Assembly: GCF_026914265.1 (NCBI RefSeq)
Contig: NC_069124.1
Span: 22,072,592 to 22,136,591 of the forward strand
Origin: Mya arenaria
Lineage: Eukaryota; Mollusca; Bivalvia; Myida; Myidae
DNA length: 64,000 nucleotides
Direction: 5' to 3'
The translations under genes were made by a program, and so were the position numbers. Under the pieces are notes generated by a model that was not told the origin of the DNA, searched no databases, and was given only the letters and a program-made list of their open reading frames with translations. This document shows positions 1 to 64,000 of this stretch, piece by piece; the first letter of the stretch is position 1, and every line of letters starts with the position of its first letter.

Positions 1-828
1 GTATAATTGTATTCAAACACGGTAATGGATCTACAAAATTTTACTTGAAGGGCTCTGAGAATAAGATTAATAACATTAGTTTAAACAATACTTATTTCCA
101 TATAACATTAACAATTAATTCAGTTCGACAAATTTCGAGCAAAATCAAAATTAAAAAAGACGAAATATGTTATGCATTAAAATAAAAGCATGTAAATTTT
201 ACACAAAACAATAGTGTAGATATAATTGAGAAGACAGCCTAAAGGGTTATGCTATATCTCCCTTCTGTAAGACACTCATGCGACTAATGCTTTTGCGATG
301 GTTTCAGTGATTCGAATGAATAAAATCTTGTAGCTATAGAGTGTATACACTGGTATGTTAAATCAAGTTGTTTTATTCTGTTTTTATTTTAATCAATGTG
401 TTAGAATGATAAAAGGATAGAGGAGGAAGATAAGGAGGGCAGAATGCGGGGAAGTATTATACACGAACAATTTCCTACTTCAAAAAAAAGGTATAATTCC
501 CTTAACATATTGTTTTAACATGTACGAGTTATATCTGAAAGGTAGAATAAATTATTTCTTCAGCTCCTATTCTCTTATTTATTATAAATTACAGTATGTA
601 TATATTAGTACGTTATATAAAAATCAGTCAATTATTTCATTTGTTATGTTCAAGCTTGTATATATACCGGCGCAGTTTTCTAACAATTACCTTAAAAAAT
701 TCGTAACTTAAAAAACCGACAAAATGGTTAAAGTTAGCAATTGCCGTGTCTGTTAAACAAATATTGCTCAAGTAGAAATTCAATAAAATCATTACCATCC
801 ATCTGCATCGCATCCGTATCCCTACCGT
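1..828. other. AT-rich intergenic DNA, no gene seen
   Basis: I see no exon-like open frame, RNA gene or clear repeat here. The short open frames at 520-711 (+) and 637-834 (-) have no recognisable motif, and the second runs into the SINE that follows. Confidence 0.5.
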
Positions 829-1105
829 GTCCACCGGGTTAGCTCAATCGGTAGAGCGTTGGACTGTGAATCGGACAACACGGGCTCGATTCACGGGTGG
901 ACCAGGTCACTTCTCTTGTGATTGGTTATAAAATTCTTTCTACCAACATTCGCACTGTATCACTACCCCTGGCATGTACAGAAGTTGTCAGTTCCTTGCA
1001 GAGGTGAAAGCACCTAGTACTGATTAACCGCAAGCTACTCCAGGATAGGTGTGCGGTGGTTGAACTGTCACTCTAGGACTCTTCAATGTTCTCACGCCGG
1101 GACCC
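829..1105 (+). repeat. tRNA-His-derived SINE
   Basis: Bases 829-902 fold like a tRNA: acceptor arms GTCCACC/GGTGGAC pair over 7 bp, the A box GGTTAGCTCAATCGGTAGAGC-like segment is at 837-857, and the anticodon loop CTGTGAA would carry GTG (His). The anticodon stem and the T arm are imperfect, so this is a SINE head and not a working tRNA gene. The body to about 1,105 (with CAGAGGTGAAAGCACC and a GGTTGAACTGTC segment) resembles the conserved central domain of tRNA-derived SINEs common in molluscs. The exact family and the 3' end are uncertain. Confidence 0.72.
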
Positions 1106-1689
1106 GTCTATGTGTTTGCAAATAAGAGATTCAACCTTGACTAAATTTCGTAGCCAATGATGGCTAGCTTGTTATGATTACCTGAACCACAATAACATTT
1201 ATTTGCCTGAACATATACCAAGCGCATTCATGTTTTAGAGTATCAAACCCATATATAATAGATACAGTAATAGTTCAACTGCAATTATAAATGTTAGAAT
1301 CTACCAATGTTTAGCCCGCAGCCTGGGAATATAAATACGGGTATTTTGACGGATATGACAATTACCTTGCCGATTAGTTTTATTTGATTGCTGGCACATT
1401 TCCAGTGTCACAGATTAAGGAAAACCTCCTGCCGCTCCTGGGACAACGTTCAAACTGTTGAACTTGTTGAGAAATATCAAATTGGCGTGATCGTTATGTG
1501 CTTCTTGAAATGCGGGCAAAACATTGATGATTGTGTAAACAAGCCTAATACCAATCATTTACAGCTAGTTGGGCTTGAAGATTCCATATGTTGACTTGCT
1601 TACAGGCTGTATAAATAATAAGTTAACGGAATGTGTTTCTGTCTCTTATGTCTCCGAAACTTGTTTAATACACACTGTGTGCATTATTT
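1106..1689. other. unrecognised intergenic stretch
   Basis: Slightly less AT-rich than its surroundings. A 68-codon open frame at 1,388-1,594 (+) includes a cysteine-containing peptide I do not recognise; it has no convincing splice sites or domain motif. It lies just outside the left edge of the duplicated segment, so no second copy exists in the window to test conservation. Confidence 0.35.
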
Positions 1690-4600
1690 ATTAATCGTTT
1701 GGAATACTTGTAATTTACAGTCATAATTTCATATTGTTTTATGGTAAATCTTTAGCGCTGGCATTCAACTTGTTGTAATGAAGTTTGATTGTTTTATAGG
1801 GTCAGACCTTTGGAGATGTTTTTAAAAAAATCCTTTAAAAAGTGAATGATATGTGTGAACGTCCCTTTATGAAGTATTAAATCACAAAAAACACACAATT
1901 AATTCAATATTAATACAATATGAGATAAAACAAGCAATAAGAGTCCTTGAATTAATGTTTATTTCGTTTTTCTTTCCATACGGAAGCTGTGATCAAATTG
2001 ATGTTAAAAGGCACGCTTGATAACCTGTATTTGGCGCTCATATTCATTGTTAGAATTTAAGTCGCGGGACGGTCGTCTAATATTTTCATTCCCGACATAT
2101 ATAGTTGTAGTCAAACGAATAGCATGTTAGCAAACAGTAGTGTATTGACTAATTCATTAAAATTTAATCAAGTGTCAACTGGAATACCGACATTGAAAAA
2201 CGGCATTTATCATTCATGTTTTGTTCTGTTAGCTGATATGAAACTATGATGTTATCGTACCGATTCAATGTGTGTGTAAATATTCATGATTTAGCCGTCT
2301 TGTGTATGTTATAATGAAGACTTACGCATTTGTGTACCCTATATAAAGGTTATCGTATTATGTCTACTTATCAATTTATGAAACAACACCTGTCTATTTT
2401 CTACAAAATAGACATTTTATAGAAATATGATTCCTTTAACATAACCGTCTCCGTTTCGACTATACACAAACAGCCCATTGGTATAAATACAGCCTGTATT
2501 TTAGTTAAGCATCTGAGAACAACCGGCTGTGAAATACATGTTACACACATATAATAATCTTACGATTAAAGTGTATACTTTGTTGCATATAGAAAACATT
2601 GCAAACCTTGAACCAAAATGAAAGTTTGGAAATTTATGAACTTTCCTCGTCGAGGTCCCAACCCTGAATCACTTTCGCGCGGAATTTACCGCCAAAATTC
2701 TACTACACGCACGAGTTACCCCGACACCTGTCGGTGACTCAACTACAAGGAAGATTAATTTTCCTCTAATCCGCTGACTCAAACTAGGAAAATGCAATCA
2801 CGTTGAAAAGTACAAAAACCTATATGGATGCCAATTGAACAATGGATGGCATCACAGGCAAGTTTACCGTGAGATAGTAGTAATATAATGTTAGTCAGAA
2901 GGAGGTTATTTTAATTGATTAACCACGCACTTGCTTGTGAGGATATATTAATTGAATCCTAAATCATTGGATTAAAACGCTGGTAAGCGATAAGATATCT
3001 TAGGTAAATAATTTGAAGATAAAAAGTTATCGTACACTTTACACATGTAGGGCACCTCAGTATGATAAATATATAATTCTTGTACATAAAGCAGCAAGAT
3101 ATTTCTTAATCATTGTAAGTACTCGAAAATACCAACTTTTAGCAGAAATATTGTAATACTTCCTGGTTCATTTTCCTTAATTTTCAGTTAATTTAATCGC
3201 TTTTCGAACATTTTGACAATGATTTTAAGTAAGTTTATTTCAATTAAGCAAAATTTTCTTTTAATTTAACCCTTCTTTTGGCGGACGAGCAGTTAGCGTC
3301 TTAATGTATATATATATTCAGAATAACGGGTACTTATGAGAAAAAGCCGTTGATATCGATATTTGAATCGGTCACGTTCTGCAATGGATATTACACTGGG
3401 AAAATATTGATTAAAGATTCTATAAATGGCAGTGAAAAATATCATTTTCATGTCACTGATCAATCTTTAAAAACAATCGGAAAGCATATAAACTTGAATG
3501 TTTTAAGTAGATGTTTGTTAGTTGCGAAAAGTGTATTTTTTATTTGTTTTTTTATATTCGCTTGCGATATTTTTTGTTTGTCAAAAGTTCAAAGGAACAA
3601 AAAATAAATGATGTTGCTTGAGCCATTCAGGTCATGACTAGTGAAACTCCCTCAGGTGAAACAGTACATGCATTAAGTTACAAAAACTAATACCGAAATG
3701 ACATCTTCAGCGGCTACAACTTGAGTAATCCGTCCTACGGAACTTACACAGTATGTACAGTACTGCTACCTGATGGAGTTTCACTAGTCAAACTAATTTA
3801 CATTTTGAAATACTCAATACATGACTCAAAACGGTTAAAACCTTGAATGTCATATCAATTGATCGAGAGCGTTCATTGTGGTACTTTCGGGGTTTTAAAG
3901 TTAAAGGTAAACCTGGTTTTTAAGATACCCTCAATGCTGCTTACTTAAACGTTTACTTTGGAATTTGATATAAATTAAAGAAGAAAAGACTCGAATGTAT
4001 TTTTTTTAATACGTGTTCATGTAAACCATCTATACAATTCAATATTATAAAGCGTTAAATCTATACATGCAGTTACAAACAACCAACTATTGTTAGCTAT
4101 AAGGATACTCCATCCAAATGGCATTAACTTTTCTGATTCGTTTTCGTACTTTTTCCCTTTGTTTATTATCAAAACATCTTTCAACTCCTGCTGGAAACAC
4201 ATTTTAATGAAATTCAGTTAAAACACATAATGCATTTTTTTTTTTTTTAGAAGGCTCACTACCTTCGCTAACTCTGTCCTTTTAAAACATCAAGATGTTT
4301 GATTAAGTGTTAACTTATTTATACATTTTAACTTTTGCTCAAGCCATAAATGTTTTAGAAAAGATCTGAAAAGAACGATATTTTTAAAGACATCATTATA
4401 TTGCATTAACATTCAGTTATTGATCAAAGTAAGCCATTTAGATTGAAATTCTATAAAAATAAGATTATTGTGATAATTGTGATGGATTTAACGAGGTGAA
4501 AAAAGGGTTTTTTGAAAAATGATAGGGAAATATTCATTGTAAATATTATACGGGCTATTCTTTTAAGCAACTTGGAACGAATTTATTTTTGTGCTTTTTT

Positions 4601-4888
4601 TCTTATATGAAGTAAGGTTTATAACACATACATAAACATAAGGGATACCGTTTACCACCTAATATAGTCATATTTTGAAAAATAAAATAAATGATATTTT
4701 GATTTAAAGAACTGAAACCAATATTTGCCATTGAATACTTAATGGAGTTCCCATGAACAAAAAAACTGATGAATCGATAAACAAACTACATTAGAGTCAC
4801 GATCAAAAATATATCTTATTATGCCATTTTAACCTGTGTAAGTTTATTTCATAGTTTAACAATCATACTAGTGAATCACAGATTAAAC
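1690..4888. other. 5' flank of paracaspase copy A
   Basis: No exon seen. Homologous, in patches, to 24,806-28,791 upstream of copy B: for example ACACATGTAGGGCACCTCAG at 3,040 and 25,757, and AAGCAACTTGG at 4,566 and 28,480. Promoter and any 5' non-coding exon must lie here but cannot be placed by eye. The open frames at 3,350-3,607 (+) and 4,017-4,202 (-) are not kept in the second copy and are unlikely to be coding. Confidence 0.5.
3635..3790. repeat. 156-bp segment with 23-bp inverted ends
   Basis: TGACTAGTGAAACTCC starts both ends in opposite orientation (3,635-3,657 and 3,768-3,790; 22 of 23 bases match). The centre is loosely similar to unit 2 near 26,510-26,580, but the inverted ends are not seen there. 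It is either a small foldback element or ends lost from unit 2. Confidence 0.55.
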
Positions 4889-7800
4889 ATGGATGCGAGT
4901 GTCAGTGATCTTCCGGGAAGTGTTTGGATTAAAGTCATAGAAGTGTTGGACACGAATCCTGCACGAAGGAACTGGAGAGCCTTAATTGGAACATTGAAAA
5001 CATCCAACATGATAAATCAGAGATACAAAATCACGTAAGTTGATGCTATGGAATATATATGATTAAACAACATGTTTTAGTATTTCAATTTATTACTATT
5101 TTAATACATATATTTCTCACAATCTGTAGAGTTGCCATTGCTTATACATTTCAAAAAGACACACACAATACACAGAAAGAACTAACTGTAGTGCATGCTG
5201 TTCTGCCAGTAGTGGGAACTTCATTTTTAGTTACATGAATATCATCAATACAAGAGTTAAATAAAAAGTCAATCAAAGTTCAAACAGCTGATCTTGAGTA
5301 TAATAATCAAGTGATGCGATTGATTTATGATGAGCAATATTTACGAGGATCATTAAAGAAATATACGTAGAATTTCTTATCATGATTTTGACGTATAATG
5401 TTTGGTTATTGTTTTAAAGAACAAATAGACGAAGTGTAATGATTCTTTAGTGTTTGGATAATAATGTTAAATAGTACAGTGTTAAGATGTTGAACACGGA
5501 ATAAAATGACGATGTTCAAGTGATTTAACATATAAATGTATGCGTAGCAAGTTACCAAACTTGTATTATTGATAAAATGTAAGAACAATACACAAATCCG
5601 AACTAGACTGTAAAAACAAGCTGTACTATTGATATACCTTTGCTATATTGCGGTTACATTGTTAATAATACAATAATTATCCTGTTTAGAGGTACGAGGA
5701 AAAGACCCAAACGACAATGAAATACTGTTACTCAATAGTCATGATTTTCACACCCGTTCAAACATATAACTACATCAAGCACAATCAACGTGTCTAATAG
5801 AACCGACGCATTAAGAGAAGATTCAAGTGATATGAATGAAAATAATTATCACCTCTATTAAAAAGAGTATATACAGTGTCCAGGTAACTTTTAAATGACC
5901 TTCGTATATACATATATATGCGTGTTTATTTGACAGTTATACATAACCATAATTTATCAATCATATTACTTTAAAATTCTAGCCCTCAGCAAGTCGAGCT
6001 CTGGGCTCAAGGGATCGGAAGAGAGAGTGCAGCAGGGAATCTGATTACAGAGTTGGGCTCACAAGGCATGACCGTCGGGGATCTGACAGCTCTGCTGGAA
6101 GAGACAGGCATCGATACGTATCTGCTGGGCCTCTCTAGTTATGGTTAGTGGTCAACATTATATTTTAACCAATGAGACAGCAAATTTCGTCGTCTGCATA
6201 AGTATCGTTCAAAATATTTAATCTTGGCCATAACTAAACATATTTTCAAGATATTCATGACTCTAATGATACATGTCTCTTTATATACCGAAGAAATATT
6301 CCATAGTTGGAATTCGCTTTCGACACCCCTTGTTAAGTTCGTTCCTGAAGTTTAAATGCTTAGTTTGTAGGTAAATAAAGTCATATTTCCAATCTATTTA
6401 TAGATTTTTCCTGTTTATATGTGCGCTTTTTAATGAACAGATATGGACCAGAATGTATGAAGAAGTCACCACACTGTTGATATTTTACTTTATAACACTT
6501 TTCAGAGGAAATAAAGATCACACATAGCCCAGGGAGAGAAATGGATATGAATAAGGGAGATACCCTGGTGTTGGATATAGCGGCCACGGGAAAACCACAC
6601 CCATGTTTTCAGTGGTTCTTTTGTCCAGATGGACAAAAGGAGTTTAATAAAATGAAGGGATGTACCGATAGAACGCTCACAATAATCAATCTCACGTAAG
6701 AATATGCACATTTATTCCTTTCATGTCAGTAAATAATAGCATGTTAAAATAAAAATTAAGGTAACTGGATACATAAACAAGTTGTTCTAAGGAGAAGAGG
6801 AAAATAAATTTTTTATAAAAAGGTTTTGTAAAATAGATTTCGAGGATTTATTAATAAATCGCTTAATTAATCTTTAAGATTATCGCGTTTTGGGTGATAC
6901 ACAACTCATTAAAATGTCCGTTTTTTTTGTCGAGCCTGTGTGCGAAGAGCAAGACATATTTATCACAATGGCGGTCCATGCTAATGCATGCGTACGTCGG
7001 TCTGTCCGTCCGGACTATACCGTGTCCTTGTAGCTTTTTGGCCATGCATTATAGGATTTTCAAGAACTTTCACCATGATGAGATGGTATGTTGCGCATAT
7101 GTCCCAGGTCTGTACCTCAAAGTTCAAGGTCACGCCAAGAGGTTAAAAGCTGAAATGATCCTTAATGTTTCTTTACCATACAGTATTGGATTTTCAAAGC
7201 ATGGCCATGAATGTTCACACTTATGAGGGGGTGTGTAGCTCAAAAGACACAGATCTGCATCAATGATGCATTAAAAAATCAAAACACTTTGCATGAAGGT
7301 TCTAAATGATTTAATGGTGTGTTACCCATATGTCAAGATGAAGCTTAGGGGGTCAAAGGTTGAATTTATCATTGTCCATGCTGTATCTTTACCATACACT
7401 ATAGGGTTTTCAAAACACTTGCCGTAAAGGTTTAACATGATATTGCGGTGTATGTATATCAACGATCAAGGTCACGATTAGAGGTGAAAGGTTAAATTAT
7501 TTCTGTTGAAATGACTGTACACTGTCCTGGCCTGAATTTAACCAAACGTTGTATGGCATCCTATGAATCTAACATGAATGTTCATCAAGATAATGTGGTG
7601 TGACGCACATATTACCCGCATCTGTATCTAAAAGTTTGTGGTCACTCTTAGATGGCAAAGGTTGAAGTATCTTGCCGGTCTGTATATGGACCATGCATTA
7701 TATGATTTACAAAAACTTCCCACCGAGGTTCAACATGAGGAAGAGTGTCGTAGGTTCCATGTATGTGCGTCAATGTGTCCTTCCGTTTGTTCGGACTGAA

Positions 7801-10800
7801 CACTTCCGGGCCGTATCTTTACTACGCAGTAATAATTATATGTACATTGTTTAACTCTATGTCATTCTGTGTTGCAATTGCATTTAAGAGAATAATGTCT
7901 GTGTCCAAGGCTTTTTAACCGGCTCGACATCTTGATTGATTACTAAGTATCCAGATACCTTAATGTTTAAACATACACTCAATACAAGTATGCATGATAA
8001 ATTACCTTGAAGCAATGGTTTTGTTCGGATATAAGTTTAACATTTATATTTGCAAAACATAAATGTTAAGTACTACCTTGGCACTTATTAAACGAGCTTT
8101 GGTTTGTACAATGAAAGTAGTTATAATTTGTACGAATGTAGCATTAATCTATTTTCATAAAAGATGGAAGAGGAAAGAACGTGTAGAATGCCTTTTAGTC
8201 CGGTATAACAGAATTTACTGATTTAGTGTAACTTTAAATTTGAGAAAGCCCCATAAACATAACATTAATTGCTTCATTATTCCTCTTTAACAGTTCTGCT
8301 AATGCTGGTAGTTATTCATGCCAGATCCACAACTGTTCCGATCCCCAGGAGACAAAGATTACCGAAATATCCCACGTGTCTATCACGCCAAAACAGAACT
8401 CCGCCTCTGATCGGCTTAACCCGCCAGGTACTGAGAACCTTGCAAAGATGCCTCATAATCTAACACCAAGTAGGTCTTGTTTTATGTTTTGCCTTGTTTT
8501 ATAATGATTCACGAAAGAAGTAGTATATGCGGTAGACCTTTATGTGGTACTTTAATCCGAGTGAATGCATTAATGTTTGTAATCACTTTGATAATTAAGT
8601 TCGTCAGTGGTAAACTGTTATTAATTAAAACGTGTTAACAAAGTAAATGAATTGTATATATGTACTGCCCTTGTTCACAAATGAATGGTGTTACTAGAAT
8701 AATAGATAGTTGATAAGCAAAGCAAGGTTCAGGTGTACAGTTCCTTCGAATATTTAGAACTTTAAGCATTGTTAACTTTTATGCAATACAGTACTTATGT
8801 GAAAAAACTACAGAACAAGCTCAGTAGCCAAACGATTAAACATAAATCCCGTTTAATCGCACAGGGTAAACGCCAAAGACATAGAACATAAAAACAAAAA
8901 ATCACAAACAAGAAACATGGAACAACAGCACAAAACTCCCAAAACAACTCACTACATATGCAAAAATTTGGTCTGTAAAGTGTAAATTGAATTGAGGTTT
9001 ATATTGTTTGTGTGCACAACCTTACTCTTATCCTAACAATCCCGAATAAGTAAAATCGTAAATGGTTAATCTTATCAAGGGATGAATTAACTTGAGTAAA
9101 CGTAAGAATAAAACGAATAGTAATAAAACTTATAGATGAACCACAAATTCTTCTAAATTATACAAACACGATTAAACAGCCGCTGACTCGGCCTTAGTTT
9201 AGTCAAAGTTATGCCCTAATTAACTAGTTAACATAACACACAGCAATACTTAGTTTAATATTTTGTGTAGACACTTACATATGTAGTTATGAAACAAACA
9301 TGACTCTTCTTCTGCATAGTGTATGCATTATATCACGGTGGTATTTGATCGTGAGATAATTCATCTAAGTAACACTAGACAAATGCCCCTTTTGCCTTAA
9401 ATTACAGTTGACCAACATACTGTTCGGGTAAACTTAAATACAGTTGGACCTAATACTCTTAAAGTATAATAATCAGACTGAGTTCTCGCATTCATACCAC
9501 GTTTGACATAAGGATGAGTTGTGTCAGATTCGGTATAACTTTAACGGGAGTTTCAATCAGGGCACACACCCAATTCTATGGAATTCTAGTAAATATTTTT
9601 AGATATTACCCGTAAAGTAATATATATTGTTGTGTGTCATACGATATGTAAACAAACATTATATATTTCATACATGTATACCTCTTTTTATAAAAAATAG
9701 CCCAGTTTTATGACGTCAACGATCCGTTAAATAATAATGGCAGCTCCGGACCTGTTCAAAAATTATTTTATTGAGCTTTGACGTAACAAAACTGGTGAGT
9801 GCGTCTTTGTTATTTACATAACGGGTAAAAGTTGTCGGAAGTAAACATTATTTACGTTGTTATATAAAATACATCAAAAGTGCTTATAAAATTGAATTGT
9901 AATAAAAAATGGTTGGTATATGATATGAAATATAATACATCACTTCGGGCCATATGGCATGATAAGCATCAGTCAGCTAGCCATTGGAGGTGAATGTACC
10001 TCGACACATACCTGGTCCTTATTATGTCCCCCAGTGGTGTGACCTATTCCCTGGTTAACTATTATATTACCTTTGCTTCTTAGCGAGGCTTCCAGCTCAC
10101 TTAGGTAAACGTCTTTTATCAGGATGGAGGTATATTATGTTTCTGTTAAATGCTACGTTAAATGCCTTTTCAAGCTCAGGTCAATGCATGCTTTTTTTGT
10201 TTTAGCGCCTATTCGTCACACTGGGCAAGAGCATGGTAAGATTATTTTTATGATTATTCTTAATGTTTTTAATGAAAAGAACTCCCGATTATGGGAACTT
10301 TTTATTTCCTTGGTCACATAACATTCCAGTAAAAAGCCACTCTAATCATTGAATTATTGATAAACATTAAGGAAAACGCTTTCGCACTGGTAATTGGATT
10401 GCTTTGATAAATTATATATTTACAAGTAATATGGGCATAGAAAACAGTTTTTACGTTGATGTGTTACTCCTAATATAATGATCTAGTAATGTTAAATTTA
10501 CATATATGCTATATTTATATGAACACCTGATATTTGACCATGCAATGCTCATAGATGATATATTAACAAACAACGGTCCTAGATTCTATAATATACACTC
10601 ATATGGGATATTTGATCATAGATGATATATTAACATGCAACACCCTAAAAACAAAACAAAAAAAATAAAAAACATGCAACACCCATAGACAATCTAGTTG
10701 CGTGTAACACATAGATGATCTAGTAGCATGTAACACCCACATAGATGATCAAGTATCATGCAACATAGATGATAAAATAATATGTGACATTTATATAGAT

Positions 10801-13800
10801 AACTTGGTTCACGTAACAATCACATATTAGATCTATCAATATTTGATACCTACATATATATTTTCATATATGGGTATTTTAATTAACGAACTTATATAAC
10901 AACGTAGATGATCTTTTTAACGTACATTTAATGTTATATTAACATGTACCATTTACATTGTTGATCTATAACATGTCAAACCTGAGCATTTGACGTATTA
11001 TAAGGTTCTTTGGATTTTAACATTACTCCGTTATCAATCGGGTTTCAATTTCGCTGATCATATAAGTAAACTTAGAACGGTAATATTTTGATATTCCTAG
11101 CAAACTTCGTTCAATAACAAATGTCTTTAATTTCTTTTAATTCTTTGGCTTTCATTCTAAATATTCAAATACTTATACCAATGTGTGTCCTTGTATGTTT
11201 CTTTTATGGCTATGGTGCTGTATTTCTATCAATGTTTACACAATTTATGGTATACTGTTATTTGTAAATACGGATGTGCATGTTTCAGAAATAAGGGTAA
11301 TTTCTCATCCAACATCAAAGGAGCTCGAGTTTGGTGATAGTACCTTGTTTATGGTGGAGGCTCGATGTAGTTTGCCCCTCCGATACCAGTGGATCAAGGA
11401 CGGAAAGGAAATTAAAGGTCAAGCATAAATATATATATAATATATAATTATATGCTTGTAATAAATTTCATATTTGTAATATATTTATACTGATATACTG
11501 TCAAAGCTTGACATATCAGGGCTAGGCCCAAATTTCTCAAATCATCTTTAGCATGCAAGGATTTTAGCCAAATTTCTTGCTCATATTTTATTTAACATAC
11601 AAAAATAGCTTTGGCGTTATTGTTCTTTTTTATTTAAATAGTCTCAGAATTATTTCAAAAGAAAAATATTGTTTAAGGTACATCGACTTTATTGAATAAT
11701 TGGCGCTTAGTGAGCATTTGATGCCCATGCTTATTTGCCTTTTGAAAATATAGATATACAATCAGCTAAACGATTATCGTAATATTATAATGGTGCAGTG
11801 TTTAAAATGGAGAGTTAAAGGAAGGAAATATAAATCTTACATTAACATTAAAAATAATATTTCATGAAAGGATTTTCATAAAACTGTAAGTAATATCACA
11901 AAGTAAGACGTGTAAATAAATATTTATTATTAATATAATACTGTGTATTTGTATTCTTCACTACAGGTGCAATTGGCTTTAAGTACGAGATCGACAACAT
12001 ACAAGACGCGAGTTACAAAGGCGTTTACCAGTGTGAGGTCAAGGCCATGAACATGACGGTAGACGGGCGGGAAATTCAGAGCAGTCGCGTGTTAACAAAC
12101 CCCGCCTTGTTGGATCTTCATACACAATCTGCCAATCTATATAAACGTTAGTAGTTTGTGAACCTCCGCTGTATCTAAAATAAAACTGAATTCACTTATT
12201 GACCAATATTGACCTCATTCGGAACTCGTGGCTATTTTTATCAAAATCAACCTTGGATTCACTTAAACGGCTTACATACTCATAAATCGGTATGTTTAAG
12301 TCCGCTTCAAGAAGATCGCGTAGTAATTTAGCAGTTAGACCTAATGACTTACTGACTTAAATCTTAGGAATCTTAATTATGTTTACAATAATGCACTTCA
12401 CTGTCAATCAATTTAAACTTAGATCAATAAATACAAGTTAAAACACTACATTTAATTAATTGTATTATTCGAACATTAACGAACTACTTCAACTGAGGTA
12501 CCGGCATAAATCTGAGGTTGTTTTCGATTCAAATGGCCGAGGAGCTCCGAATGTATTGAGCTTAAAGGGATATGTAACTTAACAAAGTTTATTATTCAAT
12601 CAGATCATTGGCATGCATGTAAAAAAACTTTTGGAAACGTATTGAATAAATAGATGGTATTCAAAGCTTGAAGGCAAACTGAACCTCAATTACTTTGGTT
12701 TGATTATTTCATTTTATTTTTCCAGCACATGACAAAGTGGCTCTACTGATCGGAAACTCTGATTACCTATCCGAAAATTCGTTAAAAGCCCCTCCCAATG
12801 ACATTCGGGAAATGGCTGACAGCCTCGTTTCAATTAACTTCAAAGTCGTTATGTTACTGAACTTAACCAAGCCAGAGTTTGAAAATGCTGTCATAGAGTT
12901 TTGTAAATTGATCGACAAAAACGTGTATGTAGTCTTCTACTTTTGTGGACATGGTTTCGAGGAAAGAGGAGTTTCTTATTTAATACCAACCGATGCGCCG
13001 TCAATGTCATCGCCAGGGGAGTGTGTGAATACAAGTCTTATCTTGCACAACTTCCAGAAAAAGAACCCGGCTCTGGTGTTCCTGGTACTGGATACTTGCA
13101 GAATATCGTAAGTTTACACACGTTTGTATTTGTTTTATTGGCTCAATATTAATACAAGCCACTTGTATGATAGTTTTTAAATGAACAAATACAGAAACAA
13201 GCTTACTAGCCAAACGATTGAACATAAACCCCGTTTAATGGCACATGGTAAACGCCAAAGACATAGAACACAAAAACATAAAATCACAAACAAAAAACAT
13301 GTAACAACAGCATTAAACTCCATAAACAGCACAGTGCATATATACTATATAAAAAAACTAGGTAAGTTTATCAAATTTTGTTAGGTAAGGCCTTGGAATG
13401 GAAACCATATGGATGATCTATGCATTTACAACGTTGACACTGATCTGACTAGATACGAAAAAGTACACACACGGCATACACAAGTACAAAGACCACAATC
13501 AGACCACAGACACATTTAAATAGTTTAACCGATAAATGCTGGGATTTCCGCTTCAAAACAGTCAATGAAACTCGAGTTATTTGAAACACGACACTACTGG
13601 AGGCCTAATCTAGTTTATATAGCCATAACCTAACACTTGCCATAATTCAAATTAGGGCCTGGTATATCTCATAAAAACTTGGCTTACAGCAAAATGTTTT
13701 TCTCATTTATTTCTATTCTATAGCTATATATAGTTACTTCCATACTTAAGGGGATGATTATCTTATGTGTATGTTTATCTTTTTGTCATTCAGGGGCAAA

Positions 13801-16800
13801 GGCAAATCCTCAGAGCCACCAAGGAAGTTGTTAACATCGGCACAAAATCCAAACGTTTGCTACTGCTATGCCACGTAAGACATTTTAATTATGATTTGTT
13901 TCTTTTTGTAGTGTAAACATTTAATTTCTAGGTGCAAAAGATTGCAAAAGTGACAGAGCAGAATAGAATATGTTTTACCAGAATATGCAAATGGCAAAAT
14001 TTCGTACAAAATGGCGACAAGTACAAACTTTCATACACGTACAGCCATTATTTTTAAAATCAAATTTACAAACAAAATATGCAAAAATAATTAACATGTT
14101 TGTTACATGTAAGTGATGCTAATAGCTGTAAATAGCTGACGTCATTTCCATTTAACATGTAAACCGATGTACAAATGGTATTGTCATTTCAAGCTTGTCA
14201 ATAACGTTAAATGTTGACGCCAAGTTACCATATGTTCATTTGACTTCATTTAAAAGGGGATTGCATACGGATAACTGATATGTAAAATAAGTTGCCGACA
14301 ATACATAACAGATTAAAGTGCGGTTCTTTGCATTTTATTTCCTTATTTCAACTGCATATATATTTTTAAACTTTTTATTTGCTAAGGCAGACTGTGTTGG
14401 ATGTTTCAAACGATAACTGCAACATATCTTTGAGAAGTTTTTGCATTAGGAACTCTGAATTGTATCCCTTCGTCTGCAGATAGAATCGCGATCTCTTATA
14501 ATAGAAGTCCTTTGGTTTTACCTATCAGTTTATTATTATTAGTTTTATTTTAAAGTTTCCTTAAATTAAATAAATTATACTTTGATGAGATTTACCATTT
14601 ACGAGTTTACTTTATTCGGAATTGTTGGGGTAAGAGTGGCGTTCTGCACACAAACTGGTTAAAACCCCCGGTAAATTTATATTTTGATGACCGCTCGATA
14701 GCGGTATTTAACAATCTTTCATAAACACATTTTTATGTAGTATTTTTATACAGTGTTAATTGTGGAGTTTTGTGCTGTTGTTCCATGTTTCTGGTTTCTG
14801 CTTGTTTGTTTTTTGTTCTATGTCTTTGGCGTTTACCCTGTGCCATTAAACGGGGTTTATGTTTAAACTTTCGGCTACTGGGCTTCTTTCTTTTTTTTCA
14901 AATAATTAAGTATTTACATATAAGTACATGATTTTGTATATACGTAATTGCACTACTATCTGTATGCACACGAGAAGTATTTTCAATCGCTTAAATTGCA
15001 GAAAAAGCATTTATCTATGATTGATAAATAATTTAATCTTATAGAAATCAGTATCGGTTTTGTAAAAAAAAAGGATTGATATGTATTTAATATATTATAT
15101 GAAACTATGCATGAATTGTTATGAAGTTAAATAACTAGTGAGGAAACGTTTATCGAGTACAATCGATAAATTGTGCATGACAATGATGCTATGTCGGCGG
15201 CAATCGATAGTGGTTCTATAAAATCGATGTCGCTAATAATATCTTCGGTAACTATATATTTTTTCTTATATAAAGTATATACACTCTTGCGCACAGTGGT
15301 CAGAAATTGGTTCAGTGTGAGCATTATTTGATAAGCATATAGAGAGCTGAATTTTCTACCTTCTGTACTCTGTGCGTAGGAGTGTATAGAGTAAATGTCA
15401 TTTTTGCTTTCCGGTAAATTTTCGTTGAGTTCATTGTAACAAGGAAGGTCACTCTCTTAGACAAATGCGGAGAACATTTTTTCTTAAAAACTTACCAGCT
15501 CTCCCAAAATTACAAATTTTTGGTATCGTTTGTTATTAACAAATTTACTTTTTTGTGAAAGTCTTATGAAATTAAGATATTTTAATGAAATCTTCAATAT
15601 GACAGGTTATTGAATGTTAAGCTGGTTTACAAATATTTTATGCGCTTTTACATGGATAAATGCTAAGATAACTTACTTGATGGGGTGTGTATCATATTGC
15701 AGTTGATGTGCAATTATTAAGTATGTGTTTTCTTCGCATGTGTTTTCGTTAAGTTATTAAAGTCAGAAAAGGTTTATGGATATTTACTTACTGTGTTGAA
15801 AAAAGCATGAATATATCATCACACGTACTTATTACAGGTTAAACCATTTAAATGAGCATGATTATATTATGTTTAAATAATGTATTCCTAAATGATATCA
15901 TTAACTTTCGATTATTTTCCGATAGCTAATCGAAATACTTGGTCCGATTCTATTCGAGTATCAATAGCAAATGGAGTCCGATTTTAAAACACTATAAATA
16001 ACATCATATGGTTTTTCACACATACGCATTGACAGGCATGTCGGACAAAGTGTCTTTTACGCTGAGAATTGATCTCTACATATTAGCTGTCCCCCTCACC
16101 CCTCTTAACGGCGTTTTATCATGGAAAATTGAATACCGCTTAGCTGGTTGTAGAGGTCATTGACCTTGATGCTCTTATCTTCGGTCGAAACAAACAGTTT
16201 GACTCATTTTTTAAATCAAACTTAAACCTCATATTTCAACTGTTCTTCCGAAGCAGAATGAGAAGGCACTATATCAGCAGTAAGTTATGGCATTTTGGTT
16301 TTCCTACATCAAGCATACTTGCTCCGTGAAACGTATATCACGAGCAGTTGGTTGTGGACACCTTGTAGTCAGAGGTCATATTAGTTGTTGAGTTTCTAAC
16401 ATAATTTTATTTTAGCTCTTGTAATTCATGAGGAAAGGTTCATGGTATTTTTATAGCCCTGGCGTGGCAAAAACGTTTGGGAGCGAAAGAATTTTGTAGA
16501 ATGCTTTAAACACGACCACCAATCAAAATCTGCGTGATATATTTTCACATGAAACGTAGTGCATACTCGCATGTGGGTGGGGAGTGGATGTGTTGGCGAG
16601 CCCGTGTGTATAAAAGTGTGTTCGTGCGTGTTTTCGTGCGTGCGTACGTGTGCTTTTTATAATTAAAGGCTGGAAATATAACAATCATATAACGTTTGAC
16701 ATTACAGGAGTTTGGGATTGAGCGCGTTTGAACGCAATAGAGAACAGATAGGTCTCCTGGTATGCTTTCTTGCACCTTTGTTAAAGAGACCCATCGGGAT

Positions 16801-19800
16801 TGACAACCTTGTCATTGAACTTAAAGAAGGTAGTTGTATGATATGTATTGAAACCGTTTATATACATGTTTGAGGGTACTTAAAGATTGTTGCCCTTGGT
16901 AAATGTTTAAGGCTATGTTGCATGCTTCTTCATTTGACATCTGGGGACTATGCAACATGTTAGAGTTACAAGGATCGAAAACTAGAAAATAGACAGGACG
17001 TATAAGCATATTTCTCTTTCCATTTTGTCTTATCAAAATAGCATATATACTCAGTTTTAAAATACCGAATCTAGAGGCAATATATCAAACTATGTATCAT
17101 CCATCTACATTACAGCAGGAATCAGATTTTCGAATATAATTATTGGAACTGATGGAAATCAACATTGTTATATAACTCTCATATATAAACGGTGGAGCCG
17201 TTAAGCTCGTCCAAGTATTTCCATATCTTTTAGTGTCGGTGGCATTTTCGGCAGCAGAGTCGTTGGCATCGTTGTGAAAAATTCCTTGGCCAAACTCTAA
17301 ATCCGTTCCTGATTATTAGTGGATATTGATATAACGTGATGTGTAGGAACCATATTTAAAGACATACCTTTGGATTTATTTTGCCTCTTTTGGGTCAATG
17401 TCGCTATGACTTAAAACTGAAAATAGTTTCTGCTCAATTCATTTTAATAGAAATGATAGCGATGCAACTTATGGCAGACGATTTGGGATTGTTTACTTGG
17501 TAGGTAGGTTGAAGGTCATGGTCGCTGGGGTTTAAGATAGAAACATGCTTGCCCAGTTCAACAAATTGTATTCATGATTTTTGTTGCTTTCGAATAATGT
17601 AAATTAACTCAATTTCAATCTTATAAGCCACAGCCAATTCGTCTAACAGTAACTTACTTATGTGCTATTTACTTATATTATACATTTATAGATTCATTTG
17701 TTGTTAAAGTATACTCACTTCATAGTTAAATGTGTTGCTAAACAGATAGTTGTGTTTTGTTGTATATTTTAACTGACAGGTAAAACAATCAGACCTTGTT
17801 GCCTCAGATTTCTCAAGCATGTAACGTTGTGGAAACCTCAGATTCCTTTTACTGCTAAAAATATCTCAAGGTTTTAAATGTTAAATTTGAGAATGAGATT
17901 TTTTGGATGAAAATAAAACACAATTTAAATAAGAAAAGACACATAGTAGTAACAAAAAGAAGTTTTTACATGTTTCTGTCCATGTCACTAGCGTTTTTAG
18001 ATGTATTTACATTGCCTTATTTGATTTTTAATGTAAATTACTTCCCTTGAAATCATTCGCTTTGTAATATATATGTTTAAAGTTGCTTGAATCAATATCG
18101 TTGTAATCACACATTTGGTAATTTCAGTTATTTTATAACAACAAGATATATTGCTATTTAGTATTTTGTAGTTATATGCGCCCTATTAAGATTGCAAGTT
18201 ATATTGGGACATTACTTTGAAAAAGCTCACAAACATTAATCATTTCAACATTTTATTTTATCATACAGAGTTCAGCCGTAGTCCTGAGTACCGTGATAAA
18301 CAAATCCCGGAGATAAGGTCGAATGTTTGTGAAACGCGAAGGTCACTGACGGACAAAATCATTTACCTCGAACAGAAACAAGCAGACGATACTAGGAAAA
18401 AGTTGTGGAGTACCTATAGCAGTAAGTCCATGTTAACACGGTCGTCCGACGGTAAGTCAGACTTACGAAGTAACTATAACGGTAACTTAATCTAAATAGA
18501 TGTCCCGTCAAATCTGTGTTATAGAAGGCAGTAACATTGAATAAAAACGTCAATGTTTGGGATTGATGCTTTATTAAGTCAATGTTAAATAGTAGCTATA
18601 TTGTGTAATGATTATGGTTATTGATATAGCTTTGTTGGTAAGTTAATTTATCAAATTACTGCATTATATTATATATCAACGATATGGGGAAGCTATCACG
18701 TTTAGTCAATTTATCAGGAAGCTACAATGTTTAATGGACATAGTCAATGTTATCAAGTGCTAATGTTGGTAAGTCAATTTTTGAAGTAACTTCATGTATA
18801 ACTTCTATAATGCAATGTTATACAACGCAGCTTTAATAATGTTGTGAAAGTAGCTGTACTGGTTAGTCATTGTTATTGACTGTACCTGTATCTATACCGA
18901 TAGCAAATTGTATGGAACAGCTACCATATCGATTCAATGTTACAAACATTGGAGACTGTTAACTGGAAAACACATGAAATGAAACAGAACTTATTTCTAT
19001 GTTTCCATAGACAAGCCGAACAATCGTGACCTGGCTTTCCCATTGCTAGGTATTGTTGTACAGATTGACTTCCAGTCATACTATAACAACCTACTAGATA
19101 TCTTTTTGTTGGTTAAGGAACAAGGCGAGACCAACCAATGTGCTGCTTTCATCTCCAAAATCTCTCCGGTAGGAATACACATGCTGACTGTATCTGTACT
19201 TCATATAATTAGTGACTTTCCTTATCCTTATCTCTAGCATGTGCTATTATGCATGAAAATTGATAAATACCGAACGTCACTCTCGTCTACAACTACTTTC
19301 AAATGTATTAACTTACAGCTGAAACAGAATTTATCAAGATTTTATTTAGCCTTTATAGATTTTATCCACTCTTTGTGCGACGGCGTTCTGTCTTCGAAGA
19401 AAGAAAGGATGCATATTTACCTTAGCACTAAAGACATCATTGCATTGCAACGTTTTGAGCTTGTTTTTTTACGAGGAACAAAAGTTTAATCTTCTAATGC
19501 CGTGTAACTTGCCTATATGCAACGACGCTTTTGAAATATTATAGAAGTAAAAAACTAAACACAATAAAATAAATTCTAAATAGGCAGTCAATTTAAAACA
19601 AATATATGTATTTCATATTATTGTTCATGTTAACTGTGATTGTTCGACAGTAAACTTTGCATTGAATGCCTTCCATAGATCATCTCCAAGCGCGGCAAGA
19701 TTGATTCGTTTGAGAGGAACGGAAAAATTGGAACGAAGACAACCCTTCAAGATATTCAGAAACTGAAGGTATTGTCGCTGTGATGCCCAATTCGAAAAAG

Positions 19801-20860
19801 ATTGGGTATATAAGTTTGTAAAAAAGGCCTGTCAGATGGTTAATCTGTTGGTTAGTTTTTGTGCCGGTAGGTAGACTATGTTTTGCACGTACAATAACTC
19901 CAGAACAGTTTCATATTGGACCATGAAACCCTTAACTATGAATCATATTGATGTTGTGGTCAGTAAATCAAAGGTCAAGATCACTATAAGTTCTTGTATA
20001 ACATTATTTTTGAACAAAATCTGGAAAATTATTTTACTACTGTAGTACCAAGACACTTATCCAATATATTCCCAAAAAAATCTAGGGCTCAGAAGGTAAA
20101 AGGTTAAGGTCAAAGCAAATGTCGTTTTAAAAAAAGTATTGGGTTATATGTCCTCTTCTTGGTGTCAAGTACGCCTCAACGGTTAAGGTAATATTCAACA
20201 CGGTAACGCTGTTTTCACAGCATTTTAAGACCAGTTGCACCTAGGAGCAAGAAAAACTCGATGGTAGATTATACTTAACGAATAGATTTATCAATGTCAG
20301 TAGTTCAAAGGTGAAGGTCACAGTTAATATTGTCCGGACATGGACATCATTGTCTGAACAATCCTTGAAAACAATTTGACTTAGGACCATGCAATATATG
20401 TACTGGGTGGTCCTTGCAGGGAGCTCAAACTGGGGTTAATTTCTGTCTGCACACTTCGCCTAGTGCTATACATGACTCAGCAAGTATTTATCAATCTACA
20501 TAGTACTGATGCACATGTATTACTGTTTTCTTGTTAGCACAGTCGCTTTTCACCAAATTGTCTTTTGTTTAGTTTCCAACCTGGAGCTTGGTAGTGTTGT
20601 CAATTGCATCTGCTTGAGACGCCCTTGTATCATTATCAGGTTATATCTAAGCATTTTCTTAAATCATCTTACAGGACAATCTGATAGTTGACATCAGTGT
20701 TGTTTCTGTGCACCAACGCGATGGACGACAGTACAGCAGTACTCAGAGCGTTGACCTAGGACTTCCGCTCGTGTCAAATCTGAAACTGTGGAAGCCCGCA
20801 ATAGGCTTTGAGCCCACGTATCGGGAGCCCCTTGAACAAGACCAAACAGACAGTATCTGA
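4889..20860 (+). CDS. MALT1: MALT1-like paracaspase, copy A (14 exons, 727 aa)
   Basis: Cytosolic cysteine protease and scaffold of the CARD-coiled-coil/BCL10/MALT1 complex leading to NF-kB (known for the family). Exons: 4889-5034, 5983-6143, 6506-6695, 8294-8469, 10206-10235, 11289-11417, 11967-12146, 12726-13107, 13794-13874, 16708-16829, 18269-18421, 19011-19168, 19679-19768, 20675-20860. All introns are GT-AG and the frame is open throughout. Domains by residue: death domain 1-102, Ig1 103-224, linker microexon 225-234, Ig2 235-337, caspase-like 338-532, Ig3 584-727. Catalytic His413 lies in FCGHGFEERG and Cys462 in FLVLDTCR, nearly the human numbering (H415, C464). Asp363 and Asp460 match positions reported to bind the substrate Arg. 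The length is close to human MALT1 (824 aa), without its long tail. The start ATG is the only one in frame before the death domain. Donors of exons 2, 4 and 6 are weak (GTTAGT, GTAGGT, GTCAAG). No breaks seen; transcription is not shown. Confidence 0.93.
6929..7930. repeat. ~1-kb dispersed repeat in intron 3 of copy A
   Basis: Begins TGTCGAGCC and ends with its reverse complement GGCTCGACA. Inside are about five diverged units of roughly 160 bp with recurring GCATTATAGGATTTTCAA, CCATGATGAGATGG and AAGGTCACG. Intron 3 is 1,598 bp here and 656 bp in copy B, a difference close to the element length, so it probably inserted after duplication. Unit structure of this kind is common in bivalve genomes. 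Open frames at 6,894-7,226 and 7,672-7,854 lie in it and are not genes. Confidence 0.65.
8818..8980 (+). repeat. dispersed repeat, partial copy (intron 4, copy A)
   Basis: Shares TAGCCAAACGATT, GGTAAACGCCAAAGACATAG and AAAATCACAAACAA with 13,188-13,345, and in reverse orientation with 14,735-14,890. A dispersed element whose full length is not visible here. Confidence 0.65.
9702..10060. repeat. dispersed repeat in intron 4 of copy A
   Basis: Begins CCAGTTTTATGACGTCAACG and contains ACATCACTTCGGGC and GGTCCTTATTATGT. The same order of blocks occurs at 49,288-49,500 in receptor intron 2. It also has an internal inverted pair (CCAGTTTTATGACGTCAA at 9,702 against TTGACGTAACAAAACTGG ending near 9,795). 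Absent from intron 4 of copy B. Confidence 0.6.
10540..10985. repeat. degenerate ~30-bp minisatellite, intron 5 of copy A
   Basis: Diverged repeats around ACATAGATGATCTAGTA and ACATGTAACACC. Homologous arrays lie at 33,000-33,800 and 35,190-35,290 in copy B, so it predates the duplication. Confidence 0.65.
13188..13640 (+). repeat. dispersed repeat, longest copy (intron 8, copy A)
   Basis: Starts with ACAAGCTTACTAGCCAAACG and GGTAAACGCCAAAGACATAG, continues through AAGGCCTTGGAATGG, and ends near AACAGTCAATGAAACTCGAG. The second half is also present at 36,830-37,050 in copy B and, more diverged, at 62,870-63,075. The first half is missing from copy B. Confidence 0.6.
14735..14890 (-). repeat. 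dispersed repeat, inverted partial copy (intron 9, copy A)
   Basis: Reverse complement of the 8,818 and 13,188 copies: CTATGTCTTTGGCGTTTACC and AAACGGGGTTTATGTTTAAA are diagnostic. Not seen in intron 9 of copy B, which is much shorter. Confidence 0.65.
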
Positions 20861-22244
20861 TATTAAGAGATAATTGAGTAAAAAGTATTAGCTACATAAG
20901 TTTGTATTAACATATTATTCCAACGTGTTTTTAATTGGATTCAAATTATTAGTTGACAAACAATCAATGACAGCAACAAACATTTTTTTTACTCAACGAA
21001 AACACATTTAGTTTTTATTTACTTTGCTACCGTTTTTAAATGCTTTGAAAAACTGATCTTGTTTATTCAAGACTTAAGTTGATCAAAGTAAACTTTGAAT
21101 ATAGTAAAAAACCACGTATGTGCTATCTCTCAATATAAAAGAGTATGTCTAACGTATTTTCTCTGAGGCCTGGTTGAAGACATGAGTTAACCAATTTATC
21201 TCAATATCATGTATATTTTTTTCTTGGTATAATTCTTAATGAAATATAACACAAGCATGTTTCGTCGTTTACAAGTCAAAGTTTTTTCTTCATTTTAAAA
21301 ATAATCAAGTTCATGTGCTTTTTGGAAAAAAAACCATTCCGGATACTGCCAGAGTGATGTTTTTGTGCGCACCATCTGCGGCCTGTCATGCAAACACATC
21401 AACCTTTATCGTAACTAAAAAGCAGTTCAAGATAATCCAAGTCCTGGATCGCATGTTGCCGGAGATAATATGAACATGCATCGCAAAGCGGAATATATAT
21501 TGCCTTAATAAATGTATTGTTTAGAGCCTAGTTTATCATCACGGACAGTGTATTTTTATGTTGATTATTTGTTCAATTAACACGATTGTGTAATTCTTGC
21601 ATGATGTTTGATATATGTTTGTTATGTACCATCAAATGTTTTATTTGAATGAAAGTGCTGGCCACAAGTTTACACATTGTACTGATGTTTCTTAATTATT
21701 ATTAGAGTATTGCATTTTTCAATTTTCTCATTTTGTGGCCTATGTAAATGCTACTTTTAAAAATGATGAAGTTGTGACTGAATTTATCTATTTTTCAATT
21801 TGTTTTGTGTGTTATGCTCTCTAATTCACCAAATAAAGTGGTCATGGAGTTTGTATGTTTCAATTCTTCTTCGAAGGACCAGGTATGGTTCAGGTACAAG
21901 ATAACAATTGAACACGGCCAGATTCATAAAGGTTCTTAGTAAAAAAATTCTACCTAGTGATGTTTTTCGGTTTTTACAACAATAATAAATATGATTTTAA
22001 TTCCCTATAATTTTCATCAATTGTATTGACGTGCATTCACTATTTGGACCCTTTTAAAGTTACCAATATCATCCCTTGAATTCACCATTTAACGATTTTT
22101 AAGTTTCATTGTTTTACATGTCAGGTTTTGTATCTTTACTATGAATTTTAGAAAACAGAATTATTAAACAATGATGTACTGAATTTAAAAACATATACAA
22201 GCAACATGTTATTAAATGAGGCCCTGTTGTAATGGATATTTTTT
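20861..22244. other. 3' flank of paracaspase copy A
   Basis: No gene. Patchy similarity to 42,045-43,260, strongest near TCACCAA (21,824 and 43,004) and around the shared AATAAA. It leads directly into the minisatellite, whereas unit 2 has about 1.9 kb more before its array. Confidence 0.5.
21507..21512 (+). promoter_or_regulatory. candidate polyadenylation signal, copy A
   Basis: AATAAA about 650 bases past the stop codon, in a block (AATAAATGTATTGTT) also present about 700 bases past the stop of copy B at 42,748. Conservation between diverged 3' flanks is the only support. Confidence 0.35.
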
Positions 22245-24260
22245 TTAATAGACATGTTCGTAGCTAAACGAAGCTTTGAAATGATAGAGAACAACGTGAC
22301 TGAACGAAGCCTTAAGAACTGAACGAAGCCTTGTTAAAAATGTCGCACATGTAATCAACGAAGCTTTGTTAAAACTGACGTAACTGTACGAAGCCGTTTC
22401 ATAATAGACAAAGCTATAGACGTGCCTGTTACTGAAAGTTACCTTGCTTACACAGATCAATCTGTTGCAAAACGAAGCTATGTTACAACTGGCTTACATG
22501 TTATTGAGCGAATCCTTGCCATTTAGGAGAGGCAGGCTGCTGAACGATTCCTTGTTTTAACAGACACACATGTTTCTGAACGAAGTCTTGTCATAATAGA
22601 CCCGCATGTTTATGAACGAAGCCTTGTCCTAATAGACTCGCATGTTGCTGAACGAATCATTGTTATAATAGAGACAAATGCTGTTGAACGAAGCCTTGTC
22701 ATAATAAACACACATGCTACTGCACGAAGACTTGTCCTGATAGACACACAAGCTACTGAACTCATCCTTGTCATAATAGACACGCATGCTATTGAACGAA
22801 TTCTTGTTATAATGAACACGTATGCTGCTGATCGAACCCTTGTTATAAAAGACACGCATGCTGCTGAACGAAGCCTTGTCTAGATAGAAACGCATGTTTC
22901 GGACGAAGCATTGTCATAATAGGCACGCATGCTGCTGAACGAAGCCTTGTCTTGATAGAAACGCATGTTTCTGAACGAAACATTGTCATAATAGACACGC
23001 ATGCTGCTGAACGAATTATTGTCCTAGTAGACGCGCATGTTTCTTAACGAAATATTGTCATAATAGACACGCATTCTGCTAAACTAATCTTTGTTCTAGT
23101 AGACGCGCATGTTTCTGAACGAAACATTGTCATAATAGAGACGAAGATACTGAACGAAGCCTTGTTATAAGAGACAGGCATGCTACTGAACGAATCATTG
23201 TCATAATAGAGACGCATGCTTCTGAACGAAGCCTTGTCCTAATAGAAACGCATGTCTCTGAACGAAGCTGTGTTCTGATAGACAGGAACTTTGTTGAACG
23301 AATCCTTGTTATAAGTAACACGCAAGCTACTGAACGAAGCCTTGTCAAAATAGACACGCATGTTACTGAACGAAGCCTTATCCTAATAGACACACATGTT
23401 TCTGAACGAAGCCTTGTTTTTTAATAGACACGCATGCTTCTGAACGAAGCCAAGTTATAATAGACACGCATGTTACTGAACGACGTCTTGTCATGATAGA
23501 CACGCATGTTAATGAACGAAGCCATGTCCTGATGGGACACATGTTACTGAACGAAACCTTGTCCTAAATGACACGCATGTGACTTAATGAATCCTTGTTC
23601 TAATAGACACGCATGTTTCTGAACGAAGTCTTGTCCTAATAGACACGCATTTTACTGAACGAAGCCTTGTTATAACTGACACGCATGTTACTGCACGAAA
23701 CCTTGTTATAACTGGCACGCATGTTACTGAACGAAGCCTTGTCATAAAATACAGGCATGTGCCTAAACGAATCTTTGTTTAAATAGAAACGCATGTTTCT
23801 GAACGAAGTATTGTCCTAATTGATACGCATGTTACTAAACGAGGTCTTGTCACAATAAACACGAATGTTTCTGGACGAAGTCTAGTGCTAATAGACACGC
23901 ATGCTTCTGAACGAAGCCTTGTCATAATAGACGCGTGTGTGCCTGAACGAAGCCCTGCTTAAACAGATACACATGTTGTATAATTAAGCTAACATACAAC
24001 TGTTTCAATTGACATACATATGACTGAACAAAGCCTTTCTATTAAAGACACCCTTGTTACCTAATGAAGCCATGTTATATCAGATTTATATGTAGCTGAA
24101 CACAGCCTTACTGTATCATGCATACATGTAACTTAACGAAGCCTTGTTATATTAGAAATACATGTCACTAAACGAAGCCTTGTTATATTAGAAATACATG
24201 CCACTAAACGAAGCATTGTTAAAATAAACATACATGCAACTGAAACAAAGCCGTTGTATT
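22245..24260. repeat. 36-bp minisatellite, unit 1 array
   Basis: Roughly 55 diverged units of 36 bp, consensus near GAACGAAGCCTTGTCATAAT then AGACACGCATGTTACT. Since 36 is a multiple of 3, several frames stay open on both strands, for example at 22,610-22,895 and 23,130-23,393 on the minus strand; these are not genes. The array edge (ACATATACAAGCAAC) is the same as in unit 2, so an array existed before duplication. Confidence 0.92.
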
Positions 24261-24518
24261 TAACTAGTGAAAGAAAATGTAATTTTAATTCTAGTGAACG
24301 AAAAGATTATTTCAAAAAGTATTTAAAAGTTTTGAAATTGGCGTGTATCTCCAATGGATACTGATTTTACCTATAAACGTGTGATATTGCTGCAAAAGTA
24401 ATACTGTATGTATTAAACTTTGTTTAGTTAATTTGTATTTGTTAAAAATAACTTTTCAAGTCACACACACGTCCATGTACAATAAACTCGACGTGTTGTA
24501 TCATCGCTATCAACCGGG
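24261..24518. other. flank between minisatellite and relic exon, with SINE-empty site
   Basis: Homologous to 47,730-47,835 plus 48,242-48,370 in unit 2. At about 24,381-24,392 the sequence GTGATATTGCTGC runs on unbroken where unit 2 holds a SINE, so this is the pre-insertion state. Confidence 0.75.
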
Positions 24519-24727
24519 CAATCAGCAACACTTCGCCCTTTGTTCAACAAATTGTCTCAATGATGGAAGATTCTAGATTGATAAATGCCACCGATCCTTA
24601 CAAAGGGATCATGTGCGACCTTGGAGTTAACCATGTTTTGCAGTACTGTCCATCAATTTCAGACGACTTTTGCCATCGGTTATGGCAACATGTGAGATGG
24701 CAGTTTTTACTACCGGTTAAAGCATGT
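24519..24727 (+). pseudogene. relic of FTP/EGF receptor exon 4
   Basis: Aligns with receptor exon 4 (50,014-50,238): AATCAGCAACAC, ATAAATGCC, GATCATGTG and CATCGGTTATGGCAA are shared. One frame reads GIMCDLGVNHVLQY, matching GIMWDLGVNRVLQY of the intact exon. A small insertion near 24,650 shifts the frame, and no neighbouring receptor exon is present. About 1.67 kb of upstream receptor sequence (equivalent to 48,370-50,040, with exons 1-3) has been deleted. It is the clipped end of the duplicated segment, now dead. Confidence 0.85.
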
Positions 24728-26006
24728 TAAGCAGATCTCTTAAACAAATAATTGATTTCATCATTTCTTCAACACAGCCTTTTTGCATTAAATATTGTGT
24801 GGGGTTTTTCATTCATTAAACGATTAGAGTAGCTGTAAATATACAGTCATAATTTCTGATTGTTTTGTGGTAAATCTTAAATATTGCTATTTCACTTATT
24901 GTAAAAAAGTTTGGTTGTTGTTTAGGGTCAGGTTCAATTATTTAAAATCATATTTTAAAAATTGAATGATTTTTGTGAAAGTCCCTTTATGAAGTATTAA
25001 ATTATACAATCACGCAATTAATTCAATATTATGAAAATGTGTAATACAAACATGAAATAAGGGTCCTTGTATTTATTTAGTGTTTTTTGTTTTTCTTTTC
25101 ATACGAAAACTGTGATCAAATTGATGTTAAAAGGCATATATCAATTGGCGGTCAAATGAATACCATATTTGCAAACAGAAGTTTTTTTACGAATTCATCT
25201 TGATATTAAATCAACTTTCAACTTTGGATTACCGACATTGTAAGACGGTATTTAGCATTCAAGTGTGTTTTCTGTTAACTGATATTAAACTATTGTTATC
25301 CTAACGATTCAATGTATGTGTAAATATTCATAATTAAGCCGTGCTGTATATGTTACAATGGAAAAGAAAAGCTTTTATAATGAAAAGACGCATTTGTGTA
25401 CCCTGTATAAAGGGTATCTTATTATGTAACTTATCTTCTACTTTGATTGTCAATATTTTAAGCAACACAAACCAGTCTATTCTTACAAAATGGACATTTT
25501 ATAGAAATATAGTACGTTAGAAAGAACAAAAACCTATACAAAATATCAAAAGAACATTGGATCAAGTCACAGGCAAGTTTACCCTACAGAGATAGTAGTA
25601 ATATAATGATAGTTTGATTGATTGGTTATTTTAGTTGATAAACCACGCACTTGCTTGTGAGGATATATTAATTGAATCCTAAATCAATGGATTAAACTCA
25701 GGTTAGATTTCTTAGGTCAATACTTTAAAGCTAAAAGGTTATCTTACACTTGACACATGTAGGGCACCTCAGTATGATAAATATATAATTATTGTACATA
25801 AAGATGCGAGATATTCCTAGAACACTTCAAGTTTACTCGAAAGTACCAACTGATAGTCGAATATATCATATTACTTCCTTGTTCATTTTTATAAGTTTCA
25901 GATATCTTAATCGCTATGTACAAACATTTTGAAAATGATTATGTGTAAGTTAATTTCGATAGAGCTAAACTTTTAAATAAACTATTTTGCTGGACTAAAC
26001 GGCTCG

Positions 26007-26182
26007 ATTAATATATTCAGAATATATCGTACTTATGAGAGAATGCCTTTGATATCGATATGTGTATTGGTCACGTTCTGCTGTCAAAATATTGATTAAT
26101 ATATTCAGAATATATCGTACTTATGAGAGAATGCCTTTGATATCGATATGTGTATTGGTCACGTTCTGCTGTCAAAATATTG
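26007..26182. repeat. 88-bp tandem duplication (two copies)
   Basis: 26,007-26,094 is repeated essentially without change at 26,095-26,182 (ATTAATATATTCAGAATATA to GCTGTCAAAATATTG). Unit 1 has one diverged copy near 3,310-3,415, so the doubling is recent and specific to unit 2. Confidence 0.9.
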
Positions 26183-26220
26183 ATTAAAGATTCAACAAAT
26201 ATATAGGGGATATTTGTTTG

Positions 26221-26312
26221 GTTCATTGTAAGCTTGCAAGATATTTCACCGAGTGAGCGCCGAATGTTTTATTTCACAAATGACGTAGGTGAAATATATT
26301 GCGAACTTACAC
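26221..26312. repeat. imperfect palindrome with ~29-bp arms
   Basis: TTCATTGTAAGCTTGCAAGA with ATTTCACC pairs with GGTGAAAT and ATTGCGAACTTACACTGAA across a 35-40 base loop. Not found in unit 1. Probably a small foldback or MITE insertion. Confidence 0.5.
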
Positions 26313-27114
26313 TGAAAATAACTTTTTTATTAATGTTTTCCTTATTTTTTGTTTATGAGGATATAAAATGGAATAAATAAAAAATTATAGCTATGAACTG
26401 CGGTGACATTTGATTTTGAAGTGGGATCAGGCAGTGAAAAATATCATTTTATACCACTGATAAAAAAAACTCATAAACCATATACAGTTGTGTTTAGAAG
26501 TTAAAAAACTAGAATCGAATTGACTACGTCATCGGCTACAACTAAAATTATCAGTCTTGCTGAACATACCAAACTTCGACTTTTTAATGGGTATAGATAT
26601 TCATGACATGAATGGCTTAGGCAACGCCGTTTTTTTTGTTTCTGTGATTTTTGACCAAAAACATTTGCGCGGGCGAGAATAATAATATGAATATTTTTAT
26701 TTAAATTTTTCTGAAAAAAAACTAACAGAGCGAAGAGCGTTTTTTTTTTTTAAACCAATATATATAATTAAAGAGTTTGTCAAACATAATTGCCCTTTAA
26801 CCCTTTCACCCTTTTTTAACAATCGTGCACTTCCCTATTAGTTAATGAAAATATATGCAAGGTAAAATCAGGCAACGCAAAATTAATTTGATTTGGCCTC
26901 ATGAGTGTTTATTTGATAACAATAATAAGCTTCTGGTTTTTCAAAAGTAACATGTGGTTTTATTTTATTATTGTCGCTATATCCCATACTACATTGTTTA
27001 CTTATTGATTTGCCCTATACGCGCTGTTTAATCTGTTTTAAACTGATATCATATTACATACAAGTAATTAAATAGTGATTTGGAGTTAAAAATAGAATGG
27101 GGCTTTTGGTCTGA

Positions 27115-27256
27115 CGTCATCAATTAAACCAAATAAAAGATATGACATCAATTAACCAAATAAAAGATATGACATCAATTAAACCAAATAAAAGATATGA
27201 CATCAATTAAACCAAATAAAAGATATGACATAAATTAATCCAAATAAAAGATATGA
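27115..27256. repeat. 28-bp tandem repeat, about five copies
   Basis: The unit contains CAATTAAACCAAATAAAAGA followed by TATGACAT; copies differ by one or two bases. No counterpart in unit 1. Confidence 0.9.
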
Positions 27257-28791
27257 CAATAGTGTTTACGATTTAAGAATACGTATGTTATCATCCATAC
27301 TAGTCGCTCCTATATTGAATCGGCAGTGCGCCGAATGATACATATTGAATAATATCTTTTTCATTATGACAACTACTTGCATGATAACTCTCTGATAAAA
27401 AAATTAGTGATATTTTTTCATATACTTTTTTTAATCTTAAATGCAAGATTGCCTTACCACTCGAAGGGCTGTATTACATTTCAAAAAATAAAGTTGTCAG
27501 TAAAAGGCACAGATATTTGACTGAAATATGACCATTTACCTCGACACCGAGCAGGATATGTTCGCATGTGTGACTACGATGTAATACTCGTTTCTCCAGA
27601 GTGCCCCACAGAACGTGGCACGATATCTATATACATTTTGAAATCAGTATTCAATACATGAAACCAAATGTTTAAGACCCTGAATGCCATATCAATTGAT
27701 CGATAGCGTCCATTGTGTTTTTTCGCGGTTTCAAGTCAAAGGTAAACCAGTTGATTTAAGATACCCCAAATGATCGTTACATAGACATCGGAATGTAATA
27801 TGTATTTAAGAAGACAAACACTCGAATATTTTTTAAAACACGCGGATATATCGGTTGTGTATATGATATTTCATTGGTTAAATGTAAATAATAAATCTTT
27901 GCATGCAGTTTTAAAGAAACGAACTATTGTTAGCCATAACGATACCCCAGCCACATTACATCGACTTCTTCGTTCTTTTCTCTTTTCTTTTTAAATTAAA
28001 CTTCTTACAACTCCTGCTGGAAACACATTTTAATGTAAGTCAGTTAGAACACATTATGCATATTTTTATATTTGAGAAGGCACACAAGCTTCGCTCGTTC
28101 CGCCCTGCTTAAACATCAAGATGTTATGATACAGTATCTACATAATACATTTGAATTTTTGCTTAAATGTTTAAGAAAAAAAATCTGAAACGAAAGAGCT
28201 TTGTTATTAAACATCAATGCATTGACTACGTCTTGTAATTACAACATATAGTAATATCTTCTTTTTGAAGTTTATTTACTATTTGTACGTGTGTTCCTTT
28301 AAAAAGTGAGTAAGCTTAAAGATATGCTCAACATTCAGTTATTGATCAAAGTAAACCCTTTAGATTAGAAATCTATAGAAATTAGATCATTGTAAAGGAT
28401 TTCAGGAAGTTAAAACAAGGTTTTATTGAAAAGTGAATCAGAAATATTCATTGTAAAAATTATACGGGCTTTCATTTTAAGCAACTTGGCACCACTTATA
28501 TTAAGTTAGGTGATGATTCTTATTTAAACACAAAACAAATATTACGGATACTTATTACCACTTGTTATAGTCATATTTTGAATTATAAATCGTTACATGA
28601 TATTTTTATTTAATGAACTGAAACCAATATTTGCCATTGATTACTGGATTGAATTCCATGAACAATAAACTAATGTATCAATAACAAAATACATCAGAGT
28701 CATAATAGAATATAGATAATATTATGCAATTTTTCCGTGAGTAAGTTTATTTCAGAGTAAAATAAATATGTCAGTGAATAATAGATTAAAC

Positions 28792-31700
28792 ATGGATGCG
28801 AGTGTCAGTGATCTTCCGGGAAGTGTTTGGATTAAGGCCAGAGAATTGTTGGACACGAATCCTGCACCAAGGAACTGGAGAGCCTTAATTGGAACTCTGG
28901 AAACATCTAACATGATTAAACAGAGATACAAAATCACGTAAGTTGATGCTACGGAATAATCTATGAATAAACATTATGCTTTCGTTTTTTATTTTATTAC
29001 TATTCTAATATATATATTTCTCACAATTTATTGTGTTGCCAATGCTCATACATTTCAAAATGAAAAACAATTGCGCATAATGAAGTATTTGTAGTGCATG
29101 CTGTTTTGCCAATAGTGGCAACTTTATTGTATGAATATAATAAATACTAAACAAGAGTTTAATACAAAGTGAATCACAGTTCAAACATCTGATCTTCTAG
29201 ATGATTATGATCAACTAATGCGATTGTCTTATGATAAGCAATACATACGAGGTGACTGAATGCATGACACAAATCTGAATCAGACTGTTAAAACAAACTG
29301 TACTATTGGCATACTTTTTCAACGGTTATATTGTTATTAATACAATTATAACCCTGTTTAGGGGTAAAGGCAAAGACCCAAACGACAATGAGCTACTCTT
29401 ACTAAATGATCAAATTCCTGATTGAAAATAAAACCAAAACCTATATTATAACAAATTTAATGCTGAATAATGGTAATTTTGTACACGTGAAAGCCACACC
29501 ATTTAACGCTATGGGGTTGAGCCGTTTCGATAGACCACATTCGTTTTAAAATATAACTACATCAAGCAAATTTAACGCGTTAAATGGAGCTGAACATTAA
29601 GAGAAGATTGTTAACTTTGTATAACCTTAGTATTATAATGTTATTAATTAGGTGATTTCAAATTGGCCTAGTTATTTGTCCGAGGTTAGCTGTATTTGCC
29701 TGAGCCCGAAAGGGCGAAGGCAAATACCGATGACAGAGGAAAAATAACTTGGTCAATATGAAATCACATAATTCATAAGTATTTTATTAATTAACAATTT
29801 CCATTTTGGTTAAAAACATTCTTATAACTTACCTTTAGTTCACATTGAAACCGTATTTATCCCTTATTCATTCATGGTGTCTGCTTTTCTAGACTTAACT
29901 TTGCTGATTTTGACATGCATCCTTAAAGTGACATTGCACATACTTATGAATATAGCACTGTACATTGTAAGGAAGCATGTCTTTTCGTCTTAATTTCGTA
30001 AATCGTTTGCTAAAACGTCAAATTTTTCACCTTTGTCGTCCATTTTGTTGATGTACAAAATCATAATAGTCGTAAAATCCACCAACGGGTTAAAAACAAC
30101 TATACTATCAAACCGTACAAAGTGGTTTAATCATTCAATAGGTTCAAGTATTTCATAGAGAGTTATACGAAGCACAAAATTTTAAAAACAGTCGGAAAAC
30201 GGAAAACAAAATGGCTACCTTTAAACAAAATTCAAGCATATTTCTCATATTAGGCGAGTTTTGACAGCCAATGAAAATGGCCCATTTCTCAAATCCTATA
30301 TTAGGCGAGTTTTGTAGCCAATCAAAGCTGAGGAAACTCATATTAGGCGAGTTTTGTCGATATTGGCCAAGTTTGGTCGATATAGAGCGAGTTCTGTCAT
30401 ATATTTTCTTCAATTGTCTGGTATTGGTACAGCAATTGTCTCTGTATCTCGTCAAATACGTAATAGTTGATTAATAAATAAATGTATAGATTTAGGCGTG
30501 TTTATTAGATCGATACAGTTAGCAATAATTTATTAAACATATTGCACTCAACTTCTAGCCCTCAGCAAGTCGAGGTCTGGGCTCAAGGGATCGAAAGAGA
30601 AAGTGCAGCAGGGAAACTGCTTACAGAGTTGGGCTCGCAAGGCATGACCATCGGGGATCTGACAGCTCTGCTGGAAGAGACAGGCATCGATACGTATCTG
30701 CTGGGCCTCTCTAAATATGGTAAGTGGTCAACATTATATTTTGACCAATGAGAAAGCATTATCTTTTAAATATTCCGATACATTTTTTTTTTCAGTAATT
30801 AGGTAGTCAGCCGTTAATACTTTTAATCAGGGGACGCAGTAAATATAAACAGTGACTTGCCTAGTAGCTCGTAATTTCATCCATTGATATAGACCACTAG
30901 AAGTCACCTTTCAATTGCTGTTCTAACTTTTTTCAGAGAAAATAAGAATAACACAAAGCCCAGCGAAAGAAGTGGACATAAATGAGGGAGATACTCTAGT
31001 GTTGGAGATAGCGGCCATGGGGAAACCACACCCACGATTTCAGTGGTTCTTTTGTCCAGATGGGAAAAATAAGTTTAATGAATTGAAGGGATGTACCGAG
31101 AGAACACTCACAATAGCCAATGTCACGTAAGACTATGCACATCAATGCCTTTCATGTCAGTAAATCATAAAATGTTCAAAATATAATAAAGGCACTGGAT
31201 ACATAACAGGCGTAGTTGAAAATAGGATGTTTATAAAACCTTTATTGAATAGTTTTGAAAATCTAAGGCTCAAGCCAGCATGCTAAGCCTTTTCAACTTT
31301 ATAATAATCTACCACAGTGATTATTGTGAAAGTTTTATTATTAACCTGCTTTTCCATAAACCAAAGTGCCAATCCTGGTGGAACTTTGTTTGTCCCACTT
31401 TCATAGTAGAAAGTTACGTCCTACAATTAACAGTGCATGTAGATTAAAAACATGTTAGGTCATTAACATAACATTATTGATTTATGGTACTGAATATGAA
31501 ATTAATTTCTTTACGTAAGTTAGTACATACACTTTCTCAGTAATAACGACAGGTATATATCTAGGTGCGTTATTACCTTTTTGACTTTCTAAACAGAGCC
31601 TTTTTACCTTTCTTTGCCGTAGCTGGTACCCGGTTCCCAATCGACGAACATGGTTTTTCATGGCCTATGAAATAAGTTTCATATTAAGAACAAAACTAAT

Positions 31701-34700
31701 AGAACTAACAGATTAGGTGAAGTTTTAAATTTCTGAACGTTCCTAACTTATTTCAACAATTGAAACTACATCATCTTTACAGTTCTGCTAATGGTGGTGG
31801 TTATTCGTGCCAGATCCATAACTGTTCCGATCCTCAGAAGACAAGGCTTACGAACATATCCCTCGTGATTATCAAGCCCAAACCGATTTTCGTTTCTAAG
31901 AGGCTAAACCCGCCAGGTGCCAAAAACCTTGCAAAAATGCCTCACCATCCATCACCAAGTAAGTCTTGTCTTATGTAAGGTAAACCTTGTTCCATCATGT
32001 TCCAACAAATGTTTTATATGCGGTAGACCTTTTTGTGCGGATGTTCCCTGAAGGACTGTGTGTTTACAATCTAAACAGTTTGATAAATAAATTTATCAAT
32101 GGTAGAAAGTTATCGGTTAAAGTACATGAACTTAAACTTATAACTGCCCTTTTTACTAGAATTATCGATATTTGATTAACAAAGCAAGGTGCTGGTGTAC
32201 AGTTCCTACCAATATTTAGAATTTTAAGCATTGTTTACAAGCGTGTAATACAGTTCCTTCGAAAATAATAAACCAACACACAAAATTCTTAAGATGTACA
32301 ATTAAGGGAACTTTTCCATTGTCATTGTTTTTATATTATTTGAAAGGGCTTTATGTGATTAGAAAGCACATGTAAATATTATATTTTAAACAAATAACAC
32401 AAACGAGTCCTTTGAACATTTGATTTCAGCTAAGATTATAACAACACTTCTAAGAGCGACAGATGTTTCCAATATGTACTTTCGGTTAATTCGTTTACCT
32501 ACAAACGAACCGGAATGGTATAGTCAGTTGTTTTTTAACGGACAATGCAAAATTCATCTCGTACGAATTACTGTACAAAGGATATAAATAAAGCGGGCAC
32601 CTGTCTAACAAGGCCTCGACGACACATTTTTTATTCTTTTAAGCCATACAGACACACCTAAAATTGTTTACCAAGATGCAGGTTTATATTTTTAATTGTT
32701 CTGTTTGATGTTGCATACTGAGCAACGCAAGTCAACGCATGTTTTTTTCTGTATTTCATTTTAGCTCCTGTTCGTCACATAGAGCAAATTCATGGTAAGA
32801 GTTGTTTATGATCACTCTAAATGGTTTCAGTAAAAATACATCTCCCTTTTGTTGGTACCTTTTACTTCTGTCACACAACCTTCCAGTAAAAAGCAACTTT
32901 AATAATTAAATAAATGAAAAACATTGGATAAAACTCTTTTCCTCTGATAATTGGACTGTTTTGATAATTTATCTTTTTACACGAAACAGGTACATAAAAA
33001 ACTAATACAACCTAACACCTACATGGATGATATATTAGCATGCAACGGTCACAGACGATATATTGACATGCAACGGTCACAGCTGATATATTAACATGCA
33101 ACACCTCCTTTAAATGTAGATGGTGGATACACTTGTAACATGAAACACCTACGTAAATGATATATAAACATGCAACGATCAAAGATGATATACCAACATA
33201 CAGCATCCATATTTAATGTAGTAGCGTGAAACACTTGCATAGATGCTGTAGAATGCCCATGCAACACTTATATTATATTGATATGTATAATTATGCAATA
33301 CTTATAGATAATGAATCAACATATAACACTAATATATAATAGAGTAGCGTGTCTAGTACATAGATGATCTATACAAATGTAACAGTCATAGATCTGCCAG
33401 TAACATGCAACAGTTAGATATATCTTATTGAGATTGTAACTCCTACAATGATGACCTTTTAATATATAACACTTACATAGAAAGTCTAGTACCATCCAAC
33501 ACCTATATAGCTGGTAAAGTAATATGTAGCATCTTTCCCCTAAAAAGATGATCTAGTAACAAGTTACACATAGTTCACGTTTCACACTTACAAAACTGAT
33601 CAAGTAACGTGTACAACTCATATATTATATATATTTATTCACATATCCTACATAGATGATAAAGTAACATGTTACACTTAAAAAGATGATCTATTAACAT
33701 GTAACACACATATATGATATATTTAAATGCATCGCTTATAAATGGTATACTAACATGTAACTATGTCTATTCATATGTGTCACCTACATAGATTATTATT
33801 GTTTAAGAAGTTTAGGTAGTCAGTGCTCTATAATTAGTGTTCATTTCTTTTCTACTATTATATGTTATACTCGAGTATCATCGGCATGGTGACCTAAATT
33901 CTTTTAAAATTAACTATTTATGTTTCCCCTGTTGCTTTTTAGCATGTTTTTCAAAGTTTGTTTAAAACGTTCTTGAATGCTCTGTTTATTTTCATGTATT
34001 TACGAATAAGTCTTTCAGATTTGTGTAAAAAGCTCACGAGAAATTGTGAAGACCAATTGTTTTCAAGAATTCCATCATTTATAAAAGGGAGAACAATGTG
34101 CTATGTTGTTGTTGGTAGTTTATTGCTGGTTTTTCTTGCTCTTTTGCGTTTAGTTTACACATATTTTATTCTTCAGCGTATTAAAACAAAACATAAAGAC
34201 AAACAGAAAACACATGTAAAATCAAGAAAAGGATTAGAACGAAAGAATATAAGTATCTTCCATGGCCGAGAGTGTAAGATATGTTCATTCCGTCCCGAGC
34301 GTAGGGTGTTTTGCGGAAACGAGGTTTACCGAGTTTCCGCAAAACACCCTGCGCGAGGGTCGGGATGAACCTATCCGTACACTCTCGGCTATGGTAGATG
34401 TTTTTTCTCCAACCTCAGTTAAACAAAATTAAGTAAAAATGTATGTTTTGCTGGAACTCTTTCGTGCGTAGTGAAAATAATTGCGTATTGATATGCGATA
34501 GCACGCGGTTGTCATGGATATGCGAGTAGTGATCCAGTTAATGTTAATAGTCAAATCGGTCTTTTTAAATAGTTCTAAGGAGAATGAAGCATTATTTCTT
34601 AAATGGTGCGTGAAAACTTTTTTATGGTGACATTTGAAGCGAGAAATAATTAATTAGAGTTCTAAATATTACCATAAGACAAGTCTACAAGTGCTACTGA

Positions 34701-37700
34701 CGACAGTCTTCAACAAGGGAGGTAATTACAGTGTGGTGACCATTAAAAAAGAAGTTCCATACGGGCATTTTATCTTCGCCCGTGGTCAAGATAAGAATAT
34801 CTAGCATGGTTAAATTATTGTATCTACTTATCTAAGGTGGGAGAAAAATATATCTTAAAAAGTTCTTTTCCAAACCTTAGCAAAAGTACATATTTAATGA
34901 CGGACAATTGTACAGCTTACAATGTAGATGACACAATGATATTGATATTGTTGAATTGAATCATATGGCAGTGTCTAACATGATTTGGCTTTGTTTAATA
35001 TTATTTAATCTTTAAAGATTTAATTCTGTTTGAGAACATAATAAGAAGGTAAAATAGGATAAGAGAGAAGAAAGAGGGTAGGGTGGTTTAAATGAATTAC
35101 TTCCATTGCCTATTCTTCACCGAGCCCTGATTGGTAGTGCTGAATATCACATGTTTTGCGTTTGGTAGTCGTAACAAATTATTAACATTTCATAGATGAT
35201 CCATTTACATGTAACACCTTCATTTACGATATATTAACATGTAACATTTACATAGATGATCAATAAACATGTAAAACCTTATCATACGATGTAATATCGG
35301 GTCCTTTGCATTTCAACATTACTCCGTTATCAATTTGAATTTCTTTAATCATACAGTCAAAACCAGAAAGCTAATATCTTGATAAATTCCTGCCACATTT
35401 ATTCAATTACAAATGTATTTTATTGCATTTAATTAGTTGGCTTTCATTCCTAAAGAGTGTATACTGTTACCAATAAGTTTTACTGTTTGTTGACGTTTAT
35501 GGCTATGATGCTGTTTTTCTATAAACGCTTACACAACTTATGTTATTATGTTATTTATAAATACGAATGTACATATTTCAGAAATAAGGGTAATTTCTCA
35601 TCCGACTTCTAAGGAGCTCGAGTTGGGTGACCGTACCTTGTTTATGGTGGAGGCTCAATGTGGTTTGCCCCTCCGATACCAGTGGATCAAGGACGGAAAA
35701 GAAATTAAGGGTAAAACATATGATGGTATAAAATATTAATATTTTTTATACTGATAGATTGTCAAAGCATGACATATGAGGTCCAGCCCCAGTATTCTCA
35801 AAAAAGCTTTAGCATGCAAAGATTTTAGTCAAATGTTTTGCTTACAAAAAAAGGACCTACATAAACCTGTATGGAATATTAAAAAGTAAGACTTGTTGAT
35901 AAATATTTATTATTAATTTAATAATGCGTATTTGTATTCGTTATAATAGGTGCAAATAGCTTTAAGTACAAGATCTACAACATACAAGACGCGAGTTGCC
36001 AGGGCACTTACCAGTGTGAGGTCAAGGCCATGAAAATGACAGAACACGGACGGGAAATTCAGAGCAGTCGCGTGTTAACAAACCCCGCATTGTTGCATCT
36101 TAAGATACCATTTGTTAATCTATATAACCGTTAGCAGTTTGTGTATCTTCCCTATATCTGAAATAAAACTAAATCCACTCATTAACCAATATTGACTTTA
36201 AAGGCATATGTAACTTAAGAAAGTTTAGTATTACATTAGATCATTCGTTTGCATGTAAAGAAATCGGGATGGAAACTTATTGAATAAATAGATATGCTAA
36301 TCAAAGTTTGTAGGCAAACCGTTATCCATTATTTTGGTTTTATTACTTCATTTTTATTTTTCCAGCTCATGACAAAGTGGCTTTACTGATCGGAAACTCT
36401 GATTACCTTTCGGAAATTTCGTTAACGGCCCCTCCAAACGACATTCGGGAAATGGCTGAAAGCCTCGTTTCAATTAACTTCAAAGTCGTTATGTTACTGA
36501 ACTTAACCAAGCCAGAAATTGAAAATGCTGTCATAGAGTTTTGTAAATTGATCGACAAAAACGTGTATGTTGTCTTCTATTTTTGTGGACATGGTTTCGA
36601 GGAAAGAGGAGTTTCTTATTTAATACCGACGGATGCCCCATCCATGCCCGCGTCAAATGAATGTGTGAATACAAGTCTTATCTTGCACAACTTCCAGAAA
36701 AAGAACCCGGCTCTGGTGTTCCTGGTACTGGATACTTGCAGAATGTCGTAAGAATACCCAAGTTTGTACTCTCTTTATTGGTTCAATTGTTATGAAAGGC
36801 ACTTGTATGCTAATGCAATGGAATCAATAGGAATGATCTATCAATGTTAACACCGAACTAACTAGAAATACAAACGTACGGACATGACATACGCATGCGC
36901 AAACGTCACAAGCAGACCACAGACACATCAAAATAGATCATCCGATAAATGCTGGGAGTCCGTTTTAAAACAGTCCATAAAACTCGAGTTAATTTTAACC
37001 GGAAACTACTGGAGGCTTACACTAGTTTATATGGCCATAACCTATGACTTACCATAATTCAAATTGGGGCCTGGAATATCTCATGAAATGTGGCTTACAG
37101 CGAAATGTATTCATATACATATAGTTAATACTTAAGTAAATGTGTATCTTATGTGTAGTATGTATATTATTTTGTCATTTTAGGGGCAAAGGCAAATCCT
37201 CAGAGCCACCAAGAAGGTTTTTCACGTCGGCGCAGAATGGAAACGTTTGCTACTGCTATGCCACGTAAGACATTCTTATTATTAATTGTTTCTTTTTGTT
37301 GTGTATAAACGTAATGCATTGGTGAACAAGATTACTAAAGTGACATTCTTTTGATCTCATGTGATTCATCTCACTGCTCTTACAACCAACAAACACGCTA
37401 TGCAGGTAGATGTGATATTAACTTACCAGAACAGTGATGTTGTCTCGATCTGAGGGCCACGATATTGCTCAAATTGTTGTAACATGAACATATTGACAAA
37501 GCTTTGCCTGAGAGTTGTCATTGGCTTTTCAGTAAAACAATATGGTTTAGTTGGTGTCGAGAATGTGTGTTTGTGTGCGTGCTTGTCCGTGTGAGTGTGC
37601 CTTTTATATAATAAAGGGCTTGAAATATACCAATCATATAACGCTTGACCTTACAGGAGTTTGGGGTTGAGTGCGCTCGAAAACACGAGTGAACAGAGAG

Positions 37701-40700
37701 GTCTCCTGATACGATATCTTGCCCCGTTGTTAACGAAACCCATCGGGATTGACAACCTCGTCATTGAACTTAAAGAAGGTAGTTTTATGATATGTCTTGA
37801 AACTGTTGATATATGCATATATATGTACGAAATTTCTTAATAAAGTTGTTCAATAACATACAATCATAACCGATACGCGATAGAGCATTGCTGCAGCCCG
37901 ATCATGTATACTGTTTGTATATGCCGCCATTGTTTAAGCCCCTGATGCAAGCTTCTTCATTTGAAATCTCTAGAATTATTTCTTCGGGCCGGACTATACA
38001 ATATGTTAAAGTAACAAGATTAAAAACTAGAAAATAGATAGGAAATTTAAGAATATTTCCTAGTTGTCTTATAAGAACACCATCACCGGCAAGGAGTGTC
38101 ATCTGACAGGAATATTTCTTTCTAAAGCATATTTTCTTATCCACAATAGTAATAAACAGTATACATATGCAGTTTTAAAATACCATCTATAGTGGAAATA
38201 CATCAAACTATTTATCACTAATCTCCATCACTCATGCATAGCAAACGAATGGATATTGCTTTATTGATTGTAGGGCTAAAGGTCGTGGTCACTGTTGTTC
38301 AAAATAGAATCATGCTTTCCCCCATTATTAAATTGTATTGATAAGTTTAGGTTACCTAAGAAAAATGTCAATTAACCTCAATTTCACTTAATATTTTTAT
38401 GGTGATTAATGGAGCGAACTTCAACAATTTGAAAACAAGAAATATTCTGAAACTCTTATCGCCATGAAATGTACGACACAATGTTTCAGTTGTAACGTTC
38501 CCTTTAAGTTGAGCATTAAAGTTACTTCAATAATCTTGATAAGAGTTTGTTCGAATGGAAGTTTTTGGAGCAAACTATTTTAGAAGAATTATTTTGAAAC
38601 TTTATACACACGCTCATCATGCCTTGCAACATAGGCTAACACATGTTTTATTTAGATTTACCTTTATATCAGTATATTTAGTTTTATAGTATATTAAGTA
38701 AATTTTAGGAGTAAAATAGTTCCTAAATATTGGAGATTTTCTTAGAAACCTGAAACAAATTGTAATATGAAGTGGGAAGCACATCTTTATTAGCCACATC
38801 CTTTTCGTCTTACAGTTCCTTATTTATGTTCCATTGACTAAACTTTAGGTAAACTACCTTCAAACTTTCGACTACTGTACGTGTTTGTTTATTTCTTCAT
38901 AAAAATATTGTTTATATCTTCATAGTAACAGGTAAACAATCAGAAACCTTTGCCTCAGATTTTAAAGCATTTCGCGTTGGGCAAATCTCAGACCCCTTTT
39001 GGTGGTTTAATGAATATATTTTTCATTATCAAACCTTTGGTAATTCAAGTTTCATAAAGTGCTGTTTTTAAACAACAAGGTAAATGGTTATTTATTACTA
39101 TGGATTTATCTGCGCACTATTAAGATTGCAAGTTTCATTGGAATATTTGATTACTTTGACAAAGCTCACAAACATTGATATTTTAGTCAATCTTATAGAG
39201 TTTAGCCGTAGTCCTAAGCACTGTGATAAACAACTTCCGGAGATAAGGTCGAATGTTGGTGAAACGCGGAGATCACTGACGGACGAAATCACTGACCTCG
39301 GACAGCAACAAGCGTACAAGGCTAGGGAAAGATTATGGAGTAACTATAACAGTAAGTCAATGTTAACGAGTAGCTCTCTAAACAGGTCAATTACGGAGTA
39401 AAATGTAACATAATATTATTTAATATATATCCCGTCAAGTCTATTTTATAGAGGGCAATAACATTGTTTGTATAGCTAAGTCAATGTTGAATAATAGCTT
39501 TATTGTGTTATGATTATAGAAGTTGTTATGTAGTAGCTATCTTGGTAAGCTTATTTATCCAGTAGCTGGATTATATTATACGTATAATCAATGATATGGG
39601 GTAGCTATCACTTTAAGTCAATAAGGTAGCTACAGTGTATAATGGTCAAAGTCAATGCTATCAAGTGATAATCATGATAAGTCAATGGTAGGAAGTTGCT
39701 TCATGTATCGTTATAATTTAATTTAATGTTATAAAATCCAGCTTTTCCACTGTTATGACAGTAGCTGTACTGGTTATCATTGTTATAGAATGTAGCTGCA
39801 TTCCATACAGGATACCAAATGCTATGGAGCAGCTACTATGTATATAATTAATTTTACAAAATTGGACATTGATAACTGGAAAACAAATTACAGGAAATAC
39901 AACTTACTTTTATATTTCCATAGACAAGCCGACGAACCGTGACCTGACTTTCCCATTGCTTGGTATTGTTCTACAGCTTGACTTCCAGTCATACTATAAC
40001 AATCTCCTAGATGTATTTGTGTTGGTACAGGAGCAAGGAGAGACCCAACAATGTGTTGCTTTCATTTCCAACTTCTCTCCGGTAGGAATACAAGTGTTGA
40101 TTGTACCTGCACTTCATATAATAAGTGTCTTCCCTTCACCTTATGTCTAGCATGTGCTATAATGCATGCACTAGGAATATATTATATTCAAATTTCATTT
40201 ACTATCAGCTGAAACAGACTTAATCCTGATTTCATTCAGCCTTTTAGATTTATCCACTCTGTGTAACAGCTTTTCGAATGAAAAGGGAAGGAATAATTAC
40301 CGTAGCACTAAGGGCATCATTGCAGTACAACGTTTTTAGCTTGTTTGTTTAACGAGGAACAATAGTTTAATCTGTTAATGCCGTGTAACTTGCCTACATT
40401 TTTACGAGGAATATCATGAAATGCCAACAACAGTTTTATTCCTTAACAATTATAACTAAAACATGAAGAAAATGTATAATCGAGCAATTGTCTTAGCAAT
40501 GATTTCATCTTAGGCAGCGTCGATATCGGCGGCGTCTTGCTATACCTTTGACCATGGTCAAAACTCAGAACCTATTCAAGATATTCAAATGAATCTTGGT
40601 ATGTATGTTGCCATCTACAATATGCACATGTAAAGCATGGCGTTTAACTTGTTATTACCAATTATTGCATTTAAATTGCATATTCTTTCATAGCAGGTTA

Positions 40701-42044
40701 TGCTCTTCAAATGAGTCGGCTGGGGTTTATCCATATGTCAATGTATTTTAAATATGACAATTATGAGTGACTATAGTTGGGTCTTATTCAAAACAGATTG
40801 TCAAATGTTAAAATCAGCATTTCACAATATCACCGACGCTTTTTTGTTAAAGTAGAAAGTTGTGCACAGTGTTCATATACCAAAAGGCATTATGTTTGCT
40901 CATTTCACATGAACACTACAAGTGTATATAAATTGTTTTGTCTAAATAGGCTGTCAAACAAATATATGAATTCCATGCTAATGTTCATGTTAACTGTGAT
41001 TGTACAAGAGTTACCTTTGCATTGATTGCCTTTCTTAGATCATCTCCCAGTATGGCAACACGGATGCGTTTAAGAGGAACGGAAAACATGGAACGAGGAC
41101 CACTCTTCAAGATATACAGAAGCTAAAGGTATTGTCATTGTGATGCCCAATTCGAAGAAATGTGGGGATATAAGTTTGCAAATAATGATAGGCCTGTCAG
41201 TTGGTTAGTCTTTGTGCCGGTATGTAGACTGTGTTTTGCTTGTACAAGAACTCCACAACAGTTTGATATTGGACCATTGAACTTCAGAGTATATTGCCCT
41301 TGATCGGTAGATAAACCATATTGCTGTTGGGGTCAGTTAGTCAAAGGTCAAGGTCACTATTAGGTCTGGTATTATATTTGTTTTGCACAATACCTTGAAA
41401 ATGATATGACTACTGTAATTCCATGACACTTGCCCAGTAGATTCCCCAAATGTTTTGGAGCTCAGAATATAAAGATCAAAGAAAATGTCGTTTTAAAAAA
41501 GTATTAGCTCACACGCTTTTCATCAAATTGTCCTTAGTTTAGTTCCCATCATGGAGCTTGTGAGTCTTGTCAATAATATGGGCCCATGTGTGATCGGCGG
41601 CATGGTTATAATCGAACTTAATACACTTTAAACTTGGCAATAACTAAAAAATGTTTAAAATATTGACAGTCAAGTTTTATACATTTTACTAGTCACACGC
41701 ATATGGTTATCAATACTCATAACTCTTATTTTGATAATGGTCCAGTTACGATCTTTCAACGAATGAAAATATTAACAGACGAGCATTTGCACCTGCTTGT
41801 GTCGCTCTTGTGTCATAACCAAGTTTTAACTGAGCATCTTTCCTAAATCTTCTTACAGGACAATCTGGTAGTTGACATCAGTGTTGTTTTTGTGCACCGA
41901 CGGGATGGGCGACAGTACAGCAGTACTCAGAGAGTTGACCTGGGACTTCCGCTCGTGTCAAATTTGAAACTGTGGAAGCCCGCAATAGGCTTTGAGCCCG
42001 CGTATCGGGAGCCTATTGAACAAGAAGAAACAGACAGTATCTGA
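28792..42044 (+). CDS. MALT1: MALT1-like paracaspase, copy B (14 exons, 727 aa)
   Basis: Tandem paralogue of copy A with identical exon lengths: 28792-28937, 30559-30719, 30937-31126, 31783-31958, 32765-32794, 35582-35710, 35950-36129, 36366-36747, 37184-37264, 37657-37778, 39199-39351, 39924-40081, 41039-41128, 41859-42044. The frame is open throughout. Same domain order: death domain, Ig1, 10-codon microexon, Ig2, caspase-like domain with His413 (CGHGFEERG) and Cys462 (LDTCRMS), then Ig3. The caspase exon differs from copy A at 9 of 124 residues; the Ig1-Ig2 linker exon is far more diverged. The C-terminus reads EPIEQEETDSI, where PIEQEE fits the TRAF6-binding pattern P-x-E-x-x-acidic; copy A has PLEQDQ. 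Donors of exons 2 and 4 are strong (GTAAGT). An in-frame ATG at 28,768 could add eight residues (MSVNNRLN) and is absent in copy A; I keep the shared start. Confidence 0.93.
29646..29773. repeat. 128-bp near-palindrome with GAAA loop
   Basis: Two 62-base arms pair at about 49 of 62 positions around a central GAGCCC-GAAA-GGGCGA. Arms contain GTATTTGCC/GGCAAATAC. Lies in intron 1 of copy B within about 900 bp missing from copy A. Probably a foldback/MITE-type insertion. Confidence 0.7.
30247..30400. repeat. degenerate repeats around TTAGGCGAGTTTTG
   Basis: ATATTAGGCGAGTTTTG occurs at 30,247, 30,297 and 30,341, followed by two decayed copies near 30,360 and 30,380. Spacing about 50, 44, 18 and 20 bases. 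Part of the extra DNA in intron 1 of copy B. The open frames of both strands across it (30,153-30,474) are by-products. Confidence 0.7.
33000..33800. repeat. degenerate ~30-bp minisatellite, intron 5 of copy B
   Basis: Homologous to the 10,540 array. Recurring ATGATATATTAACATGCAAC and ACATAGATGATCTA. Resumes at 35,190-35,290 after an insertion. Confidence 0.65.
33801..35189. mobile_element. ~1.4-kb insertion in intron 5 of copy B
   Basis: Interrupts the intron-5 minisatellite and is absent from copy A, where the array runs on into CATTACTCCGTTATCAAT. It contains a strong palindrome (34,255-34,400) and a 136-codon open frame at 33,958-34,368 with one hydrophobic segment; that frame runs into the palindrome and shows no recognisable domain, so I do not call it a gene. 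Clear terminal repeats were not found, so the element class is unknown. Confidence 0.5.
34255..34400. repeat. 146-bp palindrome with perfect 18-bp core arms
   Basis: AGGGTGTTTTGCGGAAAC (34,303-34,320) faces its exact complement at 34,333-34,350 across a 12-base loop. Outer arms pair less well (GGCCGAGAGTGTA against TACACTCTCGGCT). GC-rich compared with its surroundings. Confidence 0.88.
35190..35290. repeat. resumed intron-5 minisatellite, copy B
   Basis: CATAGATGATC and ACATGTAACACC units continue here after the insertion, then match copy A from TTTTAACATTACTCCG-like sequence onward. Confidence 0.55.
36830..37050 (+). repeat. dispersed repeat, second half (intron 8, copy B)
   Basis: ATGATCTATCAATGTTAACAC, ACCACAGACACATC and GATAAATGCTGGGA correspond to 13,415-13,640 of copy A, so this half was present before duplication. 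Confidence 0.6.
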
Positions 42045-45000
42045 GACTAAGAAAGGTTACTGTGTTAAATGTATTAGATAAAAGAGTTTGTATTGACATA
42101 CTAATCCAACGTTTGTTTTAATATATTCAATTTATCAATTTATAAGCTGATCAACTCTGAATGGCAACAACAAAAACAGTTTTTCTTTGACTCACTTTAA
42201 AGTCATTTAGTTTCTATTTACTTTGCTATCGCTTTTGAATGCTTTGAGAAACAACTGATCTTGTTTTTTTTAGAGATTTGTATCACAACCATTTTGTACC
42301 ATTGTTATTAGGGTTTTTTCATATAAGACACGATATTTATGCATTTAAAGACTTGAGTTGATAAAAGAAAACTTAAAATATAGGAAAATACAAATACCAC
42401 GTATGTAGGGCCTTTCAATATAAGAAAAGATTTTCAAACGTTATTCCTCTGAGGCTAGGCTGAAAAAGACAAATGAATGCTTATTTATCCCACTATCATA
42501 CTTAATCTTTTTTTGTTATAACACGTTATATTCAAGGTTTTTATTATCTAGTTCATATGGTTTTTGAAGAAAAACATTCCAGATTTTGTCAAAGCCTTGG
42601 TGGCGATTTTATCAGCACCATCGGCGGCGTGTCATGCAAATACATTAACCTTGATCGTAAATTTATGTTGAAGATAATCCAATTCCTGGTTCACATGCGG
42701 CCATAAATAATATACGATGCATAGCAAAGCCAAAATTATATTTCTTCAATAAATGTATTGTTGAGTGCTTAGTTTACCATCAAGTACAGTTTGTATATAT
42801 ACGTTATTTATTTTTATTTTAATGAAAGTGCTGGTCACAAGTAAACACATTGTACTGCTGTTTGTTTAATATGTTTTATTAAAGTATTGCATATTTTTAT
42901 ATATCTGATTTGTTATGACTCTGTAAAAACAACATTCAATAATGATTCAGTTGCGACTGAGTTTATATTTATTTCAATATGCTCTGTGTGTTTTGCTTTC
43001 TAATTCACCAACTTAATTGAATGCAGTTTGTATGTTCCAACACTTCTTTGAAGTACCATTTATGAGCAAGGTACACGTTACCAAGTATACAAGGGCAAGT
43101 TCCATAGAGCTTCATGGTGAATAGATTCTATGTCGTGAAACCTTTCATTTCTTAACAACATATAACTTAAATACCCTATCAATTTGCATCAAATGTATTG
43201 ACGTGCCTTCAATAGTGTAACAATACAATGATAACGGTGTAATTCCTGATGAATCAATCAAAGAATCTTTATCTAGGGTCCATATGCTATTTAAAGTAGT
43301 ATTGCAATAACAAAGTTATTGCGAAACTGCACATTGCAAAATCTAAATATGTATATTTATCGCCACTTAATTAGGATATCTTTCACCGAAACTCTTGTTC
43401 GAAATGAAACAGTTATCATCAAATACATCATACATTATATTCAAAAATCAGTAATTCATAAAAACACAAATAATAAAATAAAATTTCATTACAATTGATA
43501 GTATGGAGAAGGACATGCCTTACAAAATATGTTCTACAATACGACCTTGATAATATTGTATTTTTGCTTTGAAGTTTAATAATATGCAATGCTAGTTTAT
43601 GCAATTGATGTTAATTTCTGACATTGAGAAGTTGAATAAATTTAAACATACTACTAGGCCTTCAAATATCATAAGAGAGAATGTACTCTCCCCTTAAGTC
43701 AATTATATATTGCATACAACATAAAATGATATTCATCCTCTTACTTATTCTAATTGCAAAGTTAACATATTATATCTCGTCTCGCTACACCAGAATATCT
43801 ACCTCTCTGAATGTTTGATTTTAAAGGTAACCGTATTCGATATTTCGACTTGCATTCTTATTTGCGATACGCTCAAATAACATTGGCAGTTACATGTGTA
43901 ATTTGACGTTTTAAGAGTTTTAATGACTATTAAACGACCTTGTCTTTCAAACTTTAACCAGGCTAGTCCTAATATTGAACACAATAGTTAAGAATTAAAA
44001 TTTTAAATTTAAACCTTTTTAAGGTATTTTGTATCAATCCTTTTTTCTCATTTTAGCATACGCTTTTAAACTGCAACTGTTTCCGAAAATATATAACAGC
44101 ACATTTTAGGTAGAGTTATACTTTAATTTGATTAACTCTGTACTTTAAGAATATTTTAAACAAATTTCCTTTAAATTGATGTTGGTTGTTTTGCACTGAT
44201 AAACACAGAAAATACTTTTCTCAACCCTAAAATCTACAAAAAAGCAATTATTGAGTGTTCGTGTAATGCAATCTGCTTAACACTTTGCGGATCAAGCAAT
44301 TAAAAGATTTCATTTGGTCAATTTTTCTTTCAACAGTTTAATGCAATACAGCTTACATTATCAGTTAAGTTTTATCTTAATGCTATGGTTTGCTGAAAAA
44401 GGTACCTTGCCTTATTTCAAACGTTACATTTTGGCATTACAAAAAAGAATAATGTTCAAAGGGTTATAAAATTATTTTCTTATTCAATTATGATAAAATA
44501 TATTCATGCCACCCACCTTTAATATTTCGAATAATAATAAAATGTAGCAATTTCTTTACACATTAACACTTATATGATCATCTTAATATGACAGCAAATC
44601 TCGAATGCACGTACTTTTAACCGATCACAAGTTTGCTTATACATATGTATATGCAACAATGATGTAACTTGTCGTATGCTGAAGGAAAAATCAACGTGTT
44701 TGACATAGTTAAACTTCATAACATTTTGATAAACATGAAACTAAATGACGCCATTTTTAAAATAAACATATCAATATCTGAACGAAACATAAATATAATT
44801 AAGAAACACGTAATTGAAACAGCCTTGTTATAATATACATAAATGTAACTCACAAAGCCTTGAATAAATCATGTGAAGGAAAATATATTGACAACAAAAT
44901 GTTATGACCACTAAACGCAACAGAGAAAGAGAAACCAGAAACAAACTTTGAACAACAACTTTAAATCTAATCCAAGATTCTAGAGAGTTCTACTATTTGT

Positions 45001-45189
45001 GAAACTTGTATTAAGACTTGTTAAGTTCCCTAAACTTAAGACCTAAAATATCATGGAATTATTCTTAATTCTAAAACTTTAATATGTAGAGAAATCATTG
45101 ACCATTCTTAACCTAAACAAATTTCTAAAACTACCAAGTCATTGAACAGCTTGAAGTATTCTTAAACATTGATGTACTGAGATTTATAA
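42045..45189. other. 3' flank of copy B, no gene
   Basis: The first 1.2 kb is patchily homologous to the flank of copy A. 43,270-45,170 has no counterpart in unit 1; it is AT-rich, without convincing exon, RNA or repeat structure by eye. A few isolated, decayed minisatellite-like words (CTGAACGAAACAT at 44,778, AACAGCCTTGTTATAATA at 44,818) suggest the array once reached further left. Confidence 0.5.
42748..42753 (+). promoter_or_regulatory. candidate polyadenylation signal, copy B
   Basis: AATAAA in the block AATAAATGTATTGTT shared with copy A at 21,507; about 700 bases past the stop. Confidence 0.35.
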
Positions 45190-47725
45190 CATATACAAGC
45201 AACGTGTTATTGAATGAAGCCCTGCTGTAATAAAAGTGTACGTAGCTGGAAAAAGCTTTGATGTATTAAAATAGAGAGCAAACACGTAACTGAACGAAGC
45301 CTTGATATAATGGAGAGAAAAACTCGTAACTAAATAAGCCTTGATATAATACAGAGAAAACCACGTAACTGGACGAAGCCTTGATATAATGGAGAGAAAA
45401 ACACGTAACTGAACAAAGCCTTGATATAATGGAGAGAAAAACACGTAACTGAACGAAGCCTTGATACAAAAGAGTGAAAAACACGTAACTGAACGAAGCC
45501 TTGATACAAAAGAGAGAAAAACACGTTACTGAACGAAGCCTTGATATAATGGAGAGAAAAACATGTAACTGAACGAACTTGACATAGAACACATACAAAG
45601 CCTTGTCATAATAGATACACATGCTGCTGAACGAATACTTGTCAAAAAAGTCATAACAGGCGCACCTGAGCCTGAACAAAACCTTGCTAATTCAAGTACA
45701 CAAAATACAGAATAAAGCTGACATAGATGATACAACTAGCATACATATAACTGTACGAAGTATTGTCATAATCGGGACGCATGCTGATTAACGAAGCCTT
45801 CCTAAAATAGAGACGCCTGTTACGGAACGAAGCCATGTCATAATAGACACACATGCAACTGAACGAAGCTATGTCATAGTTACTGAACGAAGCCTGATCA
45901 TAATAGAGACACATTTTACTGAACAAGCCTTTTCATAATAGGGACGCATGTAACTGTTCGAAGCTATTTAATATTAGGGACATATGTGACTGAACGAAGC
46001 CTTGTCATAATAAAGACGCCTGTTACGAAACGAAGCCTTGTCATAATAGATACGCATGCAACTGAACGAAGCCATGTCATAATAGGGACACATGTTACTG
46101 AACGAAGCCTTGTCATAAAAGAGATACATGTAACTGTACGAAGCCATATCATAATAGGGACGTTTGTAACTGTACGAAGCCATGTCATATAAGGGACGTA
46201 TGTGACTGAACGAAGCCTTATTATAACAGACACGCATGTGACGGAACGACGCATTGTTCTAATAGACACGCATGCTACTGAACAAAGCTATGTCGTCATA
46301 GAGATATATTCTGCCAAACGAAGCTTTTCTATCATAAACACGCATGTTACTGAACGAAGCCTTGTCATTATATACACGCATGGTACTGAACAAAGCCATG
46401 TCCTTATAAGGAAGCATTCTACTGAGCGTAGTCTTGTTATAATAGAGACGCATGCTGCTGAACGAAACCTTGTAGTTTTAGAAACGCATGTTACAGAACG
46501 AAGCCTTGTCATATTAGAAACGCATGTTACAGAACGAAGCCTTGTCATAATAGACTCGCATGTTACAGAACGAAGCCTTGTCCTAATAGAAACCTATGCT
46601 ACTGAACGAAGCCTTGTCCTATTAGACACGCATGTTACGATGCATTGTTTTAATAGACACGCATGCTACTGAACGAAGCCATGTCCTAATAGAGACGCAT
46701 GCTACTGAACGAAGCCTTGTTATAATAGAGACGCATGTTACTGAACGAAGCCTTGATATTATAGACACGCATGTTACTGAACGAAGCCATGTTGTAAAAG
46801 AGATATATTCTGCCGAACGAAGCTTTCTATAATAAACAAGCATGTTACTGAACGAAGCCTTGTCATAATAGACACGCATGTTACTGAACGAAGTCTTGTC
46901 ATAATAGACATGCAAATTACTGAACGAATCCTTGTTATAATAGACTCGTATGTTACAAAACGAAGCCTTGTCATAAAAGACTCGCATATTAAAGAACGAA
47001 ACATTGTTATAAAAGATTCGCATGTAACTGAACGAAGCCTTGTCATAATAGACTCGCATGTTATTGAACGTAGCCTTGTTACAATAGACTCGCATGATAC
47101 TGAACGAAGCCTTGTCATAATAGACTCGCATGTTACTGAACGATGCCTTGTAATAATAAACACGCATGCTACTGAACGAAGCCTTGTCGTTTTAGAAACG
47201 CATGTTACAGAACGAAGACTTGTCATATTAGAAACGCATGTTACAGAACGAAGCCTTGTCGTTTTAGAAACGCATGTTACAGAACGAAGCCTTGTCTTAA
47301 TACTATTAAGACAAGGCTTCGTTCCGTAACATGCGTTAAGTTAATAGACATGCATGTAGCGATATCTTGTTTTAATAGACACGCATGCTACTGAACGAAG
47401 CCTTGTCATAATAGACACGCATGCTACTTTACGAAGCCATGTTCTTATAGGGACGCCTGCTACTGAACGAAGCCTTGTTATTATAGACACGCATGCTACT
47501 GACCGAAGCCATGTCGTCATAGAGACATATGCTGCCGAACGAAGCCTTTCTATAATATATACGCATGTTACGGAACGAAGTCATGTTGTATCAGATATAT
47601 ATGCAACTGAAAGAAGCCTTGTTTAAATTCCTTTAGATTGATCTCAACAAAGACATGTTTGAATATACAAAACTGTCACTTAACGAAGCCTTGTTATAAT
47701 AAACATACATACAACTTAACTAAGC
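45190..47725. repeat. 36-bp minisatellite, unit 2 array
   Basis: About 70 units of the same 36-bp family as the 22,245 array. The left part (45,290-45,570) is a sub-array with GAGAGAAAAACACGTAACTG; the middle and right use AGACACGCATGTTACTG. Long open frames occur on both strands, for example 46,202-46,672 (+), 46,910-47,329 (+), 46,622-47,167 (-) and 46,774-47,226 (-), with a 12-residue peptide period. These follow from a 36-base period with few stops and are not taken as genes. Confidence 0.93.
47271..47335. repeat. inverted minisatellite unit forming a hairpin
   Basis: 32-base arms 47,271-47,302 and 47,304-47,335 are reverse complements except for one base, with a single C between them. 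One unit has been copied in reverse orientation. Confidence 0.93.
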
Positions 47726-47840
47726 CTTGTTATTATACTTGCAAAAGAAAAGTTATTTCATAAACATATTTAAAAGTCTTATATTTGCCACGGATCTCCA
47801 ATGGATACTGATTTAACGTATTAAGCTGTGATATTATGCA

Positions 47841-48241
47841 CCGTCTCCGTGGCCTAGTGGTTAAGCGTCCGCCTACGGAGCGGGAGGTCGTGGGTTCGAT
47901 CCCTGGCCGCGTCATACCAACAGACGTTAAAAATTGGTTCAAGTAGCTCCCTTGCCTGGCGCTCGACATTTAAAGGGTAGTGCTTGGAAAAGTGGTGTTA
48001 TCAGTACTGATTTAACCCAGGAAAGTTGTACCCCGTGTATCGGTGCTTTACACCGAGCACGTAAAAGAACCAAGGGGTCTCTTCGAAAAAGAGCTAGGGT
48101 ATTGCACCCGGACTTCCTTGTATCCCACCACTGTCTCTTCAGCGTCCTGTACCTTCAGCAAAAAACAAAGGACCCCGTTGGAAATAAGTGCTTGCACTTT
48201 CACGGCTTATCCTTGACCGCAAAGTCTAAAGAAATATATAC
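47841..48241 (+). repeat. tRNA-Arg-derived SINE
   Basis: The head holds an A-box-like GTGGCCTAGTGGTTAAGC and B box GGGTTCGATCCC. Anticodon stem TCCGC/GCGGG encloses CTACGGA, giving anticodon ACG (Arg). The body has TTTACACCGAGCACGTAAAA and a 3' part ending AAAGTCTAAAGAAATATA. It interrupts sequence that is continuous in unit 1 (GTGATATTGCTGC at 24,381). Target-site duplication is not clear. The open frame at 47,934-48,257 is inside it. Confidence 0.82.
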
Positions 48242-48532
48242 ATTGCTGCGAAGGTAACACGTAAAGTACTAAACATTATTAAGTCGATTTGTATTTGTTA
48301 TCATTCATTTTCCAAGTCGCACACACTTTCATGCACAACCAACTCGATTTCTTGTATCATCGCTATCAATTACGCAGGTTGCCCTATAGATATCACACAC
48401 CAATGGAGAACATTTGAACTAATATCCACTATCAAAAATAGATACTATCAAACATTGTACTAAAATATCCGTTATATATACCAGAGCATCCATTTAATTG
48501 CATCGTAAAGATACTGGATACAGTTTTACAAA
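48242..48532. other. short flank before the receptor gene
   Basis: Up to about 48,370 it matches unit 1 (24,386-24,515); after that there is no second copy. It should hold the receptor promoter; nothing specific can be placed. Confidence 0.4.
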
Positions 48533-51500
48533 ATGAAAGCAGAACATGTAAGTACATGGAGGATATATGTTTATTTCAGTGTAAGATCGTATTTTCTTTC
48601 ACGAGTGTCATAGAAAAACATATTTTCACGAGTGGCGAATTTTATTATTTTTGAAATAAGTAGATAAAACATTAAGCTACCCATTCAGAAACTAAAACTT
48701 ATTATACACAATAATAAAGTTTCAAATAAAAAGACAAATCATTTTATCATTGAATATCGTATTAATGGCGGTTTAAAAAAATCGAAATCAAGGTCACTTA
48801 TGTTGAGCTATTCAGTGCATGTTCTTAAAAGTAATTTATAAAGAAAGGATAAAGTTCATCCAATCTTTTATCTATAAGAATTGAATGGATAGGATTGTTG
48901 TTGCTTTTTCCAGTTTTCACTCCGGGACGTTTTTTTCATTTGCGCTTGCCTTCTGTGGATAATAACCGTTTCATCGGGTAAGAATAATATTTTTCAAATA
49001 ATGTCATAACTGTAAAAAGCCAAGATTAATATTTATTTGATGCAAAACAACATTCAATAAATTTCTGCTCTGCCATTTTATAATGAACAAAATATCAATT
49101 TTTACTGTCAGGTATGACAAAATGCGCTCATTTTTAGTTGTATATAAACTGCAAATCTCAGTTGGGTAATAACATAAACCCTCTATGAGAAACTATTTAT
49201 ATATACATTATAACTTACATAAATGTGTCAATAGTTTGTATATTAAAAGTCGATCGGTTCTTATATCACTGTATTTGAAAACAATCCAGTTTTATGACGT
49301 CAGCGGTCCATATCAAATTTGGCTGGTCTTAACCTTGCCAAGAATATTATATGGACCACTAAAGACATATAACACATCACTTCGGGCTTTATGGCATTAT
49401 AACAACCGTCAGTCCTGACGCCTCGGTATAGGTACACTTTCGGGGGCTGACTGGCCGGTCCTTATAATGTGATATGACCATCAGTTGTGTGTATCTTTTC
49501 CTTAAATATAACCATGTCGTTAAAATACTTTACCCACGATATCAAGTATACAATAATATCATGTTAACAGCCTTATGACTATCTTAGGTAAAGACATAAT
49601 CGCCAAAAACGACACGATAGCTGTTTACCAATCAAGTACGTACGACAAGTGTTATGCTTCCAATGTTGTTAACAATATGACACTTCATACTTTGGTCGTT
49701 CCGGACTCAACACTTTGCCTAACATGTAGCGCAACAGGCGGGAACGAATCACCCTGGCTGCAGATTGACTTTGGCAGAAAAACGATGATGCGAAACTTAC
49801 GTATTTTTGGACGTGATTATGGTATGTACTTCATTTTTTAATGTTATATTTGTCGAAAGTATTGATACCAATAAATAGCTGTACACATGACCTTATATGC
49901 TTAATAAATAAAAAAAGTATTAAAACTGATAACCTTTTTTTACTACTTAATGATGTTAGTTCTAAACATGTGGACAAAATTGCATGCCTATAGTGGTATT
50001 TCGTTAATTACAGATACACCCGGACAGAGTAGCAATCTTCTTGTGTCAATCAGCAACACATCCCACTTTCTTAACCAAAACTTCTCTACGTGGGAAGATT
50101 TTGGATGGATAAATGCCTCCGATCCATACAGAGGGATCATGTGGGACCTTGGAGTAAACCGTGTTTTACAGTACCTCGTTTTCAGACGACCTTGGCCATC
50201 GGTTATGGCAATATGTGAGGTGGCAGTGTTTAATACCGGTAAAATATGTTTAGCAAATCTCTAATAACTTTAACACAGCTGTTTGTATTAAACGTTGTGT
50301 TTGTTTCAAGTCCTTCCGAGTCTAATACCTAAATTAAATAATTGCAGTATTTAATCATATGAATGTCCGTATTTCAAGATATGTTTTTCTAATCCCGTAG
50401 TGAACATGTAAAAACCTTCTACTGCATTGTATGTATGAATTCCTCTAATTGAAATCCCGTATACAATTGTTTTTGTTATTTCAAAAAATGCTTTACATGT
50501 ATTAAACAAAAGAATGACTAAGTAAATCAGTTGATATGTGGACTTATTTCACCGCGCTAAGATACAACGCACTCGACTTTTGGTCTCGAAAGATATCGAA
50601 TCTACGCAAACAACTCGAAGTGATATTAACCGATTCACATTCTATTCCATATGCGTTTTTGCTTTATCCAATTGTATATATTCAAAATCATTGTATGTAA
50701 GTTTATAGCCATATTCTTAAACAGAACAATATTTATTAATGTTACACACAATTTCGAGTTTGGGCGACAAATATCGGTTTTAATTTCGAGTGAGTTCTTT
50801 ACAAATGTTTATTGACCATGGCAAGGCGGTCGCCCTAACATTTATCAATAACGACAGTTTCATGCTTTTGCAATGCTTTGTAGCGTTTTGTCTCGTGTTT
50901 GCTTTTCGGGGACTTGGAACTTCACCTTGAAGCAGGATATTTTTTAAATGTTAAAGAACTTGGATTGTCCCCGTAGATTGAAAATACTTATTTAAATAAT
51001 AGTTTGCCATCCTTATAATTGGCATCCATCTATATCAAGGAATATTTCCTGCTGCAATAAGAACATAGAACACTCTGAGGGTTTCAACTTGAAATGATAA
51101 GGGGTTATGTATTTATTTAGATTGTGAGAAAGGTTCCTTCGGGGATAAGTGCGAAAGCATGTGTCATTGCAAGGATGAACAACCGTGTGACAGCGTTACT
51201 GGGAAGTGTTCTACACCTGGATGCTATGCTGGATGGAAAGAGGACTCGTGCAGTACACGTAAAAAAATAAGATATCTGACGATCTCCTTAACTGTTATCA
51301 CCCTCATGCTCTTTTTGCCATGTATTATTTTGTGACATGATGGTAGATGAATACACTTGTAAACTATGTAACTAGCTTTGAAAATATCAAACATGTAAAT
51401 TATTTAAAATCAATCTTCTTGAATTGGTACCAACTGAATATAGAATGCTTCACAACAGAATGCTCTGGTGACGAATTCGGGGTAGACTGTTCTTCGACAT

Positions 51501-54500
51501 GCCATTGCTATGACAACGGAGTATGTGACTCGATCAATGGCACGTGTATTTGTGGAGAGTGTGCCCTCGGATGGCAAGGAAATACATGCGACATAGGTAC
51601 CTTTAATCTCTTTTTATCTTAAATAATCATTTTTTATTTCTTTATTCTAAACATTTTGATATTTTTTTTTTCTTTTGGTTTAGTCACAACGTGCAGAAAA
51701 AATATTGACAGATTTTTTTTATTATTTTTGTTTTGTTTTCTTTGATCCACTAGAATGCACATCACCACATTTTGGACAAAATTGTGGCCAAACATGTCAT
51801 TGCTACACTTCTGGACCGTGCGAACCCATCAATGGACTTTGTACGCATGGAATGTGTGCGCCGGGCTGGTTGGCAGATAGCTGTGATAAAGGTAATTTCA
51901 ATGTTTACATTCATAATCAGTTTTGATTATGCACGATAAAATGATATTGAAGATTATTATATTTTCTTTTGTTACTGTTATTGTGTGACTTTATATAGGA
52001 TTGATACCACTAAATTACCTACATTTCCTACAGCTTACTGACCGATTGGCAGCCTAAAGAACACTGATTTCTAGTGTTTCACGACCCCAAACACCATTTA
52101 TGGAAAATAAATCCTAATGTAATAAACATTAAACAACGCTAGAATTTTTCTTTCATATAACAATAAGATTGGTTGACCATAATCACACGGTCGAAATAAA
52201 AACAAACAAAATGACTTAATAGTAATCTATAGCTATCATAATTCAGCTTTATGTCTTTTTCATTACTTAAATCGACGTTGTCTGGTTAATCATGTGTTTG
52301 CACTAAGGTATTTGCTTAGAACACCAAAGATGGTGTATGTATTTGGCAGCGCTAGAGAAATTGCAATACGCTTATATAAGTTCCACTAGTGCATCCAGCT
52401 AAATTATCCCTAGAAACAAACATTGCGGTTGGGGTATATGTGTTTGCGGAGTCATCTAACGATTTCCATGTGATTTTGTTTTTTATTATCGCTGTGACAA
52501 ATGTATCGACGCTAACTTAATTTCACTCAATTATGTGTCACGTAGATGAAATGTTGCTGATACGCCCTCCTCAAGACACATTTGAAACTTGTATCGTAAA
52601 TTCCTCACATTCGAGTATCTTTATAACACAAAACTCACAATGAAGTCATCGCGTCCACGTACAAGTAACGTTTAACGACCTCTCCATTTTTGCAACGAGC
52701 ATAACATTTAAGATATATTTTATTTGGTTAAAACCGCTGTAATATTCGTAATTTTAGTATCGATGAACTTTACGTGTATTAAGGATTGTTGAAGATAAAG
52801 ATAGATACAGCTAGTAATTCACGTACATTTTAGTCTATTATAAGTCTGCGATTGCTCCAAATTTCAGAATGTGACTATGGTAGATTTGGGCAAAACTGTA
52901 GTAATTCATGCCATTGCTACGACAGCGCATCTTGCAATCCCACCGATGGCATATGTTCCAATAACTTATGTGAAACAGGATGGCAGGGAGACAGTTGTAG
53001 TGAAGGTTGTGCTCTTACATTTCTGATAATGTGTTTTAACTAGATAATGTATGTTGTTGTGATAAAATAAGGATGATTTAAATCAACGGCATGTTTATAT
53101 ATTCTATGTTTCATTAAATGCATTCACCTTTGACTGATAATGTTTATCGTGATTATCCATACTACTGAAATGAAGAGAATGTGTTTTCACATAATGCAAA
53201 ATGTCGAAGGGGGACGGTCTGCAGACACAGAAAATGCGTATGTATGTACAAACATAAGTGCAGACGCAACCTTATGATTCCAACTAACTCCAACATATGA
53301 TGTCTATACCCCACGCCTGGAACACGTTTTCTTTCTTAATATGGTCGGGAATCGTCCGGGCTTCAACAATCCTTTGAAAAAGAGTAGTCCTAAATATTCT
53401 ATAACACTCCATTGGTCGAGATAAATAACTGGTAAAGGTACTGTTCACGTGTGCGTATTGAGTACACAGACCTTTCATTCGTATTAGTTGATATCAGTTG
53501 TATCATAGTCGGCTTTCATCTTCCAAACGTTAACAAAATAGTAACAATCGTTTGTCAATGTGTATATTATTCGTTGTTTAGTATGTGGGTTTGGACACTT
53601 TGGCCGAAACTGTAGTCAGATATGCCACTGCTATGACAATGCGTCCTGCGATCCATTTAGCGGTCTGTGTCCGAATTCAAAGTGTTCTAACGGCTGGCAA
53701 GGACCAAGTTGCAATATAGGTATCTTTTGGCTATACATATGACATATAGACGTCAATATCCTTCTAAATGATCTACTATATACAAAGTCATTTATTTATC
53801 TTCTTTAACAGTAGATTTTATTTAAGTAATTATGTTTGAATATTTTCATTTTATTGGCATTACTATTACGAAAGCAATATACTATGTAATTCCTTACATA
53901 AATCAAGCAGAATTTACACTAGCAAATTATTAGGTATAACAAACGTTCATGTAATGTTTAATGCAAATGTGATGATTCGCGATCAAACGTGTTCATTCGG
54001 TTCTGTTGTAGAAGCGGGCACATCAAATGCCTCAACGATTCTTACAACAAAAACTCCTATAACAGAAGTCACGACCGTGCAAATTGTATATGAAGAACTT
54101 AAGAAATATAAAAGTCGATACATAGTATCTGTCTCTACAGCTGGCGTCTTGGCATTTGTTGTTGTTGTTGGTCTAATAGTGGTCTGTTTAAAGTCTGGCG
54201 GACAGAGGTAACGACTGGTTGATATTTCCACCAAAAAGTATTCCTATTTTTCATCTAAATCATGTACTAAAACAAATGACGATTTAGTTCGTTTTCATAA
54301 ATGTTGTAACTAATTTTCACATTTCACGAATTATTTGTTTAATTTATTTATAAATGTAAATTTGTGTGACGGACGTCGTTTGCGAAAATGATTCCTGCAT
54401 AAGTAAAGTGGCATGTGTACTTATGAACAAGTCATCATTATATATTTAATCATTTCTAATTTTTATATGAAAAGCCAATTCATATTTTAAACATTTTTTA

Positions 54501-55578
54501 AAGTGTTATATTATTATCCAGTCATTGGTATAAAAACAGATTATTATAAAAATATTAATGTCCCACATGACTCATTTTCGCAGACGATGTCACAAATATA
54601 TTTTGATATATCTAGATGTAAACATTCTTAATTGTTTTTCAGTTTCAGTTCGTGCTGTTGGCTTTTTCAAGGTTAGTAAATATTCCTGTGTGATAAGGCT
54701 TTATTATTTAGGACAATAAATGTCGTGTAATTACACTTTAAAGGAATCTGACCCACAAGTATGTTGATGCCTGATGGCCCCAAAATGATTTTGTATCATT
54801 TGAAAGAGTTTTGTTTGAAATAGACGAAAATGTAAAAAAGAGTTTTTATGAAAAAATGGCCTTTAAACAATGCGAGAACCCCGTTATTTCGATATCCTAA
54901 TGACGATTTTCTCTGGCCATATTTGTTTCATCTTGTTATATACAAATAATTCCGGTTAACATATCGATCTTTTAATATTTATTTCTCTAAATTGGAGTGA
55001 TATTTCAGTCACTGTGGTCGAATTTCACACATTCTTTTCATTATTTTTAACATGTGTGTTAAATCGTAGGCAAATTGCACGCTTTCGGTGACATCCCGGT
55101 GTTATTTGCGTTTTTTCCTTCTCTTTTATAAAACATGATAGTGAATCAAAGCATTGATATACAATGTCAGACCTTTTATGCTAAATTTCATCTTTTTTTG
55201 CTGCATTGTTTTACTCTTACACGAGATTGCGTAGCTTCACCTCTTACGTTGTTACGTTAAACCAAATGTTGTTTTATAAGAAACTTTGTTTTATAATGTT
55301 GTTGAATGTCCAGTACACTAATGAAAGTTTCGTCCTATATAAGGTGTTAGGGGTCGTGAAACACTAGAAATCAGTGTTATTTGGCTTGAATTATTATATC
55401 ATTATTACTATGGCTTGCAAATCGATAAATTCACTAAAGAATTTTTTTTGACCACCGAAGAATCCATTAAGTGTTCTTGACTATAACTATTAAAAGAATA
55501 TTACAAACATAAATTTTGCATGCCATACAGATATAAATGTAATGTTTTAACGTTTCAGGGTATAGAAGATCGTCTTAA
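48533..55578 (+). CDS. FTP-lectin / EGF-repeat single-pass receptor (11 exons, 490 aa)
   Basis: Predicted type I membrane protein; the combination suggests glycan or particle recognition (inference). Exons: 48533-48547, 48914-48977, 49588-49821, 50014-50238, 51121-51258, 51459-51596, 51754-51891, 52868-53005, 53582-53719, 54012-54207, 54643-54671, 55559-55578. That is 12 coding blocks if the five-codon first one is counted. Residues 1-26 form a signal peptide with hydrophobic core VFFICACLLWIITV. FTP/discoidin-like domain 27-179 has YQSSTYDKCYASN, PWLQIDFG and ICEVAVFN. Five 46-residue EGF-like repeats of the MEGF/SREC type (C-x4-FG-x2-C-x3-C-x-C) fill 180-409. A Thr-rich stalk and a membrane segment (about 446-469) follow. 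The tail is about 20 residues with a CC pair and no NPxY or ITAM. Exon 11 could start at 54,649 instead, and the last two exons are the least certain. Confidence 0.85.
49288..49500. repeat. dispersed repeat in receptor intron 2
   Basis: Second copy of the 9,702-10,060 family: CCAGTTTTATGACGTCAGCG, ACATCACTTCGGGC and GGTCCTTATAATGT occur in the same order. Confidence 0.6.
52060..52095 (+). repeat. 36-bp inverted repeat, left copy
   Basis: AACACTGATTTCTAGTGTTT then CACGACCCC. The reverse complement lies at 55,343-55,378 with one mismatch in 36. Located in receptor intron 7; flanks diverge quickly. Confidence 0.88.
55343..55378 (-). repeat. 36-bp inverted repeat, right copy
   Basis: Partner of 52,060-52,095, in the last receptor intron. 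The DNA before it from about 54,735 (GAATCTGACCCACAAGTATG, GATGCCTGATGGCC) looks like the body of a dispersed element ending here, but its other end is not clear. Confidence 0.85.
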
Positions 55579-55599
55579 AAAGTGAAAGAGATGTTCAAT

Positions 55600-57433
55600 G
55601 ATATTATCAATGTTAGGAATGCTTTCAAGCACTCAGAACTCAGAAGTTTCAACAACGCTGACATTTATCTCGGAAATAAATTCAACAATATTTGTATCCA
55701 TTCAACAGTTTATTATTTGGAAAATATATGGCCTGGCAGTCGACAACAGATTTCAATGTTAAATAATGATCAAACTGCAAAGTCAATTAATTATTATATA
55801 AATCAAATGTCAATCAATATTGCAATCATTGTTTCTAAATACAATCATAGTCCTTCATTGTCTTCAGTTTCAGAGAGTAAGATTTTAAAGTTTTTATCAA
55901 ATTTAAGTGCAAATAAAGCCACTGCACTAGATAGTATTCCGGCACACTTTGTTAGAGATGGAGCATCTGTTACTGCATGTACATTCGCTCATATTGTCAA
56001 CTTGTCTTTGATTCAAGACCAGGTTCATGATGATCTAAAAATCGCTAAAGTTATCCCCCTCTATAAAAGGCGATAAAACCAGTGTTGGTAATTACCGCCC
56101 GGTTTCTACTTTAAGTATTTTATCAAAAGTCTTTGAAAGGGTAGGACATGAACAAGTAGAATCTTATTTTAAAGAAAATTATTGTTAATCAATTCAAATC
56201 AGGTTTTAGAACTGGGTTCTCGACTGACCATGTTTGATCCACTTAACTGATTTTATAAGATTGGAAATGGACAAGGGTAATTTGATAAGCATGGTCCTCT
56301 TAGATCTCTAGAAGGCATTCGATACTTTTGACCATCCTGCTCATGAAACTTCAAGCATCACGTCTAGGTGATGACATACTGAGATGTTTTAAATCCTACC
56401 TTTCATGTAGACAGCAGCTTGTAGATGTCTCTAGTGTTCTGTCTGCAACTGCCCCTATAACATGTGGTGTCCCGCAAAGGTCCACACTTAGGCCACTTTT
56501 ATTTTTAATCTATGTCAATGATAGATATGTCTGCAGTGGTTAAAAACAAGCGTTTGCTGTATGCAGATGACTTTGGCATACTTGTATTGGTTAGAATAAG
56601 TCTGATATTGAGAAAGGTTTAACCGATGATTTAAATAGTGTGAGTCAATGGCTAGTAGATAATAAGTTGTCATTACATTTAGAAAGACTGAGTCAATTTT
56701 GTTCGGATCCAAGTGTAGGTTTAATCTTACTCTAACCTCAATGTTACTTGTAATGGTACAGTTATATAATCCACCTCTTCTGTCAAATACCTTGGATCAG
56801 AATCTGTCTTTTAATGAACTGGCACATTCAGTTATTAAGAAGACTAACTCCAATCTAATGTTCTCTTGTACAGTAAACAGGATTATTTGACTCGACATAC
56901 AAAGTAACTACTTGTTATGTCCCTCATTCAATGTCATCATGAGTATGCTTGTTCCATATGGTATCATGGTCATCCACAGGTCTTAAAAAGTATACTGCAA
57001 ACTTCACAAAATAAGATTATTTGATTTGTACTCAATCTTGACTGTAGATCTTACATCGGAACACGTCAAATTCAGTCTCGTAACTGGTAAGCAGTGGATA
57101 AGAGAGTTGATCAAATTATTCTGTGCCATGTTTTTTAAGCAAAAAATGGTTTGGTTCCATTTATATGGGAGAAGACTTTACATCTCAAGACAAAATTCAC
57201 TCTTATTGTACAAAAAGGTGCCTACGCTGTTCCAAAGGTTTAAGGTTTTTGATTAAAGTCATTCTGTTGCTTATGTAGTAGTCTTTGAAACAAATTGCCT
57301 ACAAGTATCACCCAAATTGTATATTTTTAGCAAATTTTAAGGTTGCTGTTAAGCATCACATGCTTATTAATTTAGTATTGTGATATGTTCATTTTTAAAT
57401 ATTGTGTGTAGGTGATTTTTAAAAAAAAAAAAA
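55600..57433 (+). mobile_element. 5'-truncated, decayed LINE (non-LTR reverse transcriptase)
   Basis: Reverse-transcriptase blocks in order: ANKATALDSIPAHFVRDGA (about 55,910), KVIPLYKR (56,046), GNYRPVSTL (56,084, next frame), a KAFDT block (about 56,310), ITCGVPQ...PLLFLIYVND (56,457-56,520) and the catalytic YADD (56,560-56,571). Further 3', degenerate YHG and SQNKI segments and an A-run at 57,421 mark the end. Frame changes at about 56,070, 56,190, 56,320 and 56,545 and several stops make it non-functional. No endonuclease domain is present. The block order suits the jockey/CR1-like lineages; I cannot settle the clade. The 5' edge is uncertain, between 55,580 and 55,860. Confidence 0.88.
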
Positions 57434-57534
57434 TATTTTACAAGTAAATCGATGGAGGATTTAAAAATTGTTGGGTGTTTTAGGCATTTCCACAAGCGCA
57501 TAATTGAATAAAATTTCATTATGTAACTCTTATA

Positions 57535-57964
57535 CAGTGTGTGTATACCTCGTGATAAATTGCGTCAAAAATGCTCGGAAGGCAATATTTTGCTTCTAAT
57601 AAATACTTTAAACAAAGATAACTTCACTATTTCTTCACCATTTTAAATGAAACATAGCGCAGTCTACGCCGCTTACAAAGCCCCAACTTCGGTCTTTACC
57701 AGAGTTTGACTGAGAGTTTAGCTTCTTCAAACACTTCGACAAACTTTTTCATAATACGGCCGACTGACGGAAGACAGTCAAAACATTATTTTGGAAACAG
57801 GTTTGTCGAAGTGTTGAAGATGAAACTAATCACTTTATCAATCTTCGGTAATAAAACGAAGGCGGGGCAATTTAAGCGGCATAAACAGCCCTTAAATTTA
57901 AGTGAAATATTGCCTTCAGACGTAGCATATATGAAGTAATTTATCACGTGGTATACACACACTG
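57535..57964. mobile_element. 430-bp MITE with nested inverted repeats
   Basis: Ends CAGTGTGTGTATACC and GGTATACACACACTG are inverted, with 26 of 27 outer bases matching and weaker pairing (GAAGGCAATATT) to about 60 bp. A second internal inverted pair, CACTTCGACAAAC and GTTTGTCGAAGTG, lies near 57,730 and 57,800. CAGTG termini recall hAT elements, but a clean 8-bp target duplication is not visible (CTCTTATA against TTTTAATA). It sits about 100 bp past the LINE end. The 77-codon open frame at 57,706-57,939 is inside it. Confidence 0.8.
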
Positions 57965-59312
57965 TTTTAATAATTAATATATAATATTTAATTTTAATAA
58001 ATGCGAATAATTAAATTGTGATATACTTGTGATAAAATACGAACAATATACTTACTGTGATACGTATTTAAAGCAATTTGATTATATACATGTGTAGTCT
58101 CAATTATGCTTTATGTTAATTTAAAATGCCTCTCTATGTCATGCCACCGACATTAAGGACCTCAATGGAAATAATGGTTTTCTGTGACCTTTTTTTGAGC
58201 TATCCTTGGTGCTGGTGTGCAAGCCTTGAGTCAGTCATATTTGCATGTATGTAATATTTTTTATATTTACTGTACATGTTGTTTTGATTGTCCATGTTAT
58301 ACACTTATTGCCGAAATAAATATATCTATCTATGATCACTAATTTAATATTGAAACAAAAATGATATATTGAATAAATCGAACAAACAATAATTAATTGT
58401 AATCCAACAAGTCCAAGACCTTAAGTGCCAATAACTGCACAAACGACAAAGAAATATACTTATATCTGTTGGTGATTCCAAACAGTATGTATAAGGTATT
58501 CAGTGCATAGACAGTGCATAGACAATTATATCATATTGTTTGTAATGATTATCACTTAAGAATCGTTCTAATATGAACTTCATATTTTCGTGGATTAATT
58601 GTCAAAATAATTCCGCCAATATCGCAAAGTAATCTTGAATGAGTTAGTTCTTTTGTTTACACAGACTAGAAAATTGTTCTATGCTATATCCGGGATAAAA
58701 ACATGGCGACGAAGTCCATAGCATCAAACGTCAGTCGCCTGCCTGACGGGTTGTGGTGGGGACTTCACACGCACAAGGGAACTGGTTAAACCAGATATGC
58801 TTGGAATGGGTGCCGTTGATTATAAGGTTTCATGAAAACATGACGTATGACGTCACAAAACAAACGTCATCGTAGCAAAACTCCAACGATATTACTAAAA
58901 ATGCTAATACGAGTTACGTCCCTGTTAAAGAAATCATACTAATTTATTCCTTCTATAAACGGCATTAGAGTCTATAGCCGATAATGCTCAGAGAAGTGTG
59001 CAAATGTTTTCATTATGCTATTCGGATCACTCAATAATAAAGTCATTAGTGACAAAGTTTTTTGAAGACAACAATTGCTCTTCTTTACTTCCACTTCTCA
59101 TAATTATTGTTAATAACTTTTTGTTCGTTTTATCTCCAAATGCGTTTATTATGTTTCAATTAAATATGACAATTATGTGACTCATCATGCTATTCATTTC
59201 TTTATTGTTTTCAATGAAGAGTACATAGGATATTTTCATACTATTTTGAGACATGTTGTACATTTGTTATTCACTTAAACTTTGAATCACATACAATATT
59301 TGTATATAAATC
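57965..59312. other. AT-rich intergenic DNA, no gene seen
   Basis: A moderately GC-rich island at 58,690-58,870 (with GACGTATGACGTCACAAAAC) stands out but holds no convincing exon. The open frame at 58,998-59,180 lacks motifs and splice context. Confidence 0.45.
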
Positions 59313-59612
59313 ATATCGTATCGTACCGTATCGTATCGTTTTGTATTGTTTTGTACATTATTGCATTGTATTGTTTTGTATTGTTTTGTATTGTATTGTA
59401 TTGTATTGTATTGTATTGTATTGTATTGTATTGTATTGTATTGTATTGTATTGTATTGTATTGTATTGTATTGTATTGTATTGTATTGTATCGTATCGTA
59501 TCGTATCGTATCGTATCGTATCGTATTGTATTGTATTGTATTGTATTGTATTGTATTGTATTGTATTGTATTGTATTGTATTGTATTGTATTGTATTGTA
59601 TTGTATTGTATA
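59313..59612. repeat. TTGTA pentanucleotide microsatellite with TCGTA blocks
   Basis: About 60 copies of a 5-bp unit. Copies are TTGTA except for a run of seven TCGTA at 59,491-59,525 and a mixed start (TATCGTATCGTACCGTATCG). All six frames are open because 15 bases equal five codons; the listed peptides are artefacts. Confidence 0.98.
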
Positions 59613-60208
59613 TTTGATTACTAGTCATGCATAGCGTATCACATGCTATTAAACTATAATAATCATGTTTTGACGTTTTCAATATCATTCACTCATTGTG
59701 ATATATTTGTTCATATCATGTCTATACTCATGTTAACTCCTGTGGACGCTTCATCAATGTTGTACAAGCAGCCCTTATTAATTTTGATAATATTATGATA
59801 AATAATTCGAGCATTTTTAATTACAAGTTCTTAAAAACAATTTTGATATCAAATTGCTTCTGCGTGTACTTACTGGGAGTAGACTGACATAAGTATGGTT
59901 GATTCGCTGTGGGACTCCTTTTATATACTATTGCTTCCGCTGACACAAGTTAATTTGATCACAAGTCATCACACCGATTTTTAGATAAGTATAAAAAAAG
60001 TGTTCAAGTGTATTGCATTGTACTTCACCTAAACAAGTTTATAAATTATAACATGATAAAGAATTAAGTGTTTATGTTTGTATTGTCGAATTTATTGTAA
60101 ACCATTATTGTAAATCATTTATTCAAAATGCTCACATTTAATTTACTCTAGAGCGAAAATAAAACATATATACATATATAAATGTACTGGGTTTTTTTAA
60201 CGTTTTAG
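59613..60208. other. AT-rich intergenic DNA, no gene seen
   Basis: No exon, repeat or RNA feature recognised. Confidence 0.45.
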
Positions 60209-60303
60209 GGTATTACTCATCTTATAAAAAGGTTAAAGAGCTGTTTATCAAAATAAGTTGCACTTTAATACCGCCAGAAACAGGGTTTCTGTTGACTTTA
60301 TAA
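60209..60303 (+). CDS. possible alternative last exon of the receptor gene
   Basis: After an acceptor-like TTTTTTTAACGTTTTAG, the bases match the start of the annotated last exon (55,559): both read GGTAT...TCRTCTTA.AAAAG..AAAGAG. In the phase used by exon 11 it would give the tail GYYSSYKKVKELFIKIS and so on, 30 codons to a TAA at 60,301. If used, it would replace the five-codon ending with a longer, basic and Tyr-rich cytoplasmic tail. It may also be just an old partial duplication; the LINE and MITE lie between the two versions. Confidence 0.3.
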
Positions 60304-60680
60304 CAGAACTGAAAAGATAGTTAGACTATACAACAGTACATTGTCTAACTGTATGTATTTATAAATATGTCACATCATACATCGGTTCTCCCAAGTGGTT
60401 TCAGCACTTAATCTTTTTCTACACCCTATTATTTATGTTCCAAAATCATTTTTATCAAGCTTTAGTTTACAGAGCCAATTGTCGTGATGATTGCCATAAT
60501 GCATAATCAACCTGGATGCAACAATTTGGATAATAAAAATTATTAATTGTGTTGGAAGTACATGTGCGTTGTCAGAAAACTGTATTTTATTGAAGTAATT
60601 TCTAGTGCAGAAATTGGACAGACGAGTGTAAATGTATCTCATTATCATTAAAATAAAACAATTAAATCCACCATTCTTAA

Positions 60681-61039
60681 AGCTGCACTCTCACAGATAT
60701 ACCATTTTTACAACATTTTTTTTTATATTTTGACTTTGAAAGAGCAAAATTTTGCTTAAATATCTGCACACTAATGATAAAAGATTGCTTACAAAAGATC
60801 AGATCGCAGATTTGCATATTTCCGTTCGAAAAATCTAATGTTTCATTGCTTAATCCATTACTAACGGTTTATGAAAAATGCATAAAACGTTATTTAGAAC
60901 TTATATATAAAAATCTGCGATCTTTTTTTTTGTCAGCAGTCTTATATAACTGGTTTCCATGCATTTGCGCTAAAATCAGCTCGTTCAAAGACAAACAATA
61001 AAAAAGTTGTCAAAACGTTCAATCTGTGAGAGTGCGGCT
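60681..61039. mobile_element. 359-bp MITE flanked by TTAA
   Basis: Termini AGCTGCACTCTCACAGAT and ATCTGTGAGAGTGCGGCT are inverted with one mismatch in 18. TTAA lies directly outside both ends (60,677-60,680 and 61,040-61,043), the target duplication typical of piggyBac-type transposition. An inner inverted pair (GATCGCAGATTT/AAATCTGCGATC) adds to the fold. The open frame 60,774-61,001 lies inside. Confidence 0.85.
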
Positions 61040-61237
61040 TTAATATCAATGGGACAGACATATGTATAGAATGTTAGTCGACAATCTGTACTAGGTGAAG
61101 CCGGCTATCAATTCTGTAAGAATTGCGTGAAAAAAAATAAAACCGATGGGATTTAACCCGTCCTAGAATGCTCAACCTCATATTTCGATGGTGCGAAAAA
61201 ATGCAATGCAGATTTAAAAATAAACCCTGTTTAGAGA

Positions 61238-62862
61238 CACAATGCAAGGGCCGAAACCACAATGTTCTAGGGACACAATGCAAGGGCCGAAACCACAATG
61301 TTCTAGGGACACAGTGCAATGGCCGAAACCACAATGTTCTAGGGACACAATGCAAGGGCCGAAACCACAATGTTCTAGGGACACAATGCAAGGGCCGAAA
61401 ACACAATGGTCTAGAGACACAATGCAAGGGCCGAAACCACAATGTTCTTGAGACACAGTGCAAGGGCCGATATCACAATGTTCTAGAAACACAATGCAAG
61501 GGCCGAAACCACAATTTTCTAAGGACACAGTGCAAGGGCCGAAACCACAATGTTCTAGAGATACAATGCAAGGGCCGAAACCACAATGTTCTAGGGACAC
61601 AATGCAAGGGCCGAAACCACAATGTTCTAGAGACACAATGCAAGGGCCGAAACCACAATGTTCTAGGGACACAATGCAAGGGCCGAAACCACAATGTTCT
61701 TGAGACACAATGCAATGGCCGAAACCACAATGTTCTAGAGAAACAATTCAAGGGCCGAAACCACAATGTTCTAGGGACACAGTGCAAGGGCCGAAACCAC
61801 AATGTTCTAGGGACACAATGCAAGGGCCGAAACCACAATGTTCTAGGGACACAATGCAAGGGCCGAAAACACAATGGTCTAGAGACACAATGCAAGGGCC
61901 GAAACCACAATGTTCTTGAGACACAGTGCAAGGGCCGAAATCACAATGTTCTAGAAACACAATGCAAGGGCCGAAACCACAATGTTCTAAGGACACAGTG
62001 CAAGGGCCGAAACCACAATGTTCTAGAGATACAATGCAAGGGCCGAAACCACAATGTTCTAGGGACACAATGCAAGGGCCGAAACCACAATGTTCTAGAG
62101 ACACAATGCAAGGGCCGAAACCACAATGTTCTAGGGACACAATGCAAGGGCCGAAACCACAATGTTCTTGAGACACAATGCAATGGCCGAAACCACAATG
62201 TTCTAGAGAAACAATTCAAGGGCCGAAACCACAATGTTCTAGGGACACAATGCAAGGGCCGAAACCACAATGTTCTAGGGACACAATGCAAGGGCCGAAA
62301 ACACAATGTTCTAGGGACACAGTGCAAGGGTCGAAAACACAATGTTCTAGAGACACAATGCAAGGGCCGAAACCACAATGTTCTTGAGACACAATGCAAG
62401 GGCCGAAACCACAATGTTCTAGAAACACAATGCAAGGGCCGAAACCACAATGTTCTAAAGACACAGTGCAAGGGCCGAAACCACAATGTTCTAAAGACAC
62501 AGTGCAACGGCCGAAACCACAATGTTCTAGAGACACAATGCAATGGCCGAAACCACAATGTTCTAGGGACACAATGCAAGGGCCGAAACCACAATGTTCT
62601 AGAGACACAATGAAAGGGCCGAAACCACAATGTTCTTGTGACACAATACAAGGGCCGAAACCACAACGTTCTAGAGACACACTGCAAGGGCCGAAACCAC
62701 AATGTTCTAGAGACACAATGCAATGGCCGAAACCACAATGTTCTAGGGACACAATGCAAGGGCCTAAACCACAATGTTCTAGGGACACAATGCAAGGGCC
62801 GAAACCACAATGTTCTAGAGACGCAATGCAAGGGCCGAAACCACAGTGTTCTAGAGACACAC
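61238..62862. repeat. 36-bp minisatellite with 468-bp higher-order period
   Basis: About 45 units, consensus GACACAATGCAAGGGCCGAA then ACCACAATGTTCTAGG. Variant units recur every 13 units: GAAAACACAATGGTCTAGAG at 61,397 and 61,865, CTTGAGACACAATGCAATGG at 61,698 and 62,166, and GAGAAACAATTCAAGG at 61,738 and 62,206. Open frames of 481 codons (+, 61,168-62,613) and 307 codons (-, 61,941-62,864) arise because 36 keeps frame; their peptides are pure 12-residue repeats in two frames on each strand, so I do not call a gene. Confidence 0.96.
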
Positions 62863-62869
62863 ACTTATT

Positions 62870-63075
62870 AAAACCGCATAAACAATTACAAACACCACAG
62901 ATAGTCCACGCGTCAAATTAACACTACAGATTCATTATGGGATTACCGCCTTAAAACGGTCAGTATGAGTTAATGGCCAGAACAGAAGAACGGAAGACAG
63001 AACAACCACCTTAATACGAATGAAAACAGCAGTCTATTAAAAAATTGAGATAACGCCTTGGAATGGTCACTGAAA
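62870..63075. repeat. diverged dispersed repeat next to the minisatellite
   Basis: CCACAGATAG, GGGATTACCGCCTTAAAACG and CGCCTTGGAATGG match words in the 13,188-13,640 and 36,830-37,050 repeat, partly in changed order. The array may be part of, or have grown beside, this element. Confidence 0.45.
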
Positions 63076-63739
63076 GCTTTCCGGTTTCCAAGTAATGTTC
63101 ATAAAACAAGAATAGAAAAATGTCTGTTCTGAAAATATCTGAAAATAAGAAAGAGTTTTTCCAGGAGGCAAATTTATACACATTGAATTCTATGGAAGGG
63201 ATTATCCCCCAGTTAATGCATGCCGCTTTATGACATTTCTCTTTTTAAATTGCTAGTACATTCGTTTAAATCGTAAGTGCTTCCATGCAATTCCTTCGTT
63301 CGTGTTTGTAATGGACTACCGCATGTGTCTATGTGTACATCTTTAAGTTTCCTTCATTTTATTGCTTAGTGTCTACGTCTAAACGATAAATGACAAATGT
63401 CAGGTTTTTACTTTTATTTGACAATTGTGTACTAAGATACAAGAGTACAATTAAGCTTCTAATATTATCACTAATAATATTTATATAAAGTAATAAGATT
63501 ATAAAAAGCTAACTTAATAATACATAAATCAAACATATCAGTATCCATTTGCCAATAAGCATATAGACGAATACATCTAAACGAACGGAACTAATCGAAT
63601 GTTATTAAAAGGGAACCAGTAAATATTGGTATCCTGCGACAGCAGTATTAAATGGGAACGGAAACTAAATTCGGGTACCCTTTTAAACCACGGGAAAGTA
63701 CTATCGCGACTTTTGCTACGGTAGCAGTCAATTGTTCTT
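63076..63739. other. AT-rich intergenic DNA, no gene seen
   Basis: No recognisable exon or repeat. Confidence 0.4.
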
Positions 63740-64000
63740 CTCTGTATCCCAGATGATGTTAAAACACTTTTCTAAACAGAACTTCGCAAGGGTCACATTG
63801 CTTCAAAGCATCCCTCACTATAAGCTCTTGTAATCTGAGTCCTTTAGACCGTAATAGACATAAGGATGCTCTTGGCAAAGAATTGAGACCTCTGCTCTTA
63901 GTTCTTCTACAGAAATTTGACAGTAAGTCTGCCAAATTGTCAGATAATAACCATGCATTCTCCGTTCAACTGTCCTTTTGCTGACATTCAGAAGTCCTGC
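63740..64000 (-). pseudogene. fragment of an integrase-like transposon protein, cut by the window edge
   Basis: Reading leftward from the right edge, the minus strand begins GLLNVSKRTVERRMHGYYLT, a helix-turn-helix of the kind that precedes the catalytic core in a family of rve-integrase-like proteins found in fish and molluscs; weaker similarity continues to about 63,770. The fragment looks old and broken and its parent element lies mostly outside the window. Family assignment is from memory of the motif and is tentative. Confidence 0.5.

Follow-up and report, generated by a model that had tools for sequence, protein, structure and literature searches.

Type 1 paracaspases, the family of MALT1, are typically present as a single gene in bilaterians, and the exception named in the accessible text of Staal et al. 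2018 (PMC5978004) is the jawed vertebrates. The oyster homologue cuts human CYLD at R324, according to the same text. Among titles and abstracts of the open literature on MALT1 and paracaspases of bivalves and molluscs, mostly without subscription papers, no report of a cluster like the one described here was found. The stretch of Mya arenaria DNA that we analyzed (64,000 nucleotides, referred to as the window) contains two such genes in tandem, and the clam seems to carry several copies of this usually single immune signalling protease gene. The mechanism of duplication is ordinary; the gene affected is uncommon.

The initial annotation of the window had proposed a head-to-tail duplication of about 23-25 kb, which was confirmed by colinear self-BLAST matches and alignment of the junction. 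Its parts are as follows.

1681..24803, + strand: unit 1 of the tandem duplication (self-BLAST and edge alignments; edges within about 10 bases)
24804..50303, + strand: unit 2 of the tandem duplication (self-BLAST and edge alignments)
24797..24806, no strand: junction of units 1 and 2 (edge alignment)
22497..24257, no strand: 36-bp minisatellite of unit 1
45270..47622, no strand: 36/40-bp minisatellite of unit 2, of the same family as in unit 1 (self-BLAST included)

The direct colinear matches start with 1,686 against 24,811 and end with 24,519-24,740 against 50,047-50,262; their identity, minisatellites excluded, is 71-88%. The units are linked by 69 plus-strand matches of 150 bp or longer, many of them within the minisatellites, compared with none in 20 first-order Markov shuffles. 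Sequence to the left of about 24,797 tracks 50,303 and sequence to the right of about 24,803 tracks 1,681, which gives head-to-tail colinear copies with a single junction, close to the position of about 24,805 at which it had been roughly placed. Outside the minisatellite, 11,161 of 21,123 unit 1 bases could be aligned to unit 2, comprising 8,983 noncoding bases with 80% identity and 2,178 coding bases with 88% identity.

The pair recurs as part of a larger block that was found three times on the chromosome (C3), in the window, at +0.2 Mb (copy 2) and at +2.43 Mb (copy 3), each time with unit 1 and unit 2.

1..55371, no strand: part of the window within the larger repeated block, copy 1 (comparison with copy 2)

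Upstream, the block continues past the window start at least to C3:22069592, and copy 3 was compared up to the equivalent of window 53.3 kb. Copies 2 and 3 share this junction, with an adjoining 25-base deletion in copy 3 (edge alignment). All seven candidate p20 exons in the genome are located on C3. Six of them form three pairs; the remaining one, at 8.14 Mb on the minus strand, belongs to a gene that is more distant in sequence and lies 14 Mb from the cluster. The larger repeated block and this seventh MALT1 gene lie beyond the window and were outside the view of the initial annotation. Divergence among the blocks ranges from 0.1 to 10% outside the minisatellites in a patchwork pattern. At 14,363-20,609 identity between the window and copy 3 is 98.85%, with copy 2 diverging from either of them by 2.6-8.3% per kb, while at 6-13 kb it is copies 2 and 3 that are close (0.7-1.9% divergence) and the window that stands apart from them (3.8-9.6%). 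This mosaic points to patchwork exchange of sequence between the blocks; alternatively, it could stem from old shared haplotypes.

Each unit of the window contains a complete MALT1 gene, as had been annotated.

4865..20860, + strand: MALT1-type paracaspase gene of unit 1, 13 exons (model by homology and splice sites)
4865-5034, 5983-6143, 6506-6695, 8294-8469, 11289-11417, 11967-12146, 12726-13107, + strand: unit 1 MALT1 exons 1-7
13794-13874, 16708-16829, 18269-18421, 19011-19168, 19679-19768, 20675-20860, + strand: unit 1 MALT1 exons 8-13
28768..42044, + strand: MALT1-type paracaspase gene of unit 2, 13 exons (homology, splice sites, Pfam and PDB matches)
28768-28937, 30559-30719, 30937-31126, 31783-31958, 35582-35710, 35950-36129, 36366-36747, + strand: unit 2 MALT1 exons 1-7
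37184-37264, 37657-37778, 39199-39351, 39924-40081, 41039-41128, 41859-42044, + strand: unit 2 MALT1 exons 8-13

All 13 exons are of equal length in the two units, with GT-AG introns and without an internal stop. Translation of the unit 2 gene starts at ATG 28768 or 28792; in unit 1, position 4889 marks the ATG that all six clustered copies have in common, and the preceding 24 bases are included as the stretch aligned to unit 2.

In the unit 2 protein, Pfam identified Peptidase_C14 (PF00656, E 2.5e-22) preceded by Ig domains (Ig_3 in two stretches as well as I-set) and followed by MALT1_Ig (PF18703, E 1.6e-9, above cut-off), and the C14 domain of the remaining copies was assigned via alignment to this protein. 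Its top MALT1 crystal chain in the PDB matched with E 6.2e-44, and the MALT1 Ig chains 3k0w and 3bfo matched with E 7e-7 and 3e-4 (PDB sequence search). The N-terminal 105 amino acids, whose position would fit a death domain, had no Pfam match and no death-domain PDB chain at E <=10. Catalytic His and Cys, positioned by the PDB MALT1 alignment, are retained in all six clustered copies (FCGHG and LDTCR), with GHG and LDICR in the seventh. The arginine-binding acidic pocket, which we take to be D365, D462 and E500 of human MALT1, aligns to D, D and E in the six clustered copies (PDB alignment and motifs, including PNDIREM in 6/6); the exon with the E of the seventh copy lies outside the comparison. 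The products are predicted to be cytosolic, Arg-specific scaffold proteases of the CARD-coiled-coil/Bcl10/MALT1 type. These residues are kept in both units, and divergence between the units is strongest in the first Ig domain and in the linker that follows it. The paralogues therefore most likely have the same enzymology and would increase dosage, diverge in their partner binding, or both.

In unit 2, MALT1 is followed by a receptor gene, a piece of which is also present in unit 1.

49557..54211, + strand: receptor gene 3' of MALT1, in unit 2 and beyond (ORF reading; edges approximate, 5' exons not located)
~49557-49827 and ~49960-50240, + strand: two lectin-like exons of the receptor (ORF reading)
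~51.1-53.7 kb, + strand: five EGF-like exons of the receptor (ORF reading)
~53.9-54.2 kb, + strand: transmembrane exon of the receptor (ORF reading)
24519..24740, + strand: receptor remnant of unit 1, 3' part of the second lectin-like exon (self-BLAST and alignment)

Pfam matches of the lectin-like region, a candidate F5/8-type C (FTP lectin) domain, were weak (PF22633, E 0.005; PF00754, F5/8 C, E 0.02), both below cut-off. A PDB search for relatives of the lectin domain returned 41 matches, all of them antibody chains with E 2e-4 to 0.6, which were judged to be chance. By ORF reading, the downstream breakpoint falls in the intron that separates the second lectin-like exon from the first EGF-like one, within the receptor gene as first suggested. 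The remnant is homologous to 50,047-50,262, carries a frameshifting 5-base insertion and has lost the upstream exon. Insertion and upstream loss are common to the remnants of all three blocks and rule out a functional stranded exon in unit 1. What the initial annotation described there as the 5' part of the neighbouring gene is only a frameshifted half-exon and not usable.

Full-length dS between unit 1 and unit 2 was 0.239-0.250 in all nine cross pairs from the three blocks, compared with 0.008-0.063 in the six pairs of copies of one unit; for exons 5-8 only, dS among unit 1 copies reached 0.110. Bivalve genomes are highly heterozygous, as described in the accessible text of PMC10663159, and unmerged haplotypes had been named at the outset as a threat to the tandem pair. 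The proposed Ks comparison, carried out on the coding sequence, gave a dS of 0.24 against at most 0.063 within one unit, and the pair and its identical junction were found at three places. This divergence beyond that of alleles, together with the joint presence of both units (sequence comparison), rules out unmerged haplotypes as the origin of the pair and leaves assembly artefacts in general extremely improbable. Because unit 1 and unit 2 are present in all three blocks, the tandem duplication also predates the block copies. Selection on both genes, as had been anticipated, was assessed by pairwise and parsimony counts and is purifying: full-length dN/dS between the units was 0.41 (bootstrap 0.33-0.53), and in the exons 5-8 tree, rooted with the seventh copy (support 100 for the unit 1 clade and 98 for the unit 2 clade), nonsynonymous/synonymous ratios on the two unit stems were 0.22 and 0.34, so that both stems look constrained. 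One gene of each pair might instead be a non-functional duplicate kept by chance. Two of the six clustered genes contain stops: exon 6 of copy 2 unit 2 has a recent nonsense codon, and copy 3 unit 1, whose exon 4 is also shorter by 6 bases, has a stop 4 codons upstream of the normal end. Exons 5-8 of the window genes show little sign of constraint since the block split, with 12 synonymous and 12 nonsynonymous changes in unit 1 and 2 and 9, respectively, in unit 2, and the ratio of 0.30 (0.18-0.50) between the units is nominally higher than the 0.22-0.23 of either unit versus the 8.14 Mb gene. However, with the apparent constraint on both stems and 13 exons still open in both window units despite a dS of 0.24, we consider this reading improbable.

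The third block sits in about 0.65 Mb of sequence with 96-99% identity, at sampled points, to the surroundings of the second, and therefore may be the misplaced other haplotype. That copies 2 and 3 represent two haplotypes of one locus, with an unpurged alternate-haplotype contig scaffolded 2.2 Mb off, has slightly better than even odds. From window 27 kb onward they diverge by only 0.1-1.8% per kb, and sampled matches recur at an offset of 2.22-2.31 Mb (21.78 with 24.09 Mb, 96.7% over 450 bases; 22.21 with 24.43 Mb, 99% over 1.5 kb; 22.35 and 22.37 with 24.59 and 24.62 Mb, with equal receptor scores). Among 32 matches, none pairs the receptor exons at 23.03, 23.56 and 23.93 Mb with a sequence further right at such an offset, and receptor match positions make the right segment about 88 kb shorter in the region of the window block. 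The probable source assembly is diploid-aware with haplotig purging, according to the accessible text of PMC10663159. On the other hand, copies 2 and 3 are 7% divergent at 3-5 kb and, with the minisatellite excluded, 3-10% divergent at 13-26 kb, copy 3 is closer to the window block at 14-21 kb, the receptor exons at 21740037 and 22256128 lack partners among the 32 matches, 22182348 and 24227859 are just 83% identical at an offset of 2.05 Mb instead, and the stretches examined contain no N, though gaps may have been filled. Three true segmental duplicates on one haplotype, giving six clustered MALT1 genes in addition to the one at 8.14 Mb, come somewhat short of even odds: the blocks occupy three separate places in chromosome-scale sequence, the window and copy 2 share a single N-free stretch of 264 kb, and copies 2 and 3 have structurally different surroundings, but the haplotig evidence stands against it, and a misplaced haplotig was judged more usual than a direct repeat of about 0.65 Mb that is dispersed and 96-99% identical. 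If copies 2 and 3 are allelic, haplotype A would carry four MALT1 genes (window and copy 2) and haplotype B two (copy 3), a case of structural heterozygosity. Provided that the assembly represents one diploid animal, we infer that at least two blocks are real loci, carrying four or more clustered MALT1 genes, because a single locus cannot account for three distinct copies as its alleles.

We favor a single account, with a probability of roughly 0.86, that also upholds the initial interpretation in part. A 23-25 kb segment with a complete MALT1 gene and the first exons of the downstream receptor was duplicated head to tail, as the colinear matches demonstrate, with its downstream breakpoint inside the receptor gene. 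Afterwards purifying selection continued to act on both protease genes and the stranded receptor piece degenerated, as shown by dN/dS and the shared frameshift. The whole two-gene block was later copied again to give the three blocks of the assembly, which then probably exchanged sequence patchwise. A bolder view, in which receptor and MALT1 form a co-amplified cassette within a receptor cluster, differing in copy number between one animal's two haplotypes under ongoing exchange between blocks as a copy-number-polymorphic innate signalling module, seems rather unlikely. Several constrained MALT1 copies beside a receptor cluster could serve as a natural test of whether scaffold and protease functions are divisible among paralogues, as well as of copy-number variation between individuals in a central immune regulator.

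Compared with the systems described in the accessible texts, the clam proteins resemble the MALT1/type 1 paracaspase family (PMC5978004) in their Ig domains, C14 protease domain, MALT1-type third Ig, catalytic His/Cys and, by alignment, arginine-pocket acids. Unlike the typical single bilaterian gene (PMC5978004), seven p20 exons are found on one clam chromosome. The jawed-vertebrate triplication PCASP1-3 (PMC5978004) likewise provides more than one type 1 paracaspase per genome, whereas the six clam copies arose by tandem and block duplication and show dS of 0.008-0.25, a much younger kind of event. As in the presence-absence variation of the Mytilus pan-genome (PMC7653742), bivalve gene content varies, here between copies. 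In contrast to the Mytilus case, the amplified gene of the clam encodes an intracellular signalling protease beside receptor genes, and the variation is among copies within the assembly.

Self-comparison of the window (C3:22,072,592-22,136,591) revealed direct colinear repeats from 1,686 paired with 24,811 through 24,740 paired with 50,262, which confirmed the head-to-tail duplication proposed in the initial annotation. The number of 150 bp matches between the two real units was 69, many of them within minisatellites, compared with none in 20 first-order shuffles. The units, approximately 23.1 kb (unit 1) and 25.5 kb (unit 2) in length, meet at about 24,797-24,806, where the left side tracks 50,303 and the right side tracks 1,681 in edge alignments, in agreement with the junction previously placed near 24,805. 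The main reading of the window in that annotation is right, and the duplication mechanism is ordinary.

Repeats and open frame in the window
22497-24257: 36-bp minisatellite in unit 1, just upstream of the receptor
45270-47622: 36-bp minisatellite of the same family in unit 2, just upstream of the receptor
61228-62861: 36-bp minisatellite, 45 copies, 92% matches
55579-56076: open frame of 165 codons, adjoining the end of block homology

In the minisatellites of the two units, reading frames stay open over long distances and encode repeats such as 'THVTERSLVIID'; the minisatellite at 61228-62861 has long stretches open in several frames. The 165-codon frame had no match in the Pfam search and gives the impression of part of a retroelement. 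An interspersed repeat at 829-1106 occurred on many chromosomes at 88-90% identity among the matches listed.

Exon models of the MALT1 paracaspase genes, built from conserved reading frames and splice sites, contained 13 exons of identical lengths in each unit, with no internal stops in either over 2,178 aligned coding bases (2,154 counted from the shared ATG) and GT-AG borders at 12 of 12 introns in both, bearing out the claim of two intact genes. The unit 2 protein matched Peptidase_C14, Ig domains and MALT1_Ig in Pfam as well as MALT1 structures (best E 6.2e-44, PDB sequence search); the N-terminal death domain expected in MALT1 was not found by either search.

There are more MALT1 copies than those visible in the window. 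A search of the whole genome (1,216,080,610 bases in 18 contigs, of which the 18th could be the mitochondrion) returned seven p20-exon matches from seven candidates.

MALT1 p20-exon matches
Window: two
22.28 and 22.31 Mb: two
24.52 and 24.55 Mb: two
C3:8140361-8140741 (8.14 Mb), minus strand: seventh MALT1, 84% identity

Catalytic and pocket motifs were retained in all six clustered copies. In the 8.14 Mb gene, which may be the older single gene, the exons read (5-8) had open frames and were bordered by AG and GT. Sequence was also read outside the window: the 200 kb that follow it, a 60-kb stretch at 24.5 Mb, 12.9 kb in smaller pieces and eight further stretches of ~3 kb. A colinear copy of window positions 1 to ~55.4 kb (copy 2) lies 198-204 kb downstream, and another (copy 3) 2.43 Mb downstream, covering window DNA to at least ~53.3 kb, the limit of reading. 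Homology continues upstream past the window for at least 3 kb (97% to copy 2, 88% to copy 3).

Full-length dS between unit 1 and unit 2 genes was 0.239-0.250 in all nine cross pairs, as opposed to 0.008-0.063 in all six pairs within one unit; for exons 5-8 only, the highest value of five same-unit pairs was 0.110 (window versus copy 3, unit 1). The 8.14 Mb gene differed from the clustered genes by a dS of 0.54-0.62 (exons 5-8), and a tree of these exons rooted on it separated unit 1 and unit 2 clades with support of 100 and 98. Since divergence is greater across than within units and the clades follow the units, the clustered lineage split from the 8.14 Mb gene before a tandem duplication yielded units 1 and 2, after which the whole two-unit block was copied.

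Selection on both genes, as initially proposed, was upheld by a pairwise dN/dS of 0.41 (0.33-0.53) between the window units and, for exons 5-8, by ratios before the block split of 0.22 on the unit 1 stem (15.5 synonymous, 12.5 nonsynonymous) and 0.34 on the unit 2 stem (17 and 21). The dN/dS of a long-neutral copy would near 1. Among the larger regions the ratio was lowest in the protease and highest in the first Ig.

Nonsynonymous and synonymous differences per site, unit 1 versus unit 2
N-terminal region: 0.049, 0.103
First Ig region: 0.151, 0.247
Linker: 0.140, 0.375
Second Ig: 0.078, 0.189
Protease region: 0.063, 0.212
Last Ig: 0.096, 0.239
Last 21 codons: 0.081, 0.072

On the other hand, several observations speak against constraint: exon 6 of copy 2 unit 2 carries a nonsense codon, copy 3 unit 1 stops four codons early and has an exon 4 shorter by six bases, and the changes counted in exons 5-8 of the window genes since the block split are 12 synonymous to 12 nonsynonymous for unit 1 and 2 to 9 for unit 2. 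The remaining four copies combined accumulated 5 and 5.

Divergence between blocks, measured in 1-kb steps, was mosaic. Copies 2 and 3 differed by 0.7-1.9% at 5-13 kb and 0.1-1.8% from 27 kb onward. At 14-21 kb their difference rose to 3-8%, and there copy 3 was much closer to the window (0.3-1.8%). Copy 2 and the window were the nearest pair at 2-5 kb (1.5-1.7%) and at 21-26 kb (1.8-2.6% outside the minisatellite). This shift of the nearest relative along the block suggests sequence exchange between blocks, while shared old haplotypes could produce such a mosaic as well. The unit minisatellites mostly diverged more between blocks than their flanks.

The stranded receptor exon ascribed to unit 1 was present in part: only the homologue of 50,047-50,262 remains of this lectin-like/EGF-type gene, its upstream part is gone and a 5-base insertion puts it out of frame. 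Both changes are common to the remnants of all three blocks, so the decay would predate block copying, unless later exchange spread the change; the copy 3 remnant has an additional 25-base deletion at the junction. The receptor lectin domain gave weak Pfam matches below cut-offs. Of 32 receptor-exon matches at E up to 10, 28 fell in C3 21.2-24.6 Mb and four weak ones at 33.8-34.3 Mb. The former region forms a cluster of such exons, which lie on the plus strand near the MALT1 blocks and on the minus strand in some parts; several of them have partners ~2.22-2.31 Mb away. An in-frame TAG was noted in the copy 3 receptor exon (C3:24560018-24560290); judged from this sequence, the copy 3 receptor may be broken.

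In one diploid animal, a single locus cannot account for all three differing blocks as its alleles. The window and copy 2 lie within a single N-free stretch of 264 kb, which gap filling may have assembled from more than one original contig. Where sampled, the copy 3 segment parallels the copy 2 surroundings at an offset of 2.22-2.31 Mb.

Matches at this offset
21.78 and 24.09 Mb: 96.7% over 450 bases
22.21 and 24.43 Mb: 99% over 1.5 kb
22.35 and 22.37 with 24.59 and 24.62 Mb: equal receptor scores

This parallel, together with the receptor exons at 23.03, 23.56 and 23.93 Mb, for which the 32 matches included no partner further right at such an offset, makes a misplaced alternate haplotype without the window block a slightly better fit for the copy 3 segment than a real dispersed duplication. 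A simple allele, however, is at odds with 3-10% divergence in parts of unit 1, with two receptor exons lacking a partner among the 32 matches and with one 83% match at a different offset.

The type 1 paracaspase gene is described as typically single-copy in bilaterians (PMC5978004), and its repeated amplification here is what makes the case more than routine.
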